Shown piece after piece: positions 1-64,000 of a stretch of DNA of 64,000 nt (position 1 is its first letter; each line of letters starts with the position of its first letter). Below the pieces are notes generated by a model. The model saw only the letters and a program-made list of their open reading frames with translations, did not search any database and was not told the DNA's origin. Source of the DNA: Bacteroidales bacterium. Lineage in GTDB: Bacteria; Bacteroidota; Bacteroidia; Bacteroidales; UBA932. The stretch spans positions 62,001 through 126,000 of the forward strand of contig JAKSJP010000001.1 of the NCBI GenBank assembly GCA_024398105.1, written 5' to 3'. The position numbers and the translations under genes are program-made.

Positions 1-550
1 CTACCAGGGTCCTCAGTGGTTCAACGGAAAGAGGATCGCAACCTCATATCCTGAAATCCTCAAGGGATATCTCAAGGAGAACAACATCGAGGCGAAGATA
101 GAGGTGATCACCGGCTCAGTGGAGATCGCTCCTGCAGCAGGCATCGCAGATGCCATCTTCGACATCGTCTCTTCAGGCGGCACCCTCGTATCCAACGGTC
201 TCGTAGAGGTCGAGAAGGTATTCTTCTCCGAGGCAGTCCTCATCGCGAACAACGACATCACCGAGGAGGACCAGGCTATCCTTGACGAGATGCTTTTCAG
301 AATCGACTCAGCCATCTTCAGCAGGGACAAGAAATATATCCTCATGAACCTTCCTGCAGCGTCGGTTGAAGAAGCCACAAGAATCCTTCCTTCAATGCGA
401 AGCCCTACAGTCATGCCGCTCGCGGCAGAGGGCTGGTGCGCAATGCATTCGGTAGTCGAGGAGGCATCCCTCTGGGAGAAGATCGCACAGCTCAAAGCAA
501 TCGGTGCCGAGGGCATCCTCGTGCTCAACATCGACAAGATCATTCCGTAA
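1..550 (+). CDS. hisG: ATP phosphoribosyltransferase, long form (5'-truncated by window edge)
   Basis: First enzyme of histidine synthesis: joins PRPP and ATP to give phosphoribosyl-ATP, and is normally feedback-inhibited by histidine. The window opens inside the gene; the readable frame starts at base 2 with YQGPQWFNGKRIATSYPEIL. The PRPP-binding stretch follows (SGGTLVSNGL, about codons 53-62 of the visible part). The last ~75 residues, from YILMNLPAASVEEATRILPS to the end, form the ACT-like HisG_C domain that senses histidine. This makes it the homohexameric long form, which needs no HisZ partner. Stop TAA at 548-550, 13 bases before hisD. N-terminus and promoter lie outside the window. 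Confidence 0.95.
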   Translation, partial: YQGPQWFNGKRIATSYPEILKGYLKENNIEAKIEVITGSVEIAPAAGIADAIFDIVSSGGTLVSNGLVEVEKVFFSEAVLIANNDITEEDQAILDEMLFRIDSAIFSRDKKYILMNLPAASVEEATRILPSMRSPTVMPLAAEGWCAMHSVVEEASLWEKIAQLKAIGAEGILVLNIDKIIP

Positions 551-563
551 AGAACCAGACACC

Positions 564-1838
564 ATGGAAACATACATCAACCCCGGCAGGGAAATCTGGG
601 ATGAGCTCAGCAAGCGTCCTTCAAGCAAGAACCCCGTAGTCGAGGAAAGAGTCAAAGCAATCATCGAGAGAGTGCGTACTGACGGCGACACAGCCCTCAG
701 GCAGCTTTCACTCGAAATCGACAAGAGAGAGCTCGTTGACATCGAGGTCAGCGCAGCTGAGATCGAGGAGGCAAAGGCCAAGGTAAGCGCTGAGGTCAAA
801 GAGGCAATCGCTGCCGCCGCAAATAACATCAAGGCCTTCCATCAGGCACAGATGCCACGCACGATCGAGGTCGAGACAGCTCCTGGCGTACGATGCATCC
901 AGAAGCCGGTAGCGATACCAAGGGTCGGTCTCTACATCCCTGGAGGCACCGCTCCCCTCTTCTCTACAGTCCTCATGCTCGCTATTCCTGCCTCACTTGC
1001 AGGATGCAGCCAGATAGTACTCTGCACCCCTACAGGCAAGGACGGAAAGGTATCGGCCGAGGTCCTCTATGCAGCATCTTACTGCGGCGTACAGCGCATC
1101 TTCAAGATAGGCGGAGCCCAGGCTATCGCCGCAATGGCCCATGGTACCCTGACCGTTCCGAAAGTCGACAAGATCTTCGGTCCAGGCAACCAGTATGTGA
1201 CGACAGCCAAGCAGCTGCTGGCCAGCAGCACCGTCGCCATCGACATGCCGGCAGGTCCTTCCGAAGTCATGGTGATCTCAGATGCAAGTTCAGATCCTGA
1301 GTTCGTCGCAGCAGACCTCCTTTCACAGGCAGAGCATGGCGTCGACAGCCAGGTAATGCTCGTCTGCGACAACGAGGAGTTCGCAGGAAGAGTATCCGAG
1401 GCGGTGGTACGCCAGACCGAGGAACTCAGCCGTGCAGACCTCGCGAAGCAGGCGCTCGAGAAGAGCCGTTTCGTAGTATTCACCCAGGAGCAGGACATCG
1501 TGGACTTCGCCAACGTCTACGCACCTGAGCATCTCATCATCTCTACTGACGACCCTTGGGCCATCACAGAGAAGATCACATCTTCAGGCAGCGTCTTCGT
1601 AGGAAAATATACTCCTGAGAGTGCCGGAGACTATGCTTCAGGAACCAACCATACACTCCCTACCTGCGCATGGGCAAGGTCATTCAGCGGTGTGAACATG
1701 GACAGCTTCATCAGGAAGATGACCATCCAGGAGATCAGCAAGGAAGGTCTCTACGGACTTGGAGGCACCATCGTGGCGATGGCAGAGGCAGAGGGTCTCC
1801 AGGCACACGCAAATGCAGTTAAAGTAAGAATCAAGTAA
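564..1838 (+). CDS. hisD: Histidinol dehydrogenase
   Basis: Catalyses the last two steps of histidine synthesis, histidinol to histidine with two NAD+, in the cytoplasm as a Zn-dependent homodimer. 424 residues, the usual family size. Visible signatures: GPGNQYVTTAKQLL, AGPSEVMVI, the zinc/catalytic segment SQAEHG, APEHLII, and GDYASGTNHTLPT near the C-terminus. The start chosen is ATG 564 (METYINPGREIWDEL), 13 bases after the hisG stop. An in-frame ATG at 504 lies within hisG and would add an N-terminal extension with no family support. No Shine-Dalgarno is visible, as is normal in this order. hisC starts 2 bases after the stop. Confidence 0.97.
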   Translation: METYINPGREIWDELSKRPSSKNPVVEERVKAIIERVRTDGDTALRQLSLEIDKRELVDIEVSAAEIEEAKAKVSAEVKEAIAAAANNIKAFHQAQMPRTIEVETAPGVRCIQKPVAIPRVGLYIPGGTAPLFSTVLMLAIPASLAGCSQIVLCTPTGKDGKVSAEVLYAASYCGVQRIFKIGGAQAIAAMAHGTLTVPKVDKIFGPGNQYVTTAKQLLASSTVAIDMPAGPSEVMVISDASSDPEFVAADLLSQAEHGVDSQVMLVCDNEEFAGRVSEAVVRQTEELSRADLAKQALEKSRFVVFTQEQDIVDFANVYAPEHLIISTDDPWAITEKITSSGSVFVGKYTPESAGDYASGTNHTLPTCAWARSFSGVNMDSFIRKMTIQEISKEGLYGLGGTIVAMAEAEGLQAHANAVKVRIK

Positions 1839-1840
1839 CC

Positions 1841-2872
1841 ATGGACATGAATATCAGCGGACTCGTCCGCGACAACATACGCTCGCTCTGCCCATATTCT
1901 ACGGCAAGAGATGAGTACAAGGGAAAGCTTGGTGTCTTCCTTGATGCCAACGAGAGCCCGTACAGTACCGGATATAACAGATATCCTGACCCAAGGCAGC
2001 TCGCAGTGAAGTCAAGGCTGTCTGAGATCAAGGGAATCCCTACAGAGAACATTTTCCTCGGAAACGGAAGCGACGAACCTATCGACCTGTTCTTCAGAGT
2101 TTTCTGCAACCCAGGCAAGGACAACGCAGTGGCGATCTCCCCAAGCTACGGAATGTATGCGGTCGCTGCCGACATCAATGACGTCGAGGTGCGCAGCGTC
2201 CCTCTCGGCGAGGATTTCAGCCTCCCTGTAGATGAGATCATCGCCGCCTGCGACGAGAACACCAAACTCGTCTTCCTCTGCAGCCCGAACAACCCTTCCG
2301 GCAACGCCTACGACCCTGCCGACCTGATGAAGATAGTCGACAGCGTGAACGCGATCGTCATCATCGACGAGGCATACGCCGATTTCAGTGCCAAAGGCAG
2401 CCTCAGGGCACAGGTGCTCGAACACGGTAACATGATCGTACTCCAGACCCTTTCGAAGGCCTGGGGACTTGCGGCGCTCAGGCTCGGCATCGCATATGCA
2501 CAGAAATACATCATCGACGTAATGTCCATGGTGAAATACCCATACAACATCAACCAGGCTACACAGGAGCTTGTCCTCAAGGCTCTTGAGTCCCCTATCG
2601 ACGACAAGGTCCAGGAGATCATCGCACAGAGGGAGATAGTCGCAGCTGAAGTAGCGGAGATGCCTTTCGTGAAGAAGGTCTATCCTAGCGATGCGAACTT
2701 CATCCTTGTCAAGGTCGACGACGCAAACAGGCTCTATGACCACCTCATCAAGGACGAGATCATCGTACGCAACCGCGACAAGGTACCTGGATGCAAGGGC
2801 TGCCTGCGTATGACGATCGGACTCAAGGAGGAGAACATGAAGCTCCTGGAGTCTCTTAGAAGATACGAATAA
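1841..2872 (+). CDS. hisC: Histidinol-phosphate aminotransferase
   Basis: PLP-dependent fold-type I aminotransferase that moves an amino group from glutamate to imidazole-acetol phosphate. 343 residues. The substrate arm reads LDANESPY and NRYPDP; cofactor-binding segments are GNGSDEPIDL, SPSYGMYAVAA, LCSPNNPSGN and IIDEAYADFS. The PLP lysine lies in LQTLSKAWGLAALRLG. Start at ATG 1841, 2 bases after the hisD stop; a second in-frame ATG two codons on (1847) is an alternative. The 12-base gap to hisB and the fixed order D-C-B support co-transcription. Confidence 0.96.
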   Translation: MDMNISGLVRDNIRSLCPYSTARDEYKGKLGVFLDANESPYSTGYNRYPDPRQLAVKSRLSEIKGIPTENIFLGNGSDEPIDLFFRVFCNPGKDNAVAISPSYGMYAVAADINDVEVRSVPLGEDFSLPVDEIIAACDENTKLVFLCSPNNPSGNAYDPADLMKIVDSVNAIVIIDEAYADFSAKGSLRAQVLEHGNMIVLQTLSKAWGLAALRLGIAYAQKYIIDVMSMVKYPYNINQATQELVLKALESPIDDKVQEIIAQREIVAAEVAEMPFVKKVYPSDANFILVKVDDANRLYDHLIKDEIIVRNRDKVPGCKGCLRMTIGLKEENMKLLESLRRYE

Positions 2873-2884
2873 TTTTCCCCAGAT

Positions 2885-3943
2885 ATGAAAAAGGCAATTT
2901 TCATTGACAGAGACGGCACGATACTTCTCGAACCCTCAGATGAGCAGATCGATTCGCTCGAGAAGATGGAATGGGTGCCAGGTGCGATCTCGGGCCTCAA
3001 GGCTCTTGTCGGACTTGGATATGAGCTTGTGATCGTCTCCAACCAGGACGGCCTCGGAACCTCGTCGTTCCCGGAGGATACCTACTGGCCGGTCCAGAAC
3101 AAGATGCTCAGGACTCTCGAAGGCGAAGGAGTCATCTTCGACGACATTCTTGTCGACAGGAGTTTCCCTGAGGAGAATCTCCCAACCAGAAAGCCTGGCA
3201 CAGGCCTTCTGACCAAGTATATGGACGGGAGCTATGACCTTTCAGCTTCGTTCGTGGTCGGCGACAGGGACAGCGACATGCAGCTTGCGGCGAACCTTGG
3301 AGCAACGGGACTGAAGGTGGGAGAACTGACATGGTCAGAGATTGTCAGGACCATCCGTTCGACAGACAGGACCTGCCTTATCGAAAGAAATACGAAAGAG
3401 ACTAAGATCAGGGTGTTCGTCGACCTCGACGGAAAGGCTCCGTCAGGAGTCGACACAGGTCTGAAGTTCTTCGACCATATGCTTGACCAGATCGCGCACC
3501 ATGGTGGAATCAGCCTCCAGGTCGAGTGCAAGGGAGATCTTGAGGTAGACGAGCATCACACCATGGAGGATGTCGGAATAGCCCTCGGAGAGGCTCTCAG
3601 AACTGCACTGGGCGACAAGAGAGGCATTGACAGATATGGATTCGCACTCCCTATGGACGAGAGCAGGGCTATCGTCCTCCTGGACTTCGGCGGACGCAGC
3701 GAGCTTGTATGGGACGTCGAGTTCACCAGGGAATACGTAGGAGACGTGCCTACTGAGATGTTCAAGCATTTCTTCAAGTCCCTCAGCGACGCGATGAAGG
3801 CCAATCTCTATGTCCAGGCACGCGGCGAGAACAACCACCACCTCATCGAAGGTGTATTCAAGGCATTCGCGAGATCGGTCAAGCAGGCCGTCCGCAGGGA
3901 TGTCTTCAGTTATGAACTTCCATCTAGCAAAGGATTGTTATGA
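2885..3943 (+). CDS. hisB: Bifunctional histidinol-phosphatase / imidazoleglycerol-phosphate dehydratase
   Basis: Fusion of a HAD phosphatase (about residues 1-165; FIDRDGT nucleophile motif, VSNQDG, VVGDRDSDM) that dephosphorylates histidinol phosphate, and an IGP dehydratase (about 170-352) with the metal-binding motifs FFDHML, HHTMEDVGIALGEAL and NHHLIEGVFKAFARSVKQA. 352 residues, as for other fusions. The HAD half lacks the paired cysteines of the zinc loop in the E. coli enzyme; the equivalent stretch reads SFPEENLPTRKPGTGLL. From memory, other Bacteroidales HisB proteins also lack them. The stop overlaps the hisH start as ATGA (3940-3943), so translation is probably coupled. Confidence 0.95.
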   Translation: MKKAIFIDRDGTILLEPSDEQIDSLEKMEWVPGAISGLKALVGLGYELVIVSNQDGLGTSSFPEDTYWPVQNKMLRTLEGEGVIFDDILVDRSFPEENLPTRKPGTGLLTKYMDGSYDLSASFVVGDRDSDMQLAANLGATGLKVGELTWSEIVRTIRSTDRTCLIERNTKETKIRVFVDLDGKAPSGVDTGLKFFDHMLDQIAHHGGISLQVECKGDLEVDEHHTMEDVGIALGEALRTALGDKRGIDRYGFALPMDESRAIVLLDFGGRSELVWDVEFTREYVGDVPTEMFKHFFKSLSDAMKANLYVQARGENNHHLIEGVFKAFARSVKQAVRRDVFSYELPSSKGLL

Positions 3944-4527
3944 TAGCTATCGTTGACTACGACGCAGGCAACATCCGTTCTGTCTGCAACGCTCTCGAGA
4001 GACTCGGAGCCGAATATGTCCTGACTGATGATCCCCAGACTATCAGGACTGCCGACAAGGTGATTCTTCCAGGTGTCGGCAATGCAGCTGAAGCGATGGC
4101 TTCACTCCGTTCGAAGGGCCTCTGCGAGGTCATCCGCAACCGCCGCAAGCCGGTTCTCGGCATCTGCGTAGGCATGCAGATCATGTGCAGGGACTCCGAG
4201 GAAGGTAACGCACAGTGCCTCGGAATCTTCGACTCACACGTCAGGCTTTTCGAGAAGACTCCTGACATCAAGATTCCTCACATGGGCTGGAACACTATAG
4301 GAAACTTTGACAGCAAGCTGCTCAAGGGACTTCCTAAGGGCACCTACGTGTATTTCGTACACTCGTACTACCCTACTCTCTGCCCAGACACAATCGCCAC
4401 ATGCAAGCATGGCGACACTCTTTTCAGCGCAGCTCTGAAGTATGAGTGTTTCTATGGTACTCAGTTCCACCCTGAGAAGAGCGGCGATGCCGGCGAACAG
4501 ATCCTGAAGAATTTCCTTGCCCTATGA
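3940..4527 (+). CDS. hisH: Imidazole glycerol phosphate synthase, glutaminase subunit
   Basis: Class I glutamine amidotransferase that supplies ammonia through the HisF barrel. 195 residues. The nucleophile cysteine lies in LGICVGMQIM and the His-Glu of the triad in GTQFHPEKSG near the C-terminus. The N-terminus IAIVDYDAGNIRSVCNALER is typical. It overlaps hisB upstream (ATGA, 3940-3943) and hisA downstream (ATGA, 4524-4527), a tight translational coupling. hisA lies between it and its partner hisF, as in many bacteria. Confidence 0.96.
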   Translation: MIAIVDYDAGNIRSVCNALERLGAEYVLTDDPQTIRTADKVILPGVGNAAEAMASLRSKGLCEVIRNRRKPVLGICVGMQIMCRDSEEGNAQCLGIFDSHVRLFEKTPDIKIPHMGWNTIGNFDSKLLKGLPKGTYVYFVHSYYPTLCPDTIATCKHGDTLFSAALKYECFYGTQFHPEKSGDAGEQILKNFLAL

Positions 4528-5249
4528 TAGAGATAATCCCAGCAATTGACATCATCGACGGAAAGTGTGTCCGTCTTACCAAGGGCGACTATGACCAGAA
4601 GAAGGTCTATGATGCGTCCCCTGTCGACATGGCCAGGAGCTATGCAGACTGCGGCGTTAAGAGAGTCCATCTCGTGGACCTCGACGGTGCGAAGGCAGGA
4701 AAGCCTGTGAATCTCGCCACTCTCGAGAAAATCGCAGGACAGGTCGGCATGGAGATCGAATGGGGCGGAGGCATCTCCTCTTCTGCAGCCCTGAGTGACA
4801 TCTTCTCGGCCGGTGCGACCCATGCGATCGTCGGAAGCATCGCTGCGACAAAGCCAGAGGTCTTCACTGAATGGGTGAAGGAACATGGCAGCAAGATGAT
4901 ACTTGGAGCTGACATCAAGGACGGTCTGATCGCCATCAAAGGCTGGCTGGAGACCGCTTCGCTCAAGATCGAGGACCTTCTGAAGAGGTACGAGGTCTTT
5001 GGACTGAAGGAATGTATCGTCACTGACATCAACAGGGACGGAATGCTCCAGGGCCCGTCGTTCGACCTTTATTCAAGGCTTCAGGCCGAGTTCCCGCACA
5101 TCAGCTTCACTGTCAGCGGAGGCATCTGTTCGATGGACGATATCCGCGAGCTTGACAGGCGCTCGCTCAGGAAGGTCATCGTCGGAAAGGCCATCTATGA
5201 GAACAGGATTTCACTTAAAGATATTGAATCATGGTTGCAAAACGCATAA
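4524..5249 (+). CDS. hisA: ProFAR isomerase (phosphoribosylformimino-5-aminoimidazole carboxamide ribotide isomerase)
   Basis: (beta/alpha)8-barrel isomerase that opens the ribose ring of ProFAR to PRFAR. 241 residues. General acid/base aspartates are in the N-terminal IIPAIDIIDGKCVRL and in ECIVTDINRDGMLQG. Phosphate-binding glycine loops are EWGGGISS and TVSGGICS. It starts inside the hisH stop and its own end overlaps hisF by 19 bases (5231-5249). HisA and HisF are ancient paralogues; the amino-acid sequence here clearly separates the two. Confidence 0.96.
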   Translation: MIEIIPAIDIIDGKCVRLTKGDYDQKKVYDASPVDMARSYADCGVKRVHLVDLDGAKAGKPVNLATLEKIAGQVGMEIEWGGGISSSAALSDIFSAGATHAIVGSIAATKPEVFTEWVKEHGSKMILGADIKDGLIAIKGWLETASLKIEDLLKRYEVFGLKECIVTDINRDGMLQGPSFDLYSRLQAEFPHISFTVSGGICSMDDIRELDRRSLRKVIVGKAIYENRISLKDIESWLQNA

Positions 5250-5986
5250 TTCCCTGCCTTGACGTCAAGGATGGACGTGTTGTAAAAGGTATCAATTTCG
5301 AGGGCATCAAGGAGGTCGGCGACGCAGTCGACATGGGTGTCCAGTACTCAAAGGACGGGGCGGATGAGCTTGTCTATCTTGACATCAGCGCAAGCCATGA
5401 GGGTCGTCGCACTTTCGTCGACCTTGTCGGAAAGATCGCAAAGGGCATAAACATTCCTTTCACCGTCGGTGGAGGCATAGGCTCGCTCGATGACGCTTCC
5501 CGTCTTCTCGACGCCGGTGCTGACAAGATCTCGATCAATAGTGCCGCTATCGCTGACCCTTCGCTGATCAGCAAGATCGCCGGTAAGTACGGTAACCAGT
5601 TCGTCGTCGTAGCCATCGATGCCAAGTGTATCGACGGGCAGTGGATGTGTACTACCCATGGTGGCAGGAATCTTACAGAAGTGGAGCTTTTCAGCTGGGC
5701 GAAGAAGGCTCAGGATCTCGGCGCAGGTGAGATTCTCTTCACTTCAATGGACCATGACGGCACGAAGGCCGGATATGCCTGCGAGGCTTATGCGAGGATG
5801 TGTTCGGAGCTTTCTATTCCGGTCATCGCTTCCGGTGGTGCGGGTTCGATCAAAGATATCGTGGATGTGCTGACGGTCGGCAAGGCTGATGCGGCTCTTG
5901 CGGCCAGCATCTTCCATTACGGCGAGATTGCTATTCCTGACCTGAAGAAGGCGATAGCCGCAGAGGGCATCAGCGTCAGGCTGTAA
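5231..5986 (+). CDS. hisF: Imidazole glycerol phosphate synthase, cyclase subunit
   Basis: Barrel enzyme that uses HisH-derived ammonia to close the imidazole ring, giving IGP and AICAR. 251 residues. Catalytic aspartates lie in IIPCLDVKDGRVVKG and in VVVAIDAK; phosphate loops are FTVGGGIGSL and IPVIASGGAGS. The start codon lies 19 bases inside hisA. Unlike the rest of the operon, it is followed by a 314-base intergenic stretch holding two large inverted-repeat elements before hisI. Confidence 0.96.
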   Translation: MVAKRIIPCLDVKDGRVVKGINFEGIKEVGDAVDMGVQYSKDGADELVYLDISASHEGRRTFVDLVGKIAKGINIPFTVGGGIGSLDDASRLLDAGADKISINSAAIADPSLISKIAGKYGNQFVVVAIDAKCIDGQWMCTTHGGRNLTEVELFSWAKKAQDLGAGEILFTSMDHDGTKAGYACEAYARMCSELSIPVIASGGAGSIKDIVDVLTVGKADAALAASIFHYGEIAIPDLKKAIAAEGISVRL

Positions 5987-5990
5987 GATA

Positions 5991-6109
5991 CGAGCGCGGC
6001 TGTGGGCACCCTGAACCCTCGCTACGCTCGTCCCTCCCAGCTTCGCTGGGCCCCTCCCGCTTACGTGGCCGCGGGTGGCCACGGGTTCAGGGCACCCACA
6101 GCCCGCTCG
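5991..6109 (+). repeat. Inverted-arm intergenic element A (GC-rich core family 1)
   Basis: Arms 5991-6018 and 6083-6109 are complementary over about 27 bases with one bulge and two central mismatches (CTGTGGG..CCCTGAACCC against GGGTTCAGGG..CCCACAG). The enclosed ~64-base core holds a small hairpin CCCAGC-TTCG-CTGGG, then CCCCTCCC, then TGGCC..GGCCA. The core recurs at 6162, 26426 and 37904, but the arms do not. The first arm begins 4 bases after the hisF stop, so the element may act as a 3' hairpin or attenuator. Confidence 0.75.
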
Positions 6110-6161
6110 CACAAGCAGCCTGACACGCTCGCTCATACGACGAGAGACATATTTTATCTGG

Positions 6162-6284
6162 TATGTTTCTATATAATACCCCAGACCCATGGCCGCCCTC
6201 GGCCGTGCCAGAGGGAGGGGCCCGCGCCGAAGGCGTGGGAAGGGTGAGCGAAGCGAAGGTCTGGGCGTAATATATAGAAACATA
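6162..6284 (-). repeat. Inverted-arm intergenic element B (core family 1, reverse orientation)
   Basis: Arms 6162-6187 (TATGTTTCTATATA then CCCAGACC) and 6258-6284 (GGTCTGGG then TATATAGAAACATA) pair over about 26 bases with one bulge and one mismatch. The AT-rich arms have nothing in common with those of element A. Read on the minus strand, the core matches the family-1 core (TTCGCTTCGCTC, CCCTTCCCA, GGGCCCCTCCC, GGCCG..CGGCC). Two core copies in opposite orientation thus sit side by side between hisF and hisI. The right arm ends 16 bases before the hisI start codon. Confidence 0.72.
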
Positions 6285-6300
6285 ACATTAACAGAATAAG

Positions 6301-6900
6301 ATGGATTTCAAGGAATTTAATCTGGAGAAGACAGGCGACGGCCTGCTTCCAGCAATCATACAGGACGCAAGGACCAACAAGGTCCTGATGCTCGGCTATA
6401 TGAACGAAGAGGCTTTCAACAAGACAGTCGAGACCGGCAAGGTCACATTCTGGTCACGCAGCCGCAACGAGCTCTGGACAAAGGGAGAGACCAGCGGACA
6501 CTTCCTCAACATGGTCGAGATGTATAAGGATTGCGACAGCGACACCCTTCTCATCAAGGCTATTCCTATCGGCCCGACCTGCCATAGAGGTACCACCTCA
6601 TGCTTTGACACTCCTGAATCAGAGGGATTCCTCGGAAAGCTCCAGGAAGTCATCCAGCAGAGGCACCAGGAGATGCCGGAAGGTTCCTACACCACCAAGC
6701 TCTTCATCAAGGGAGTAAAGGCCATCTCGAAGAAATTCGGTGAGGAAACCACCGAAGCCATCATCGAGGCAGTCGACGGCAACCGCGACCGCTTCATCTA
6801 CGAAGCATCCGACATGCTCTACCACTTCCTCGTTCTCCTCGAGAACCAGGGCGTGACTCTAGCTGACCTTGAGAAAGAGCTGATGCTCAGACATTCATAA
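6301..6900 (+). CDS. hisI: Bifunctional phosphoribosyl-AMP cyclohydrolase / phosphoribosyl-ATP pyrophosphatase
   Basis: HisIE fusion for steps two and three of histidine synthesis. Residues 1-110 are the PRA-CH domain (MLGYMNEEAF, VTFWSRSRNELWTKGETSG, metal ligands in DCDSDTLL and the cysteine segments GPTCHRG and TSCFD). Residues ~115-199 are the MazG-like PRA-PH domain (GEETTEAIIEA, ASDMLYHFLVLL). 199 residues, normal for the fusion. It is the last his gene and is separated from hisF by elements A and B. Whether it is read from the operon promoter or its own is unclear; I see no convincing TAnnTTTG box right upstream. Confidence 0.96.
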   Translation: MDFKEFNLEKTGDGLLPAIIQDARTNKVLMLGYMNEEAFNKTVETGKVTFWSRSRNELWTKGETSGHFLNMVEMYKDCDSDTLLIKAIPIGPTCHRGTTSCFDTPESEGFLGKLQEVIQQRHQEMPEGSYTTKLFIKGVKAISKKFGEETTEAIIEAVDGNRDRFIYEASDMLYHFLVLLENQGVTLADLEKELMLRHS

Positions 6901-6938
6901 AATCGGCATTCACAAGTACTTGATCTACAATGTTTTAA

Positions 6939-6976
6939 CAGAAAAGCCTTCGGTCAAAACGCCGAAGGCTTTTCTG
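6939..6976 (+). terminator. Terminator of the his operon
   Basis: Perfect 15-bp stem CAGAAAAGCCTTCGG / CCGAAGGCTTTTCTG with an 8-base loop, 38 bases after the hisI stop. There is no long T tract after it, but the A/T-rich stem base (AGAAAA/TTTTCT) allows use in either direction. The following ~100 bases to the aldo/keto reductase stop hold nothing further that I can recognise. Confidence 0.75.
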
Positions 6977-7079
6977 CTATACTACTATGTATCAAATAAT
7001 TACAGCCGCGGAACACAAAAAACTAGCGGGAATACGGCCGGCCGGCGACGATTGTTGCTATACGCTTCATATTCTTCTT

Positions 7080-7904
7080 TTACCAGGTGAAATTCTCAGG
7101 ATCATTCGCCTCGCTTGAGCGGAGGTTCCTGTTGAGCGAGCTTATACTCTTCATATCTTCTTCCGAAAGCTCGAAGGCAGCGACATCAAGATTCTCCTGG
7201 AGATGACGCAGCCTTGCCCTAGGGATGACGATCAGGCCCCTCTGGACGCACCAGCGAAGCAGTATCTGTGACGCGGTCTTACCATATTTCGTCGCCAGGG
7301 ACTGGAGAAGCGGATCGCCGACTATGTCCATGTTACCCTGACCGAAGGTTCCCCAGGCCTGGACGGCCAGACCTATCGATCTGTCGTAGGCAACGTTTTC
7401 CTCCTGGGCATGGTATGGGTGGATCTCGATCTGGTTGAGGACCGGACGTATCTTCGCGAACTTGTAAAGGTCCTCAAGATGGTGAGGATTGAAGTTGCTT
7501 GTACCGAGGACGCGTACCTTGCCTTCTGCGACGAAGTCCTCAAGGATACGCCATGTCTTCTCAAGATGGTCCATGACCGGCCAATGGATGAGTATCATGT
7601 CGACATAGTCCACACCTAACTTGCGAAGGCTTAGCTCGAGGGACTCCCTGATCTCTTCTGGACTCCTGCGCATCATCGCAGGGATCACCTTGGTCGTGAT
7701 GAACACTTCCTCGCGGGGTACTCTGCTCTGGGCGATGCCTTTGCCGACTTCCTCTTCATTCTCATACCACTGTGCGGTATCGACGAGCCTGAAGCCCAGT
7801 TCAAGCGCAGCCTTTACATTCTGAGTCGCCTCCTCACCTCTCAGAGTCCATGTACCGACGCCGATCTGAGGTATAGATATATTGTCTGTAAGATTGATTT
7901 TCAT
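7080..7904 (-). CDS. Aldo/keto reductase
   Basis: NADPH-dependent oxidoreductase of the AKR superfamily, 274 residues. The catalytic tetrad is visible: Asp and Tyr in FRLVDTAQWYENEEEVG, Lys in FITTKV, His in ILIHWPV. The barrel also holds LGTSNFN, VLNQIEIHPY and a C-terminal cofactor segment VIPRARLRHLQENL, where many homologues read IPKS. The substrate cannot be deduced. It lies 36 bases downstream of glsB on the same strand and is probably the last gene of the glsA-glsB transcript, though nothing links it to lipid synthesis. Confidence 0.9.
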   Translation of the reverse strand: MKINLTDNISIPQIGVGTWTLRGEEATQNVKAALELGFRLVDTAQWYENEEEVGKGIAQSRVPREEVFITTKVIPAMMRRSPEEIRESLELSLRKLGVDYVDMILIHWPVMDHLEKTWRILEDFVAEGKVRVLGTSNFNPHHLEDLYKFAKIRPVLNQIEIHPYHAQEENVAYDRSIGLAVQAWGTFGQGNMDIVGDPLLQSLATKYGKTASQILLRWCVQRGLIVIPRARLRHLQENLDVAAFELSEEDMKSISSLNRNLRSSEANDPENFTW

Positions 7905-7940
7905 GATATTGTCTCGCTGATATAGTTAATTTGCGGACGG

Positions 7941-9026
7941 CTACAGGAACTCGATGTCAGGGGAAGAATCCAGCTGCTTCTTCGATCTGAGAAGGAACTT
8001 CTTGAACAGCCTCATGCGGCGCTGTTCCCTGTTGTGTCTGATTCTCTCCTCGAATCCTGGAGCAAGGCTTGGGAAACGGGTCCTGATCTTAGCGAAATGG
8101 CTGTTCTCGAAGGACTCGATATGGCGGGCCTTCTTGTCTTCGTAGATTTCGTCGAAGCAGATCATGATGGCGGTCTCGATCGCTCCAGCAAGCTCGTCAT
8201 TGGTCGAAGTTCCGCACATCTTCATGGTAGATGAAGTATTGATGTAGCTGTTGACAAGCGGTGGGATATGCGTTCCGAGACGATGTACGGCATCCTTGAG
8301 GCATCTGTAGTCCTGCTTGACATCTTCCTTCGCAAGTATGAGGTCCATAAGTTTCTCATTGCTCTCCGGCATCATCGGATGGTATGGGCGCACAAGCTCG
8401 TCCTTGTCCCTGAAATGCTTCCAGAGGAAATGCATGATCAGGTCGCGGGCGGTAAGATCATATGACGGATAGATAGTCATCTTTCCGAAGAAATACATGA
8501 TGTTCGGATGGCTGAGGATGACTGAAGCGATTCCGTCCCAGAGGTTGTCCATGGCGAAGATAGCCTTGGCTCCAGCCTTGGAGCTCTGGTACTCAGGAGT
8601 CACGAACGACCTTCCAAGCTCCATTGTATGAGGAAGATAGTTCTCGATGAAATCATCCGAGAAATGGTACAGGTGCGATGAGGTGAGGTTAGGCTGACCG
8701 TCTGACTTGATGGTCACGTCCGTACCAAGTATGAATCTATAGCCACCCACTATGGCCTGGGCGTCAGGATCCCAGACGATGAGCTGCTGATATGGTTTTT
8801 CCATGGTATCGAACTCGTCGAGGTCCATGGCCTTGCCAGAACTTGCGCCGGCTTCCCTGTACGCGATTTCCCTGAGGCGGCCGATCTCCTTCACCACATT
8901 CGGTGAATCATGCCATGTGACGACATAGAGTTCATTCCCACCCTTGTTGGTGTCGATGAGTTTCTTCTCAGGGGTCAGTTCCGCCTTGATCAGATCGAGG
9001 CTGATTGGATCAATGATCTTTTCCAT
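7941..9026 (-). CDS. glsB: Glycine-lipid N-acyltransferase (GNAT, hemolysin-like)
   Basis: Belongs to the OlsB/GlsB family that transfers a 3-hydroxyacyl chain from ACP to an amino group. In Bacteroides, GlsB makes N-acyl glycine, the first step of glycine lipids. 361 residues from ATG 9026 (MEKIIDPISLDLIKAEL). An ATG at 9047 inside glsA adds seven residues; I prefer 9026 because the family as I recall it begins MEKII, and it starts 7 bases after the glsA stop. Visible: WHDSPNVVKEIGRLREIAYR, LDEFDTMEKPYQQLIVWDP, VGGYRFI, MELGRSFVTPEYQ, LWDGIA. The pairing with glsA mirrors Bacteroides thetaiotaomicron. Confidence 0.85.
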   Translation of the reverse strand: MEKIIDPISLDLIKAELTPEKKLIDTNKGGNELYVVTWHDSPNVVKEIGRLREIAYREAGASSGKAMDLDEFDTMEKPYQQLIVWDPDAQAIVGGYRFILGTDVTIKSDGQPNLTSSHLYHFSDDFIENYLPHTMELGRSFVTPEYQSSKAGAKAIFAMDNLWDGIASVILSHPNIMYFFGKMTIYPSYDLTARDLIMHFLWKHFRDKDELVRPYHPMMPESNEKLMDLILAKEDVKQDYRCLKDAVHRLGTHIPPLVNSYINTSSTMKMCGTSTNDELAGAIETAIMICFDEIYEDKKARHIESFENSHFAKIRTRFPSLAPGFEERIRHNREQRRMRLFKKFLLRSKKQLDSSPDIEFL

Positions 9027-9033
9027 ATAATCT

Positions 9034-9849
9034 TTACTGCATGTCATATACGATTTCCCTCACATGCTGTGCCCACTCAAGCGGAGTCCTTGATGAGTCG
9101 AAATATGACGGAGGGATCGGTTTTCCGAATATTACCTTGTACCTGCTGTGCTGCGACCTGTAGAGCTCGTCCGGAAGGAACATCATAGCGATGTTGAACT
9201 TGATTCCCAGCTTCTTGGTGAGTGCATCGATACGGTAGAAACGCTTTGAGTTCTGTCCTATGAAGTGGACAGGGACTATCCATCGGCCGGAATCGACGCT
9301 CATCTTGACGAATGACTTGTTCCATGCAACGTCCTGGATCTTTCCATCGATCTTCCTGGAGCACTTGCCCGCAGGGAAGATCAGCAGGTTGTTCGGAGAA
9401 GCATACATCTCCTTCATCATGGCAGGAAGATTCCTGGACTGGCCTCCGAGCTTGTTCACTCCGACGGACACGGACGCTATCGACTTGATGTTCATCAGGA
9501 AATCATTGACAAGAAGTCTGATGTTGCCGTCACAACGGCCTCCTATGAGGCCGATGAGGGCGATTCCGTCAATACCGCCGAGAGGATGGTTAGGGGCGAA
9601 GGTGCAGAGATGGTCCTTCATCACTTCGAGATTCTCTAGTCCTTCGACGTCTATCTGGACATCAAGATACTTCAGACATTCCGTACAGAATTCCACTCCA
9701 TCATATCCCTGTGTAAGGAAAGCGTTGATGAAGTCCTGGTGAATGAATTTCTTTCCCCAGTTCAGAATGAACTGCGGGACCTTACGTTTTGGCATCTTTG
9801 ACCTGACAATCCTGTCAAGGTCGATGGCGAGAGACTCGTCGTATGGCAT
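9034..9849 (-). CDS. glsA: Glycine-lipid O-acyltransferase (PlsC-like)
   Basis: Lysophospholipid-acyltransferase-like protein, 271 residues, expected to add the second acyl chain to the hydroxyl of N-acyl glycine at the inner membrane. The acyltransferase active-site block reads FAPNHPLGGIDGIALIG, the His/Asp variant typical of Bacteroidetes GlsA. The second block is LIFPAGKCSR and the third WIVPVHFIGQNS. It overlaps or abuts glsB and is transcribed first. It is divergent from the acyl-CoA synthetase at 9974 with 124 bases between, so both regulators of fatty-acyl use may act there. Confidence 0.85.
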   Translation of the reverse strand: MPYDESLAIDLDRIVRSKMPKRKVPQFILNWGKKFIHQDFINAFLTQGYDGVEFCTECLKYLDVQIDVEGLENLEVMKDHLCTFAPNHPLGGIDGIALIGLIGGRCDGNIRLLVNDFLMNIKSIASVSVGVNKLGGQSRNLPAMMKEMYASPNNLLIFPAGKCSRKIDGKIQDVAWNKSFVKMSVDSGRWIVPVHFIGQNSKRFYRIDALTKKLGIKFNIAMMFLPDELYRSQHSRYKVIFGKPIPPSYFDSSRTPLEWAQHVREIVYDMQ

Positions 9850-9934
9850 CAGGTTTTGAGTACTATTTTTCCGAAAAATTGTCCGAAAAGTTTTTTAAAG
9901 ATATGAAAATTATACGTTGTTTCCAAAAACGGAG

Positions 9935-9942
9935 TAATTTTG
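9935..9942 (+). promoter_or_regulatory. Candidate -7 box for the acyl-CoA synthetase at 9974
   Basis: TAATTTTG fits the Bacteroidetes -7 consensus TAnnTTTG and lies 31 bases before the start codon. No good TTTG box is found 19-21 bases upstream (the best nearby is TTG at 9917), so only the -7 element is claimed. Confidence 0.45.
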
Positions 9943-9973
9943 CACCACAAGAAATACTATTTATACTACTATC

Positions 9974-11599
9974 ATGACATCTTTCATAAAGAAATTCGAA
10001 AAGACTTCGAAAGAGTGCTGGGGAATGCCGGCAATCAACAATTACGGCGACACCCCACTCACATATTGCGACCTCACTCAGGAAATAGCCAAGCTCCAGC
10101 AGACATGGGAAGCTGCTGGTCTCGTAAAGGGTGACCGTGTTGCAATCAACGCTGCAAGCTCGACGAACTGGGGTATCGTATTCTTCGCTGCTGTCACAGG
10201 CGGATACGTCCCTTGCCAGATGTTCAACGGATTCCTTCCTGCTGACGCCATGGGTCTCGTAAACCACTCAGGCAGCAAGATCCTCTATACAGAAGAAAGA
10301 CTCTACAAGCAGATGAGCCTCGACGCGATGCCTGAGGTGATCGCCATCTTCGACACGAAATCAGGTAATCTTCTCGAGTCAAAGGGCGACTTCGCACAGA
10401 CACGTGAGAAGGTACTTTCAGAGTTCAAGGCCATCTCTGCCGAGGAGCTCCAGTATCAGGACAGACCAATGGACGACCTCTGTACAATCATGTACACATC
10501 CGGTTCTACAGGAAACCCTAAGGGTGTGATGCTCACAGTCGAGAACTACACCGCAAACGTAGATGTGATCCCTGAGATCTTCCCTTACAGAAGAGGTGAC
10601 AACTATCTCAGCATCCTTCCGTATGCCCACATCTTCGGTCTCACATTCGACCTCATCACCCCGCTCTGCCTCGGTATGCATGTCGTTCCTCTCTGTCTCC
10701 CTCCTATCCCTAAGTACCTCTCAGCAGGTCTCTGCGAGACAAAGCCTCGCGCCGTGATGCTCGTACCGCTCGTACTTACAAAGATGAAGGAAGAGACTAT
10801 CGGTGAGTTCGTAAGAAGCAAGACAGGTCAGGCAAAGCTCGCCAACCCATCAGAGAACAAGCCTTTCCTCAAGGCTCTCAAGACGATCTTCATGGAGGCT
10901 CTCGGTGGAAACGTCGAACTTATCGTCACCGGTGGCGCAGCTATCCCTGAGGAGCTCGAGGACCTTCTCATCAATATCAATATTCCTCTCGTAACTGGTT
11001 ACGGAATGACCGAGTGCGCACCAACCATGACCCTCGGCCGTCCTGGCAACTACAGGAAGAAGGAATGTGGTATCCCTGTAAGGACCATCAACCTCAAGAT
11101 CAATTCTGCAGATCCTGAAAACATCCCTGGAGAGGTTCTCGTAAGCGGTCCTGTAGTATTCAAGGGCTACTACAAGAACCCTGAGGCAGACAAGCTCGCA
11201 TTCACCGAGGACGGTTGGTTCCGCACAGGTGACATGGGTATCCAGGACAGCGAAGGCCATCTCTTCCTCGTAGGACGCTGCAAGAGCATGCTTCTCAGCA
11301 GCAACGGACAGAACGTATTCCCAGAGGAGATCGAGGTCATACTCAACCAGCTCCCATATGTCGCAGAATCACTCATCGTCCAGAGAGGCAGCCAGTTCAC
11401 AGCACTCATCGTGCCTAACGCTGACCTCGCAGGAAATGATGGCATAGACGCCGCATCGCTCGAAAGCATCATGAAGTCGAACATCGAAGCTCTCAACAAG
11501 AAGATTCCTGCATATTCACAGGTTTCAGGCTTCGAGCTCAGGACAGAAGCTTTCGCGAAGACTCCTAAGGGCAGCATCAAGCGCTTCCTTTACTCATAA
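9974..11599 (+). CDS. Long-chain acyl-CoA synthetase (AMP-binding)
   Basis: ANL-superfamily ligase activating a fatty acid through an acyl-AMP to a thioester. 541 residues. Motifs in order: P-loop TIMYTSGSTGNPKGVML (~A3), LSILPYAHIFGL, VTGGAAIPEEL, VTGYGMTECAP (A5), GWFRTGDMG (A7), GRCKSMLLSSNGQNVFPEEIE and the catalytic lysine segment TPKGSIKRFL at the C-terminus. The substrate chain length is not readable. A paralogue sits at 27512-29146. It is divergent from glsA and is closed by a strong terminator at 11621. Confidence 0.92.
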   Translation: MTSFIKKFEKTSKECWGMPAINNYGDTPLTYCDLTQEIAKLQQTWEAAGLVKGDRVAINAASSTNWGIVFFAAVTGGYVPCQMFNGFLPADAMGLVNHSGSKILYTEERLYKQMSLDAMPEVIAIFDTKSGNLLESKGDFAQTREKVLSEFKAISAEELQYQDRPMDDLCTIMYTSGSTGNPKGVMLTVENYTANVDVIPEIFPYRRGDNYLSILPYAHIFGLTFDLITPLCLGMHVVPLCLPPIPKYLSAGLCETKPRAVMLVPLVLTKMKEETIGEFVRSKTGQAKLANPSENKPFLKALKTIFMEALGGNVELIVTGGAAIPEELEDLLININIPLVTGYGMTECAPTMTLGRPGNYRKKECGIPVRTINLKINSADPENIPGEVLVSGPVVFKGYYKNPEADKLAFTEDGWFRTGDMGIQDSEGHLFLVGRCKSMLLSSNGQNVFPEEIEVILNQLPYVAESLIVQRGSQFTALIVPNADLAGNDGIDAASLESIMKSNIEALNKKIPAYSQVSGFELRTEAFAKTPKGSIKRFLYS

Positions 11600-11620
11600 T
11601 TCTTCGGAAATGACGGATTC

Positions 11621-11655
11621 AAGGCCGGCAGGTAGTTTCACCTGTCGGCCTTTTT
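11621..11655 (+). terminator. Terminator of acyl-CoA synthetase
   Basis: Stem AAGGCCGGCAGGT / ACCTGTCGGCCTT (13 bp with one G-U) around a 6-base loop, followed by TTT, 22 bases after the stop. The -33 box of the ettA promoter falls in its loop. Confidence 0.85.
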
Positions 11656-11666
11656 CATTACCTTTG
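11636..11666 (+). promoter_or_regulatory. Candidate ettA promoter
   Basis: TTTC at 11636-11639, 19 bases, TACCTTTG at 11659-11666; the -7 box is a full match to TAnnTTTG. It lies inside and just after the preceding terminator hairpin, 28 bases before the ettA start. Confidence 0.55.
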
Positions 11667-11694
11667 CACAAATCACAAAAACAAAGGAATTCAA

Positions 11695-13371
11695 ATGGCA
11701 GACGAAAAGATCATCTTCTCGATGAACGGTGTGGGCAAGGTCCTTCCCAACAACAATAGAGTTATTCTCAAGGACATCTACCTTTCTTTCTTCTACGGTG
11801 CAAAGATCGGCATCATCGGTCTCAACGGCTCAGGTAAGTCGACCTTGATGAAGATCATAGCCGGAGTAGAGACCTCCTACAAGGGAGAGGTCGTATGGGC
11901 TCCAGGCTATTCTGTAGGCTACCTCGAGCAGGAGCCTCAGATGGATCCGGACAAGACCGTCCTGGAGGTTGTCCAGGAGGGCGTTCAGGAGGTGATGGAC
12001 GTACTCAACGAATACAACGAGATCTCGGCCAAATTCATGGAGCCTATGGACGACGACGAGATGAACCGCCTTATCATGCGCCAGGGCGAGCTCGCCGAAA
12101 AGATCGAGCAGGTCGGCGGATGGGAGATCGATTCAAAGCTTGAAAGAGCGATGGACGCTCTCCAGTGTCCTCCAGGCGATGCATTGGTCGCGAATCTCTC
12201 AGGTGGTGAAAGACGTAGGGTCGCTCTCTGCCGACTTCTCCTCAGGCAGCCTGACGTACTCCTTCTCGACGAGCCTACCAACCACCTCGACACCGAGAGT
12301 ATCCAGTGGCTGGAGGCACATCTCAAGCAGTACAAGGGCACAGTCATCGCCGTGACCCACGACCGCTACTTCCTCGACAACGTCGCAGGATGGATACTTG
12401 AGCTTGACAGAGGCGAAGGTATTCCATGGAAGGGCAACTACAGCTCATGGCTCGACCAGAAGACAAAGCGTCTCGCACAGGAAGAGAAGACCGAGAGCAA
12501 GCGTCGCAAGACCCTCGAGAGAGAGCTTGAATGGGTACGCATGGCACCGAAGGCCCGCCAGGCAAAGCAGAAGGCGCGTCTGGGAGCTTACGAGAAGCTC
12601 GCTGCTTCCGATGCCAAGGAGAAAGAGGCTAAGCTCGAGATATATATCCCTAACGGTCCACACCTTGGAAACAAGGTCATCGAGTTCCACAATGTCAGCA
12701 AGGCCTACGGCGACAAGCTTCTCTTCGAGAACCTTGACTTCGTCCTTCCTCCAGCCGGAATCGTCGGTGTCATCGGTCCTAACGGAGCCGGCAAGACTAC
12801 CCTTTTCCGCCTGATCATGGGAATCGAGAAGCCTGACACAGGCGAGATCTCGATCGGAGAGACCGTGAAGATCGCCTACGTCGACCAGCAGCATAAGAGT
12901 ATCGACCCTGAGCTTTCTGTCTACGAGACCATCGCAGGCAACTCAGAGTGGGTAAGGCTCGGAAACAAGGACATCAACGCCCGCGCATGGGTATCCCGTT
13001 TCAACTTCAGCGGCGCAGACCAGGAGAAGCTCTGCGGAGTGCTTTCCGGAGGTGAGAGGAACCGTCTCCACCTTGCGCTTACCCTCAAGGACGAAGGTAA
13101 CGTACTTCTCCTCGACGAGCCTACAAACGACGTTGACGTAAACACCATCCGTGCACTCGAGGAAGGTCTCGAAGGTTTCGCAGGATGTGCAGTGGTAGTC
13201 AGCCATGACCGTTGGTTTCTCGACCGTATCGCGACCCATATACTTGCCTTCGAAGGCGATTCTCAGGTCGTATTCTTCGAGGGTAACTACCAGGAGTACG
13301 AGGAGAACAAGAAGATGCGTCTCGGCAATGTAGAGCCTAAGCCGTTCAAGTACAAGAAGCTGATGGAATAA
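11695..13371 (+). CDS. ettA: Energy-dependent translational throttle protein EttA (ABC-F)
   Basis: Cytoplasmic ABC-F ATPase without membrane domains that binds the ribosomal E site and gates the first elongation steps according to ATP/ADP. 558 residues, the EttA size. First nucleotide-binding domain: GLNGSGKST, LSGGERRRVAL, LLDEPTNHLD. The linker/arm region about residues 245-320 is charged (KRLAQEEKTESKRRKTLERE). Second domain: GPNGAGKTT, LSGGERNRLHLALTL, LLDEPTNDVD, VVSHDRWFLD. The C-terminus MRLGNVEPKPFKYKKL is characteristic of EttA. The DUF3667 gene follows after only 5 bases. Confidence 0.94.
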   Translation: MADEKIIFSMNGVGKVLPNNNRVILKDIYLSFFYGAKIGIIGLNGSGKSTLMKIIAGVETSYKGEVVWAPGYSVGYLEQEPQMDPDKTVLEVVQEGVQEVMDVLNEYNEISAKFMEPMDDDEMNRLIMRQGELAEKIEQVGGWEIDSKLERAMDALQCPPGDALVANLSGGERRRVALCRLLLRQPDVLLLDEPTNHLDTESIQWLEAHLKQYKGTVIAVTHDRYFLDNVAGWILELDRGEGIPWKGNYSSWLDQKTKRLAQEEKTESKRRKTLERELEWVRMAPKARQAKQKARLGAYEKLAASDAKEKEAKLEIYIPNGPHLGNKVIEFHNVSKAYGDKLLFENLDFVLPPAGIVGVIGPNGAGKTTLFRLIMGIEKPDTGEISIGETVKIAYVDQQHKSIDPELSVYETIAGNSEWVRLGNKDINARAWVSRFNFSGADQEKLCGVLSGGERNRLHLALTLKDEGNVLLLDEPTNDVDVNTIRALEEGLEGFAGCAVVVSHDRWFLDRIATHILAFEGDSQVVFFEGNYQEYEENKKMRLGNVEPKPFKYKKLME

Positions 13372-13376
13372 CATCC

Positions 13377-14267
13377 ATGAAGTGCCTTAACTGCGGAAAT
13401 GAATTTGAGGGCGCATTCTGCCCCGTCTGTGGACAATCAGCAAAAGTCGGGAAACTGACTATTGCCACATTGTCCGACGGGCTGATGCGCGCTCTTTTCA
13501 GCTTCGACAAAGGCATCTGGCGTACGCTTGGGCACCTGTTCTCAAAGCCGGGTACCATGATCACGGACTATATCCATGGAAAGCGTGCCAGCTATATGAA
13601 TCCATTCTCCCTGCTCGTCATCCTTACCACGATATTCGTAATTGAAGCCCATCTGGTAAGTGGAGTCAGAGAGAGGTCGGGGGTCTCCTTCGGTCCAGCA
13701 AGTATCGAAATCGAGGATCACGCCGTGACGGACACCACTGAAGCATCAGGCGGACAATACGTCCTTGACGAGAACGTTCTGAGGGACAGGCTCGTCAAAA
13801 TCAAGAGGGTGGCCGACAAGTCCAATATCCTCCACGACATCTACGACTGGACCAAAGGGAACAAGATGTTCTATACCATCATCACCATCCCAGTATTGGC
13901 TCTTGCGACAAGCACTGCGTTCAGGAAAAGGAAAAGGAAGAAAGCTGAGGACGAATCAGCAGAAGCGCCTGTCTTCAACTATGCTGAATGCCTATGCGCC
14001 ATGGCATTCTATTCATGCCAGCTGCTCTGCATCTCGATCGTGACGATGCCGTTCAATCCAGTCTCTGCAAAGATGGACGGGTTCACCGATGTCGGAGGAC
14101 TGGTCATGGTAATAATCCTCGCCTGGGATTTCATAAATATGTACCGGATAAGAAAGAGAAAGGCCTTTTTCAAGGCCTTGGAAGTCATTGTCATCAACTA
14201 CAGCATCGTAGTTATGGTCGCACTGGTGCTTATATCGCTTATCTGGACAATATCAGGCCTTATCTGA
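13377..14267 (+). CDS. DUF3667 family membrane protein
   Basis: Function unknown. 296 residues. The N-terminus carries a zinc-ribbon-like pair, CLNCGNEF and FCPVCGQS (CxxC, about residues 3-21). Next come FSFDKGIWRTLGHLFSKPG and the family signature YIHGKRASYMNPFSLLVI, leading into the first membrane segment (~residues 70-90). Further hydrophobic segments lie near 160-180, 205-230, 238-258 and 270-295. The first loop (~100-155) is hydrophilic. It sits 5 bases after ettA, suggesting joint transcription, and its end overlaps the convergent AraC gene by 15 bases. Confidence 0.82.
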   Translation: MKCLNCGNEFEGAFCPVCGQSAKVGKLTIATLSDGLMRALFSFDKGIWRTLGHLFSKPGTMITDYIHGKRASYMNPFSLLVILTTIFVIEAHLVSGVRERSGVSFGPASIEIEDHAVTDTTEASGGQYVLDENVLRDRLVKIKRVADKSNILHDIYDWTKGNKMFYTIITIPVLALATSTAFRKRKRKKAEDESAEAPVFNYAECLCAMAFYSCQLLCISIVTMPFNPVSAKMDGFTDVGGLVMVIILAWDFINMYRIRKRKAFFKALEVIVINYSIVVMVALVLISLIWTISGLI

Positions 14268-15113
14268 TTCTTTCTTTTTCATCATAGTCATCCAGGCATG
14301 CGGGGTCATGCCGAATTTCTTGTCAAAGCATCTTGAGAAATAGGACGGTGAGCTGAAACCTACCAGATAGCAGATCTCACTGATCGGCTTCTTGCCTTCG
14401 ACAAGGAGCTGCTGTGCCTTGGCAAGACGGGCGTCAGTGATCATGTTGTTCGGAGTATCACCGACGGCAGCCTTGACCTTGGCAAAAAGTCCTGAACGGG
14501 ACACGCAGAGTTCTTCGGCAAGCTGAGCGACAGACAGTTCAGGGCTTGCCAGATTCTTATCTATAAGATCCTTGAGCTTCTGGATGAAGAGATCGTCAGA
14601 AATATTGTAGCTTGCCTTCTTACGGGCAAAAGCCTTCTCATCTGCCTCAGTAGCCACATAGCTCTCGGCTGCCGGGACAATCTCTTCCTCTACTACCGGT
14701 TCGGGATCAAGTATCTGTATAGGAGCATCACTCTTCACAGCCCTTTCAATACCTCTCTGGTCCATGTAGACGTCACACATGGCAAGTACCTGCTCATTGA
14801 GCGCCGAAGCCTTGAAAAGGCTCTTCTCGACAGCTGCGACCTCCGCCTTCACGCTTGGAGGGAGAGTCCCTGCCTTCCTGGTGAGGACCGCGATCTTCTC
14901 GTCAGCATCCCTGAGCCTGCGGTTAGTCTCCTCTGTATACTTATACAGCACAGACACGTTCGCAGCGATGTCTTCTACACGTTTCCTGTTGTTCCTGGCA
15001 TTCCATCTCACGAATATGAAGATGCCCAGAAGTACCAGGACGAAGACGAAGAACATCAGCATCATCACCACGAATTCCCATGGAATATTTTCGAAAGTAG
15101 TATGTAATATCAT
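14253..15113 (-). CDS. Membrane-anchored AraC-family transcriptional regulator
   Basis: 286 residues. One N-terminal membrane helix (~13-36, VVMMLMFFVFVLVLLGIFIF), a basic then coiled-coil-like stretch (~37-95), an acidic linker (~125-165), and an AraC-type double HTH at the C-terminus (~175-280; ELSVAQLAEELCVSRSGLFAKVKA and ISEICYLVGFSSPSYFSRCFDKKF). No sensor domain is present, unlike the hybrid two-component systems of Bacteroides. It is divergent from the GH97/arabinose operon across a 148-base region holding direct repeats, so it is the natural candidate regulator of that operon. This is inference from position. Confidence 0.87.
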   Translation of the reverse strand: MILHTTFENIPWEFVVMMLMFFVFVLVLLGIFIFVRWNARNNRKRVEDIAANVSVLYKYTEETNRRLRDADEKIAVLTRKAGTLPPSVKAEVAAVEKSLFKASALNEQVLAMCDVYMDQRGIERAVKSDAPIQILDPEPVVEEEIVPAAESYVATEADEKAFARKKASYNISDDLFIQKLKDLIDKNLASPELSVAQLAEELCVSRSGLFAKVKAAVGDTPNNMITDARLAKAQQLLVEGKKPISEICYLVGFSSPSYFSRCFDKKFGMTPHAWMTMMKKKESDKA

Positions 15114-15133
15114 TGATTTTCTTTTTAGGACTA

Positions 15134-15164
15134 CAAATATACAACTTTCCCCTTGATAATAAAA
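15134..15164 (-). promoter_or_regulatory. Candidate promoter of the divergent AraC gene
   Basis: On the minus strand TATATTTG (15134-15141 read in reverse) is a full -7 match, with TTTT 19 bases upstream in place of TTTG. Confidence 0.5.
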
Positions 15165-15170
15165 TTGTCC

Positions 15171-15188
15171 CGATATTGGACGATATTG
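15171..15188 (+). promoter_or_regulatory. Direct-repeat candidate operator between AraC gene and GH97
   Basis: CGATATTG occurs twice (15171-15178 and 15181-15188) with a 10-base period, one helical turn, a layout common for AraC-family half-sites. It lies between the two divergent promoters. Binding is inference. Confidence 0.4.
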
Positions 15189-15210
15189 AAATATTCTTGG
15201 ATAAATCTTC

Positions 15211-15259
15211 TATGAATAATATCAAAGCAAAAGTAACTTTGTATTACTAAAAGTAATAC
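15211..15259 (+). promoter_or_regulatory. Candidate GH97/arabinose operon promoter with start-site palindrome
   Basis: TATG at 15211-15214, 19 bases, TAACTTTG at 15234-15241. Right after it GTATTACT-AAA-AGTAATAC (15241-15259) is a perfect 8-bp inverted repeat covering the expected transcription start and ending 2 bases before the GH97 ATG. It could be a repressor site or a 5' hairpin that blocks ribosome loading. Confidence 0.5.
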
Positions 15260-15261
15260 GA

Positions 15262-17223
15262 ATGAAGAAAACACTGTTTATTCTGTTGATGGCTTTGTCC
15301 AATATCGTCTGTCTGGCGAAGGAGACTTCCGTAACATCTCCCGACGGCAGGGTCAAGCTGAGCATTGACGGTGACAGCTATTCCGTGTATTACGACGGCG
15401 AAGTCATCCTCAGCAACTCATCGGCCGCTCTCATCCTTGACGACGGGGCCACCATCAGGCTATCCGACAAGGTAAGGAAGACCGTATCCAGGAATGAGGT
15501 CAGAGAGCACATCGTCTCCCCTCTCTACAGACAGGAGTCCTTCGACTATGTCTACAACTACCTTCGCATCGACTTCAAGTCAGGATATCAGATAGAATGG
15601 AAAGTCTCTGACGACGGAGTAGCCTACAGGTTCGGCAACCTGAACGACGGACAGACAGTCATCAGGAACGAGAAAGCGATATTTGATTTCGCCGGTGACT
15701 GCAAAGCATGGCTTCCATACTCGACCAATCCGAAGAAGCCGGAAGCGATGGCTTTCCAGAACTGGTACACTGAGCAGAGGCTCAAGGACGGAAGTGACGG
15801 CAACCTGGCTTTCCTACCTGCTACAGTCGACGCGGGCAAGGTCAAGGTCACGATACTTGAATCTGACCTGAAGTCCTATCCTGGAATGTTCGTGAAGGCC
15901 GAGAAGGGAAAGAATTCCCTTTCCGGCGTATTTGCTTCTTACCCGGAATCCTTCGACAATTACAGAGGCCGCGTCCAGAGGTATGTGACATCAACCAAGG
16001 ACTACATCGCAAAGCACGACGGAGCCCGCTCTTATCCATGGAGGATACTCGCCATAACTACCGACGACACCCAGATGCCTGTCAACAATCTCGTCTACGC
16101 CCTTGCCGAGCGCAGCAGGATAAGTGACACATCATGGATCCGTCCAGGCTATTCTGCATGGGAATGGTGGAACGACTGGCAGCTGACCGGAGTCGACTTC
16201 GAAGCCGGGATCAACATGGACACATATAGGTACTACATCGACTTCGCCTCGAGGAACGGACTGGAATACGTAATCCTTGACGAAGGATGGTACGTGCCTC
16301 AGTCTGGAGACATGATGACTCCGGTAAAGGAACTCGATATCCCTGCGCTTGTGGAATACGCAGCGGAAAGGAATGTGAGACTGATACTCTGGTGCGTGTT
16401 CAATGTGCTGGACGACCGTCTGGAAGAGATCTGCAGGCACTACTCTGCCATGGGCATAGCCGGATTCAAGGTCGATTTCCTCGACAGGGACGACCAGGAA
16501 GGCGTCGAGATGACTTACAGGATCGCAGAGATGGCTGCGAAATATCACCTGGTGCTCGATCTCCATGGAATCTCAAAGCCAACCGGAATCAACAGGACAT
16601 ATCCGAATGTGCTCAACTACGAATCGATCTTCGGACAGGAAGAAGTCAAGTGGAGCACACCTGAGACAGACATGCCGAAATATAATGTCACAGCACCGTT
16701 CATCAGAATGATGGCTGGATACACCGACTACACTCCAGGCGGAATGAGGAACGCTGCCAAGGCTGACTTCCAGCCGGTCTACAGCAAGCCTATGACCATG
16801 GGAACCCGTGCGCACCAGGTTGCGCTCTATGTAGTCTACGACTCTCCTCTCACCATGCTCTGCGACGTTCCTACAATGTACGAGAAGGAGCCGGAGACTC
16901 TCGCATACCTGTCGACGCTTCCAAGAATCTACGAAAAGGAGATAGTCCTGAACGGACAGATCGGAGAATATGTCACGATAGCCCGGCAGGCCGGCAGCAG
17001 CTGGTACCTGGGCGGACTGACGTCATGGACCTCACGTGACATCGAGATCGACTTCAGCTTCCTCGGTGAAGGGACGTGGACCGTCGAGCTTTTCCGTGAC
17101 GGAGTCAACGCCGACAGAAACGCGGAAGACTACAGAATCGAAAGATTCACGGTAAGACCTTCTGACAGGAGGACAGTACATCTGGCTTCCGGAGGAGGAT
17201 TCTCAATGAAAATAACCAAATAA
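15262..17223 (+). CDS. GH97 glycoside hydrolase, retaining (alpha-galactosidase / beta-L-arabinopyranosidase type)
   Basis: Exported glycosidase, 653 residues, with an N-terminal signal peptide (MKKTLFILLMALSNIVCLA). Architecture: beta-sandwich (~25-270), (beta/alpha)8 catalytic barrel (~280-560, WEWWNDWQ, LEYVILDEGWY), C-terminal sandwich. The retaining subgroup has an aspartate nucleophile; here GFKVDFLDRDDQ places it at Asp405. A glutamate in FGQEE at 460 stands 55 residues on, the same spacing I recall for nucleophile and acid/base in the retaining Bacteroides GH97b. Because beta-L-arabinopyranose resembles alpha-D-galactose and the operon is for arabinose, an L-arabinopyranosidase role is likely. 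First gene of the operon; GH127 follows after 29 bases. Confidence 0.88.
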   Translation: MKKTLFILLMALSNIVCLAKETSVTSPDGRVKLSIDGDSYSVYYDGEVILSNSSAALILDDGATIRLSDKVRKTVSRNEVREHIVSPLYRQESFDYVYNYLRIDFKSGYQIEWKVSDDGVAYRFGNLNDGQTVIRNEKAIFDFAGDCKAWLPYSTNPKKPEAMAFQNWYTEQRLKDGSDGNLAFLPATVDAGKVKVTILESDLKSYPGMFVKAEKGKNSLSGVFASYPESFDNYRGRVQRYVTSTKDYIAKHDGARSYPWRILAITTDDTQMPVNNLVYALAERSRISDTSWIRPGYSAWEWWNDWQLTGVDFEAGINMDTYRYYIDFASRNGLEYVILDEGWYVPQSGDMMTPVKELDIPALVEYAAERNVRLILWCVFNVLDDRLEEICRHYSAMGIAGFKVDFLDRDDQEGVEMTYRIAEMAAKYHLVLDLHGISKPTGINRTYPNVLNYESIFGQEEVKWSTPETDMPKYNVTAPFIRMMAGYTDYTPGGMRNAAKADFQPVYSKPMTMGTRAHQVALYVVYDSPLTMLCDVPTMYEKEPETLAYLSTLPRIYEKEIVLNGQIGEYVTIARQAGSSWYLGGLTSWTSRDIEIDFSFLGEGTWTVELFRDGVNADRNAEDYRIERFTVRPSDRRTVHLASGGGFSMKITK

Positions 17224-17252
17224 TAACCAAATAAAACATTTACCCTAACAAC

Positions 17253-19259
17253 ATGAACATCAAGCCTATTCTGACAATTTCAGCCGCATTCGCTGCAGTC
17301 CTTCTATTCTCGTCCGCTGACAAGAACAAGGCTCAGTCATCAGGATATCCTATCGATCCTGTAAGATTCACCTCAGTAAAGGTCACTGACTCATTCTGGG
17401 GTCAGAGACTCAAGGCTTCACGTGAAGTCACCATCCCGCTCGCTTTCAGCAAATGCGAGGAGGAAGGACGTTACGCCAACTTCACCAAGGCAGCCCAGCA
17501 GATGCACGCTGACCACAACCTCGGATTCGAGGTGAAGGGGTACTCTTTCGACGACACTGATGTCTACAAGACCATCGAGGGAGCAAGCTACGTTCTCCAG
17601 ACCTACCCAGACAAGAAGCTCGAGGCATACATCGACAGCGTCCTTGCAGTTGTTGCTGCCGCACAGGAACCTGACGGATATCTCTACACTGCACGTACCA
17701 TGAACCCGGAGCACCCGCACGAGTGGGCGGGTTCCAAGAGATGGGAGCAGGTCGAGGACCTCAGCCATGAGTTCTACAACCTCGGGCATATGGTCGAGGG
17801 CGCATGTGCGCACTACGTCGCGACAGGAAAACGCAACTTCCTTGACATCGCAATGAGATACGCCGACTGCGTCATCCGCGAGGTCGGCGACGGTCCAGAC
17901 CAGGTCGTACGCGTCCCTGGACACCAGATCGCAGAGATGGCTCTCGCGAAGCTCTACACACTCACAGGTGAGAAGAAATACCTCGACATGGCGAAGTTCT
18001 TCCTCGACAAGAGAGGAACCACTTATCTCCAGCAGGAGTACAGCCAGTCACACAAGCCTGTCCTCGAGCAGGACGAGGCCGTAGGACACGCAGTGCGTGC
18101 CGCATATATGTACTCAGGAATGGCTGACGTGGCCGCACTCACAGGAGACCAGGGCTATATCGACGCGATCGACCGCATCTGGGACAACATCGTCTCAAAG
18201 AAGCTCTACATCACTGGAGGTATCGGTGCGACCAACAACGGTGAGGCTTTCGGCAATAACTACCAGCTCCCTAACATGACTGCATACTGCGAGACCTGCG
18301 CAGCGATCGGAAACGTATACGTCAACTACAGAATGTTCCTCCTCCACGGGGACGCCAAGTACTACGATGTCCTTGAGAGAACTCTCTACAACGGACTTCT
18401 CTCAGGTGTCTCGCTCGAGGGCGACGGATTCTTCTATCCTAACCCGCTCGAGTCTGCGGGACAGCACCAGAGGAAGGCATGGTTCGGCTGCGCATGCTGC
18501 CCTTCCAACATATGCCGCTTCATCCCGTCAGTACCTGGTTATATCTATGCAGTGAAGGACTCTGACCTCTATGTCAACCTCTACATGTCCAACACCATGA
18601 CCCAGAAGATCGGCGGCAAGGCAGTGCAGCTCAGCCAGCAGACCAACTATCCATGGAACGGCGACGTGACTCTCACTGTGGACAAGACCGCTGCAAAGAA
18701 TTTCTCTGTCAAGCTCCGCATCCCTGGATGGGTACGCGGACAGGTCGTCCCTAGCGACCTCTACACCTACGATGACGGAAAGGAGCTCGGATACAAGGTG
18801 CTCGTGAACGGCGAGGAAGTATCTTCAGAGATCGAGAACGGATATTTCACCATCAGGCGCAACTGGAAGAAGGGTGACATCATCTCACTCCACCTTGACA
18901 TGGAGCCTAGAGTAGTAAAGGCTCATCCTGAGGTGAAAGACGACGAGGGACGTATCGCCATCGAGAAGGGTCCTGTAGTATACTGCGCAGAGTGGCCTGA
19001 CAACGACTTCTCAGTACGCAGCGTGCTCATGGCAAAGAACCCTCAGCTCTCAGTCGTACGTCGCAGCGACCTTCTCCACGGCATCGACCAGATCAAGGCC
19101 GACGCACAGACCATCGCCTTCAACAAGGAAGGCAAGCTCGAGGTAAAGGACGTGACACTTACCATGATCCCGTATTATGCGTGGTGCCATCGCGGATCCG
19201 GCGAGATGATCGTATGGCTCCCGCAGGACTTCAGGTTGACCCATCCAGAAGCCAGATAA
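17253..19259 (+). CDS. GH127 beta-L-arabinofuranosidase
   Basis: Zn/cysteine-dependent retaining glycosidase that removes beta-L-arabinofuranose, as from plant hydroxyproline-rich glycoproteins. 668 residues with an N-terminal hydrophobic export signal. The (alpha/alpha)6 barrel carries TVYKTIEGA-like YKTIEGASY, EQVEDLSHEFYNLGHMVEGA and GGIGATNNGEAFG. By comparison with HypBA1 (Glu322, Glu338, Cys340, Cys417, Cys418), the acid/base is Glu331, zinc ligands are Glu347 and Cys349 in YCETC, and the cysteine pair is Cys415/Cys416 in GCACCPSN. All key residues are present. C-terminal beta-domains follow. Enzymes of this family feed the arabinose pathway encoded next door. Confidence 0.93.
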   Translation: MNIKPILTISAAFAAVLLFSSADKNKAQSSGYPIDPVRFTSVKVTDSFWGQRLKASREVTIPLAFSKCEEEGRYANFTKAAQQMHADHNLGFEVKGYSFDDTDVYKTIEGASYVLQTYPDKKLEAYIDSVLAVVAAAQEPDGYLYTARTMNPEHPHEWAGSKRWEQVEDLSHEFYNLGHMVEGACAHYVATGKRNFLDIAMRYADCVIREVGDGPDQVVRVPGHQIAEMALAKLYTLTGEKKYLDMAKFFLDKRGTTYLQQEYSQSHKPVLEQDEAVGHAVRAAYMYSGMADVAALTGDQGYIDAIDRIWDNIVSKKLYITGGIGATNNGEAFGNNYQLPNMTAYCETCAAIGNVYVNYRMFLLHGDAKYYDVLERTLYNGLLSGVSLEGDGFFYPNPLESAGQHQRKAWFGCACCPSNICRFIPSVPGYIYAVKDSDLYVNLYMSNTMTQKIGGKAVQLSQQTNYPWNGDVTLTVDKTAAKNFSVKLRIPGWVRGQVVPSDLYTYDDGKELGYKVLVNGEEVSSEIENGYFTIRRNWKKGDIISLHLDMEPRVVKAHPEVKDDEGRIAIEKGPVVYCAEWPDNDFSVRSVLMAKNPQLSVVRRSDLLHGIDQIKADAQTIAFNKEGKLEVKDVTLTMIPYYAWCHRGSGEMIVWLPQDFRLTHPEAR

Positions 19260-19269
19260 AGGAAAATAC

Positions 19270-19284
19270 TTGATTGATAATCAA
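19270..19284 (+). promoter_or_regulatory. Inverted repeat upstream of galM-like gene
   Basis: TTGATT-GAT-AATCAA sits 26 bases before the start codon in the 51-base gap after GH127. No terminator or -7 box is evident, so it could be an internal operator or a processing site. Weak call. Confidence 0.3.
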
Positions 19285-19310
19285 TTAACCACTAAATAAT
19301 TAAAATTTTT

Positions 19311-20453
19311 ATGAGATTCACAAAAACTGCAGCTGCAATCTTCACAGCAGCTCTCGTTATGGCAGGATGCTCAGAGAAGACCGTACTTACAAAGTCTGGT
19401 CTCAATCCTGCTGACTTCGAGTCTGAGTATAACGGTGCCGCAACAGGCCTTTATACTCTTACCAATGCCAACGGCATGGAGGTATGCGTCACCAACTTCG
19501 GTGGACGTATCGTCTCAATCATGGTACCGGACAAGAACGGCAACTTCAAGGATGTAGTCCTCGGATTCGACAAGGTGTCCGATTACTTTCCAGAGAACAA
19601 TGCCTCTGACTTCGGTGCATCCATCGGACGTTACGCAAACCGTATCGGCGGTGCAACCTACACTCTCGACGGAACTGAGGTCGTTCTCCCTAAGAATGAT
19701 GGTGAGAACTGTCTCCATGGTGGTCCAAGAGGTTGGCAGTACCAGGTATACGAGGTCGTAGAGGCTGATGCAAAGCACATCAAGATCCTCCGCAACTCTC
19801 CAGACGGTGACAACGGATTCCCTGGAAACGTCATGGCATACACAACCTATACCCTCAACGACGACAACTCTATCAGCATCGTATACGAGGCTACAACTGA
19901 CGCACCTACCGTCATCAACATGACAAACCACTCTTACTTCAACCTCGCAGGCGATCCTACTCAGAACGTACTCGGCTACACCATGTACGTAAACTCTACC
20001 AACTACACCCCTACCGACGCTGCCCTCATCCCTACAGGTGAGCTCGCTCCAGTAGCTGGTACCCCAATGGATTTCAACACACCTAAGACCATCGGCGACG
20101 ACATCAACGCTGATTTCGAGGCTCTCGTACTTGCAAACGGCTATGACCACAACTGGTGCATCGACAACAACTGTGACCTTTCAGTCCTCGCTGCAAGCGT
20201 GACATGCCCTGAGACAGGAATCGTCCTCGATGTATACACAAACGAGCCAGGTGTCCAGATCTATACCGGTAACTTCCTTGACGGCACTGTAACAGGCAAG
20301 AAGGGCATCGTATACAACCAGCGCGCAGGTATCTGCCTTGAGTCACAGCACTATCCTGACTCTCCTAACAAGCCTGAGTGGGCATCTACAGTCCTCCGTC
20401 CAGGCGAGAAGTACGTCAGCATGTGTACTTTCGCATTCAGCGTAGCAAAGTAA
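19311..20453 (+). CDS. Aldose 1-epimerase (mutarotase), lipoprotein
   Basis: Interconverts alpha and beta anomers of aldoses. 380 residues. The N-terminus has a lipoprotein signal with lipobox VMAGC (Cys at ~20), so the enzyme is predicted to be membrane-anchored in the periplasm. The galactose-mutarotase fold shows RYANRIGGATYTLDG, LHGGPRGW, the catalytic histidine in NMTNHSYFNLAG, NGYDHNWC and the catalytic glutamate in AGICLESQHYPDSPN. Position after two exported arabinosidases and before a sugar symporter suggests it equilibrates released L-arabinose for uptake. Confidence 0.92.
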   Translation: MRFTKTAAAIFTAALVMAGCSEKTVLTKSGLNPADFESEYNGAATGLYTLTNANGMEVCVTNFGGRIVSIMVPDKNGNFKDVVLGFDKVSDYFPENNASDFGASIGRYANRIGGATYTLDGTEVVLPKNDGENCLHGGPRGWQYQVYEVVEADAKHIKILRNSPDGDNGFPGNVMAYTTYTLNDDNSISIVYEATTDAPTVINMTNHSYFNLAGDPTQNVLGYTMYVNSTNYTPTDAALIPTGELAPVAGTPMDFNTPKTIGDDINADFEALVLANGYDHNWCIDNNCDLSVLAASVTCPETGIVLDVYTNEPGVQIYTGNFLDGTVTGKKGIVYNQRAGICLESQHYPDSPNKPEWASTVLRPGEKYVSMCTFAFSVAK

Positions 20454-20480
20454 AAAAACAACACAAAATATTAATACACT

Positions 20481-22433
20481 ATGTTAAAATCAGCTTTCAT
20501 CGAGGCTCTCGCAAATAACGGCTTCCAGGCAGTGGACTACGTTATTTTCGTCATCTACCTCGCAATCCTCATCTTCCTGGGACTTTTCGTTTCCAGAAGC
20601 AAAGACGGCAAGGAGAAGAGTTCAAACGACTACTTCCTTGCCGGTAACACTCTTACATGGTGGGCTGTAGGTGCATCCCTTATCGCCGCCAACATCTCAG
20701 CAGAGCAGTTCATCGGAATGTCAGGTTCTGCTTACGCAGCCGGTATCGCCATCGCGGCTTACGAGCTCATGGCAGCCATCACTCTTGTAGTAGTAGGCAA
20801 GTTCATCCTGCCTGTGATGATCAAGAACGGTGTGACCACCATCCCTCAGTTCCTTACTTCACGTTACAACAAGGGTGTAGGTCTCTCATTCTCTATCTTC
20901 TGGCTCTTCCTCTACGTATTCATCAACCTCACCTCAGTCGCTTGGCTCGGTGCACTTGCAATCGAGCAGATCCTCGGCCTCAGAGGCGTCGTAGTAAGCG
21001 TTCTCGGCATGGAAGTGAGCGTACGTCTGCTCATCATCCTCTTCCTCTACCTCGTTGCCGGTGTATACTCAATCTACGGTGGTCTCGCATCAGTTGCATG
21101 GACTGACGTAATGCAGGTTGTATTCCTCGTAGGTGGTGGTCTCATCACCGCATACGCTGCTCTTAACGTAATCGCTCCTCACGTAGGCGCACACGGTGCC
21201 ATCGGAGCACTCGGAGAGGTAATGGACAGACTCGGAAGCATTCCTGGAGACAAGCACTTCAACCTTGTGGTGAAGCGCCAGCCTGACATGTTCCCTGGCA
21301 TCACTGACGATCCATACTTCACACTTCCTGGTATCGTCCTCATCGTAGGTGCACTCTGGCTCACAAACCTCGGTTACTGGGGATTCAACCAGTACATCAT
21401 CCAGAAGGGTCTCGCTGCAAAGAGCATCGACGAGGCTAAGAAGGGTCTCGTGTTCGCAGGCTTCCTCAAGGTCCTCATCCCATTCATCGTATGTATCCCA
21501 GGTGTATGCGCATACCTCATCTGGAACGACCCTGAACTCCACGGCAAGCTTATGGCAAGCGGTCTCCTCTCAGGTGACATCAAGATCTCTGACGACGCAT
21601 ATCCATTCCTTATCCGCAACTTCACTCCAGTCGCTGTGAAGGGTCTCTCATTCGCTGCTCTTACCGCAGCTGTCATCTCTTCACTCGCTTCGATGTTCAA
21701 CTCTACATCGACCATCTTCACAATGGATATCTACAAGCAGTTCTTCCGCAAGGAGGCTGGTGACAAGGAGCTCGTAAACGTAGGTCGTCTTACCTCTATC
21801 TGCGCTCTCGTAATCGCTCTCCTCGCTGTATATCCAATCATGGGTGGTGCAGACCAGGCATTCCAGATCATCCAGGAGTACTCAGGATTCGTATATCCTG
21901 GTATCGTCGTGATCTTCGGTCTCGGTCTCCTCTGGAAGCGTTCAAGCGGTACTGCAGCAGTCGCTACAGCTATCGGCACATTCGCATTCTCAATCTTCTT
22001 CAAGCTTCTCCTTCCTGAGACTCCGTTCCTCATCCGTATGGGTTACGTATTCATCGTTCTCGTGATCATGTTCGTCGGTCTCTCACTCAAGAACAAGAAC
22101 ACAGAGCCTACACAGGAAGTATCTGAGAAGGATGTCAACACCCAGATCAAGTACAGCAAGATCCTCGCATGCGTAGCTGGTCTCAGCGCACTTCTCGGTG
22201 TTGTAGGTTGCTTCGTAGAGCCTATGCGCAACCTCGGATTCGAAGGATTCTTCTTCATGGCAGCAATCCTCGCAGTACTTGCTATCTACCTCAACTCCAA
22301 CGCAAAGGACAAGGTACAGGACAAGAAGGCACTCAAGGTAGACCTTTCACTCTTCAAGACTGAGAAGGACTTCAACCTCGGCGCTCTCGGTATCATCATT
22401 CTCCTTGCCATCCTTTACATCACACTCTGGTAA
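20481..22433 (+). CDS. Sodium/sugar symporter (SSS family), probable L-arabinose transporter
   Basis: 650 residues, about 14 predicted membrane helices, inner membrane. Family marks: [60 protein letters not shown] (the conserved Na+-site helix) and [11 protein letters not shown]. The C-terminal tail after a charged segment (~555-625) ends in a final helix. It belongs to the SGLT branch that carries sugars such as galactose, glucose or arabinose. The substrate is inferred from the flanking araDAB genes. It ends 4 bases before araD. Confidence 0.92.
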
Positions 22434-22437
22434 TACT

Positions 22438-23142
22438 ATGCTCGAAGAACTCAAAGAGAAAGTATTCAAGGCCAACCTTGACCTCGTAAAGCAGGGTCTC
22501 GTGATCTTTACCTGGGGCAACGTCTCAGGTATCGACCGCGAGAAGGGTCTTGTAGTGATCAAGCCTTCAGGTGTCAGCTATGACGACATGAAGGCATCAG
22601 ATATGGTTGTAGTCGACCTCGAGACCGGTAAGGTCGTCGAGGGCGACCTCAACCCTTCTTCTGACACCCCTACCCACCTTGTACTCTACAGGGCATTCCC
22701 TAATATCCAGGGAGTGGTACATACACATTCAACATATGCGACCGCGTTCGCACAAGCAGGAAAGGACATCCCTAACATCGGTACCACTCATGCTGACTAC
22801 TTCTACAAGGCCATCCCTTGCACAAGGGACATGACCAAGGAAGAAGTGGAAGGCCAGTATGAGCTCGAGACAGGAAACGTCATCGTAGACGAGATCCTCA
22901 ATATCAGAGGCATCAATCCTGACCATACTCCAGCCGTTCTTGTCAAGAACCATGGTCCGTTCTCATGGGGAACATCTCCTGACAACGCAGTGTACAACGC
23001 GAAGGTTATGGAGCAGTGCGCAAAGATGGCATTCGTTGCATTCTCAGTAAACCCTGAGCTTACAATGAATCCTCTCCTCATCGAGAAGCACTACAACCGC
23101 AAGCATGGCCCTAACGCATATTACGGCCAGAAAAAGAAATAA
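22438..23142 (+). CDS. araD: L-ribulose-5-phosphate 4-epimerase
   Basis: Converts L-ribulose 5-phosphate to D-xylulose 5-phosphate, which enters the pentose phosphate pathway. 234 residues. Class II aldolase-like Zn enzyme: [26 protein letters not shown], zinc histidines in [14 protein letters not shown] and the third in [10 protein letters not shown]. Start ATG 22438 ([10 protein letters not shown]), 4 bases after the transporter stop. An upstream in-frame ATG at 22405 lies inside the transporter gene and has no family support. Confidence 0.95.
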
Positions 23143-23163
23143 TCACAATAACACTGACTGAAA

Positions 23164-24705
23164 ATGGCAAAAGCATTTGAAAACCTTGAGCTCTGGTGGA
23201 TCACCGGCGCACAGCTTCTCTACGGAGGAGAGACCGTCAAGATCGTTGACGGTCATTCTCAGGAGATGGTTGCCGGCCTCAACGAAGGCGGTGTAATCCC
23301 AGTCAAGGTCGTATATAAAGGTACAGCAAACTCATCCAAGGAAGTTGAGGCAATCATGCTCGAGGCGAACAACGCCCCTCAGTGTGCAGGCGTCATCACA
23401 TGGATGCACACATTCTCACCTGCAAAGATGTGGATCAAGGGACTCCAGAGACTCAAGAAGCCTCTTCTCCACTTCCACACCCAGTACAATGCGGAGATTC
23501 CTTGGAGCACCATGGACATGGACTTCATGAACCTCAACCAGTCTGCCCACGGCGATATCGAGTACGGACATATCTGCACCCGTATGCGCATACCTAGAAA
23601 GGTAGTCGTAGGTTACTGGAAGAGCAAGGAGGCTCAGGAGAAGATCGCTATCTGGGCACGTGTCGCTGCTGCAGTGAATGACGCCCACGACGTACGCTGC
23701 CTCATGTTCGGTATGAACATGAACAACGTTGCAGTGACTGACGGTGACCGCGTAGAGTTCGAGCAGAGACTCGGATACCATGTAGACTACTACCCTGTAT
23801 CATCACTCATGGACTACCTCAAGAAGGTGACCGACGCTGAGGCTGATGCACTTGTCGAGGAATACAAGCAGCTCTACACAATCAAGATCGACGAGTGTGG
23901 CGAGCAGGTATACTGGGAGAAGGTCAAGAACGCAGCAAAGGCTGAGATCGCCATCCGCCGCGTCCTCAAGGACGAAGGTGCAACTGCATTCACAACCAAC
24001 TTCGACGACCTCGGTGATGCAGACATCACAGCTCCTGACTTCTTCGGTTTCGACCAGATCCCTGGCCTTGCATGCCAGCGTCTCATGGCCGAGGGTATCG
24101 GTTTCGGAGCTGAGGGTGACTGGAAGACAGCATGTCTCTACCGCTCTATCTGGGTAATGAACCAGGGCCTTCCTAAGGGCTGTTCATTCCTTGAGGACTA
24201 CACTCTCAACTTCGCTGAAGACTGCACATCAAGCCTCCAGAGCCACATGCTCGAGGTGACCCCTCTCATCGCTTCAGACAAGCCGAAGCTTGAGGTCCAT
24301 TTCCTCGGCATCGGTATCCGCAAGCAGGAGACCGCTCGTCTCGTATTCACATCTAAGACAGGCTCAGGCTGCAAGGCTACGATCGTTGACCTCGGCAACC
24401 GTTTCCGTCTCATCACAAGTGACGTAGAGTGCATCGAGCCTAAGCCGATGCCTAAGCTCCCTGTAGCATCTGCCCTCTGGGTTCCACAGCCTACATTCGA
24501 GATCGGAGCAGGCGCATGGATCCTTGCAGGTGGTACTCACCACAGTGCATTCTCCTACGACATCACTGCTGAATACTGGGAGGATTTCGCTGACATGATG
24601 GGCATCGAGTTCATCGGTATCAACAAGGATACCACTATCAGCGGCTTCAAGCAGCAGCTCCGCAACAACGAGATCTACTACATGCTTAACAAAGCACTCA
24701 TGTAA
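23164..24705 (+). CDS. araA: L-arabinose isomerase
   Basis: Mn-dependent isomerase converting L-arabinose to L-ribulose, cytoplasmic, usually hexameric. 513 residues, normal. The N-terminal LELWWITGAQLLYG is diagnostic. Metal and catalytic residues are in FGAEGDWKTA, GCSFLEDYTLNF, LQSHMLEVTP and the C-terminal GGTHHSAFSYD; QYNAEIPWSTMDMDFMNLNQ contacts substrate. It sits between araD and the kinase with gaps of 21 and 11 bases, so the three intracellular steps are co-transcribed. Confidence 0.97.
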   Translation: MAKAFENLELWWITGAQLLYGGETVKIVDGHSQEMVAGLNEGGVIPVKVVYKGTANSSKEVEAIMLEANNAPQCAGVITWMHTFSPAKMWIKGLQRLKKPLLHFHTQYNAEIPWSTMDMDFMNLNQSAHGDIEYGHICTRMRIPRKVVVGYWKSKEAQEKIAIWARVAAAVNDAHDVRCLMFGMNMNNVAVTDGDRVEFEQRLGYHVDYYPVSSLMDYLKKVTDAEADALVEEYKQLYTIKIDECGEQVYWEKVKNAAKAEIAIRRVLKDEGATAFTTNFDDLGDADITAPDFFGFDQIPGLACQRLMAEGIGFGAEGDWKTACLYRSIWVMNQGLPKGCSFLEDYTLNFAEDCTSSLQSHMLEVTPLIASDKPKLEVHFLGIGIRKQETARLVFTSKTGSGCKATIVDLGNRFRLITSDVECIEPKPMPKLPVASALWVPQPTFEIGAGAWILAGGTHHSAFSYDITAEYWEDFADMMGIEFIGINKDTTISGFKQQLRNNEIYYMLNKALM

Positions 24706-24716
24706 TAAGAAACGCT

Positions 24717-26342
24717 ATGGACGCAAGACAAACTATTATAGAAGGTAAGGCAATACTCGGTATTGAGTTCGGTTCTACACGTATCAAGGCCGTCCTTATC
24801 GACCAGGAAAACAAGCCTATCGCACAGGGTAGCCACACATGGGAGAACCAGCTCGAGAACGGTCTCTGGACATACAGCACAGAGGCAATCTGGTATGGTC
24901 TCGAGGACTGCTACGCTGACCTCCGCAAGAACGTCATCGCTGAGTACGACTGTGAGATCGAGCATCTCGCATCTATCGGTATCTCTGCAATGATGCACGG
25001 ATACATGGCATTCGGTCCTACCGGTACCGCAAGCCGTGGAGCGGATCCATCAGAGTCTGAGAAGATCCTCTATCCATTCCTCACATGGAGAAACACCAAC
25101 ACAGGCGCTGCAGCTGCCGAGCTCTCTAAGCTCTTCAACTACAACATTCCTCTCCGTTGGAGCATCTCACACCTCTATCAGTGCATTCTCGACGGTCAGG
25201 AGCACGTCAAGGACATCACCTACATCACCACACTTGCAGGTTATATCCACTGGCGCCTTACCGGAAAGAAGGTTCTCGGCGTAGGCGACGCTTCAGGTAT
25301 GATTCCTGTTGACCCTAAGACCAAGACCTACGACGCTGAGATGGTAAGGAAGTTCGATGAGCTCGTAGCTCCTAAGGGATACTCATGGAAGCTCGGTGAG
25401 ATCCTTCCTCAGAGCCTTTCTGCAGGCGAGGACGCAGGTTGCCTTACTGAGCATGGTGCACGTCGTCTCGACGTTTCAGGCCACCTCAAGGCAGGTTGTC
25501 CTCTCTGTCCTCCAGAGGGTGACGCCGGCACAGGTATGGTAGCCACAAACGCAGTGAAGCAGCGCACAGGTAACGTATCGGCAGGTACTTCATCATTCTC
25601 TATGATCGTGCTCGAGAAGGATCTTTCACAGCCTTACGAGATGATCGACATGGTGACCACTCCTGACGGAAGCCTCGTGGCCATGGTACATTGCAACAAC
25701 TGTACATCCGACATCAACGCCTGGGTAAACCTCTTCAAGGAGTACCAGCAGCTTCTCGGAATTGAAGTTGACATGAACGAGATCTACGGCAAGCTCTACA
25801 ACCACGCCCTCACAGGCAATGCAGACTGCGGTGGAGTAATCTCATACAACTATGTATCAGGCGAGCCTGTCTGCGGATGTACTGACGGACGTCCTATGTT
25901 CCTCCGTTCAGCCAACGACAAGTTCACCCTCGCAAATTTCATGAGAGCTCATCTCTACGGTACAGTAGGTGCTCTCAAGATGGGTAACGACATCCTCTTC
26001 AAGGAGGAGCACGTACAGGTCGACAGAATCACCGGTCACGGTGGTCTCTTCAAGACCAAGGGCGTAGGCCAGAAGGTGCTCGCCGCAGCGCTCAACTCCC
26101 CTATCTCTGTCATGGAGACAGCAGGAGAAGGTGGTGCGTGGGGTATCGCTCTCCTCGCAGGTTACCTTATCAACAACAAGGGTATGAACCTTGCTGACTA
26201 TCTCGAGACTATCGTATTCAACGGTGAGAAGGGCGTGGAGATCGCTCCTTCACCAGAGGATGTCGAGGGCTTCAATGCATGGATCGAGAACTACAAGGCA
26301 TGCATCCCTGTTGAGCAGAAGGCTGCAGAGTGCAAGAAGTAG
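24717..26342 (+). CDS. araB: FGGY-family carbohydrate kinase, ribulokinase
   Basis: Phosphorylates L-ribulose with ATP to give L-ribulose 5-phosphate. 541 residues, two actin-like domains. The first opens with ILGIEFGSTRIKAVLIDQ (phosphate 1), then ISAMMHGYMAF, TWRNTNT and GVGDASGMIPVD. The second holds SAGTSSFSMIVL, ITGHGGLFKTKGVGQKVLAAAL and ETAGEGGAWGIALLAGY. It resembles the Bacteroides kinase of the arabinose locus rather than E. coli AraB, and many databases name it xylulokinase. The araA and araD context decides for ribulokinase. Last gene of the operon, with a terminator 22 bases on. Confidence 0.88.
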   Translation: MDARQTIIEGKAILGIEFGSTRIKAVLIDQENKPIAQGSHTWENQLENGLWTYSTEAIWYGLEDCYADLRKNVIAEYDCEIEHLASIGISAMMHGYMAFGPTGTASRGADPSESEKILYPFLTWRNTNTGAAAAELSKLFNYNIPLRWSISHLYQCILDGQEHVKDITYITTLAGYIHWRLTGKKVLGVGDASGMIPVDPKTKTYDAEMVRKFDELVAPKGYSWKLGEILPQSLSAGEDAGCLTEHGARRLDVSGHLKAGCPLCPPEGDAGTGMVATNAVKQRTGNVSAGTSSFSMIVLEKDLSQPYEMIDMVTTPDGSLVAMVHCNNCTSDINAWVNLFKEYQQLLGIEVDMNEIYGKLYNHALTGNADCGGVISYNYVSGEPVCGCTDGRPMFLRSANDKFTLANFMRAHLYGTVGALKMGNDILFKEEHVQVDRITGHGGLFKTKGVGQKVLAAALNSPISVMETAGEGGAWGIALLAGYLINNKGMNLADYLETIVFNGEKGVEIAPSPEDVEGFNAWIENYKACIPVEQKAAECKK

Positions 26343-26364
26343 GCGCTTGTGCGCAATAAACATC

Positions 26365-26407
26365 AAAGGGTGGCTGATTGTCGCAAGACTTTCAGCCACA
26401 CCTTTTT
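26365..26407 (+). terminator. Terminator of the arabinose operon
   Basis: Stem AAAGG-GTGGCTGA / TCAGCCACACCTTT (13 pairs, one bulge), loop of ~14 bases, then TTTTTC. It lies 22 bases after the araB stop and is followed at once by inverted-arm element C. Confidence 0.8.
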
Positions 26408-26425
26408 CTGTCTTATTACGGCCGC

Positions 26426-26534
26426 TATAGTCTAGTCTGAGCCTTCCGCGCTGCGCGCTCCATCCAGTCACTCCCTTCGGTCGTGCCAGCCGCTCACGAG
26501 GCCGCGGCCGGCCACGGGCTCAGACCAGACTATA
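26426..26534 (+). repeat. Inverted-arm intergenic element C (core family 1)
   Basis: Arms 26426-26443 (TATAGTCTAGTCTGAGCC) and 26517-26534 pair over 18 bases with one mismatch. The core carries CGCTGCGCGCTCC, CTTCGG and ACGAGGCCGCGGCCGGCCA, related to the core of element A, most clearly in GGCCGCGG..GGCCACGGG. It lies between convergent araB and the HAD gene. The remaining ~55 bases to the HAD stop hold nothing recognisable. Confidence 0.65.
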
Positions 26535-26589
26535 TCTGCCGTCAAGACCGAAAGCCACAAGGTGAGACTGGTTATGGGGAATAACGGAT

Positions 26590-27426
26590 CTAGTATCTGG
26601 CGAGAGACTTAAGGTCGGACTCGGCCTTGATCTTGTCGATTATCGAACAGACGAGCCTATATGCGCGGCTGTCCTTCGTATAGACAGCAGGGGTGATGAA
26701 ATTGACACGTCCCTGCCTTCTCAGTTTCTCTGCGACAGCCCTCTTGGCCTGGTTCTGAGGATTGAACACAGCGATCGAATTGCCACCGAACATCGTCACG
26801 ATCTTCATACAAGGCACATCGGTATCTCCGTCGCCGAAATATATCATATGCGGGAACGGCACGCGCTTCGTATCGTCAGAGGTACTCTCATTCACCTTCT
26901 GCGAATCCCTCGAGCTGAAGATACCCTTGTTGATCTTGAACATGAACTGAGTCTTTGCAGTATAGTCGACAGCGATTCCAGGCCATTCAGCCTCGCCGTT
27001 CTCATCATAGATGAATGTACATGCGAAGATATGCTTGAACTCATGGGCGATAGGAGTGCCCTCGATGATTTCCTTAAGACCAGAGGAATTGATATAGTGC
27101 TCGATCTTCACTCCATGGGCCTCACCATAGTCATTGATGAGCTTGAACCATGAACGTACGCCCTCGAAGAGCTGGATATGCTGTCCGAACTTCTTGAAAT
27201 CGCTTCGGCGAAGCTTGACGCCATTCTTCTTTGCCTCATCGAACATGAGTTTCATGTAAGCAAGGATATTGCTGGCATCCTGACCCTTCGCGATTCCGTC
27301 GCTTGCGGTCCAGAACTCCTGCGGAGTCTTGCCTATTGCCTGGATGAATCCGAATTCCTGCATGTTGCCTGGCGACAATGTGCCGTCAAAGTCATATATA
27401 AGAGCTACTATAGGTTTCTTTCTCAT
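26590..27426 (-). CDS. HAD-superfamily phosphatase, function unassigned
   Basis: 278 residues from ATG 27426 (MRKKPIVALIYDFDGTL). An ATG 36 bases upstream adds twelve residues before the first HAD strand and is less likely. Motif I is YDFDGTLSPG, motif II is probably in INSSGLKEII, and motif IV is YFGDGDTDVPC. The substrate is unknown; the cap region (~20-100) resembles phosphoserine-phosphatase-like members only loosely. It is divergent from the acyl-CoA synthetase at 27512, sharing an 85-base control region. Confidence 0.8.
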   Translation of the reverse strand: MRKKPIVALIYDFDGTLSPGNMQEFGFIQAIGKTPQEFWTASDGIAKGQDASNILAYMKLMFDEAKKNGVKLRRSDFKKFGQHIQLFEGVRSWFKLINDYGEAHGVKIEHYINSSGLKEIIEGTPIAHEFKHIFACTFIYDENGEAEWPGIAVDYTAKTQFMFKINKGIFSSRDSQKVNESTSDDTKRVPFPHMIYFGDGDTDVPCMKIVTMFGGNSIAVFNPQNQAKRAVAEKLRRQGRVNFITPAVYTKDSRAYRLVCSIIDKIKAESDLKSLARY

Positions 27427-27511
27427 AATATGGCAAATATGGTAAAAAATGTGGAAAAACAATTCATTTTTACTAAATTGCGCTCATAATGCTAACTTAG
27501 AAGAGACTGTT

Positions 27512-29146
27512 ATGATACACTACCTCGCACAACTTGAAGAAACCATCCACAAATACTGGGATGGCAAAGCTCTATGCAACTACCGAGGAGAAGAATTTAC
27601 CTTCGGAGAACTGGCTGCAAACATTGAGAAATTCCACATTTTCTTTGAGAAGATCGGAGTAAAGAAAGGACAGAAGATCGCAATCTGTGCGACCAACAGC
27701 GCACGCTGGGCAACCACGTACCTTGCCATCAACACATACGAGGCAGTGGTAGTTCCGCTTCTAAGTGAATTCCTTCCAGAGAACGCAGCGACTCTGACCA
27801 CACATTCGGAAAGCGTCATCCTGTTCGTTGACAAGGCGATCTGGGACAAGATCACCCCTGAGGACATCCCTGATGTAAGATGCGTGATCAACAATGCGGA
27901 CTACTCCCTCCTCTACTCAAGAGAAGAAGAGGTCACCGAGGCTTACAACGCCATAGACGAACTTTTTGCAGCAAAGTATCCTGACGGTTTCAAGAGCGAA
28001 GACGTCAAGTACCCATGCGACAACGACAAGGATCTTGCAGTAATCAACTATACTTCAGGAACGACCAGTGCCCCTAAGGGCGTGATGCTCAGATATGAAT
28101 GTATCAGCGCGTCAGTCGACTTCGCGATCAGGCACATTCCTGCAAGCAACGAGGACAGCATCGTATCAATGCTCCCTATGGGTCATATCTATGGTATGGT
28201 ATTCGAGTTCCTCTACCCTCTCAGCTGCGGCGTTACCGTATATTATCTTGGCAAGGCACCTGCCGCATCGACACTTCTCAAGGCAGTGGGCGAAATCAAG
28301 CCATATATCGTCATCACAGTTCCACTTGTGATGGAAAAGATCTACAAGAACTCCCTCAAGCCAGTCCTCTCGCAGCCTAAGATGAAGATCCTCACCTCTA
28401 TCCCAGGTGTGAAGAACATCATCTACAAGGCCATCAGGAACAAGCTCATCGCTACATTCGGCGGCAAGGTCAGCCAGTTCATCATGGGTGGCGCAGCGCT
28501 CAATCCAGATGTAGAGAAAGTCTTCAGGAAGATCGGTCTTCCTTACACGGTAGGATACGGCATGACAGAGGCCGCTCCTCTGCTCGCATACGCCGAACCA
28601 TGGATATACGTCCAGGGCTCATGCGGAAAGAAGGTAGACTCTGCCGATGTCAGGATTGACTCCGAGGACCCTGAGCATATCGCAGGCGAGATCCAGGCCA
28701 AGGGTCTCAACATATGCAGCGGATACTTCAACAACCCTGAGGCCAGTGCGGGTGCATTCACAGCTGATGGTTATCTCCATACCGGCGACCTGGGTACCAT
28801 GGACAAGCACGGAAACATCACCATCCGTGGCCGTAGCAAGAACATGATCCTTTCAGCAAACGGACAGAACATCTATCCGGAGGAAGTCGAGGCTGTGGTC
28901 AATGCACAGGACTATGTCATCGAATCTGTGGTAGTCGACCGTGCTGCCAAGCTTGTAGCTCTCGTATATCTTGACAAGGAGGGCATCAGCAAGGCTGGTA
29001 TCGACATCCCTGTCCTTTCGGAGACAATCAGGAAGTCTGCGAACAAGACTCTTCCTTCATACAGCCAGATCACAAAGATCGAACTGGTGGAGACTCCTTT
29101 CGAGAAGACGCCTAAGATGAGCATCAAACGATTCCTGTACAAATAA
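27512..29146 (+). CDS. Long-chain acyl-CoA synthetase (AMP-binding), second copy
   Basis: 544 residues from ATG 27512 (MIHYLAQLEETIHKYW); an earlier in-frame ATG at 27449 lies in the upstream AT-rich region. Motifs: INYTSGTTSAPKGVML, VSMLPMGHIYGM, IMGGAALNPDV, VGYGMTEAAPL, GYLHTGDLG, GRSKNMILSANGQNIYPEEVE and TPKMSIKRFLYK. It is paralogous to the protein at 9974; the two share the C-terminal SxNGQNxxPEE..KTPK.SIKRFLY layout. In the last block it has Lys-Met where the first copy has Lys-Gly. Substrate not deducible. Confidence 0.9.
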   Translation: MIHYLAQLEETIHKYWDGKALCNYRGEEFTFGELAANIEKFHIFFEKIGVKKGQKIAICATNSARWATTYLAINTYEAVVVPLLSEFLPENAATLTTHSESVILFVDKAIWDKITPEDIPDVRCVINNADYSLLYSREEEVTEAYNAIDELFAAKYPDGFKSEDVKYPCDNDKDLAVINYTSGTTSAPKGVMLRYECISASVDFAIRHIPASNEDSIVSMLPMGHIYGMVFEFLYPLSCGVTVYYLGKAPAASTLLKAVGEIKPYIVITVPLVMEKIYKNSLKPVLSQPKMKILTSIPGVKNIIYKAIRNKLIATFGGKVSQFIMGGAALNPDVEKVFRKIGLPYTVGYGMTEAAPLLAYAEPWIYVQGSCGKKVDSADVRIDSEDPEHIAGEIQAKGLNICSGYFNNPEASAGAFTADGYLHTGDLGTMDKHGNITIRGRSKNMILSANGQNIYPEEVEAVVNAQDYVIESVVVDRAAKLVALVYLDKEGISKAGIDIPVLSETIRKSANKTLPSYSQITKIELVETPFEKTPKMSIKRFLYK

Positions 29147-29155
29147 TAGTGACAA

Positions 29156-29188
29156 TTTGGCAGAATGCCAGTTAAGGAACACATTTTG
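29156..29188 (+). promoter_or_regulatory. Candidate htpG promoter
   Basis: TTTG at 29156-29159, 21 bases, ACATTTTG at 29181-29188 (one mismatch to TAnnTTTG). The -7 box runs into the left arm of the following hairpin. Confidence 0.4.
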
Positions 29189-29230
29189 AGTTACCCTTCT
29201 GTACATCAGAAAAGGTAACTCAAAATTTTT
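29184..29230 (+). terminator. Long hairpin between acyl-CoA synthetase and htpG
   Basis: Left arm 29184-29201 (TTTTGAGTTACC then CTTCTG) pairs with 29207-29225 over ~18 bp with one bulge; loop TACAT; then TTTTT. It lies 38 bases after the synthetase stop and 5 bases before the htpG start, so it is either the terminator of the former or a 5' hairpin of htpG. Confidence 0.7.
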
Positions 29231-29235
29231 ATAAT

Positions 29236-31239
29236 ATGTCAAAGATTAATGGAAAGATAGGAGTGACCACCGAGAACATTTTCCCGGTGATCAAGCAGTT
29301 CCTCTATTCAGATCATGAGATTTTCCTCCGCGAGCTCGTAGCTAATGCTGTCGACGCATCACAGAAGATGAAGGCTCTCGCCTCTACCGGCGATTTCAAA
29401 GGAGAACTTGGTGACATCAATGTCAGGATAGTCCTCGACGAAGACAAGAAGGTCCTCAGGATCATCGACCGAGGCATCGGTATGACAGAAGAGGAAATCG
29501 ACAAGTATATCAACCAGATCGCATTCTCATCAGCCGGCGAATTCCTTGAGAAATACAAGGACCAGCTTGGAAGCATAATCGGTCATTTCGGCCTCGGCTT
29601 CTATTCTGCGTTCATGGTATCGAAGCAGGTTACAATCGACTCACTCAGCTGGAAGGACGGTGCAGAGGCTGTGAGATGGTCATGCGACGGTACTCCAGAG
29701 TTCACGATGGAGGCATCTGACAAGACTGACAGAGGTACCGAGATCACTCTCTACCTCGACGAGGAAGCTGATGAATACTCAAAGAAGGACAGGATCGCCA
29801 CCCTCCTCGACAAGTACTGCAAGTTCATGCCTGTGCCTGTCATTTTCGGAAAGAAGCAGGAGTGGAAGGACAGCAAGATGGTGGACACAGAGCAGGACAA
29901 TGTCATCAATGACATCGACCCTATCTGGACAAAGGCTCCGTCTACACTCAAGGAAGAGGACTATACCAAGTTCTACAAGGCCCTCTATCCGATGCATGAC
30001 GACCCTCTCTTCAACATCCACCTCAACGTCGACTATCCTTTCAATCTTACAGGTATCCTCTACTTCCCTAAGATCAAGGAGCGCATGGCGATCGAGAAGA
30101 ACAAGATCCAGCTCTATTGCAACCAGATGTTCGTGACAGACCATGTCGAGAACATCGTGCCTGAGTTCCTTACCCTTCTCCATGGTGTGATCGACTCACC
30201 TGACATCCCGCTCAACGTATCAAGAAGCTACCTCCAGAGCGACTCTAATGTCAAGAAGATCTCAACATACATCACAAAGAAGGTCGGAGACAGGCTGCTC
30301 GACATCTTTACCAACGAGAGAGGCGCATTTGAGAGCAAATGGGACAACATCAAGCTCTTTATCGAGTATGGAATGCTCTCTGATGAGAAGTTCTGCGAGA
30401 CAGCCCTTAAATTCGCTTTGCTCAAGAACACCGACGGCAAGTACTTCAGTCTAGAAGACTACCGCAAGGCAGTTGAAGGCGAGCAGACTGACAAGGACAA
30501 GAAGACAGTCTATCTCTATGCGACCAACACCGAGTCACAGTACTCTTTCATCGAGGCTGCAAAGAACAGAGGCTATGATGTCCTTCTCATGGACTGCGAG
30601 CTTGACTCACATTTCGTGAACCTTCTCGAGCAGAAGCTCACAGGCGTCCGTTTCGCACGCGTAGACTCAGACAGCGTCGAGAACCTCATTCCAAAGAGCG
30701 ACAGGATCAAGTTCGAGATGAAGGAGGACGAAAGATACGATCTTGAGAATATGTTCAAGGCTGTACTTCCTTCTGGCAAGGATTATTTCGTGAACGGCGA
30801 CAACCTCGGAGAGAATTCCGATCCAGTCCTCATCACCCAGAGCGAGTTCATGCGCAGATACCGTGAGATGAGCAATCTCAGCGGCGGTATGAATTTCATG
30901 GGAGAGATGCCTGAATCATACAACATCACCGTGAACATGGAGAATCCTCTCGTTTCTAAGATCATGGAGGCTGCCAAAGCAGAAGTAAAGCCTCAGGCCG
31001 AACTCCCAGCTGAAGCGCCAGCTGATGCTTCAGAGGAAGAGAAGAAGGCTGCAAAGGATGCTCGTGAGGCTGTACGCATCGCTCACAGGGAGGATGTCCA
31101 GGCGTTCGCCAAGAGCAATGAGATTCTCCGTCAGGTCATCGACCTTGCTCTCCTTGCAAACGGAATGCTCAAGGGAAAGGCTCTCAGCGACTTCATCGCC
31201 CGCAGCAAGAAAGTCGTTTCAGACGCCTACCTCAAGTAG
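29236..31239 (+). CDS. htpG: Molecular chaperone HtpG (Hsp90)
   Basis: Cytoplasmic Hsp90-family ATPase chaperone, 667 residues, within the normal range for Bacteroidales. N-terminal GHKL ATPase: EIFLRELVANAVDAS (Mg/ATP glutamate and asparagine; the A-N-A variant replaces the common S-N-A), RIIDRGIGMTEEEI, IGHFGLGFYSAFMVS. The middle domain holds VDYPFNLTGILYFPKI and PLNVSRSYLQSD. An acidic/alanine-rich insert (AELPAEAPADASEEEKKAA) precedes the C-terminal dimerisation part. Terminator at 31263. Confidence 0.95.
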   Translation: MSKINGKIGVTTENIFPVIKQFLYSDHEIFLRELVANAVDASQKMKALASTGDFKGELGDINVRIVLDEDKKVLRIIDRGIGMTEEEIDKYINQIAFSSAGEFLEKYKDQLGSIIGHFGLGFYSAFMVSKQVTIDSLSWKDGAEAVRWSCDGTPEFTMEASDKTDRGTEITLYLDEEADEYSKKDRIATLLDKYCKFMPVPVIFGKKQEWKDSKMVDTEQDNVINDIDPIWTKAPSTLKEEDYTKFYKALYPMHDDPLFNIHLNVDYPFNLTGILYFPKIKERMAIEKNKIQLYCNQMFVTDHVENIVPEFLTLLHGVIDSPDIPLNVSRSYLQSDSNVKKISTYITKKVGDRLLDIFTNERGAFESKWDNIKLFIEYGMLSDEKFCETALKFALLKNTDGKYFSLEDYRKAVEGEQTDKDKKTVYLYATNTESQYSFIEAAKNRGYDVLLMDCELDSHFVNLLEQKLTGVRFARVDSDSVENLIPKSDRIKFEMKEDERYDLENMFKAVLPSGKDYFVNGDNLGENSDPVLITQSEFMRRYREMSNLSGGMNFMGEMPESYNITVNMENPLVSKIMEAAKAEVKPQAELPAEAPADASEEEKKAAKDAREAVRIAHREDVQAFAKSNEILRQVIDLALLANGMLKGKALSDFIARSKKVVSDAYLK

Positions 31240-31262
31240 TCCTCACCAACAACAGACATATG

Positions 31263-31296
31263 AGAGTCGGTTCAGGAATGAACCGGCTCTTTTTTT
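31263..31296 (+). terminator. Terminator of htpG
   Basis: Stem GAGTCGGTTCA-GGAA-TGAACCGGCTC (11 bp, one G-U) followed by a seven-T tract. Confidence 0.9.
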
Positions 31297-31318
31297 GTTC
31301 CTGATACTTTCTGGACTA

Positions 31319-31437
31319 CCCAGGTCAGGCATGTCAAGGTCAGGGCGACCTCAGCCGCAGCAGACAAGTTATGAGCGAAGCGAATGACGCAGGATGCGAG
31401 AATGGACAGAGCCCGTTCTTGACATGCCTGACCTGGG
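31319..31437 (+). repeat. Inverted-arm intergenic element E
   Basis: Arms 31319-31338 (CCCAGGTCAGGCATGTCAAG) and 31418-31437 are perfect 20-bp inverted repeats around a 79-base core. The core contains TGAGCGAAGCGAATGACGC, partly shared with the element at 38020 (TGAGC..GGAATGACGC). Inner pairing GGTCAGGGCGACC is also visible. It lies between the terminators of convergent htpG and ompA. Confidence 0.7.
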
Positions 31438-31461
31438 ATTGTCAGTATAAGTACAGTGTAA

Positions 31462-31494
31462 CAAAAAATCCCGGCTGGCGAACCAGTCGGGATT
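31462..31494 (-). terminator. Terminator of ompA-like gene
   Basis: On the minus strand, stem AATCCCGACTGG-TTCG-CCAGCCGGGATT followed by TTTT, 21 bases after the stop. Confidence 0.88.
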
Positions 31495-31515
31495 CTGTAT
31501 TGAAGTAAGGATAGA

Positions 31516-32688
31516 TTACTTAACGTTTGTGACAACGCGACGTGCATCCTTAGTTCCGTCGATACCACCGAGAACGATAGTCTCGATCTTGTTCTCAGCA
31601 ACACCCTTCTTAACGAGGTATGCCTTGACAGTGTTAGCACGCTTCTCAGCAAGCTTCTGGTTTGTAGCAGCTGAACCTGTGCCCTTGTCTGCTGAACCGG
31701 TAACGGTAAGTGTCTGGTCGTCGCCAAGACGAGCAGCAACTGCGTCAGCATAGAAGTCGAGGTGCATCTTCTCACGATCTGAGAGAGTAGCTGAACCGAG
31801 GTCGAAGAATGTGTAGCAACCTGACTCGACAGCGTCGTTCTGTACATATACAGTATCAGGAGCCTGGTTCTTAAGACGCTCGATCTCATCCTTGAGTGCA
31901 GCGTTCTCCTTCTCGAGAGCAGCTACGCGATCCTTAAGTGCGTTGTACTGGTCAACTGTGAAAGGAACAGGAACAACGACTGGAGTAACTGATGAGTGAC
32001 GGTCGAAGTTAGACTTGCCAAGGTTGAAGATGATACCTGCTGTGAGTGAAGGAAGAAGTGCGTGTGCACCATCCTCTACGACCTGGAAATCTCTGTCAGC
32101 GATAGCAGCGAAAGAAGCATCGAGGTAGAGGTCTACATGCTTGCCAAGACGGAAGTCATTGAGGAGACCGAAACCATAACCGAGCTCCTGGCCCATGTTG
32201 TAGTCTTTCTGTGAGAAGAAGAGGATACCAGCATGTGCATAAGGAATGAGATCCCAGAAACGTGTCTCCTTGTATCCGCCAAGAGCGTTAGAGATGTTCC
32301 ACATGAAATCTGAGTGGATGTAATGCTGATAGAAGTTGTCGTCAACCTTGAGAGACTCTGAAGTTGACTCACCACCGTTGAGGTTAAGGTTGTTCTGGAG
32401 ACCCTTGTAGCCGATTCTAGCACCGACTGAAGGGGTGAACCACTTACCAACGAAACCGTCTACTGCGATACCGCCGAAACCGAAGTCAGAATACCTGTTA
32501 CCGAATGTGTTGGCACCAGCACCGAGACCGATGAACCAGTTGTCAGCACCACGGTTTGTTTCGTAAGCACCACGAACGACCTTGCCGTTCTCATCGCGGT
32601 TTCCGTTCTCCTGAGCGTTTGCGCTCATAGAGAAGCTGAGGAGACTTGCTGCAGCAAGTACACCTGCGAAAATTTTGATTGCTTTCAT
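31516..32688 (-). CDS. OmpA-family outer membrane protein
   Basis: 390 residues. Signal peptide with cleavage after SANA (~26). Residues ~30-235 are a predicted beta-barrel with aromatic-rich alternating strands (DNWFIGLGAGANTFG, AGIIFNLGKSNF). A proline/valine linker (VVVPVPFTV) leads to a heptad coiled coil (~250-275, LKDRVAALEKENAALKDEIE). Residues ~285-390 are an OmpA C-terminal peptidoglycan-binding domain (FFDLGSATLSDREKMHL, VTGSADKGTGSAATNQKLAEKRANTV). It anchors the outer membrane to the wall. A consensus promoter at 32749 and strong terminator fit an abundant porin-like protein. Confidence 0.92.
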   Translation of the reverse strand: MKAIKIFAGVLAAASLLSFSMSANAQENGNRDENGKVVRGAYETNRGADNWFIGLGAGANTFGNRYSDFGFGGIAVDGFVGKWFTPSVGARIGYKGLQNNLNLNGGESTSESLKVDDNFYQHYIHSDFMWNISNALGGYKETRFWDLIPYAHAGILFFSQKDYNMGQELGYGFGLLNDFRLGKHVDLYLDASFAAIADRDFQVVEDGAHALLPSLTAGIIFNLGKSNFDRHSSVTPVVVPVPFTVDQYNALKDRVAALEKENAALKDEIERLKNQAPDTVYVQNDAVESGCYTFFDLGSATLSDREKMHLDFYADAVAARLGDDQTLTVTGSADKGTGSAATNQKLAEKRANTVKAYLVKKGVAENKIETIVLGGIDGTKDARRVVTNVK

Positions 32689-32748
32689 TGTTTATAAATA
32701 ATGATTTAAAATTATTCTCCTTGATATGCCTATGGACATACTTAGAAA

Positions 32749-32779
32749 CAAATTTAGGCCATTTTTACAACAAAACAAA
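32749..32779 (-). promoter_or_regulatory. Promoter of ompA-like gene
   Basis: On the minus strand TTTG (32776-32779), 19 bases, TAAATTTG (32749-32756): a full match to both boxes. Predicted start near 32743 gives a leader of ~55 bases. Confidence 0.7.
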
Positions 32780-32782
32780 ATC

Positions 32783-32816
32783 TTTGACGAAAAATCAGGT
32801 CATAATGCTATCTTTG
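32783..32816 (+). promoter_or_regulatory. Promoter of uvrB
   Basis: TTTG at 32783-32786, 22 bases, TATCTTTG at 32809-32816. It supports the uvrB start at 32843 and lies back to back with the ompA promoter. Confidence 0.6.
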
Positions 32817-32842
32817 CAAGTGCCCTACAGGCAATTCCAAGC

Positions 32843-35005
32843 ATGAAATTCAGACTAGTAGCTCCATATTCGCCATCGGGAGACCAACCGGGTGCGATCC
32901 GCGACATAAGCTCAGCCCTCGAGCAAGGTGTTGATTCCGTGACACTTCTTGGTGTGACAGGATCAGGAAAAACCTTCACCATGGCCAACATCATCCAGAA
33001 ACTGCAGAGGCCTGCGCTCATCCTGAGCCACAACAAGACCCTTGCAGCACAGCTATACGGCGAATTCAAGGCTTTCTTTCCCGAAAATGCCGTCGAATAC
33101 TTCGTATCATACTATGACTACTATCAGCCGGAGGCATATATTCCTACGACTGACACATATATCGAGAAGGACCTCAGCATCAACGAACAGGTCGAGAAAC
33201 TCAGGCTGAGCGCCGCTTCCGCCCTCATGTCAGGACGAAGGGACGTAATCGTGATATCCAGCGTCTCATGCCTGTACGGCATAGGCAACCCTGAGGACTT
33301 CCATAGCCAGACGGTAGTGGTACGCAAAGGCGAGCAGCGCAGCCTCACCAGGCTCCTCTACCACCTTGTAGACGCACTCTACAGCCGTACCGAGGTGGAT
33401 TTCAAGAGAGGAACGTTCAGAGTCAGAGGCGACACCGTGGATGTATTCCTCGGCGGTGCGGACGAGGCCGTCAGGATTGAATTCTTCGGAGACGAAGTCG
33501 AGGACATCTCGCTCATCGATCCTATCACAGGTGCCAGGCTGGAGAGCCTGACGGAGGTCCCGATCTACCCTGCGAACAACTTCGTGACGACAAAGGAGCG
33601 CGGAATCAAGGCTGTCAGCCAGATCCAGGACGACCTTGTCGAGCAGATGGCATATTTCGAGAGCATCGACAAGGTGGCGGAGGCAAAACGCCTCAAGCAG
33701 AGAGTCGAATACGACCTTGAGATGATCAAGGAGATGGGCTATTGTCCCGGCATCGAGAACTATTCGAGATATCTGGACGGCAGAAGTCCAGGCCAGAGGC
33801 CATTCTGCCTGATAGACTACTTCCCGGACGATTTCATCACCTTCATCGACGAGAGCCATGTCACAATCCCTCAGATCAGAGCAATGTACGGCGGCGACCA
33901 CTCTAGGAAGTCAGTCCTTATCGAGTACGGATTCAGACTGCCAGCGGCTGCGGACAACAGACCTCTCAAGTTCGACGAGTTCGAGGAAGTCACCAAGCAG
34001 ACGGTATTTGTCAGCGCGACACCGGCCGACTACGAGCTCGAACGTTCGGAAGGACTTGTGGTAGAGCAGGTTGTAAGGCCTACAGGACTTCTCGACCCTC
34101 CTATCGAGGTCAGACCTGTCAAGAACCAGGTGGACGACCTTCTCGAGGAGATCCAGAAGCGCTCGGCACTTGACGAAAGGACTCTCGTCACTACCCTCAC
34201 GAAACGTATGGCCGAGGAGCTCAACTCCTATCTTGACAGGATGGGAGTCAGGGTAAGGTACATCCATTCCGACATCGACACGACAGAGAGGGTCGAGATC
34301 ATCGAAGACTTCAAGAAAGGCCTCTTCGACGTGCTGGTCGGAGTCAATCTCCTCAGGGAAGGACTTGACATCCCGTCTGTCTCGCTGGTTGCGATTCTCG
34401 ACGCGGACAAGGAAGGATTCCTCCGTTCAGGAAGAGCTTTGACACAGACTGCAGGACGTGCCGCGAGAAACATCCACGGGCTTGTGATCATGTATGCGGA
34501 CACCATCACCCAGTCCATGCAGGAGACCATCTACGAGACCGACAGAAGAAGGTCCAAGCAGATGGAATACAATAAATTGCACAACATCACACCTAAGCAG
34601 GTCGGCGTAAAGGAAAACCCTCTTATCGGCGAGCTTGTCGGTTCCGGGAAGGGCCGCGTGACCGCTGCGAATTCATACGACGATCCGATCTACATCCCTA
34701 GCCCGAGCGAACTTGGAAAGGGCACTGTAAGCGTAGGTCTCGGCATCGATTCCAGAAGGGAGACCAACTCGGCATTCGTCGACGGATACATCAAGGCCGA
34801 CCTCGCCGCTGTCCTTCAGGACCCTGTCATCAGGTCCATGTCAAGAGAGCAGGTCGAGAAGATGGCAGAGGAGGCGAAGCGAAAGATGCAGCAGGCAGCA
34901 GCCGAGCTGGAATTCAACGCAGCCGCCAAGTACCGCGACGAGATGTGGGCACTCAACGAATACCTGCGTGTCTGGCAGGAAAAGGAAAACAAGAAGAGGA
35001 AATAG
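32843..35005 (+). CDS. uvrB: UvrABC system protein B
   Basis: Helicase-like damage-verification subunit of nucleotide excision repair. 720 residues from ATG 32843 (MKFRLVAPYSPSGDQP). An in-frame ATG at 32726 lies upstream of the promoter boxes and is rejected. Motifs: Walker A LLGVTGSGKTF (~36-46), beta-hairpin YYDYYQPEAYIPTTDTYIEKD, DESHVT Walker B, VSATPADYEL, and helicase motifs V-VI NLLREGLDIP and QTAGRAARN. The C-terminal UVR motif (~VEKMAEEAKRKMQQAAAELEF) binds UvrC. Convergent with the phosphatase gene, 3 bases apart. Confidence 0.97.
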   Translation: MKFRLVAPYSPSGDQPGAIRDISSALEQGVDSVTLLGVTGSGKTFTMANIIQKLQRPALILSHNKTLAAQLYGEFKAFFPENAVEYFVSYYDYYQPEAYIPTTDTYIEKDLSINEQVEKLRLSAASALMSGRRDVIVISSVSCLYGIGNPEDFHSQTVVVRKGEQRSLTRLLYHLVDALYSRTEVDFKRGTFRVRGDTVDVFLGGADEAVRIEFFGDEVEDISLIDPITGARLESLTEVPIYPANNFVTTKERGIKAVSQIQDDLVEQMAYFESIDKVAEAKRLKQRVEYDLEMIKEMGYCPGIENYSRYLDGRSPGQRPFCLIDYFPDDFITFIDESHVTIPQIRAMYGGDHSRKSVLIEYGFRLPAAADNRPLKFDEFEEVTKQTVFVSATPADYELERSEGLVVEQVVRPTGLLDPPIEVRPVKNQVDDLLEEIQKRSALDERTLVTTLTKRMAEELNSYLDRMGVRVRYIHSDIDTTERVEIIEDFKKGLFDVLVGVNLLREGLDIPSVSLVAILDADKEGFLRSGRALTQTAGRAARNIHGLVIMYADTITQSMQETIYETDRRRSKQMEYNKLHNITPKQVGVKENPLIGELVGSGKGRVTAANSYDDPIYIPSPSELGKGTVSVGLGIDSRRETNSAFVDGYIKADLAAVLQDPVIRSMSREQVEKMAEEAKRKMQQAAAELEFNAAAKYRDEMWALNEYLRVWQEKENKKRK

Positions 35006-35008
35006 GGC

Positions 35009-35683
35009 TTACGGCCTTCCGATAGCCTTTTCGACTATTGCGTCGATATCCTCCGGAGCCGTCGCGAGATAGGTCGCCGCCGTCAGGCTTTCTGCAGGGC
35101 GGAATCCCCATGAGACCGCGATCGACGGGATTCCGGCATTTGCCGCAGTCTTGATGTCAGTCGACGAATCCCCCACCATTATGACATCGCCAAGGTCCAT
35201 GGTACCTGCCTCCGAAGCATGTACCATGATCCTGTTGACTACCTCAGGGGACGGCTTCAGAGGCGCGTCGGGACCGTTTCCGAGGACTTCCACGAAGTCG
35301 GTCGAAGGGAAAAGCTTCGATACGAGCACTTCCGCTCCGCTCTGGAACTTGTTGGAGGCGACGGCAAGATGGTAGCCGGCGGCAGACAGGCGGTCGACAA
35401 GTTCAGGGATTCCAGGATATGGACGCGTATGGACGTCGATGTGGGCGGAATAGTACTCGACGAAATCGGCGAGGACAGCGTCAAGCAGTCTCTCATCGTC
35501 TCTCAGGCCTTCCGGCATGGCAGTCTTGACAAGATTCCTTACTCCGTGGCCGACCATCATGTAGAATTCGTCAATCGCGTGCTCTGGGAAGTTCCTGAGA
35601 GCAAGTGCATGGTTAACAGCCACACCAAGGTCTTCGATGCTGTTGATCAAAGTACCGTCCAGATCAAAAATTATCAGTTTCAT
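35009..35683 (-). CDS. HAD hydrolase, phosphoglycolate phosphatase-like
   Basis: 224 residues from ATG 35683 (MKLIIFDLDGTLINS); an upstream ATG at 35698 adds five residues before the first strand. HAD subfamily IA with an alpha-helical cap: motif I FDLDGTL, motif II VASNKF, lysine in LKPSPEVV, motif IV IMVGDSSTDIKTAANAG. The layout fits Gph, which removes 2-phosphoglycolate formed during DNA 3'-end repair. Its place beside uvrB would agree, but related phosphatases cannot be excluded. Divergent from relA with 37 bases between start codons. Confidence 0.82.
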   Translation of the reverse strand: MKLIIFDLDGTLINSIEDLGVAVNHALALRNFPEHAIDEFYMMVGHGVRNLVKTAMPEGLRDDERLLDAVLADFVEYYSAHIDVHTRPYPGIPELVDRLSAAGYHLAVASNKFQSGAEVLVSKLFPSTDFVEVLGNGPDAPLKPSPEVVNRIMVHASEAGTMDLGDVIMVGDSSTDIKTAANAGIPSIAVSWGFRPAESLTAATYLATAPEDIDAIVEKAIGRP

Positions 35684-35720
35684 ATTCAAATATACCAAGA
35701 AATCTTATTATATTGCGGAT

Positions 35721-37868
35721 ATGGACATCATTGAAGAAAGATTCCCGCATTACAGCGAGGCCGGGAAAGACCTCATCAGGGCAGCATACAGTATCGCAGA
35801 GCAGGCGTTGAAGGATGATCTCAGGTATGACGGTTCGCCGTTCCTGAACCACCCTATGGGCGTAGCCATGATCGTGTCTGACGAGATCGGTCTCCAGGCC
35901 GAGTGCGTGACCGCGGTCTTTCTCCATGAGTCGCTGAGGACGCATCCGGACCTCGACACTTCTTCGTGGAAGTTCTCCGACGAGATCATGAAGATGGTGG
36001 ACGGTCTCAACAAGATCGCTACGATCAAGCCGAAAGACACCAAGCTCGAGGCCGAGAACTACAAGAAACTGATCGTACAGTATTCCACCGACCCTCGCGT
36101 GACTGTCCTCAAGATCGCGGACAGGCTTGAGGTGATGCGCCATCTTGAGATGTTCCCGGGACAGTCAAGGGAAAGGAAGATTCTCGAGACGCTTATGCTC
36201 TACATCCCGCTTGCGCACCAGCTAGGCCTTTACAACATCAAAGGGGAGATGGAGAACATCTACCTTGGCTTCGCCGAGCCTGAGCAGTACAGAAGCATCA
36301 CCAACAAGCTCAAGGCTACCGAGAAAGACAGGGAAAGGCTCATGGAAGAATTCATCGAGCCTCTCAAGAAGGACCTTGACAACGAGGGCATCCACTATAA
36401 GCTGAAGATAAGGACCAAGTCTGCATATTCGATCTTCAAGAAGATGAAGGTGCAGAAAGTGCCTTTCGAAGGCGTGTATGACGTCTTCGCCATCCGTTTC
36501 ATAATTGACTGCGAGCCTGAGAGCAGTATCGAGAAGGATCTCTGCTGGAAGGTCTATTCATATGTGACCAAGGAGTACGAAGCTGATACTAAGAGGCTCA
36601 GGGACTGGATCACCAATCCTAAGCCTAACGGCTATGAATCCCTCCATATCACTGTCAAGAACAGGCAGAACGCCTATGTGGAGGTCCAGATCAGGACCAA
36701 GAGAATGGACGCGGAGGCCGAGAACGGCAATGCGGCACACTGGTCATACAAGGGTGTGAAGCACGAGGAGACTCTCGACAGATGGCTGACTTCAGTCCGC
36801 TACAACCTCGAGCACCCGCTTTCCGTAAATCCGGAAGACGTCCCTCAGCCACCTGACAAGGAGATATTCGTGTTCACACCTAGCAGTGAGCTCAGGATCC
36901 TCCCTACAGGTGCCACAGTGCTTGATTTCGCATTCAATATCCATAGCAACATCGGTATGAGATGTACCGGTGGCAAGATCAACGGCAAGGTTGCTTCAAT
37001 CAAGGAGAAGCTGAAGACTGGAGACGTCGTAGAGATCCTGACCAGCAAGAACCAGAAGCCTACGGCTGACTGGCTTAACCATGTCGTGTCTTCAAAGGCC
37101 AGGAACAAGATACGCCAGTCTCTCCATGACGCGGAATTCAAGAAGGCCGCTGAAGGAAAGGAAATCCTTGAGAGAAGGCTGAAGAACTGGAAGCTCGAAC
37201 TTCCGGACGAGATGATGGTGGAGCTTATGAAGAAGCTTCACTACACCACGATCTATGCGTTCCATGCCGCTATCGCAGAGGAAGTCGTCGATGTCAATAC
37301 TGTCAAGACCTTCATCCAGGAGCATGACGCGATGCTCGCTGAAGCCGCAGCAAGGGCAGCCGAGGCTGAGGCTGCAAAGGTCAAGCACAGCATCAAGTCC
37401 GGTGACAGCGGGGATGATATCCTTGTCATCAACGCAAAGAATCTGAAAGGTCTGGACTATAAGATGGCGAAGTGCTGCAATCCTGTATTCGGCGACGATG
37501 TGTTCGGTTTCGTGACCAGGGACGAGGGTATCAAGATCCACAGGATCTCATGTCCTAACGCGGCACGTCTGATCGAGATGTATCCATATCGTATCCAGAA
37601 GGTGAAATGGACCGAGACTCCTAGCTCGGGTTCTTTCCAGGTGAGCCTGAGGATCGTCGCTGAGATGGAGGATTCGGTGATCAACCATATCATGGATGTG
37701 ATCAATCAGTTCAGGGCTTCGCTGAGGTCATTCAATGTCAATGAGAATCAGAGGAACGGAACTTATGACATCACGATGAAGGTTTCTGTCGCCTCGAATA
37801 TGGAGCTGGACAAGGTCGTTTCTCAGATCAAGGTCATAAGGCACGTCCTCAAGGTCGGACGTATGTAG
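35721..37868 (+). CDS. relA: RelA/SpoT-family (p)ppGpp synthetase with degenerate hydrolase domain
   Basis: 715 residues from ATG 35721 (MDIIEERFPHYSEAG); an upstream ATG at 35637 overlaps the divergent gene. Domains: HD (~20-160), synthetase (~210-360: TKSAYSIFKKMK, YDVFAIRFI, RLRDWITNPKPNGYESLHI, VEVQIRTKRM), TGS (~380-440, EIFVFTPSSELRILPTGATV), zinc/RIS segment (KMAKCCNPVFGDDVFGFV) and C-terminal ACT. In the HD domain His44 and Asp134 remain, but the HD pair reads His69-Glu70 (FLHESLR). The hydrolase is therefore probably weak or lost, as I recall for the RelA-type member of Bacteroides. It would make (p)ppGpp on stalled ribosomes. Confidence 0.9.
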   Translation: MDIIEERFPHYSEAGKDLIRAAYSIAEQALKDDLRYDGSPFLNHPMGVAMIVSDEIGLQAECVTAVFLHESLRTHPDLDTSSWKFSDEIMKMVDGLNKIATIKPKDTKLEAENYKKLIVQYSTDPRVTVLKIADRLEVMRHLEMFPGQSRERKILETLMLYIPLAHQLGLYNIKGEMENIYLGFAEPEQYRSITNKLKATEKDRERLMEEFIEPLKKDLDNEGIHYKLKIRTKSAYSIFKKMKVQKVPFEGVYDVFAIRFIIDCEPESSIEKDLCWKVYSYVTKEYEADTKRLRDWITNPKPNGYESLHITVKNRQNAYVEVQIRTKRMDAEAENGNAAHWSYKGVKHEETLDRWLTSVRYNLEHPLSVNPEDVPQPPDKEIFVFTPSSELRILPTGATVLDFAFNIHSNIGMRCTGGKINGKVASIKEKLKTGDVVEILTSKNQKPTADWLNHVVSSKARNKIRQSLHDAEFKKAAEGKEILERRLKNWKLELPDEMMVELMKKLHYTTIYAFHAAIAEEVVDVNTVKTFIQEHDAMLAEAAARAAEAEAAKVKHSIKSGDSGDDILVINAKNLKGLDYKMAKCCNPVFGDDVFGFVTRDEGIKIHRISCPNAARLIEMYPYRIQKVKWTETPSSGSFQVSLRIVAEMEDSVINHIMDVINQFRASLRSFNVNENQRNGTYDITMKVSVASNMELDKVVSQIKVIRHVLKVGRM

Positions 37869-37903
37869 CTTTCCTCAGCTCCAGGCCTGTCTCACGCAAT
37901 TGC

Positions 37904-38006
37904 CAGATAGTGGTCCATACGGGCCTCCAAACCCTCCCAGCTTACGCTGGGCCCCTCCCACTCCTTGCGTGGTCGCAAAGGTCGGCCATGTACGGACCAC
38001 TACCTG
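37904..38006 (+). repeat. Inverted-arm intergenic element D (core family 1)
   Basis: Arms 37904-37920 (CAGATAGTGGTCCATAC) and 37990-38006 pair over 17 bases with two mismatches. The core has CCCTCCCAGC-TTAC-GCTGGG-CCCCTCCC followed by GCGTGGTCGC and GGTCGGCCA, very close to element A; the hairpin loop is TTAC against TTCG there. It lies in the 371-base gap between convergent relA and mltG, followed by a second structured element at 38020. Confidence 0.72.
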
Positions 38007-38019
38007 ACATCACTGAGCC

Positions 38020-38221
38020 AAGCCCGGCACGATGACGTTTAGGAGGGAATGTCAAGACGGCGGAGAGCCGAACGACCAGAGGAATCTGTCCAGCGACGGC
38101 GTGTGTCTGACGACTGTTAGGCGCAAAGCGACTAAAAAGGAGAAGTTAGCCGTCGAAGATTCCGACGGGAAGTGAGCAGCCGGAATGACGCTGACCGAAG
38201 AAACGTTACCGTGCCGGGCTT
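38020..38221 (+). other. ~200-base structured intergenic element, candidate RNA
   Basis: Closed by a perfect 12-bp inverted repeat AAGCCCGGCACG / CGTGCCGGGCTT (38020-38031, 38210-38221) and, after a 3-base internal loop, ACGTTT / AAACGT (38035-38040, 38201-38206). The interior has many short complementary stretches (GGCGGAGAGCC, GACGGC twice with a partner GCCGTC, GTCG..CGAC) and no reading frame of note. It ends 18 bases before the mltG stop. It shares TGAGC..GAATGACGC with element E. It does not match RNase P, tmRNA or SRP consensus features that I know. Confidence 0.5.
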
Positions 38222-38239
38222 ATTCCAGAATGTCAGCGT

Positions 38240-39268
38240 CTATCGGGATTTGTTGCGGTCATTCAGGGCCTGCTGGAAGGCGCGGGCGTTCCTCATGTGC
38301 TCGGCAAGGGTGACGGCGAAGCGGTGGGTACCGTTGAAGTCCGGACTTGCGCAGAAGAAGATATAGCCATGCTTGTCAGGATTGAGCACAGCGTTCAGAG
38401 CCGCCTTCGAAGGGACACAGATAGGAGCCGGAGGAAGTCCGGCGTACTTGTAAGTATTGAACGGAGAATCGACCTGAAGATGCTTGTTCAGCACTCTTGT
38501 CAGCTGATAATCAAAACAATACGCAACGGTAGGATCGGCCTGGAGCTTCATTCCGACATGGAGTCGGTTGAGATAGACACCCGCGATTGACGGCATCTCA
38601 GGTTCATGGTTGGTCTCGCCGTTGACTATTGAGGCAAGTACAGAAGCCTCCATCCGGGTAAGTCCCTGAGCCTTTGCCTTCGCTACATTCTCCGGCGTCC
38701 AGAAGGCATCGTATGCAGCCTTCTGTCTTTCAAGGACAGTCTCTACAGGATCTGTCCAATATACCTGATAGGTATCAGGAATGAAGAGTGCGAACACATC
38801 CTTCTTCTCGAATCCAAGCTTTGACAGCAATGCCTCGTCCTCGAGGGCCGCTGCCACGGTAGCTGAATCGACAAGCATCTGGCTGCCAATCTTCTTTGCG
38901 ATGACGCTCTTCTGCCTCATGGTTCCTGAAAGAGTCAGGTTCACAGGGGTCTGCCAGCCGTTAGACATCATTCTGGCCACATAGATGCTGGGATCCGAAG
39001 CACTGACCGTATAATGTCCTGGCTTCACAGAAGAGACTCCGCTGAATGATCTGCCGACGCTCTTGACATTCTTAGGTCCGCATGATCCAAGCACCATTGA
39101 CAAAGCCTCATCGACCGAAGTCTCGGGATAGATGTAGAGCTCGGTAGTGCCAGTGAAGTTAGGCATCTTCCTGTCGTAGTAGAACTTATAGAACTCGATG
39201 GCAGCGACGGCTCCTGCAGCCAGGAGGACAAGCGCTGCGACAATAGCTGTCTTGGATTTCTTTGTCAT
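38240..39268 (-). CDS. mltG: Endolytic murein transglycosylase, YceG-like
   Basis: Inner-membrane lytic transglycosylase that trims growing glycan strands. 342 residues with an N-terminal membrane helix (~8-26). A LysM-like region (~40-110) is followed by the YceG catalytic domain: DTYQVYWT, ASVLASIVNGETNHEPEMPSIAGVYLNRLHVGMKLQADPT in pieces, SPFNTYKYAGLPPAPICVPS, and a C-terminal FFCASPDFNGTHRFAVTLAEH. The catalytic glutamate is expected in VNGETNHE. It follows the glucosaminidase gene after 3 bases, so two wall hydrolases are co-transcribed. Confidence 0.93.
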   Translation of the reverse strand: MTKKSKTAIVAALVLLAAGAVAAIEFYKFYYDRKMPNFTGTTELYIYPETSVDEALSMVLGSCGPKNVKSVGRSFSGVSSVKPGHYTVSASDPSIYVARMMSNGWQTPVNLTLSGTMRQKSVIAKKIGSQMLVDSATVAAALEDEALLSKLGFEKKDVFALFIPDTYQVYWTDPVETVLERQKAAYDAFWTPENVAKAKAQGLTRMEASVLASIVNGETNHEPEMPSIAGVYLNRLHVGMKLQADPTVAYCFDYQLTRVLNKHLQVDSPFNTYKYAGLPPAPICVPSKAALNAVLNPDKHGYIFFCASPDFNGTHRFAVTLAEHMRNARAFQQALNDRNKSR

Positions 39269-39271
39269 GGA

Positions 39272-40336
39272 TTATCGAAGTAAGATTGAATCACCCTCCC
39301 TGAGGACATAGTCCTTGGAGAGGCCGTTACGCTTGCACAGATCCTTGAGCTTGACGCCATAGTGCTGCGAAATCTCCCAGAGAGTCTCGCCGTCACGGTC
39401 AGCTATATGTTTGTCAAGTCCTTTCGCGGTCTGCTTCTTCTTTGCCTGAAGGTAGATTATCTCACCCATCTCGACCACATGGCCCGCCTTCATGTCATTG
39501 AACTTAAGCAACTCCTTGACGAACAGATTGTTGGACGAAGCAATCGAAGCGATGGTCTCCCCTTCTGAGGCATAGATGAAAGGGACTCCGTTGAGAGAGA
39601 ACATCTGCCTTGAGAGCGAGAACTTGAAGCTTTCAGCAGCCTTTGCAGTCACCTTTCTCGGTTCCTCCAGAGAGAGCGGAGAATCAGGAATGACGGTCTG
39701 GGTATCGTCGACGAGATCGTTTCCGTTCCTTGGGCCTTTCTTGACTTTCCTTCCTGGCTTAGGAGTCTCTGCGACAACTTTCTCCGTCGACTTCTCAGCC
39801 TGCTTGACGCTCATCTTGTCATACTGGGAAAGGTTGTAGTCCTCAATCAGCTTGATGAGCTTGGTCGGGTATGCAGGATCGGTCGCATAGCCTGCGGCCT
39901 TAAGGCCGTATGCCCATGACTTGTAGTCAGTCACAGGATATTCGAAAAGGGACTTGTAGCGGCTGCGGTAGCGAAGGAAGTCCGAATGGTCGACAAACGA
40001 CTCCTCAGCGCTGTCGTACACTCTGAAGCACTCCCCTTTCTTGTCGTCGTCGGCATACTGCTTCTTTCCGGTCCAGTCATGGCACTTTATGCCGAAGTGG
40101 TTGTTGCCGTCCGCTGCGAGCGGAGACAATCCGTAACGGGACTCAAGGAGTCCCTGGGCAAGGGTGATGCTGGCAGGAACTCCTGTCCTATACATCTCAC
40201 TTACCGCTATCGCCGCATAACGGGCAATATACTTTTCCTGCGGTGTCCCCTCCGGAGCAGCTCCTGTCATGGACAGAGATGCAAGGGAGAGCACTGCAGC
40301 GACCGCAACTGCAAAAAGATACCTGACTGATTTCAT
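39272..40336 (-). CDS. Secreted glucosaminidase (GH73) with two LysM domains
   Basis: Peptidoglycan hydrolase, 354 residues. Signal peptide (~1-25, VAVAAVLSLASLSMTGA). The GH73/FlgJ-like domain (~30-180) shows PASITLAQGLLESRYGLSPL with the catalytic glutamate in LLESRYG, NNHFGIKC, FRVYDSAEESFVDHSDFLR and YKSWAYGLKAAGYATDP. A basic linker (~195-215, PKPGRKVKKGPR) leads to two C-terminal LysM modules (~250-300 FIYASEGETIASIAS; ~310-354 HIADRDGETLWEISQHYG). A Bacteroidetes-common layout. Probably acts in septum or wall remodelling along with MltG. Confidence 0.92.
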   Translation of the reverse strand: MKSVRYLFAVAVAAVLSLASLSMTGAAPEGTPQEKYIARYAAIAVSEMYRTGVPASITLAQGLLESRYGLSPLAADGNNHFGIKCHDWTGKKQYADDDKKGECFRVYDSAEESFVDHSDFLRYRSRYKSLFEYPVTDYKSWAYGLKAAGYATDPAYPTKLIKLIEDYNLSQYDKMSVKQAEKSTEKVVAETPKPGRKVKKGPRNGNDLVDDTQTVIPDSPLSLEEPRKVTAKAAESFKFSLSRQMFSLNGVPFIYASEGETIASIASSNNLFVKELLKFNDMKAGHVVEMGEIIYLQAKKKQTAKGLDKHIADRDGETLWEISQHYGVKLKDLCKRNGLSKDYVLREGDSILLR

Positions 40337-40348
40337 ATAAGGACGAAT

Positions 40349-41338
40349 TTACAATTTTTTCTCCGGAATATCGAAGATGTCGCCGTCGCTTGCGGCATAA
40401 GTCTCAGGGAAGACCTTCCTCGCCTCGACCTCGTATCTTGCCGGATACTGGCAGCGCGACGAATAATGAGCAATCACGAGTTTGCCTACACCGGCCTTCA
40501 CAGCACATTCTGCAGCGTCGACGGTAGTCGAGTGGAACCTGTTGGCTGCCGGTTCATGAAGTTCCTGGAGATACGTCGCCTCATGGTATAGCAGGTCGAC
40601 GCCCTTGACCCAGTCCGCGAGCTGCGTGAACGGAGCGGTGTCGCTCACATACGCATAGCTTCTCGGTGCGTATGGTCTGTATGCGACATCCTCGTTCTTA
40701 ATGACAAGCGGCTCATCTGTACCTGAGTTGCGGACAAAGCCATTCATGAAGTCTGCTCCTTCATCCTTTCCAGCAGGTCTTACGACGTCCTCTCCTCTTT
40801 TCAGCATTCCTATCTCTGAAAGAGTGAAGCCATATTTCTCCACAGCCTCCTTGCTGACGTTCATCTGAGGAATCTTCTCCCTGAAGATGTAGCCATAGGT
40901 ATCGATCTTATGGTTGAGCGGAAACGAGAGTATCTCGAACGACTTGGTCTCGTAGATCACCTCAGGAGACTTCATCGTCATAGGCACGAAACGGATCTCG
41001 AAAGAGATGCCCTCGCCATAGAACGAGAGGAAAAACTTAAGGACAGGTCCGAAGTTGGTCGGCGCATATATGTTGAGAGGCGCTGTCCTGCCTTTCATGG
41101 AAATCGTCGAGAGCAATCCGAAGATTCCGAAGAGATGGTCACCATGGATATGTGAGATGCAGATTGAGTCAAGCTTGAGAAGCGGCACTCTATACTTCAG
41201 CATCTGGTGCTGGACACCTTCTCCACAGTCAATAAGGAATAAACGCCCATGTACGTCAAGTACATGAGCGCTCTGATATCTACCGGTAACAGGAACGGCT
41301 GATGCCGTTCCCATTATCCTTAGCGTAAAATTACTCAC
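40349..41338 (-). CDS. rnz: Ribonuclease Z (tRNA 3'-end endonuclease)
   Basis: Metallo-beta-lactamase-fold endonuclease that removes tRNA 3' trailers. 329 residues from GTG 41338 (reads MSNFTLRIMGTASAVP). I chose this start because Bacteroidales homologues begin only a few residues before the first beta strand. The ATG at 41386 would lie 48 bases further inside rpsA. Zinc motif SHIHGDHLFG, further ligands in FPLNHKIDTYGYIF, AYVSDTAPF, LLYHEATYL and IAHYSSRC. The start overlaps the rpsA stop by 8 bases, so translation is probably coupled. Confidence 0.92.
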   Translation of the reverse strand: MSNFTLRIMGTASAVPVTGRYQSAHVLDVHGRLFLIDCGEGVQHQMLKYRVPLLKLDSICISHIHGDHLFGIFGLLSTISMKGRTAPLNIYAPTNFGPVLKFFLSFYGEGISFEIRFVPMTMKSPEVIYETKSFEILSFPLNHKIDTYGYIFREKIPQMNVSKEAVEKYGFTLSEIGMLKRGEDVVRPAGKDEGADFMNGFVRNSGTDEPLVIKNEDVAYRPYAPRSYAYVSDTAPFTQLADWVKGVDLLYHEATYLQELHEPAANRFHSTTVDAAECAVKAGVGKLVIAHYSSRCQYPARYEVEARKVFPETYAASDGDIFDIPEKKL

Positions 41339-43109
41339 CCTTCTCGAGCTTGCTCTTGAGAGCTGCGAGTGCATCGATGTCGCCAAGAGTTGTCTTCTCG
41401 ATGTTAGAGTTGATCTTCTTGACAGCCTTCTTTGTTGTATCTACCTCTGCAGCAGCCTTAGCCTCCTTAGCCTCAGCGTATGTGCGGGTGTGTGAAAGAA
41501 GGATTCTTCTGGTGCTTCTTCTGAGCTCTACAACCTTGAATGGGAGTGTCTCGCCTACGACTGCAGTCTTACCGTCCTCCTTTACGAGGTCACGTGAGAA
41601 GCAGAATGCCTCAGCGGTCTCATCGAGAGTGATGTTTGCGCCCTTGTCAGTTGTTGAAGCAACTGTTCCGTTTACAACTGAACCTACAGGATACTTAGCC
41701 TCGAGCTGATCCCATGGGTTAGGAAGAATCTGCTTGTGACCAAGGCTGAGCTTGTGGTTAGCCTCATCGAAGTCGAGGATTACGACGTCGATCTTGTCAC
41801 CTGCCTGAACCATCTCTGATGGATGCTTGATCTTGTCCCAAGAGAGGTCGCTGATGTGTACGAGACCCTCGATACCGTCCTCGAGCTCTGCGAATACACC
41901 GAAGTTGGTGATGTTACGTACAGTAGCTGACTGCTGTGAACCTACTGGGTATCTCTCACGGATGTTCTCCCATGGGTTAGGAACGAGCTGCTTGAGACCG
42001 AGTGACATCTTGCGAGCCTCGCGATCGAGTGAAAGGATCTGAGCATCTACCTCGTCGCCTACCTTGAGGAAGTCCTGAGCGATGCGGAGTCTTGGAGACC
42101 ATGACATCTCTGAAACGTGGATAAGACCCTCTACGCCTGGCTTGATCTCGATGAATGCACCGTAGTCAGCGATGAGAACTACCTTACCCTTTACCTTGTC
42201 ACCGACCTTAAGGTCTGGATCGAGGCTCTCCCAAGGATGAGCTGTAAGCTGCTTGAGACCGAGAGCGATTCTCTTCTGCTCGTTGAAGTCGAGGACAACG
42301 ACCTTGATCTTCTCGTCGAGCTTGACGATCTCCTCAGGGTTGTTGATACGGCCCCAAGAGAGGTCTGTGATGTGGATGAGACCGTCAACGCCACCGAGGT
42401 CAACGAATACACCGTAGTTGGTGATGTTCTTGACTGTACCCTCGAGTACCTGGCCCTTCTCGAGCTTGCCGATGAGCTCTGACTTCTGCTTCTCGAGCTC
42501 TGCCTCAAGGAGAGCCTTGTGAGAAACTACTACATTGCGGAACTCCTGGTTGATCTTGACGATCTTGAAGTCCATGGTCTGATCAACGTATACATCGTAG
42601 TCGCGGATTGGCTTGATGTCGATCTGTGAACCAGGGAGGAATGCCTCGATTCCGAATACGTCTACGATCATACCACCCTTTGTGCGGGTCTTCACGTAGC
42701 CCTTTACAACGTCACCGTTGTCGTAAGCTGCATTTACCTGATCCCATGAACGGAGCTGACGAGCCTTCTTGTGTGAGAGAATGAGCTGACCCTTGCGGTC
42801 CTCTGCAGACTCCACGTAAACTTCTACCTTGTCACCGACCTTGAGCTCTGGGTTGTAACGGAACTCAGGAGCCATGATGACACCTTCGCTCTTATAACCG
42901 ATGTTGACGATCACCTCTCTCTTAGAGATAGCGACTACGGTACCCTCAGTAACGTCGTTCTCTACGACCTTTGAGAGTGTCTGGTCATAAGCAGCTGCAA
43001 TTTCAGACTTGTCAGTGTTGCCATAGACAGCGGCCTCGTTCTCAAATGCCTCCCAATCGAAATCTGCAGGATTTACAGATGCGTTGAGAGCCTTCTTGTT
43101 TTCTTCCAT
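41331..43109 (-). CDS. rpsA: 30S ribosomal protein S1
   Basis: 592 residues. Six S1/OB-fold repeats from ~residue 50 to 545; the best conserved read VEGTVKNITNYGVFVDLGGV-, KGKVVLIADYGAFIEIKPGV- and ATVRNITNFGVFAELEDGI-like, each ending in G..GLIHVS/ISDLSW. An acidic N-terminal segment (DWEAFENEAAVYGN) and an alanine/lysine-rich tail follow family form. S1 recruits mRNA to the 30S subunit, which matters in a lineage that rarely uses Shine-Dalgarno sequences. A consensus promoter lies at 43166-43196; rnz is downstream. Confidence 0.95.
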   Translation of the reverse strand: MEENKKALNASVNPADFDWEAFENEAAVYGNTDKSEIAAAYDQTLSKVVENDVTEGTVVAISKREVIVNIGYKSEGVIMAPEFRYNPELKVGDKVEVYVESAEDRKGQLILSHKKARQLRSWDQVNAAYDNGDVVKGYVKTRTKGGMIVDVFGIEAFLPGSQIDIKPIRDYDVYVDQTMDFKIVKINQEFRNVVVSHKALLEAELEKQKSELIGKLEKGQVLEGTVKNITNYGVFVDLGGVDGLIHITDLSWGRINNPEEIVKLDEKIKVVVLDFNEQKRIALGLKQLTAHPWESLDPDLKVGDKVKGKVVLIADYGAFIEIKPGVEGLIHVSEMSWSPRLRIAQDFLKVGDEVDAQILSLDREARKMSLGLKQLVPNPWENIRERYPVGSQQSATVRNITNFGVFAELEDGIEGLVHISDLSWDKIKHPSEMVQAGDKIDVVILDFDEANHKLSLGHKQILPNPWDQLEAKYPVGSVVNGTVASTTDKGANITLDETAEAFCFSRDLVKEDGKTAVVGETLPFKVVELRRSTRRILLSHTRTYAEAKEAKAAAEVDTTKKAVKKINSNIEKTTLGDIDALAALKSKLEKGE

Positions 43110-43154
43110 AAAATTTGTTGTAAAAAAACTAGTTGTTAAACATTATGTTATGCT

Positions 43155-43186
43155 AAAAAAGCCCGCAAATATACGGAATATTGCGG
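43155..43186 (-). terminator. Terminator of corA overlapping the rpsA promoter
   Basis: On the minus strand, stem CCGCAATAT / ATATTTGCGG (one bulge) followed by GCTTTTTT, 15 bases after the corA stop. The -7 box of rpsA is part of its right arm. Confidence 0.7.
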
Positions 43187-43196
43187 ACTTGACAAA
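43166..43196 (-). promoter_or_regulatory. Promoter of rpsA
   Basis: On the minus strand TTTG (43193-43196), exactly 19 bases, TATATTTG (43166-43173): a perfect match to the Bacteroidetes consensus. The leader is ~50 bases, AT-rich, with no Shine-Dalgarno. Confidence 0.75.
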
Positions 43197-43200
43197 GTAT

Positions 43201-44148
43201 CTAGAGCATTTTTCGCTTGATAAAGAAATAAAGAATGATTCCAAGCGAGAAAATCATGATTCCGATGATCACCACCCATGCCAGATGGAAGCTCTCCATC
43301 GGCAGATGGACATTCATTCCATAGAAGCTCGTGACGAGAGTCGGAGGCATCAGGAGCAGCGAGATGAGAGTGAATATCTTCATGATATTGTTCTGCTCGA
43401 GGTTGATAAGACCGACCGCTGTGTTCTGCAGGTACTCAAGCCTCTCGAAGTTGAAGTTCGCGTGGTTGATAAGTGACGAGATATCCTGCTGGAGCACATT
43501 GAACCTTACGTCCAGCTCGGACGGGTACTTGTCGCTCTTCATGAGGTTCGTTATGAGACGCTGCTTGTCGACGATGTTCTCACGTACGACCATGGTGTTC
43601 TCCTGGAGCTGGTTGATATCGAGGAGGAATTCCTCATTGATGTCTTCCTGCTGGTTGATCCTCTTGCTGTACTGAGCCGTCTCCTTTGCGATGAGCTCGA
43701 TCATATCGGCATCGAGGTCGACACGCTGGTCGAGAATGCTTGTGAAGATCCAGAAGCCGTTAGGGAAAAGCCTTGGCATCGCCATCAGCTTCCTCTGAAG
43801 CTCAGTGAAGCTTCGCAGAGGGAAATCCCTGATGGTGGCAAGGCAGCCGTCCACGATGGTGAAAGACACAGCTTCAAGGCCATAGCCCTCCGGACCAGGC
43901 ATCAGGAAGTTGGTATTTGCAAAGATAGCAGTGTCATTCTCATTGAAACGAGAAGAACTCTCGATCTCTTCGGCCTGCGCCCTGCTCTGAATCTCCGTTC
44001 CGAGAAAAGCCTCGACGAGGCGCTTCTCCTCTCCAGAAGGATCAAACATGTCAATCCATACAACATCCCTGAGGCTCAGCTTCCTGAGATCTGTTTCCGA
44101 CTGGGAAACCGTTATTGTGCCGTTTGTCCTGTAGAAGATATTCAACAT
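43201..44148 (-). CDS. corA: CorA-family magnesium/cobalt transporter
   Basis: Pentameric inner-membrane divalent cation channel. 315 residues. The cytoplasmic N-terminal funnel domain (~1-250) contains the long helix rich in charged residues (~160-245). Two C-terminal membrane helices (~255-275 and ~288-308) flank the selectivity motif FYGMNVHLPMES (Gly-Met-Asn). Mg2+ or Co2+ cannot be told apart from sequence. Its start is preceded by AGGAGG with 7-base spacing, rare in this genome, and by a ~100-base leader with several hairpins. Confidence 0.93.
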   Translation of the reverse strand: MLNIFYRTNGTITVSQSETDLRKLSLRDVVWIDMFDPSGEEKRLVEAFLGTEIQSRAQAEEIESSSRFNENDTAIFANTNFLMPGPEGYGLEAVSFTIVDGCLATIRDFPLRSFTELQRKLMAMPRLFPNGFWIFTSILDQRVDLDADMIELIAKETAQYSKRINQQEDINEEFLLDINQLQENTMVVRENIVDKQRLITNLMKSDKYPSELDVRFNVLQQDISSLINHANFNFERLEYLQNTAVGLINLEQNNIMKIFTLISLLLMPPTLVTSFYGMNVHLPMESFHLAWVVIIGIMIFSLGIILYFFIKRKML

Positions 44149-44263
44149 GACCCTTCCTCCTACTGCGGGGATTCCACCCGCTTTTACTCCCGCCAGTCGC
44201 CGGGAAAGTTAATAATACGGTAATACACAGCTGACATTACGGTAAAGTCAGCCCACAAAAATA
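44149..44263 (-). promoter_or_regulatory. Structured corA leader with -7 box and strong Shine-Dalgarno
   Basis: On the minus strand TATTTTTG (44256-44263) is a -7 match. The ~100-base leader then shows GCTGAC..GTCAGC, a repeated TTACCGTA, CCCG..CGGG, GCGGG..CCCGC and finally AGGAGG (44156-44161) 7 bases before ATG. The dense hairpins next to an exposed ribosome site suggest cation- or structure-dependent control. I cannot match it to a named riboswitch class. Confidence 0.45.
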
Positions 44264-44303
44264 TCAAAAAAACCTGAAAAAACAGCCCTCTGGACAAGAA
44301 AAG

Positions 44304-44867
44304 CTACACAAAATCAAACAGAATGTCAAGTCCGATGGCAATCAGGACGATTCCTCCTATGATTTCGGCTATCTTACCGAAACGGAGGCCGATCTTCTGC
44401 CCCCCGAACATGCCCGCGACCACCGACAGGAAAGTGCATACGAAGACAGCGAGAGCCTTGACAAGGATATCCGACAGCGAATCCTTGTCCATGGAAAGTG
44501 AGATGCCGACAGCGAACGCGTCTATGCTTGTAGCGACAGCTCCGAGGATGACATTGCGAAGACCGTTGAGATTCACGGCCTCGGACTCCCCTCCCAGAGC
44601 CTCCTTGATCATCGAGCCTCCGACATAGAGCAGGAGAAGGAAGCCTATTATGTTCGCCACCTTCTCGATATATCCCACGAAAAGATCACCGAATCCCCAG
44701 CCGACAAGCATCAGTCCTGCCTGCACGAAAGCAAAGACCACGGCGATCCAGGAGACGGTCTTCCAACGTATCTCCTTGAGGGTGACGCTGGAGCAGGTAG
44801 ACACCGCAAAGCAGTCGGCGCAGAGGGAAAGCGCGAAGATCAGGGTGACGAGGAATGCCGCTATCAT
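44304..44867 (-). CDS. mntP: Manganese efflux pump MntP
   Basis: 187 residues, six predicted membrane helices arranged as two DUF204 repeats. The conserved acidic residues for Mn2+ lie in LSLCADCFAVS (first repeat) and ATSIDAFAVGIS (second repeat). It exports manganese from the cytoplasm. It overlaps recR by 4 bases (44864-44867), so it is expressed with recR and pnuC rather than from a manganese-sensing leader; no room exists for a yybP-ykoY riboswitch. Confidence 0.93.
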   Translation of the reverse strand: MIAAFLVTLIFALSLCADCFAVSTCSSVTLKEIRWKTVSWIAVVFAFVQAGLMLVGWGFGDLFVGYIEKVANIIGFLLLLYVGGSMIKEALGGESEAVNLNGLRNVILGAVATSIDAFAVGISLSMDKDSLSDILVKALAVFVCTFLSVVAGMFGGQKIGLRFGKIAEIIGGIVLIAIGLDILFDFV

Positions 44868-45490
44868 GGTCTGAAAATCTGTCTGTTGATGATGGAACGT
44901 CCGAGAGTAAGCTCGTCAGCATACTCGAGGTCGTCTCCGAAGCCCAGACCGCGGGCAAGAGACGACACCTTGACCCCGAACTGGGAAATCTGCCTGTAGA
45001 TATAGAAAGAAGTAGTCTCTCCTTCGACGTCTCCGCTGAGCGCCAGGATGACCTCGACCTCGTTGCCGTCCTTTGTAAGGGCAGCGATGCGGCTGACAAG
45101 TTCAGTTATGGACAGGTCGGACGGTCCCGTCCCGTTGATCGGTGAGATGATGCCACCAAGCACGTGATAGGTGCCATGGTACTGGCCCGTGTTCTCGATG
45201 CTCATCACGTCACGGACATTCTCGACGACGCAGATGGTGTTGTGGTCGCGGGAATGGTCCCCGCATATCGAGCAGGTGTCCGAGTCGGAGATCATCATGC
45301 AGGTCCTGCAGTAGCGTACGTCGTCGCACAGATGGTTGATCGCATCCGTGAAATGATGGACGTTCTCCTTAGGCTGTCTCAGAAGATGGAGCGCAAGACG
45401 GAGTGCGCTTCTGTTGCCCACGCCCGGAAGAGACGCGATGGCATCCACCGCATCCTCAAGCAACCTGGAAGGATATTTCTGTTTCAGCAT
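44864..45490 (-). CDS. recR: Recombination protein RecR
   Basis: RecFOR-pathway DNA-clamp protein that helps load RecA on gapped DNA. 208 residues. N-terminal helix-hairpin-helix (SLPGVGNRSALRLALHLL), a C4 zinc finger (CRTC..CSIC), a Toprim domain with VVENVRDVMSIE and YHVLGGIISP, and the Walker-like C-terminal part VILALSGDVEGETTSFYI. It starts 6 bases after pnuC and overlaps mntP. The grouping pnuC-recR-mntP looks like one transcript. Confidence 0.96.
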   Translation of the reverse strand: MLKQKYPSRLLEDAVDAIASLPGVGNRSALRLALHLLRQPKENVHHFTDAINHLCDDVRYCRTCMMISDSDTCSICGDHSRDHNTICVVENVRDVMSIENTGQYHGTYHVLGGIISPINGTGPSDLSITELVSRIAALTKDGNEVEVILALSGDVEGETTSFYIYRQISQFGVKVSSLARGLGFGDDLEYADELTLGRSIINRQIFRP

Positions 45491-45496
45491 GACTTA

Positions 45497-46084
45497 TCAA
45501 CCGACTATCTGGCCGTTGCGGCGCCAATGGACATAGCCATAGACCGCGCCGGCGGTATATGCAAGATAAAGTGCCGTCATCCAATACATTCCGGCAGTCA
45601 GGCAGAGGACCGTGGACATGACGTCCGCCACGATCCACACAAGCCACTGCTCCGGATAGGACTTGGCAAGCCACCAGGTTCCTATAGCGCTCAGGATCGT
45701 CGTGACCGCGTCGATCCGGGTCTCCGATCCACCGATTGCCTTCAGGAGTGCGATCAGGGCGACGGAACCGACGACGAAGAGGACGGCGCTTATGACTATG
45801 GTACGTGCATCCAGCTTGTTGAGATGTATCGAGCTTCCGGAATCGTCCGAGAGCTTTCCCGCATCCTTCTTCCACTGGTAGAGACCCCAGAAAGAAACTG
45901 CTACATAATATATGTTCAGTCCCATCGAGGCATAGAGATGCTGGACGGCAAAAGAAAAGGAACAGGCTACTCCGGTAAGGATTCCGAGCACCCACATAAG
46001 GTTCTTCTGCTGGATCTCGAGGACCAGGTACGCCAGTCCTGTCACCAGTGCGAAAATCTCTATCACCTTGATCGCCAGTTCCAT
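45497..46084 (-). CDS. pnuC: PnuC-family vitamin transporter
   Basis: 195 residues, about seven predicted membrane helices with the SWEET-like fold. Family marks: NLMWVLGILTGVACSF, LNIYYVAVSFWGLYQWKK, WWLAKSYPEQWLVWIVADV, and LYLAYTAGAVYGYVHWRR. The tryptophan-rich WxxW and the final helix fit facilitators for nicotinamide riboside or thiamine (PnuC/PnuT). Without a linked kinase or riboswitch the vitamin is undecided. First gene of the pnuC-recR-mntP run, 21 bases after the FKBP stop. Confidence 0.88.
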   Translation of the reverse strand: MELAIKVIEIFALVTGLAYLVLEIQQKNLMWVLGILTGVACSFSFAVQHLYASMGLNIYYVAVSFWGLYQWKKDAGKLSDDSGSSIHLNKLDARTIVISAVLFVVGSVALIALLKAIGGSETRIDAVTTILSAIGTWWLAKSYPEQWLVWIVADVMSTVLCLTAGMYWMTALYLAYTAGAVYGYVHWRRNGQIVG

Positions 46085-46105
46085 TTCCGTAAAGACGCTT
46101 GATTG

Positions 46106-46711
46106 TTAGAGGACTGCGAGTACCTCGACCTTGAAGATGAGAGCAGCGTATGGAGGGATCGCTCCGCCTGCACCGTTCTCGCCGTATGCGAGGTTGTAAG
46201 GGATGTAGAGCTCCCACTCAGAGCCTTCCGGCATGAGCTGGAGAGCCTCAGTCCAACCTGCGATCACCTGGTTCACGCCGAACTCAGCAGGTTCTCCTCT
46301 CTTATATGAGCTGTCGAAGATCTGGCCGTTGGTGAACTTGCCCTCGTAATGGCATCTCACTGTATCGGCCGCACCGGCAACCTTGCCGTTGCCTTCCTTG
46401 ATGACCTTGTACTGGAGGCCGCTAGGAAGCACCTTTACACCTTCCTGCTTTGCATTGGCTGCGAGGAATTCCTCTCCGTCCTTCTTCATGGCCTCTGCGA
46501 TCTCTGCCTCAGCGGCAGCTCTCTCAGACTCCATCTCTGTGAAGTACTTGTTAAGAATCTCACCTGCCTCTTCGTATTCGAGAGCCGGCTTCTCACCGCT
46601 GATGCAGGCCTTTACGGCTGCTGCGAAATCCTCTACCACGAGATCCTTGACTCCAGACTGAGTCATATTGTGGGCAATGCTCATGCCCAGTGCGTATGAA
46701 AGCTTATCCAT
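46106..46711 (-). CDS. FKBP-type peptidyl-prolyl cis-trans isomerase
   Basis: 201 residues. The N-terminal dimerisation domain (~1-95, MDKLSYALGMSIAHNMTQSG) is of FkpA/Mip kind. The C-terminal FKBP domain (~97-201) reads LPSGLQYKVIKEGNGK, HYEGKFTNGQIFDSSYKRG, FGVNQVIAGWTEALQLMPEG, YIPYNLAYGENG and IPPYAALIFKVEVL. No signal peptide is evident, so it is probably cytoplasmic. It is divergent from the btuB operon across 240 bases and carries its own -7 box at 46737. Confidence 0.93.
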   Translation of the reverse strand: MDKLSYALGMSIAHNMTQSGVKDLVVEDFAAAVKACISGEKPALEYEEAGEILNKYFTEMESERAAAEAEIAEAMKKDGEEFLAANAKQEGVKVLPSGLQYKVIKEGNGKVAGAADTVRCHYEGKFTNGQIFDSSYKRGEPAEFGVNQVIAGWTEALQLMPEGSEWELYIPYNLAYGENGAGGAIPPYAALIFKVEVLAVL

Positions 46712-46736
46712 TTTGATGATTGATTGTTAAAGTCAG

Positions 46737-46744
46737 CAAATTTA
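46737..46744 (-). promoter_or_regulatory. Candidate -7 box of the FKBP gene
   Basis: TAAATTTG on the minus strand, 25 bases from the start codon. The matching -33 region overlaps that of the divergent btuB promoter (46762-46765), so the two may compete. Confidence 0.5.
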
Positions 46745-46761
46745 ACAATTATTCAGGAACT

Positions 46762-46793
46762 TTTGTGCGTTTACAGAAATTGAGGTAATTTTG
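46762..46793 (+). promoter_or_regulatory. Promoter of the btuB operon
   Basis: TTTG at 46762-46765, 20 bases, TAATTTTG at 46786-46793; both boxes match. The expected transcription start (~46800) falls right at the 5' edge of the cobalamin riboswitch. Confidence 0.72.
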
Positions 46794-46802
46794 TTCAATA
46801 GA

Positions 46803-46943
46803 GTTCCGGATTCGGGGCGGACGCTCCGATCAACAGGGAAACACGGTGCAAGGCCGTGGCAGTACCCGCTGCTGTATGTCCTCAAGGACGAGCCAGAAGG
46901 CCTGCCGGAACGATGATAGAAGCCAACCCGCGGGATGACGGGT
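46803..46943 (+). ncRNA. Cobalamin (B12) riboswitch
   Basis: P1 stem GTTCCGG / CCGGAAC (46803-46809, 46905-46911) encloses the conserved core: GGGAA..GGTGCAA..CC..GCAG.ACCCGC..CTGT (46836-46877) and the B12-box-like AGCCAGAAGGCCTGCC (46891-46906). After the aptamer a hairpin ACCCG-CGGGATGA-CGGGT (46926-46943) lies 8 bases before the btuB GTG. Its loop could form the kissing pair with the aptamer, giving a translational off-switch when cobalamin is bound. It controls btuB and the lipoprotein downstream. Confidence 0.93.
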
Positions 46944-46951
46944 CCTGAATC

Positions 46952-48919
46952 GTGAAGAAGATAATCTGCTCATTACTGCTCCTGGTCGCATGGGGCAGCA
47001 CATATGGTGCCCTCATGGCACAGGACATGGCCGACACGCTGAAGCATTCGTCGGTCACAGCCTTTGCAGCACGTTCAGTCACCCCTGTACATACGCTTTC
47101 AGGCGAAAACCTCCAGAGGCTTTCATCCAATTCCGTAGCCGATGCGCTGAGATATTTCTCAGGCGTACAGATCAAGGACTATGGAGGAATCGGCGGACTG
47201 AAGACCGTCAACGTCCGTTCCCTCGGAGCACAGCACGTCGGAGTATTCTTCGACGGAATCAAGATCAACAACGCACAGAACGGCCAGGTCGACCTTGGCC
47301 GCTATTCCCTCGACAACATGGAGGAAGTCTCGCTCTACAACGCACAGAAATCCGAGACTCTCCAGTCCGCCGCCGAATATGCGGCAGGATCTTCCGTATA
47401 TCTCAGGACAAAGACGCCCGTATTTACCGACAAACCCTTCAATCTGACCGCCAGGATCAAAGGAGGTTCCTTCGGGAGCGTCAATCCGCTGGTGCGTTAC
47501 GAGAGGAAGTTCAGGAAGATGTCCATGAGCGCGGAAGGCATGTACCTCCGCTCGGAGGGCAACTACAGATTCCATCTGAAAAGCCAGTACGAGGACACCA
47601 CAGGACGCCGGAGCAACGGAGACATCAGGGCGGCAAGGGCCGAGCTCGGTCTCTGGGCAAAGCCTTTCGGCGGAGATCTCCAGGCCCACCTGTATTACTA
47701 CGATTCCGAGCGCGGTCTTCCAGGGCCGGTCGTCCGCAGGCTGTCCGACCAGTATGCAGCGAAGGACAGGCAGTGGGACAGGAATCTCTTCTTCCAGAGC
47801 TCCTACCGCAAGACTTTCGAGAAATGGGCCTTCCTGATCAATGCAAAAGGAGCCTACGACTACCTTGAATACCTGTCTGACCCGGCTGAGAACACCGCCG
47901 CGGCATATACCCACAACAGCTACCACCAGAAGGATTTCTACGGCTCCGCTACGGTAGCATGGTACCCTCTCGACTGGATTTCCATGAACTTCGCGTTCGA
48001 CGAGAGGTGGTCCGACCTCATCTGCGACGTCAGGTACTTCAACTACGTCCAGAGATTCGACACTAAGGCCGCAGCAGCCGTGTCCATAGCATATGAAGAT
48101 CTCAGTCTGCAAGGCTCACTGCTGTACACCAGAGTCCAGGACATAACGAAAGGCCAGGCCGACCCGCTTGACAGACTGACCCCGACCGTGGTCGCGGGAT
48201 GGCGGAACGGACAGGGCACCATGGTCCTGAGAGCATTCTATAAAAGCATTTTCCGGTCGCCGACATTGAACGACCTGTACTATGTGCTTGTCGGCAACGC
48301 ACGCCTGCGGCCTGAATATGCACGTCAGTGGGACCTGGGATTCGACCTTCAGTCCCCTGCATCATGGGGCATGCAGACAAAGCTGAGCGTAGACGCATTC
48401 CTCAACCGCGTGACCGACAAGATTGTCGCGATGCCGATAAGGAGCCAGTTCCGTTGGACCATGATGAATTTCGGAAAGGTCCATGGTTCCGGCATCAACG
48501 CATCGCTCAGTGGAAGCACCGCTTTCGGGCGTACGAAGGTCAACGCCATGCTGAGCTACTCTTATGAAGACGCCGTGGACCTGACCGATCCCGAGGCAAT
48601 CAGCTACGGCGGACAGATTCCGTACACACCATGGAATTCAGGCAGCATGGTCCTGGGAGCCGGAAGAGGCCCTTGGAATGCGAACCTGTCGGTCCTCTAT
48701 ACAGGAAAGCGCTACCGCTCGGCGGACAACACCCCGGAGAACCTGCTGGACCCATGGATGACGGCGGACATGAGCATATCCCGCGACTTCATTGTCAGAG
48801 GCTATGGGCTCAATCTTGCCATGGATGTGAACAACATCCTTAACCAGCAGTACGAGGTCGTCACCAGATATCCTATGCCAGGGATTAATTACATGATTAA
48901 AATAACAGTAAAAATTTAA
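46952..48919 (+). CDS. btuB: TonB-dependent vitamin B12 outer membrane receptor
   Basis: 655 residues from GTG 46952 (reads MKKIICSLLLLVAWG); the frame is closed upstream, so this is the first possible start. Signal peptide to ~residue 24 (ALMAQ). Plug domain (~35-145): VTPVHTLSGENLQRLSSNSV, LKTVNVRSLGAQHVGVFFDG. A 22-strand barrel follows, ending in the usual aromatic/charged terminal strand PMPGINYMIKITVKI. It follows a cobalamin riboswitch, so cobalamins are the likely substrate. No inner-membrane btuCDF genes are in view. The surface lipoprotein follows after 11 bases. Confidence 0.93.
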   Translation: MKKIICSLLLLVAWGSTYGALMAQDMADTLKHSSVTAFAARSVTPVHTLSGENLQRLSSNSVADALRYFSGVQIKDYGGIGGLKTVNVRSLGAQHVGVFFDGIKINNAQNGQVDLGRYSLDNMEEVSLYNAQKSETLQSAAEYAAGSSVYLRTKTPVFTDKPFNLTARIKGGSFGSVNPLVRYERKFRKMSMSAEGMYLRSEGNYRFHLKSQYEDTTGRRSNGDIRAARAELGLWAKPFGGDLQAHLYYYDSERGLPGPVVRRLSDQYAAKDRQWDRNLFFQSSYRKTFEKWAFLINAKGAYDYLEYLSDPAENTAAAYTHNSYHQKDFYGSATVAWYPLDWISMNFAFDERWSDLICDVRYFNYVQRFDTKAAAAVSIAYEDLSLQGSLLYTRVQDITKGQADPLDRLTPTVVAGWRNGQGTMVLRAFYKSIFRSPTLNDLYYVLVGNARLRPEYARQWDLGFDLQSPASWGMQTKLSVDAFLNRVTDKIVAMPIRSQFRWTMMNFGKVHGSGINASLSGSTAFGRTKVNAMLSYSYEDAVDLTDPEAISYGGQIPYTPWNSGSMVLGAGRGPWNANLSVLYTGKRYRSADNTPENLLDPWMTADMSISRDFIVRGYGLNLAMDVNNILNQQYEVVTRYPMPGINYMIKITVKI

Positions 48920-48930
48920 AGATATAAATT

Positions 48931-50838
48931 ATGAAAAAAGCATTCAGACTGTTTTCAGCGCTGGTCGTAGCCGCAGGCCTATGTTCCTGCGTAGCCGACC
49001 TTTCAAGAAGAGTCGACGAGCTCGAGGATCAGGTGACCACCATCCTCAGCTCACTCGACCAGCTCAAGAAGTACGTAGAGTCTCAGGTCTACGTGTCAAG
49101 CTATGAGGAGACCGCGGACGGTTTCATCCTCAAGCTCTCCAACGGTGAGACTATGGCCGTAAAGCATGGCCAGAAAGGCGCTGACGGAACGTCGGTAGTC
49201 GACGGAATCGACGGCATCTACAGTGTCAGCATCGAGGAGGACTATGTCGTGTTCACCCTCGAGGACGGCAGCAAGCTCGCCCTTCCACGTTCTCCAAAGA
49301 CCCTCAACCTTGTATTCACCGACGTCGAGGTCAATGCCTATGACGGTAAGGCAGAGTTCACTGTCACAGACGCCCTCGACCCATACATCCTCGTCATCGC
49401 AGACTCTGACATCCGCTTCGAGGTGTCCGAGATCAAGGACAACAAGGGAACCATCAGCTTCACCAAAGGTTCATCTGTATCAGCCAAGCTCTACGCCACT
49501 GTCATCGACAACGCGTCAGCAGGATGCAACACGAACACAAAAGTCCTGAAGGTAAACTTCGAGACCGCCGGATTCAACACTGAACTCAGCGACATAAAGC
49601 TTCCTTCAGACGGAGGCAGCTTCAAGATCGCGTTCTCTACCAATGTTCCATACGAACTTGACTATCCTGAATGGATCCAGGGTGCTACTAAAGCCATGAA
49701 GGAATACGAGGAGAGCTTCACCGTCTCTGCCAACGAGGACAATGCAAGGGCCGGCGTCATCAGGATCATAGACTCAGTCAGCAAGGAAGAAGTCGGATCA
49801 TTCAACATCGAGCAGAGAGGCAAGCTCAATTACCTCTACATCCTCAACGAAGGCACATGGGGTGCGAACAACTCTTCAATCTCATTATATGACTTCGCCA
49901 GCGGCAAGGTCACAAACAACTGGTACTCTTCAGTAAACGGTTCTGCTCTCGGCGACACAGGAAATGACATCATCGTGACCGAGGACTACATCATCGTCGC
50001 TGTAAATACTTCGAACATCATCCAGTTCTGCGACCTCGACGGCAAGGCAGTAGCCCAGACCGAGTCTGTCGCAAACTGCAGGAAACTCGTTGCCGACCCT
50101 GAGGGCAACTATGTCTATGTCACTTCATATGCAAACGACGGATATGTGGCAAAGATCGACCTCACTACATTCGAAGTCGTAGGACAGGCAAAGACAGGAT
50201 ACGAGCCGGAAGGCATCGCATGGTACGACGGCAAGCTCTACATCGCAAACTCCGGCGGATATTCATACATGGGCACCCACGACTACGAGGACAGCATCTC
50301 GATCATCGACGCAGACACGATGGAGGAAATCAGCACAGTATCGACAGGCTGCATCAATCTTTATGGCGGATTCGTACAGAACGAGAAGTATCCTCAGTAC
50401 ATCCTCGTGAACTCTGCAGGTGACTACTATGAGACCCCTGCCATGTCACTCATATTCGACTGCGAGAGCGCCGAGGTTGTTGACTATTTCGAGTTCCCTG
50501 CAACCTACGCGTCTCAGTACGACGGAGTATTCTACTCACTCGGCTCTGAGTTCAGCTATGCAACATACGCATACGAGTACTACTGCAACAGGATCGACAT
50601 GAGCTCAGGAGCGCCAGAAGTAATCGAAGGCCTCTGCGACGGCGAGGACACGATCACCGAGAAGATTAAGACCATGGCAGCCCCATACGGACTGTTCGTC
50701 GCGCCTGACGGGGAGGTCGTGGTAAGCGATGCCGCGAACTATTCAAGCCGTGGATCAGTCACATTCTTCTCAAAGGAAGGAGTTCAGCTCAGGACTATGA
50801 CAGCAGGCGTATGCCCAGGTCATTTTGCGGTCAGGTAG
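48931..50838 (+). CDS. Surface lipoprotein with beta-propeller, BtuG-like, with N-terminal coiled coil
   Basis: 635 residues. Lipoprotein signal with cysteine in GLCSCVADLS (~20). Residues ~22-60 form a coiled coil (LSRRVDELEDQVTTILSSLDQL), then a GxxG-rich DUF4988-like segment (GQKGADGTSVVDGIDGI), a BACON/Ig-like part (~210-300) and a YncE-type seven-bladed propeller (~305-635; GNYVYVTSYANDGYVAKIDL, PEGIAWYDGKLYIANSGG). In Bacteroides, BtuG is a propeller lipoprotein that captures B12 on the surface and caps BtuB. Operon position under a B12 riboswitch makes that role likely. The N-terminal extension is unusual compared with BtuG as I recall it. Confidence 0.8.
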   Translation: MKKAFRLFSALVVAAGLCSCVADLSRRVDELEDQVTTILSSLDQLKKYVESQVYVSSYEETADGFILKLSNGETMAVKHGQKGADGTSVVDGIDGIYSVSIEEDYVVFTLEDGSKLALPRSPKTLNLVFTDVEVNAYDGKAEFTVTDALDPYILVIADSDIRFEVSEIKDNKGTISFTKGSSVSAKLYATVIDNASAGCNTNTKVLKVNFETAGFNTELSDIKLPSDGGSFKIAFSTNVPYELDYPEWIQGATKAMKEYEESFTVSANEDNARAGVIRIIDSVSKEEVGSFNIEQRGKLNYLYILNEGTWGANNSSISLYDFASGKVTNNWYSSVNGSALGDTGNDIIVTEDYIIVAVNTSNIIQFCDLDGKAVAQTESVANCRKLVADPEGNYVYVTSYANDGYVAKIDLTTFEVVGQAKTGYEPEGIAWYDGKLYIANSGGYSYMGTHDYEDSISIIDADTMEEISTVSTGCINLYGGFVQNEKYPQYILVNSAGDYYETPAMSLIFDCESAEVVDYFEFPATYASQYDGVFYSLGSEFSYATYAYEYYCNRIDMSSGAPEVIEGLCDGEDTITEKIKTMAAPYGLFVAPDGEVVVSDAANYSSRGSVTFFSKEGVQLRTMTAGVCPGHFAVR

Positions 50839-50846
50839 ACAACGAT

Positions 50847-50877
50847 TTTGTATTTATACAATTTTATCCTATATTTG
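50847..50877 (+). promoter_or_regulatory. Promoter of ddh
   Basis: TTTG (50847-50850), 19 bases, TATATTTG (50870-50877): a perfect match, 69 bases before the ddh start. The -33 box lies 9 bases after the lipoprotein stop and the expected start coincides with the terminator hairpin at 50882. Confidence 0.7.
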
Positions 50878-50881
50878 AAAT

Positions 50882-50905
50882 CCGGGACTCGTTCCCGGTT
50901 TTTTT
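50882..50905 (+). terminator. Terminator of the btuB operon
   Basis: CCGGGA-CTCGT-TCCCGG followed by seven T, 44 bases after the lipoprotein stop, immediately downstream of the ddh -7 box. Confidence 0.85.
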
Positions 50906-50945
50906 GTATATAGCAACGACTAACAACAATAACGAACGAATCAAT

Positions 50946-51845
50946 ATGGAAAAGATCAAAGTAGCGATTGTCGGTTACGGTAACATCGGCAAGTACACAC
51001 TTGAAGCCATCAATGCCTCCCCAGACATGGAGTGCGTAGGTGTGGTAAGACGCAGCGGTAGCGCTGAAGGTATTCTCGAGCTCCAGAACCTCAAGGTAGT
51101 CTCTGATATCCAGGAACTCGGAAAGGTAGACGTCGCAATCCTCGCGACCCCTTCAAGAAAGGTTGAAGAGAACGCTGTCAAGTACCTCAAGATGGGCATC
51201 AACACCGTCGACAGCTTTGACATCCATACTGAGATCGTGAACCTTCGCCGCACACTCGACCCTGTAGCCAAGGAGAACGGTGCTGTCAGCATCATCTCTG
51301 CAGGTTGGGATCCAGGCAGCGACTCTATCGTACGTACCCTCATGGAGAGCCTCGCACCTAAGGGTGTGTCATACACCAACTTCGGTCCAGGCCGTTCAAT
51401 GGGTCACTCTGTAGCCGTACGCTCTATCGCAGGTGTGAAGGACGCACTCTCAGTCACAATCCCTACAGGTGAGGGTATCCACCGTCGTATGGTCTATGTA
51501 GAGCTCGAGGAAGGCGCAGATTTCGCAACTATCGAGAACGCGATCAAGACTGACCCTTACTTCGTACACGACGAGACCCACGTCACCCAGGTTGAATGCG
51601 TCGACGCTCTCAACGATGTAGGCCACGGTGTGAACCTCGTACGCAAGGGTGTCTCAGGCCAGACCCACAACCAGCTCTTCGAGTTCAACATGAAGATCAA
51701 CAACCCAGCTCTTACAGCACAGGTGCTCGTAAACGTAGCCCGTGCTTCTCTCAAGCAGCAGCCTGGTTGCTACACAATGATCGAGATCCCTGTCATCGAC
51801 ATGCTTGCAGGTGACAAGGAGGCTCTCATCAAGAAGCTTGTATAA
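50946..51845 (+). CDS. ddh: meso-Diaminopimelate D-dehydrogenase
   Basis: One-step NADPH-dependent reductive amination of tetrahydrodipicolinate to meso-DAP, for lysine and peptidoglycan. 299 residues from ATG 50946 (MEKIKVAIVGYGNIGK). An in-frame ATG at 50811 lies inside the preceding gene and upstream of the promoter. Rossmann glycine motif VAIVGYGNIGKYTLEAI; substrate and catalytic segments TVDSFDIHTEI, ISAGWDPGSDSIVRTL, FGPGRSMGHSVAVRSIAGVKDA, and a C-terminal NARASL-like VNVARASLKQQPG. Its presence suggests the short DAP route; other DAP genes are not in the window. Confidence 0.95.
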   Translation: MEKIKVAIVGYGNIGKYTLEAINASPDMECVGVVRRSGSAEGILELQNLKVVSDIQELGKVDVAILATPSRKVEENAVKYLKMGINTVDSFDIHTEIVNLRRTLDPVAKENGAVSIISAGWDPGSDSIVRTLMESLAPKGVSYTNFGPGRSMGHSVAVRSIAGVKDALSVTIPTGEGIHRRMVYVELEEGADFATIENAIKTDPYFVHDETHVTQVECVDALNDVGHGVNLVRKGVSGQTHNQLFEFNMKINNPALTAQVLVNVARASLKQQPGCYTMIEIPVIDMLAGDKEALIKKLV

Positions 51846-51860
51846 CATCGCTATTCAATA

Positions 51861-51930
51861 ACAGACAGACCTTCGGACCGGGCTCCAAAGAACTTTGGAA
51901 AATGTCGCCCTTGTCCGAAGGTCTGTCTGT
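51861..51930 (+). repeat. Inverted-arm intergenic element G (core family 2)
   Basis: Perfect 17-bp arms ACAGACAGACCTTCGGA (51861-51877) and 51914-51930. Inside, GGGC (51880-51883) pairs with GCCC (51907-51910), and CCAAAG (51885-51890) with CTTTGG (51893-51898), followed by the unpaired AAAATG. The same core stands at 55375 with different arms. It lies between the ddh stop and the YczE-like start, 10 bases before the latter. Confidence 0.78.
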
Positions 51931-51940
51931 AAGAAAACAC

Positions 51941-52606
51941 ATGAAAGATAAGATAATCACGAAAAGGACACTCATGTCCCTGTTAGGTGTACTGACAGGA
52001 GCTGTAAGTGTCGCCATATTCAAGATCGCGGCCTTCGGTGTCGATCCGTTCCAGACATTCATGGCCGGGCTGGACGCACTCGTCCCGGTCCAGTTCGGAA
52101 CATTGTATGTGATCGCAAACGCCGTGCTGTTCTTTTTCGCGCTGATCTTCGACCGCCACTACATCGGCCTTGCGACTTTCATCAACCTGTTCCTTCTGGG
52201 CTATGTGGTACAGTTCTCGTACGACACGCTTAGGATGATTCCCCTGCTTGCGGACCCTACCCTTGGCGTCAGGATAGTCTGCATCATCGTCGGAATCGTA
52301 GCGATCTGCTTCGGATCCGCGTTCTACATAACCGCCGATCTGGGCGTCTCGACTTACGACGCTGTCGCACTGATCATGGCCAACACATGGAAATGGTGGA
52401 AATTCAAGTATATCCGCATCATCACGGATTCCGTCTGCGTAATAATCGGATGTACCCTCTATCTCATGGCAGGCGGCCAGTGGGAGAACATCCCTGCCAT
52501 CGCCGGAATCGGCACGGTCATCACAGCGTTCTTCATGGGGCCGCTGATCGAGTTCTTCAATGAGAAATGCGCAAGACCGTTCCTATATGGAAAAAAGAGA
52601 GGATGA
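51941..52606 (+). CDS. YczE/YitT-like integral membrane protein (DUF6198 type)
   Basis: 221 residues from ATG 51941 (MKDKIITKRTLMSLLG); an in-frame ATG at 51902 lies inside the upstream hairpin element. Five or six predicted membrane helices (~10-32, 48-68, 75-97, 107-133, 150-170, 178-200). The segment ITADLGVSTYDAVALIMAN and the N-terminal KIAAFGVDPFQTFMAGL are the paired repeats seen in YitT/YczE proteins. Transport role unknown. The stop codon lies within a perfect palindrome that forms the terminator. Confidence 0.82.
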   Translation: MKDKIITKRTLMSLLGVLTGAVSVAIFKIAAFGVDPFQTFMAGLDALVPVQFGTLYVIANAVLFFFALIFDRHYIGLATFINLFLLGYVVQFSYDTLRMIPLLADPTLGVRIVCIIVGIVAICFGSAFYITADLGVSTYDAVALIMANTWKWWKFKYIRIITDSVCVIIGCTLYLMAGGQWENIPAIAGIGTVITAFFMGPLIEFFNEKCARPFLYGKKRG

Positions 52607-52625
52607 CGATCGTCATCCTCTCTTT
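52594..52625. terminator. Perfect palindromic bidirectional terminator
   Basis: A 32-base perfect palindrome (arms AAAGAGAGGATGACGA and its complement) between the convergent YczE-like and fba genes. It includes the last codons and TGA stop (52604-52606) of the YczE-like gene. On the minus strand it is followed by TTT of a T6 run, so it serves fba; on the plus strand it ends TTTG. Confidence 0.85.
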
Positions 52626-52642
52626 GTATATGTAGCGTCGAA

Positions 52643-53641
52643 TTACTCTGACTTACCTGCTGATCCAAGAACCTGGATCTTGTGGGTGTAGAGCTTGACC
52701 ATCTCGTCACGAGCTGGTCCGAGGTACTTACGAGGGTCGAACTCAGCTGGCTTCTGGTTGAGCACCTGACGTACTGCTGCGGTAAGAGCAAGACGTGAGT
52801 CTGAGTCGATGTTGATCTTGCAGACAGCGCTCTTAGATGCCTGTGCAAGCTGCTCCTCAGGAATACCTACTGCATCTGGAAGCTTTCCACCGTTTGCGTT
52901 GATGATGTCAACGTACTCCTGTGGAACTGATGAAGAACCGTGGAGAACGATTGGGAAACCAGGAAGCTGCTCCTCGATAGCTGCGAGAACATCGAAAGCG
53001 AGTGGAGGTGGAACGAGCTTGCCTGTCTTAGGGTCTCTTGTGCACTGTGCAGGAGTGAACTTGTATGCACCGTGTGAAGTACCGATTGAGATAGCGAGTG
53101 AGTCGCAACCTGTACGTGTAGCGAAGTCAACGACCTCCTCTGGCTTTGTGTAGTGTGAAACTGCTGATGAAACCTCATCCTCAACACCTGCGAGAACGCC
53201 GAGCTCAGCCTCAACGGTTACGTCGTGAGCGTGTGCGTACTCAACAACCTTCTTTGTGAGAGCGATGTTCTCCTCGTATGGAAGGTGTGAAGCGTCGATC
53301 ATTACTGAAGAGAAACCAGTATCTACACAGCTCTTGCAGAGCTCGAATGAATCACCGTGATCAAGATGGAGAACGATCTCTGGCTTCTCCCAGCCAAGTT
53401 CCTTAGCGTATGCTACAGCACCCTCTGCCATGTAACGGAGAAGAGTCTGGTTTGCATAGTTACGAGCACCCTTTGAAACCTGAAGGATGACAGGTGACTT
53501 CTGCTCAGCAGCTGACATGATGATAGCCTGGAGCTGCTCCATGTTGTTGAAGTTGAATGCAGGGATTGCGTATCCGCCATTCACAGCCTTAGCGAACATT
53601 GCTTTGGTGTTCACAAGACCCAATTCTTTGTAAGAAACCAT
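52643..53641 (-). CDS. fba: Fructose-bisphosphate aldolase, class II
   Basis: Zn-dependent aldolase of glycolysis and gluconeogenesis. 332 residues. Signatures: YAIPAFNFNNMEQLQAI, zinc histidine in VLHLDHGDSFE, SVMIDASHLPYEEN, HDVTVEAELGVLAGVEDE, LAISIGTSHGAYKF and LHGSSSVPQEYVD. The N-terminus MVSYKELGLVNTKAMFAKA is the usual one. It is divergent from gmk, and the two -7 boxes form one palindrome at 53682-53699. A bidirectional terminator follows. Confidence 0.96.
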   Translation of the reverse strand: MVSYKELGLVNTKAMFAKAVNGGYAIPAFNFNNMEQLQAIIMSAAEQKSPVILQVSKGARNYANQTLLRYMAEGAVAYAKELGWEKPEIVLHLDHGDSFELCKSCVDTGFSSVMIDASHLPYEENIALTKKVVEYAHAHDVTVEAELGVLAGVEDEVSSAVSHYTKPEEVVDFATRTGCDSLAISIGTSHGAYKFTPAQCTRDPKTGKLVPPPLAFDVLAAIEEQLPGFPIVLHGSSSVPQEYVDIINANGGKLPDAVGIPEEQLAQASKSAVCKINIDSDSRLALTAAVRQVLNQKPAEFDPRKYLGPARDEMVKLYTHKIQVLGSAGKSE

Positions 53642-53681
53642 AATTATATAACGTTAATATTTAAAATTTTCTAAAGCATCG

Positions 53682-53699
53682 CAAAATTAACTAATTTTG
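53682..53699. promoter_or_regulatory. Back-to-back -7 boxes of fba and gmk
   Basis: CAAAATTA-AC-TAATTTTG: reading outwards, each half is a full TAnnTTTG box (fba at 53682-53689 on minus, gmk at 53692-53699 on plus) with only 2 bases between. For gmk a TTTT lies 21 bases upstream; for fba the -33 region reads TTGT. Polymerase cannot occupy both at once. Confidence 0.65.
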
Positions 53700-53718
53700 T
53701 GGAAAGTTTACAACAATC

Positions 53719-54285
53719 ATGGCGAATAAAGTAATCATTTTTTCTGCCCCTTCAGGTTCGGGCAAGAGTACGATAGTCAATCACATACTCGGGCTTCACC
53801 CGGAGATGGAGTTTTCAGTATCAGCGACTTCCCGCAGCCCAAGAGGTGAAGAGGTCGACGGAGTCGAATATCTGTTCTACTCGGCTGAGACATTCCGCAC
53901 TCTCATCGCTGACAATAAGTTCGTAGAGTATGAGGAGGTCTATCAGGACAGATTCTACGGCACCCTCAAGTCCGAGGTCAACAGAATCTGGGCAAAAGGC
54001 CATGTCATTATCTTCGACGTCGATGTCAAGGGCGGTGTAAGCCTCAAGAAATATTTCGGTGAGCAGGCCATGTCTGTCTTCATCCAGGCTCCTTCGGTCG
54101 AAGTTCTCCGCGAGAGGCTCATCGGACGCGGCACAGACTCGATGGAAGAGATCGAGAAGAGGGTTGCCAAGGCATCCGAGGAGATGACCTATGCCCCTAA
54201 GTTCGACAAGGTCCTCATCAATGACGACCTCCAGACCGCTTTCGCCGAGTCAGAGGCCATGGTCGACGCTTTCCTTGCTGAATAA
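53719..54285 (+). CDS. gmk: Guanylate kinase
   Basis: Phosphorylates GMP to GDP with ATP; essential in nucleotide supply and in (p)ppGpp metabolism. 188 residues. P-loop FSAPSGSGKSTIVNHIL, GMP-binding SATSRSPRGEEVDGVEYLF and FVEYEEVYQDRFYGTLKSEV, and the lid RLIGRGTDSMEEIEKRVAKA. Start ATG 53719, ~14 bases after the expected transcription start, so the leader is very short. nadD begins 2 bases after its stop. Confidence 0.96.
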   Translation: MANKVIIFSAPSGSGKSTIVNHILGLHPEMEFSVSATSRSPRGEEVDGVEYLFYSAETFRTLIADNKFVEYEEVYQDRFYGTLKSEVNRIWAKGHVIIFDVDVKGGVSLKKYFGEQAMSVFIQAPSVEVLRERLIGRGTDSMEEIEKRVAKASEEMTYAPKFDKVLINDDLQTAFAESEAMVDAFLAE

Positions 54286-54287
54286 GA

Positions 54288-54845
54288 ATGAAGGTCGCAG
54301 TCTACTCAGGGTCGTTCAATCCCCTGCACATCGGACATCAGGCCATACTCGAATATCTTACGGGTGAAGGCCTCTTTGACCATGTCTACCTCATCGTTTC
54401 CCCGCAGAATCCTTTCAAGGACGCCGCCAACGCCCTTACCGGCAGGGAAAGGTTCGAGGCAGCAGTGGCAGCTGTCGCGAGGCACCATGAACTTGACGTG
54501 ACGGTCGACGACATCGAGCTGACGATGGACCCGCCGAACTACACGATACGTACGCTGGACGCTCTCAAGGAGAGGGAGCCTGAGAATGAGTTCACCCTTG
54601 TGATCGGAGGTGACAATCTTGACTGCCTGATGAGATGGCGCGATCCTGAGAGGATACTTCTCGAGTACGGCGTCGCGGTCTATCCAAGGACCGGCTTCGA
54701 TATCGAGGCCATCAAGGAAGACCTTCTCAGACAGAACCCCGACTACAGGATCATGGTGCTTGATGCACCGATAGTCGACATCTCGTCGACGCAGATACGC
54801 GAAGGTCTGGCCATGGGCAAGGACATGAGCGCAGTGATGATGTAA
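54288..54845 (+). CDS. nadD: Nicotinate-nucleotide adenylyltransferase
   Basis: Makes deamido-NAD from nicotinate mononucleotide and ATP. 185 residues. Nucleotidyltransferase signature VYSGSFNPLHIGHQAILEYL at the N-terminus, VSPQNPFKD, TLVIGGDNLDCLMRW, and the C-terminal ISSTQIREGLAMG. It starts 2 bases after gmk and is followed after 13 bases by the CYTH gene; gmk-nadD adjacency is common in Bacteroidetes. Confidence 0.96.
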   Translation: MKVAVYSGSFNPLHIGHQAILEYLTGEGLFDHVYLIVSPQNPFKDAANALTGRERFEAAVAAVARHHELDVTVDDIELTMDPPNYTIRTLDALKEREPENEFTLVIGGDNLDCLMRWRDPERILLEYGVAVYPRTGFDIEAIKEDLLRQNPDYRIMVLDAPIVDISSTQIREGLAMGKDMSAVMM

Positions 54846-54858
54846 AGATCAAGGTACC

Positions 54859-55335
54859 ATGAACATAGAGACAGAAAGAAAGTTTCTCGTAGCTGACGAC
54901 AGCTTCAAGTCTGAGGCTGTCAGGACACTCAGGATCAAGCAGGGCTACATCGCCCATGATGCCGGCAGGACCGTCCGTGTCCGCATTGCCGACGACAAAG
55001 GCTTCCTTACCATCAAGGGCCCGTCCATGAACGGTGGCATCAGCCGTTTCGAGTGGGAAAGGGAGATTCCTCTTCAGGATGCTGAGGAACTGATGCTCCT
55101 GTGCAAGGACGGGAAGATCGACAAGACCCGTTTCATAATTCCTGCCGCAAACGGACGCAAGTTCGAGGTGGACGAGTTCTACGGGGACAACGAGGGGCTT
55201 GTGATGGCGGAGATCGAGCTCGGCAGCGAGGACGAGGCTTTTGTCAGGCCGTCGTGGCTTGGTGACGAGGTCACCGGTGACAAGCGCTACTACAATTCCC
55301 ATCTCCTCACCTATCCTTTCAAGGACTGGAAGTAG
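54859..55335 (+). CDS. CYTH-domain protein (triphosphate tunnel metalloenzyme)
   Basis: 158 residues, a single CYTH domain. The diagnostic ExExK motif is at the N-terminus (NIETERKFLV). Further tunnel residues: QGYIAHDAGRTVRVRIAD, FLTIKGPSMNGGISRFEWER, and FEVDEFYGDNEGLVMAEIEL. Bacterial members of this size usually hydrolyse inorganic tripolyphosphate or nucleoside triphosphates rather than making cAMP; the actual substrate is open. Third gene of gmk-nadD-CYTH. It is followed by inverted-arm element H. Confidence 0.88.
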   Translation: MNIETERKFLVADDSFKSEAVRTLRIKQGYIAHDAGRTVRVRIADDKGFLTIKGPSMNGGISRFEWEREIPLQDAEELMLLCKDGKIDKTRFIIPAANGRKFEVDEFYGDNEGLVMAEIELGSEDEAFVRPSWLGDEVTGDKRYYNSHLLTYPFKDWK

Positions 55336-55374
55336 ACTGCCCTTTTGACCAGCAAGCCTGCAGGACCGCAGAAT

Positions 55375-55448
55375 GACCAGAGGCATATAAGAACGGGCTC
55401 CCAAGGAACTTGGGAAAATGGTCGCCCTTATCTTATATGCCTCTGGTC
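55375..55448 (+). repeat. Inverted-arm intergenic element H (core family 2)
   Basis: Perfect 18-bp arms GACCAGAGGCATATAAGA (55375-55392) and 55431-55448. Inside, GGGC (55395-55398) pairs with GCCC (55424-55427) and CCCAAG (55400-55405) with CTTGGG (55409-55414), followed by AAAATGG. Compared with element G at 51861 the inner stem has changed on both sides and still pairs, while the arms are unrelated. Confidence 0.78.
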
Positions 55449-55569
55449 TGTTCCAAAGCCGACATCAGTCGGCCGGCCGGGCCGGGTATTTTCGACGAAG
55501 GAGAAAATACGGAAAGGCGAAAAGGCCGCGGGGGTCGCAGGGGGTGTCCCCCTTGGAAAAGAGCTCGCA
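55449..55569 (+). other. GC-rich intergenic stretch with small palindromes
   Basis: Non-coding as far as I can tell. It holds GTATTTTC..GAAAATAC (8 bp), CCGGCCGGGCCGGG, and GGGGGTCGCAGGGGGTGTCCCCC-like repeats (GGGGGTGTCCCCC). It resembles short GC-rich repeat debris and has no clear boundary; no arms like those of the neighbouring element H were found. Confidence 0.35.
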
Positions 55570-55629
55570 GAGCAGTAATAAGGAAAAAGGCCAGCCGTCA
55601 TGGCTGGCCTTTTTTCCTTATTACTGCTC
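55570..55629 (-). terminator. Terminator of dnaK enclosing its stop codon
   Basis: Left arm 55570-55596 and right arm 55602-55629 pair over 27 bp with a single bulged base; loop GTCAT. Read on the minus strand the stem begins with the last codons and TAA of dnaK (stop at 55621-55623) and contains AAGGAAAAA / TTTTTTCCTT, giving a U-rich right arm. Confidence 0.85.
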
Positions 55630-57486
55630 GTCTGGAGCGTCAGGACCCTGCTGAGGGCCTGGCTGAGGACCAGGCTGAGGACCGCCCTGGCCGCTCATGC
55701 TCTGATAGAGCTCGCCCATCACCTTGTTGATCTCCTCTGAGTATCTGTCGATGTCAGCGATGTTCTGGTTCTTGACAGCCTCCTTGAGAGATGCGAGAGG
55801 ACCTTCTACAGCAGCCTTCTTGTCTGCAGGGATCTTGTCGCCGTTCTCCTTGAGGAACTTCTCGACCTGGAAGCTGAGTGAGTCACCACCGTTGATCTTG
55901 TCGATTCTCTCCTTCTCTGCCTTGTCAGCTGCCTCGTTGGCCTTGGCCTCGTCACGCATTCTCTGGATCTCGTCATCGCTCAAGCCTGATGAAGCCTCGA
56001 TGCGGATGTTCTGCTCCTTGCCGGTAGCCTTGTCCTTTGCAGACACGTTGAGGATACCGTTCGCGTCGATGTCGAAGGTTACCTCGATCTGAGGTATTCC
56101 TCTTGGAGCAGGAGCGATGCCATCAAGATGGAATACGCCGATCTGCTTGTTGTCCTTAGCCATTGGACGCTCACCCTGGAGGACGCGGATCTCAACTGAT
56201 GGCTGGTTGTCAGCTGCAGTAGAGAATGTCTCTGACTTGCGGGTAGGGATTGTAGTGTTAGACTCGATGAGCTTTGTCATGACACCGCCGAGGGTCTCGA
56301 TACCGAGTGAGAGCGGAGTGACGTCGAGAAGGAGGACATCCTTCACATCACCTGCGAGCACACCACCCTGGATTGAAGCACCGATAGCGACTACCTCATC
56401 TGGGTTGACGCTCTTGTTAGGCTCCTTGCCGAAGAACTCCTTGACAAGTTCCTGTACCTTAGGGATACGTGTAGAGCCACCTACGAGGAGGACCTCATCG
56501 ATCTGGGATGCTGAGAGGTGAGCATCTGCGAGTGCCTTGCGGCAAGGCTCGATGCTTCTCTGGAAGAGGTCGTCGCAAAGCTGTTCGAACTTAGCTCTTG
56601 TAAGAGTCTTCACAAGATGCTTTGGAACGCCGTCTACTGGCATGATATAAGGGAGGTTGATCTCTGTTGAAGTCTGGTTTGAGAGTTCGATCTTTGCCTT
56701 CTCAGCAGCCTCCTTGAGACGCTGAAGTGCCATTGGGTCCTTCTTGAGGTCAGAACCGTAGTTCTCTGCTGCGAACTCCTGTGCAAGCCAGTCGATCACC
56801 TTCTGGTCGAAGTCGTCACCACCGAGGTGTGTGTCACCGTTTGTAGAAAGAACCTCGAACACACCGTCACCAAGCTCCATGATAGAGATATCGAAGGTAC
56901 CGCCACCAAGGTCATACACTGCGACCTTCATGTTCTTGTTCTTCTTGTCGAGACCATATGCAAGAGCAGCCGCTGTAGGCTCGTTGATGATTCTCTTGAC
57001 GTCGAGACCGGCGATCTTACCTGCCTCCTTGGTTGCCTGACGCTGTGAGTCGCTGAAGTATGCAGGGACAGTGATGACAGCCTCTGTCACTTCCTGACGG
57101 AGATACTCCTCTGCGGTCTTCTTCATCTTCTGGAGAATGATCGCTGAGATCTCCTGCGGGCTGTACATACGACCGTCGATGTCAACGCGTGGAGTATTGT
57201 TGTCTCCTCTTACCACTGCGTAAGGGACACGTGAGATCTCGCTTGCTACCTGGTCATAGGTCTCACCCATGAATCTCTTGATAGAGTAGATGGTGTTCTT
57301 AGGGTTGGTGATTGCCTGACGCTTTGCAGGGTTACCGATCTTTCTCTCGCCGCCCTCAGTGAAAGCTACGACAGATGGAGTGGTCCTGAGACCTTCATTG
57401 TTGATGATGACTGTAGGCTGGTTACCTTCCATTACTGATACACAGCTGTTGGTTGTACCCAAGTCAATTCCGATGATTTTTCCCAT
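55621..57486 (-). CDS. dnaK: Molecular chaperone DnaK (Hsp70)
   Basis: Cytoplasmic Hsp70 ATPase. 621 residues. Nucleotide-binding domain (~1-380): [75 protein letters not shown]. Linker [19 protein letters not shown], substrate-binding domain to ~505, helical lid after. The tail is unusually glutamine/proline/glycine-rich ([21 protein letters not shown] region) where many homologues end EEVK. No grpE or dnaJ is adjacent. Divergent from the pseudouridine synthase. Confidence 0.97.
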
Positions 57487-57610
57487 AATATTATTCGTTT
57501 TTTATTCTTTTTCCTTTTTTATTCATCCTCCGCTTTTCCAGCGCGGACATCATGCCATAGGGCAAGCCTTGTGCCATCGTGCCTGTTATGCCATTTTGTC
57601 ATAAATGTAG

Positions 57611-57618
57611 TATATTTG
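57611..57618 (+). promoter_or_regulatory. Candidate -7 box of the pseudouridine synthase gene
   Basis: TATATTTG, a full match, 33 bases before the start codon. TTTG at 57595 is too close (12 bases) and no better -33 box is seen. Confidence 0.45.
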
Positions 57619-57651
57619 CAGCGCTGTAACTGAAATATCGGCACAGGGTTT

Positions 57652-58437
57652 ATGACAGAGAATATGACATACAGGCAAATCGGACGATCTGAATACGACT
57701 ATCTCGCATCCAGGATCCTATATGAAGACAATCATCTTCTGATCGTCAACAAAAGTGTAGGAGATATCGTACAGGGAGACAAGACCGGAGACGAGACCCT
57801 TGGCGAACGCTACCAGGCGTTCATCGCCCAGAGGGACGGCAAGCCGGGGAAGGTCTTCATGGGAGTCCCTCACCGCCTCGACCGCCCTGTGAGCGGAATC
57901 ACGATATTCGCCAAGACCTCCAAGGCCCTTGAAAGAATGTCAGAAATGTTCAGGGAGGGCAATATACACAAGACATACTGGGCATTGGTCTGCGAAGAGC
58001 CGGAACTGCCTGAAGCCTTGCTTGAGAACTGGTTGTCCAGAAATGAGAAAATGAACAAGTCCTTCATCTGCAAAGGTGGAAAGCCTAAAGGCGAAGCGAA
58101 GCTGGCTAAGCTCAGATACCGTCTAATCGGACGGACCCAGAAGTATTTCCTGCTCGAGGTCGAACTGATGACAGGTCGTCACCACCAGATCCGTTGCCAG
58201 CTGTCAGGAATAGGATGTCATATCAAGGGTGACCTCAAATACGGAGCGCCTCGTTCCAATCCTGACGGAGGCATATGTCTCCATGCCAGAAACGTCAGGT
58301 TCACGCATCCGGTGAAGAAGACCGACATGGACATCACTTGTGCTGTTCCTTCCGACTGGAAGGGTCTTTCTCCTGATGCATACTCTCAAGATAGTGTCTG
58401 CACCACTGGCCAGGAGTCTCTCCAGCAACCAGTTTGA
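57652..58437 (+). CDS. RNA pseudouridine synthase, RluA family
   Basis: 261 residues. Converts uridine to pseudouridine in rRNA or tRNA. The catalytic aspartate is in GVPHRLDRPVSGITIFAKT; other marks are YEDNHLLIVNKSVGDIVQGD, KTYWALVCEEPE, LEVELMTGRHHQIRCQLSGIG and the C-terminal LHARNVRFTHPV. No S4 domain is present, so target RNA is not predictable. An in-frame ATG four codons on (57664) is an alternative start. The last ~35 codons (58334-58437) overlap the convergent AraC gene. Confidence 0.9.
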   Translation: MTENMTYRQIGRSEYDYLASRILYEDNHLLIVNKSVGDIVQGDKTGDETLGERYQAFIAQRDGKPGKVFMGVPHRLDRPVSGITIFAKTSKALERMSEMFREGNIHKTYWALVCEEPELPEALLENWLSRNEKMNKSFICKGGKPKGEAKLAKLRYRLIGRTQKYFLLEVELMTGRHHQIRCQLSGIGCHIKGDLKYGAPRSNPDGGICLHARNVRFTHPVKKTDMDITCAVPSDWKGLSPDAYSQDSVCTTGQESLQQPV

Positions 58438-59359
58438 AAGCCATGTTGAAGGTCACCTTTGTATTGAATCCCGAAAGCTGAGCAAGCTCGGTCATACGGA
58501 GGCTGGAATCCTTCTTGTACAGTTCCATCGCGTGCTTGACCCTGTATGTATTGACAAACTGGCTGAAGTTTGAGCCTGTACAGGTATTGATTATCCTGGA
58601 GATATAGCCGCTGTTGGTATACATAGCCTTCGACATGTCCTCAAGGCAGAATCCCGGACGAAGGTACGGACGCTTAGCTTCCATATACTCCTTGATCCTG
58701 CCGAAAAGCAGCCTGCTGTTCACACTGATCTCTCGTTCCGACGGAGAAATCATCACCTGCCTCATCCTGTCACGCAGCCTCATCTTGATTTCCCTTGCCG
58801 GGCCGCCGTCATCAGCCGCCATGCTACGAAGATACATATAGACATATGCCAACGACATAAGGGCGACAGAGACAATCCCCAGCAGGTCCATGGTACCGCT
58901 GTTCAAGCTGCATAGGGATTCGAGCACAAGGTAAAGGAACACATAGAAGGCCACATGCATCGCATTGCCGAAGAACATTGTCTGTTCCCATCCCTGGGTA
59001 GTGTCGCACAGGAAATCCATGTCCATAGCCATCGATATCCCGGAAGCGACCATCCTGTATACGACCGGAGCCGTTACTATCACATCCATCAGCACCAGAG
59101 CAGATACCGCATCGACATCGAAGACGGCGGTAAGGACGATTGTTCCGAGTCCAAGCAACGCGCTGACTCCAGCCGGGACAAAGACGCTTGCCGCCTTTTC
59201 TCCCCTGCTTAGACCAGGCATGAGCATCTGGGCGGAGAAAGCCAGAGCGAATACTATCGCACAGCCTGATGTCCGACCATTGAGAAGGACACTAAGAAAA
59301 AGACTGGACGAAAGAATAGCCAATGATATAATCCTTTGAAAATATCTTTTGTTGTTCAT
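58334..59359 (-). CDS. Membrane-embedded AraC-family regulator
   Basis: 341 residues. About six hydrophobic segments fill residues ~8-205 (ISLAILSSSLFLSVLL, VFVPAGVSALLGLGTIVL, MHVAFYVFLYLVLESL, VSVALMSLAYVYMYLRS), then a basic linker and an AraC-type HTH (~225-325; FCLEDMSKAMYTNSGYISRI, MTELAQLSGFNTKVTFNMAFK). The closing residues are polar and hydrophilic. It probably senses a membrane or periplasmic signal; the target is unknown. The 3' end overlaps the convergent pseudouridine synthase by 104 bases. Confidence 0.85.
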   Translation of the reverse strand: MNNKRYFQRIISLAILSSSLFLSVLLNGRTSGCAIVFALAFSAQMLMPGLSRGEKAASVFVPAGVSALLGLGTIVLTAVFDVDAVSALVLMDVIVTAPVVYRMVASGISMAMDMDFLCDTTQGWEQTMFFGNAMHVAFYVFLYLVLESLCSLNSGTMDLLGIVSVALMSLAYVYMYLRSMAADDGGPAREIKMRLRDRMRQVMISPSEREISVNSRLLFGRIKEYMEAKRPYLRPGFCLEDMSKAMYTNSGYISRIINTCTGSNFSQFVNTYRVKHAMELYKKDSSLRMTELAQLSGFNTKVTFNMAFKLVAGETPGQWCRHYLESMHQEKDPSSRKEQHK

Positions 59360-59416
59360 ATTATAGATTGGTTCTTTAATTTATTAAGAGACAACCACTT
59401 CCAAGAATTGCCGATA

Positions 59417-59424
59417 CAAATGTA
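59417..59424 (-). promoter_or_regulatory. Candidate -7 box of the membrane AraC gene
   Basis: TACATTTG on the minus strand, a full TAnnTTTG match, 58 bases before the start codon. It follows the hairpin at 59433 directly, so the -33 region lies inside that stem. Confidence 0.4.
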
Positions 59425-59432
59425 TATAAATA

Positions 59433-59463
59433 GCCCCGTCTATGGAATTACCATAGACGGGGC
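59433..59463. terminator. Perfect 13-bp hairpin between yitT and the AraC gene
   Basis: GCCCCGTCTATGG-AATTA-CCATAGACGGGGC. On the minus strand no T run follows; it could be a backup terminator of the yitT genes or part of the AraC promoter region. Confidence 0.6.
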
Positions 59464-59469
59464 AGAAGT

Positions 59470-59505
59470 AAAAAAACAGGAATCTTTACTTATTTTTCAA
59501 GATTC
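59470..59505 (-). terminator. Terminator of the leuS-yitT-yitT transcript
   Basis: On the minus strand GAATCTT / AAGATTC (7 bp) with a 12-base loop, then CTG and seven T, just after the yitT stop. Confidence 0.6.
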
Positions 59506-59506
59506 T

Positions 59507-60451
59507 TTACTTTTTCTGGGTTTCACCCTTGATTTTCTCGAAGCCCTTGCCATAGACCGCACCGACTGTAGAGACTGAGACGAAAGCCTTGTCATCGATA
59601 GTCTTGACATATCTGAGGACGACATTGGTCTCTGCCTTCGATACTATGCACATGATGACCTTCGTAGGATTCTTTGTGAACCATCCCTCACCATCAAGCA
59701 CCGTGACTCCGCGATGGATGTCATTGGTGATATGGTCAGCTATCTCGACATACTTGGAAGAAAGGATGAAAAGCTGGTTCGACTGCTTGGCACCCGACAG
59801 ATAGAGATCAATCGAAGTAGATGTCAGGAACACAAGTATAAGACCATATACCACATTGCTCACCTTGTCGGCAAAAGGGAGGAGTTCCCCCTCCTGCGTA
59901 TATGAAGGCATGAGAAGCGAGCCTAGGATGATGACGACATCCATGATAAGGATCATCTTTCCGACAGAGATGTTCCTGTACTTATTGACTATCAGTGCAA
60001 TGATGTCAGTTCCTCCTGAGCATCCTCCGACTGACATCGAGATTCCGATTCCCACACCGACGAGAAGACCACCCATCATACAGCTTATAAGCTTGCCGTT
60101 AGCGACAGCAAGAGACTGGCATATCTCATATGGGATGAGATCCTGGAACACATTGAGTCCGATGGAAGTGATCACGATTGCATAGACGGTCTTGAAACCG
60201 AACTGCTTACCAAGGGTAAACAGACCGATCACGAGCAGGACGACATTAATGATGAAATAGGTATAACCGGACTTCAGCACGCCCTGCGTGGCATACTGCA
60301 ACATCGCCGAGAAGCCTGAGACTCCGCCGCCGACGAGATTGTTCGGAATGAGGAATACAGTCCACGCGATCACATACATGAGCATTCCCAGAGTTATGAG
60401 CGAATACTCCTTTAGAACTGTAAGAATATTGGATTTCACAGCTGACGCCAT
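59507..60451 (-). CDS. YitT family membrane protein (downstream copy)
   Basis: 314 residues. N-terminal YitT_membrane part with five to six helices (~15-215; IAWTVFLIPNNLVGGGVSGF, MSVGGCSGGTDIIALIVNKY) and a C-terminal DUF2179 domain (~230-300; HITNDIHRGVTVLDGEGWFTK, IMCIVSKAETNVVLRYVKTID). Function unknown; probably inner-membrane transport with a cytoplasmic ligand-binding domain. It is a tandem paralogue of the next gene upstream (9-base gap) and shares the IPNN and GGSGG/GGCSGGTD repeat motifs. Confidence 0.9.
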   Translation of the reverse strand: MASAVKSNILTVLKEYSLITLGMLMYVIAWTVFLIPNNLVGGGVSGFSAMLQYATQGVLKSGYTYFIINVVLLVIGLFTLGKQFGFKTVYAIVITSIGLNVFQDLIPYEICQSLAVANGKLISCMMGGLLVGVGIGISMSVGGCSGGTDIIALIVNKYRNISVGKMILIMDVVIILGSLLMPSYTQEGELLPFADKVSNVVYGLILVFLTSTSIDLYLSGAKQSNQLFILSSKYVEIADHITNDIHRGVTVLDGEGWFTKNPTKVIMCIVSKAETNVVLRYVKTIDDKAFVSVSTVGAVYGKGFEKIKGETQKK

Positions 60452-60460
60452 TGTTGATTC

Positions 60461-61384
60461 TTATTTCTTTGCTTTTCTTGAAAGACCTGTCTTGATTTCC
60501 TCGAAGCCTTCACCATATACACTGGTAGCAGAAGATACTGACACGAAAGCCTTAGGATCGATAGTCTTGACCATAAGGGTGATGTCATGGAGTCCCTTTC
60601 TACGGACGACGGTGATAAGCACATCCTTTTCCTGCTGCTTGTAGCAACCGACTGCCTTCAACGCTGTCACTCCCCTGTCCATCTGAAGTATCTGTTCTGC
60701 GATTTCCTTGCTCTTGTCAGAGAAGATAAGGACCTGGACAGAAGACTTCGCACCGACAACCACATAGTCGACGATGACCGATGACACAATCATCATCAGG
60801 TAACCATAGATCATGTCGGAGAAAGTCATTCCCGGAAGGAGAAGGACCATGGCGATGATCACAAGGTCTGAAGCCAGGAAGAACTTGCCAGGCGAGATAG
60901 GCCAGTATTTGTTCATTATCATAGCGAAGATATCGCTGCCTCCCGTACTTCCGCCGAAACGGAGCACCAGTCCAAGGCCGACTCCTTCGATAAGACCTGC
61001 GATCATAGGGATGAGAGCCTTTTCAGGGACGAAGAGATAGCCTCCCTCGACGCAGAAGAACTGGCTGAAATTCGGGAGTATCTCGAAAAGCAACGATGAA
61101 AGCGCTATGCAGTAGATAGTTCTGATGCCGAAACTCTTCCCCAGGATCATGAAAGCCATGATAAGGAGGATGGCGTTGACAACGATATACGATGTGCCGA
61201 CCGGTATCACTCCGCCCGTCGCATACTGGACGAGCGTGAGGAGACCTGTCACTCCACCACTGGAGAAATTATTCGGAATGATGAACCATTCCCATGGCAC
61301 ACAATAAAGGAATGTGCCTATTGTCAACACGATATATTCCCAGACAATTCTGGAAATCTTTTCCTTGATAAGAATGCCTGTCAT
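60461..61384 (-). CDS. YitT family membrane protein (upstream copy)
   Basis: 307 residues, the same architecture as its neighbour: IPNNFSSGGVTGLLTLVQYA and FGGSTGGSDIFAMIMNKY mark the membrane half. The DUF2179 half reads ILQMDRGVTALKAVGCYKQ and VLITVVRRKGLHDITLMVKTID. The two copies differ throughout, so the duplication is old. It starts 18 bases after leuS on the same strand, with a small AGGCCT-G-AGGCCT repeat in the gap. A joint transcript leuS-yitT-yitT is likely. Confidence 0.9.
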   Translation of the reverse strand: MTGILIKEKISRIVWEYIVLTIGTFLYCVPWEWFIIPNNFSSGGVTGLLTLVQYATGGVIPVGTSYIVVNAILLIMAFMILGKSFGIRTIYCIALSSLLFEILPNFSQFFCVEGGYLFVPEKALIPMIAGLIEGVGLGLVLRFGGSTGGSDIFAMIMNKYWPISPGKFFLASDLVIIAMVLLLPGMTFSDMIYGYLMMIVSSVIVDYVVVGAKSSVQVLIFSDKSKEIAEQILQMDRGVTALKAVGCYKQQEKDVLITVVRRKGLHDITLMVKTIDPKAFVSVSSATSVYGEGFEEIKTGLSRKAKK

Positions 61385-61402
61385 TGCATAAAGGCCTGAG
61401 GC

Positions 61403-64000
61403 CTACTTCACAACAATGTTCACGATCTTTCCAGGGACCACGATGACCTTGACGATAGTCTTACCGTCTACATACTTGGCTGTCTGCTCCATTCCGCGCA
61501 CATGGGCCTCGACCTCATCCTTGCCCATTGACTTCGAAAGGTCGACTGTGAATCTTGTCTTACCGTTGAATGAGACTGCATATGTGCAGCTGTTCTCAAC
61601 TGTGTAAGCCTCGACATACTCAGGGAACTTGGCGTCGGTGACGCTTGTCTCGTTTCCAAGCACATGCCAGAGCTCTTCAGCGACATGAGGCGCGAATGGA
61701 GAAAGAAGGACTACGACAGGCTCGAGGATCTCCTTCTTGCTGCACTTCAGCTCTGTAAGCTCGTTGACAGCAATCATGAACGCGCTGATAGTCGTATTGT
61801 ACGAGAATGCCTCGATGTCAGCCTGCTCCTTGCCGATGAGCTTATGGAGAGTCTTGAGTTCCTCCGGAGTAGCCTTCTCGTCTGTAACGAGATAGTTCTC
61901 ACGGTCATAGAAGAGTCTCCAGAGCTTCTTGAGGAATCTGTTCACACCATCGATACCCTTTGTGTCCCAAGGCTTTGACTGCTCGATAGGACCGAGGAAC
62001 ATCTCATAGAGTCTGAGTGTATCTGCGCCGTAAGTGTCACAGATGACATCCGGATTCACGACGTTGAACATAGACTTGCTCATCTTCTCGACAGCCCACC
62101 CGCAGATGTACTCGCCGTTCTCGAGGACGAACTCAGCATTGTTGAACTCCGGTCTCCATGCCTTGAATGCCTCAGTATCGAGGCGGTCGTTACGGACGAT
62201 GTTGATGTCCACATGGATTTCCTGTGTCTCGTACTGGTCCTTGAGTCCGCATGACACGAACTTGTTGGTGCCGACGATTCTGTATACGAAATTCGAACGG
62301 CCCTGGATCATACCCTGGTTGATAAGCTTCTGGAATGGCTCTTCCTCGCATACATAGCCGAGGTCATAGAGGAACTTGTTCCAGAAACGAGAGTAGATAA
62401 GGTGACCTGTAGCGTGCTCAGTACCACCGATATAGAGGTCGACATTCTTCCAGTATCCATCAACGTCCTTGTCTACGAGGGCAGAGTCGTTGTGTGGATC
62501 CATATATCTGAGGTAGTATGCACTTGAACCTGCGAAACCTGGCATGGTGCTGGTCTCGAGAGGATATCCGTTGTAGGTCCAGTCCTTGGCTCTTGCGAGA
62601 GGTGGTTCACCTGTCTCGGTAGGCTTGAACTCTGAGATCTCAGGAAGAGTGAGAGGGAGAGCCTCCATAGGGAGAGGTGTAGGGATACCGTCCTTGTAGT
62701 AGATAGGGAACGGCTCACCCCAGTATCTCTGACGGCTGAAGATCGCGTCGCGGAGCCTGTAGTTGGTCTTCCTGCGGCCAAGGCCGTTAGCCTCAGCATA
62801 GTCCTTTGCAGCCTCGATGGCCTCCTTGACCTCCATTCCGTTGAGGAATCCTGAGTTGCACATCTTGCCTTCCTTGGCGTCGAAGCTCTGCTCGCTTACG
62901 TCGCAGCCCTCGATGATAGGGATGATAGGAAGGTTGAACTTCTTTGCGAAAGCATAGTCACGGCTGTCATGAGCAGGTACTGCCATGATGGCACCGGTAC
63001 CATATCCTGCAAGCACATATTCTGAGATCCATACAGGAACCTTCTCTCCTGTGAGCGGGTTGATTCCGTATGAGCCTGAGAACACACCTGTGACGGTCTT
63101 TGTCTCAGCGATTCTCTCACGCTCTGTCTTCTTCTTCACATAGGCAAGGTACTCCTCTACCTCGGCCTTCTGCTCTGGAGAGGTGAGCTCTGCGACGAGA
63201 TCGCTCTCAGGAGCAAGTACCATGAATGTCACACCGAAGATGGTGTCGACACGGGTGGTGAAGATGGTGACGTCCTTCTCGAAGTCGCCGTTGACGCACT
63301 TGAAGTTGACCTCTGTACCATATGAGCGGCCGATCCAGTTACGCTGCATCTCCTTGAGTGAGTCTGTCCAGTCGACTGTATCGAGACCTGTAAGGAGTCT
63401 CTCAGCGTATGCAGATACGCGGAGCTGCCACTGGGTCATCTTCTTCTGCTCGACAGGATAGCCGCCACGGACAGAGAGACCGTCCTTCACCTCGTCATTT
63501 GCGAGAACGGTACCAAGCTTAGGGCACCAGTTCACTGATGTCTCACCCTGGTATGCGATCCTGTAGTTCATGAGGATCTTTGACTTCTCCTGCTCAGAGT
63601 AAGCCTTCCACTGCTCTGCAGTGAAATTGAGGGTCTGCTCGCATGCAGCGGTGATACCCTCTGTTCCGTTTGCCTCGAATGCAGCGACAAGGTCAGCGAC
63701 AGGACATGCCTTTGCCTTTGCTGTATCATAGTATGACTCGAACATCTTGATGAACGCCCACTGAGTCCACTTGTAATAGCCAGGGTCGCATGTGCGGACC
63801 TCTCTGTTCCAGTCATATGAGAAACCGATCCTGTCAAGCTGCTGACGGTAACGGGCGATATTCTGGTTTGTCGTCACCTCAGGATGCTGACCGGTCTGGA
63901 TAGCATACTGCTCAGCAGGGAGACCGAATGAATCGTATCCCATAGGGTGAAGCACGTTGAAGCCCTTGAGTCTCTTATATCTTGAGTAGATATCGCTGGC
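61403..64000 (-). CDS. leuS: Leucyl-tRNA synthetase (5'-truncated by window edge)
   Basis: Class I aminoacyl-tRNA synthetase charging tRNA-Leu. About 865 residues are visible; the frame stays open to base 64000 (reads [20 protein letters not shown]), so the start and the HIGH motif lie beyond the edge. The CP1 editing domain is present ([23 protein letters not shown]-type region, [21 protein letters not shown]). Catalytic continuation [30 protein letters not shown] loop in [11 protein letters not shown], then the anticodon-binding and C-terminal domains ([20 protein letters not shown]). Complete at the 3' end, stop 61403-61405. Confidence 0.97.

Follow-up and report, generated by a model that had tools for sequence, protein, structure and literature searches.

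We found that the four palindromes of the 64-kb window (the whole stretch of DNA analysed) belong to a short mobile palindrome, apparently non-coding and common within a single Bacteroidales genus. The core arrives at new sites together with a variable length of the inner arm, and it can flip between its arms. Our preferred reading, to which we assign a probability of about one half, is that the stem of this element is partly carried along and partly written by hairpin-templated copying.

The palindromes reported in the initial annotation are present at all four places. In copy 1 (forward strand), 19 of the 21 bases of the left arm (5998–6018) pair with the right arm (6083–6103; 0.90), and the core between them (6019–6082) consists of CCCTCCCA-hairpin-GGGCCCCTCCC followed by GGCCGCGGGTGGCCA. 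The pairing, mismatches included, extends into the end of hisF (His_biosynth, PF00977): the last three sense codons of the gene (GTCAGGCTG, 5975–5983, forward strand) form the outermost left pairing region, and the right arm ends with their inverted copy (CAGCCTGAC, 6116–6124, forward strand), which lies outermost in the right pairing region. Copy 2 lies in the opposite orientation (reverse strand), with one arm, AT-rich in its outer part, at 6162–6187, the core at 6188–6257 and the other arm at 6258–6284 (left-right identity 0.93); here CCTTCCCA replaces CCCTCCCA. The paired arms of copy 3 (forward strand, 26426–26443 and 26517–26534, left-right identity 0.94) enclose a diverged core (26444–26516), which matches core L018 at 71% identity across 83 nt (E = 2.7e-7), and those of copy 4 (forward strand, 37904–37925 and 37984–38006, left-right identity 0.83) enclose a core of a sub-family with CCTCCAAACCCTCCCAGC and GCAAAGGTC (37926–37983). 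The common core ascribed to all four copies thus holds in part: GGGCCCCTCCC is found in copies 1, 2, and 4, the exact CCCTCCCA in copies 1 and 4 only, and neither in copy 3, which is a diverged relative. When the window was searched with 113 cores (E up to 0.01), matches were obtained at these four places alone, and the only Rfam match in the window at gathering thresholds was a cobalamin riboswitch.

In the hisF–hisI spacer, 19 of the 21 relatives compared lack the element and two have elements bearing other arms; it should be noted that this comparison concerns the presence or absence of the element. One genome (G112) was considered as a close relative of the window on account of one gene at 87% and rejected, since the next gene differs by eye. 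Some of the Bacteroidales relatives compared are metagenome assemblies.

The core 11-mer occurs 26 times in the genome of the window versus once for the reversed control. Within the genus, 32 of the 37 genomes sampled have the motif, several low-count genomes being no higher than their reversed control (e.g., G002, G009, G022, and G033); at the level of the order, it was found in 4 of 24 genomes, with one or two matches each. The hosts are gut and rumen Bacteroidales, and the insert is about 90–190 nt long. Several copies lie inside genes or between converging genes, and the element is sometimes in-frame within housekeeping genes; at all nine genic loci chosen, an open frame (one of six frames) runs through it.

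The arms pair inside each locus and differ across loci, as had been claimed, with scores in the window of 12–21 within copies and at most 6.0 between them. For 74 copies from six genomes, a set that includes copies cut by contig ends and partial or chance matches (L118, L120, L121, L126, and the contig-end palindrome L129), the median left-right score was 19.25. The control of 600 mismatched arm pairs had a median of 8.0, a 95th percentile of 13.5, and a maximum of 127.5, the last because related copies and L129 stayed in. Among the 43 Bacteroidales copies of a second set, 38 had arms above the 95th percentile of the control, compared with 2 of 40 copies of alphaproteobacterial repeats whose core, CCCTCCCA-hairpin-GGGCCCCTCCCTCTCCC, is nearly the same (three loci of this group are titled only Proteobacteria).

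Where cores were at least 80% alike (161 pairs), arm identity between loci was mostly 0.4–0.5, rising to 0.56–0.69 at the four innermost positions. The arms are not wholly unique, since the inner arm CTCCTCCGGAGACC is common to L017, L018, L019, and L022, whose outer parts differ. Identical arms elsewhere in the genome had been named in the initial annotation as the mark of an ordinary palindromic transposon relic. We searched 41 arms out of the 74 scored copies, cut to 36 nt, against G000, G016, and G258, and a near-full second copy was found for two of them, L100 (91% over 33 nt) and L112 (89% over 38 nt); for most there was no second full copy in these three genomes, and inner parts recurred for some. 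The copies do not share the same terminal repeats, as those of a classical inverted-repeat transposon or MITE would. Flanking direct repeats of 6 bp, as expected from target duplication, were found at 2 of 113 copies and at 2 of 113 controls. Direct repeats of 5–6 bp were seen by eye at L131 and L136.

Comparison with element-free orthologs indicates where the arms came from. Among 13 sites, five by program and one more by eye (L374) have an inverted flank copy that the empty ortholog lacks; it was not found at five, and two were unplaced. At the first six, one arm consists in its outer part of host sequence, of which the opposite arm is the inverted copy, the number of stem pairs with one partner in the host and the other in the insert being, by program, 13 for L131, 6 for L136, 7 for L111, 7 for L368, and 5 for L375. 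At L131, L136, and L111, the inverted flank copy is followed, by eye, by 3–9 filler bases. A further 17 pairs at L368 and 6 at L375 were scored as lying wholly in the host, although the orthologs there have no palindrome; we read these as change after insertion.

At the five other sites, both arms arrived with the element. Every stem pair lies within the insert at L135, L097, L376, and L360, and for L140 the program gave no pairs with the left host, 7 with the right host, and 4 wholly in the host, the host bases amounting by eye to at most five. L370 (21 pairs with the right host) and L356 (23 wholly in the host) were misplaced by the program and excluded; the break point of L374 against its ortholog L401 was also misplaced. 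Read by eye against L401, the host arm of L374 runs in the opposite direction. Against a second ortholog (L402), all 31 pairs of L374 fall within the insert. We considered a rule by which the host arm would always be the left one and dropped it because L374 runs the opposite way and because overlaps with ORF ends are as frequent for the left arms (9 of 82) as for the right arms (9 of 70), with no bias of direction. L214 represents an independent insertion, and its left arm looks by eye like the empty site of G152. Roughly half of the testable sites therefore support hairpin-templated rebuilding of the arms, one of the two possibilities originally offered; at the remainder both arms were carried in, and the arms are thus partly carried and partly made on site.

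Eight sites are shared between species, and at three of them the core is flipped relative to the flanks. The arms at these sites are clearly homologous between species; identities were computed over equal arm lengths. At S1 and S2, the innermost 20 nt of the arms are 0.65–0.85 identical between species (left to left and right to right) and 0.85–0.95 identical left to right within a copy, so that concerted arm change is visible there. It is absent at S6 and S8, where the arms are 0.95–1.00 alike between species versus 0.80–0.85 left to right and nothing has therefore homogenised them, and weak or ambiguous at S3, S4, S5, and S7. The shared sites may represent separate insertions into one site rather than one altered insertion.

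The other possibility offered at the outset, that the arms are host hairpins whose loops the core entered, was refuted at the sites tested, since 19 of the 20 element-free orthologs scored at 13 filled sites were no more palindromic at the junction than the background. The exception, L401, exceeds its local 95th percentile (10.0 versus 8.5), and its companion L402 does not. Empty orthologs observed beyond these 20 include L222, L232, L223, L235, L236, and L380; four filled sites (L364, L365, L357, and L130) had no usable comparison, and at the L136 and L131 sites the element is absent from two outgroup species each. Variation of the arms by locus, and the fit of some to local base composition (AT-rich in L130 and L214, for example), would suit loop insertion; with 19 of the 20 orthologs below the local 95th percentile, we regard it as highly improbable.

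Y1 (RAYT-like) transposase genes, which had been proposed as a search target, are present in the genome, with four Y1_Tnp matches over the cut-off in G000; the fetched Y1 loci do not carry the element. GGGCCCCTCCC was found in none of 17 Y1 loci (3.3–5.7 kb, five genomes) and CCCTCCCA alone in three, so that the element does not flank these genes as REP sequences flank RAYT genes; most of the loci are flanked by palindromes of other sequence. Eight of eight proteins tested from four genomes matched NF047646, all below its cut-off. Y1 matches occur in 27 of the 37 genus genomes (in G016, both are below the Pfam cut-off), and Y1 correlates with copy number (Spearman 0.43, p = 0.008, descent uncorrected). 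At least four copies were found in 21 of 27 genomes with Y1 versus 1 of 10 without (Fisher p = 3.2e-4, uncorrected for descent and with the four-copy cut-off set after the counts were known). G014, a genome that is 70% complete, carries 15 copies and gave no Y1 match. At the hairpin foot of 113 copies, GTAG (0 left and 1 right) and GTGG (3 and 0) were not enriched over the background (0 and 3 for each), and the difference for CGTC (11 and 4 versus 5 and 1) is unclear. Our leading guess for the mobilising enzyme is a Y1 (HUH) transposase of the RAYT type that would act on hairpins in single-stranded DNA.

In the proposed mechanism of a partly carried and partly copied stem, insertion or later replication would pass through a hairpin or cruciform, where the growing strand would switch template and copy about 5–15 nt, sometimes more, of the facing flank. 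Such copying would lengthen the stem, make it locus-specific, repair it, and possibly flip the core.

The main competitor, a realistic if less probable one, is an ordinary MITE-like palindromic transposon, in which the whole hairpin is mobile and the arms differ between loci through a mutation rate above that of the core, the fold being preserved. The four loci with all pairs inside the insert, the inner arms common to some copies, the near-full recurrence of the L100 and L112 arms, and the homology of shared-site arms between species are all consistent with it; it accounts poorly for the outer pairs of L131, L136, L111, L368, and L375, which have one partner in the host sequence of the empty ortholog, for the lack of a second full copy of most of the 41 arms in the three genomes, and for flanking direct repeats that do not exceed the control. 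An invertible switch resembling phase-variable promoters, in which recombination would take place at the arms, would explain the three cores whose orientation differs between species. We consider it very unlikely, because the arms vary between loci, so that one site-specific recombinase could hardly recognise all of them, and several copies lie within genes or between converging genes.

A special form of our preferred reading places the copying in the insertion step itself: a Y1/HUH (RAYT-type) transposase would join the single-stranded element to the target by its 5' end, and the free 3' end would fold back, extend along the flank, and be sealed to the other side. The correlation of Y1 with copy number and the inverted flank copies with filler bases at three loci point in this direction; the Y1 loci without GGGCCCCTCCC, the unenriched GTAG foot, and G014, together with a correlation uncorrected for descent, speak against it, and we hold this form to be rather doubtful. 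We give equally modest credence to the conjecture that the hairpin, once inserted, uses its own 3' end as a primer to copy the target flank. Every insertion would then make its own inverted repeat, later moves would take a part of it along, and the arm would record the places visited.

No description of this palindrome family was found in the open-access literature searched. The Rickettsia palindromic elements (RPE) are palindromic repeats located between genes and, in-frame, within protein genes. The present element resembles them in its size and its intergenic and in-frame genic location and differs in its site-specific arms, the likeness being judged by description rather than by sequence. 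RAYT genes of the Bacteroidetes subclass 2.6 are described as flanked by "atypical secondary structures", further copies of which lie elsewhere in the genome (PMC6006769), and multi-copy hairpins in genomes with RAYT-like genes are a likeness to such REP/BIME systems with their RAYT (TnpA-REP). The differences are the arms, which are not conserved here, the unenriched GTAG/GTGG foot, and the Y1 loci without the element. That template switching can produce perfect hairpins has been published, the stems being made, or staying paired, with the opposite arm as the template (PMC8794818), and concerted arm change is reported inside genes for the coding palindromes of Nematomorpha mitochondria (PMC6649704). 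The consulted parts of these two sources describe no conserved dispersed core; in Bacteroidales, the process would act on a mobile element.

Taken together, if our reading is right, these genomes would hold many natural events in which long stems were created or extended at new sites, both intergenic and within housekeeping genes, and the role of template switching in hairpin creation would become testable in bacteria. The combination of the same core with different paired arms would then mark elements of this kind, and selection for RNA structure need not be invoked whenever a stem shows paired changes.

The four palindromic elements reported by the initial annotation are present in the window, with copies 1 to 4 at 5991–6109, 6162–6284 (reversed), 26426–26534 and 37904–38006. 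The common core ascribed to them stands in part: copies 1, 2 and 4 have GGGCCCCTCCC, only 1 and 4 match CCCTCCCA exactly, and copy 3 is a diverged relative. At its outer end, the right pairing region of copy 1 repeats the final codons of hisF in inverted form. Throughout the window's genome (G000, in which the window is C1:62001–126000), the core 11-mer occurs 26 times versus one occurrence of the reversed pattern used as a control. The G-rich strand of the core, GGGAGGGGCCC..GGGAGGG, has four runs of G and an intervening hairpin, an arrangement that could form a quadruplex. The window also contains a cobalamin riboswitch (Rfam RF00174) at 46790–46923.

Folding of all 26 exact-motif copies of G000 gave a long stem outside the core in all except L025, whose arms do not match, and L011, L013, L021 and L026, which run into foreign sequence at the ends of contigs C6, C9, C26 and C38. 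These four loci share the position of the core break and the foreign sequence GAGGGCACTGAAAAAGGGTAGC..., which is perhaps an insertion sequence targeting the core. The median arm pairing score for 74 copies from six genomes was 19.25, compared with 8.0 in mismatched pairs. A clean inner stem, for which we chose a threshold of at least 13 of 16 positions paired, was found in 113 of 218 copies of all fetched material, including alphaproteobacterial; without gaps, pairing in these 113 is about 0.7 at positions 17–20, outside the selected region, and has faded by position 24 or so. With gaps allowed, the quartiles of arm length are 19, 25 and 31 nt. Arm identity across loci is mostly 0.4–0.5 where the cores are at least 80% alike (161 pairs).

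The contig ends in or near the element at L129, L147 and L137–L139, and the palindrome of about 94 nt at the contig end of L129 is likely an assembly artefact. A half-lost copy in G152 (L155) retains its right arm beside another palindrome, GGCACTGTCGTTAACCC. The G016 copies L098, L101, L107 and L119, which belong to the GGTCTCGGC-arm sub-family, adjoin a GC-rich repeat roughly 1 kb long; at the G084 orthologs this repeat is absent or different.

The initial annotation had considered insertion of the core into the loop of an existing host hairpin, and had proposed searching relatives for empty sites keeping that hairpin. Close genome pairs were picked and the element flanks were then searched in partner genomes, which to judge from titles or contig numbers are metagenome assemblies (the most contiguous of those used is G016, in 8 contigs). 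Twenty element-free orthologs of 13 filled sites were scored, a small sample with uncertain intergenic alignments at 80–90% identity. In 19 of the 20 the junction was no more palindromic than random places of the same stretch, so no arm hairpin was there before the core arrived, and loop insertion is refuted for the sites tested. At L136 and L131, the element is also absent in outgroup species, which identifies both as insertions rather than losses.

The alternative proposal, that arms are rebuilt by hairpin templating, agrees with some sites and not with others. According to the program break points, stem pairs that join a base of the retained host flank to one of the insert number 13 at L131, 6 at L136, 7 at L111, 7 at L368 and 5 at L375 (plus 6 with both partners host), whereas every stem pair lies within the insert at L135, L097, L376 and L360; no placement was obtained for L370 and L356. 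By eye, L140 has at most 5 host bases, and L374 is the reverse case against L401; against L402, all L374 pairs fall within the insert. The filled gene at L368 has host codons outside the insert that could pair with the opposite side; three element-free orthologs lack this complementarity, which suggests that some of the change came after insertion.

Of the sites filled in two or three species, eight (S1–S8; others, such as L133/L144, lie outside this set) had their arms compared over the innermost 20 nt. At S1 (shikimate-kinase-like gene), identities between species are 0.75–0.80 for arms and 0.80–0.87 for cores, versus 0.90–0.95 between left and right arms within a copy; at S2 (MiaB-like gene), the values are 0.65–0.85, 0.87–0.92 and 0.85–0.95. 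S6 and S8 show the opposite, with arms 0.95–1.00 identical between species and just 0.80–0.85 left to right, and S3, S4, S5 and S7 are intermediate. Concerted arm change is thus indicated at two shared sites and is not general. Core orientation relative to the flanks is inverted between species at S2, S4 and S5. An open frame runs through the element in 9/9 chosen genic loci (gene names are our reading of translations, not a family search), as in the palindromic elements of Rickettsia, which can lie in genes and leave the frame open. For the hisF–hisI spacer of the window, 21 of 24 loci (L031–L054) met the alignment thresholds; 19 of these relatives have no element and the remaining two (L034, L035), from two other species, have elements with other arms, which suggests a favoured site.

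Counting G000, 37 genomes of the genus were sampled, of which 32 have the 11-mer and five lack it; in some of them, its matches do not exceed those of the reversed pattern. It occurs once or twice in each of 4 of 24 order-level genomes. A longer pattern matched at least 119 stretches of named genomes, 80 with titles; the titled matches listed include many rumen and gut Bacteroidales assemblies and one Candidatus Cryptobacteroides caccocaballi. The window itself presumably belongs to Cryptobacteroides. The likeness of the core between Bacteroidales and Alphaproteobacteria is striking at the sequence level, yet among the titled loci listed site-specific arms occur in 38/43 Bacteroidales copies and 2/40 of the alphaproteobacterial group. 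At the alphaproteobacterial loci L243, L257, L261, L292 and L303, an almost identical core occurs in closely spaced inverted pairs that lack site-specific arms. One Microbacterium and one Caloramator locus look armed by eye, yet score at most 12.0 (three copies, without control).

The search for a Y1 transposase, suggested by the initial annotation, gave matches in 27 of 37 genus genomes (E up to 0.001). At least four element copies are found in 21/27 genomes with a match and 1/10 without (Fisher p = 3.2e-4, Spearman 0.43), an association that we treat only as a lead, given the relatedness of the species and a cut-off set after the counts were seen. GGGCCCCTCCC was absent from all 17 Y1 loci fetched (17/17), most of which have palindromes of other sequence, by eye on the folds. 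The RAYT-like Y1 genes at L167–L183 (283–331 aa) mostly lie between their own palindromes, with clearly distinct sub-types within one genome; a survey mentions atypical structures adjoining Bacteroidetes RAYTs (PMC6006769).

In the account that we favour, the element would move as a palindrome bringing part of its stem along, and the rest would be written, on insertion or afterwards, by a template switch within a hairpin. Stem creation and repair via template switching are described in published work (PMC8794818; PMC6649704); the new part, if true, would be the coupling of template switching to a dispersed mobile core.
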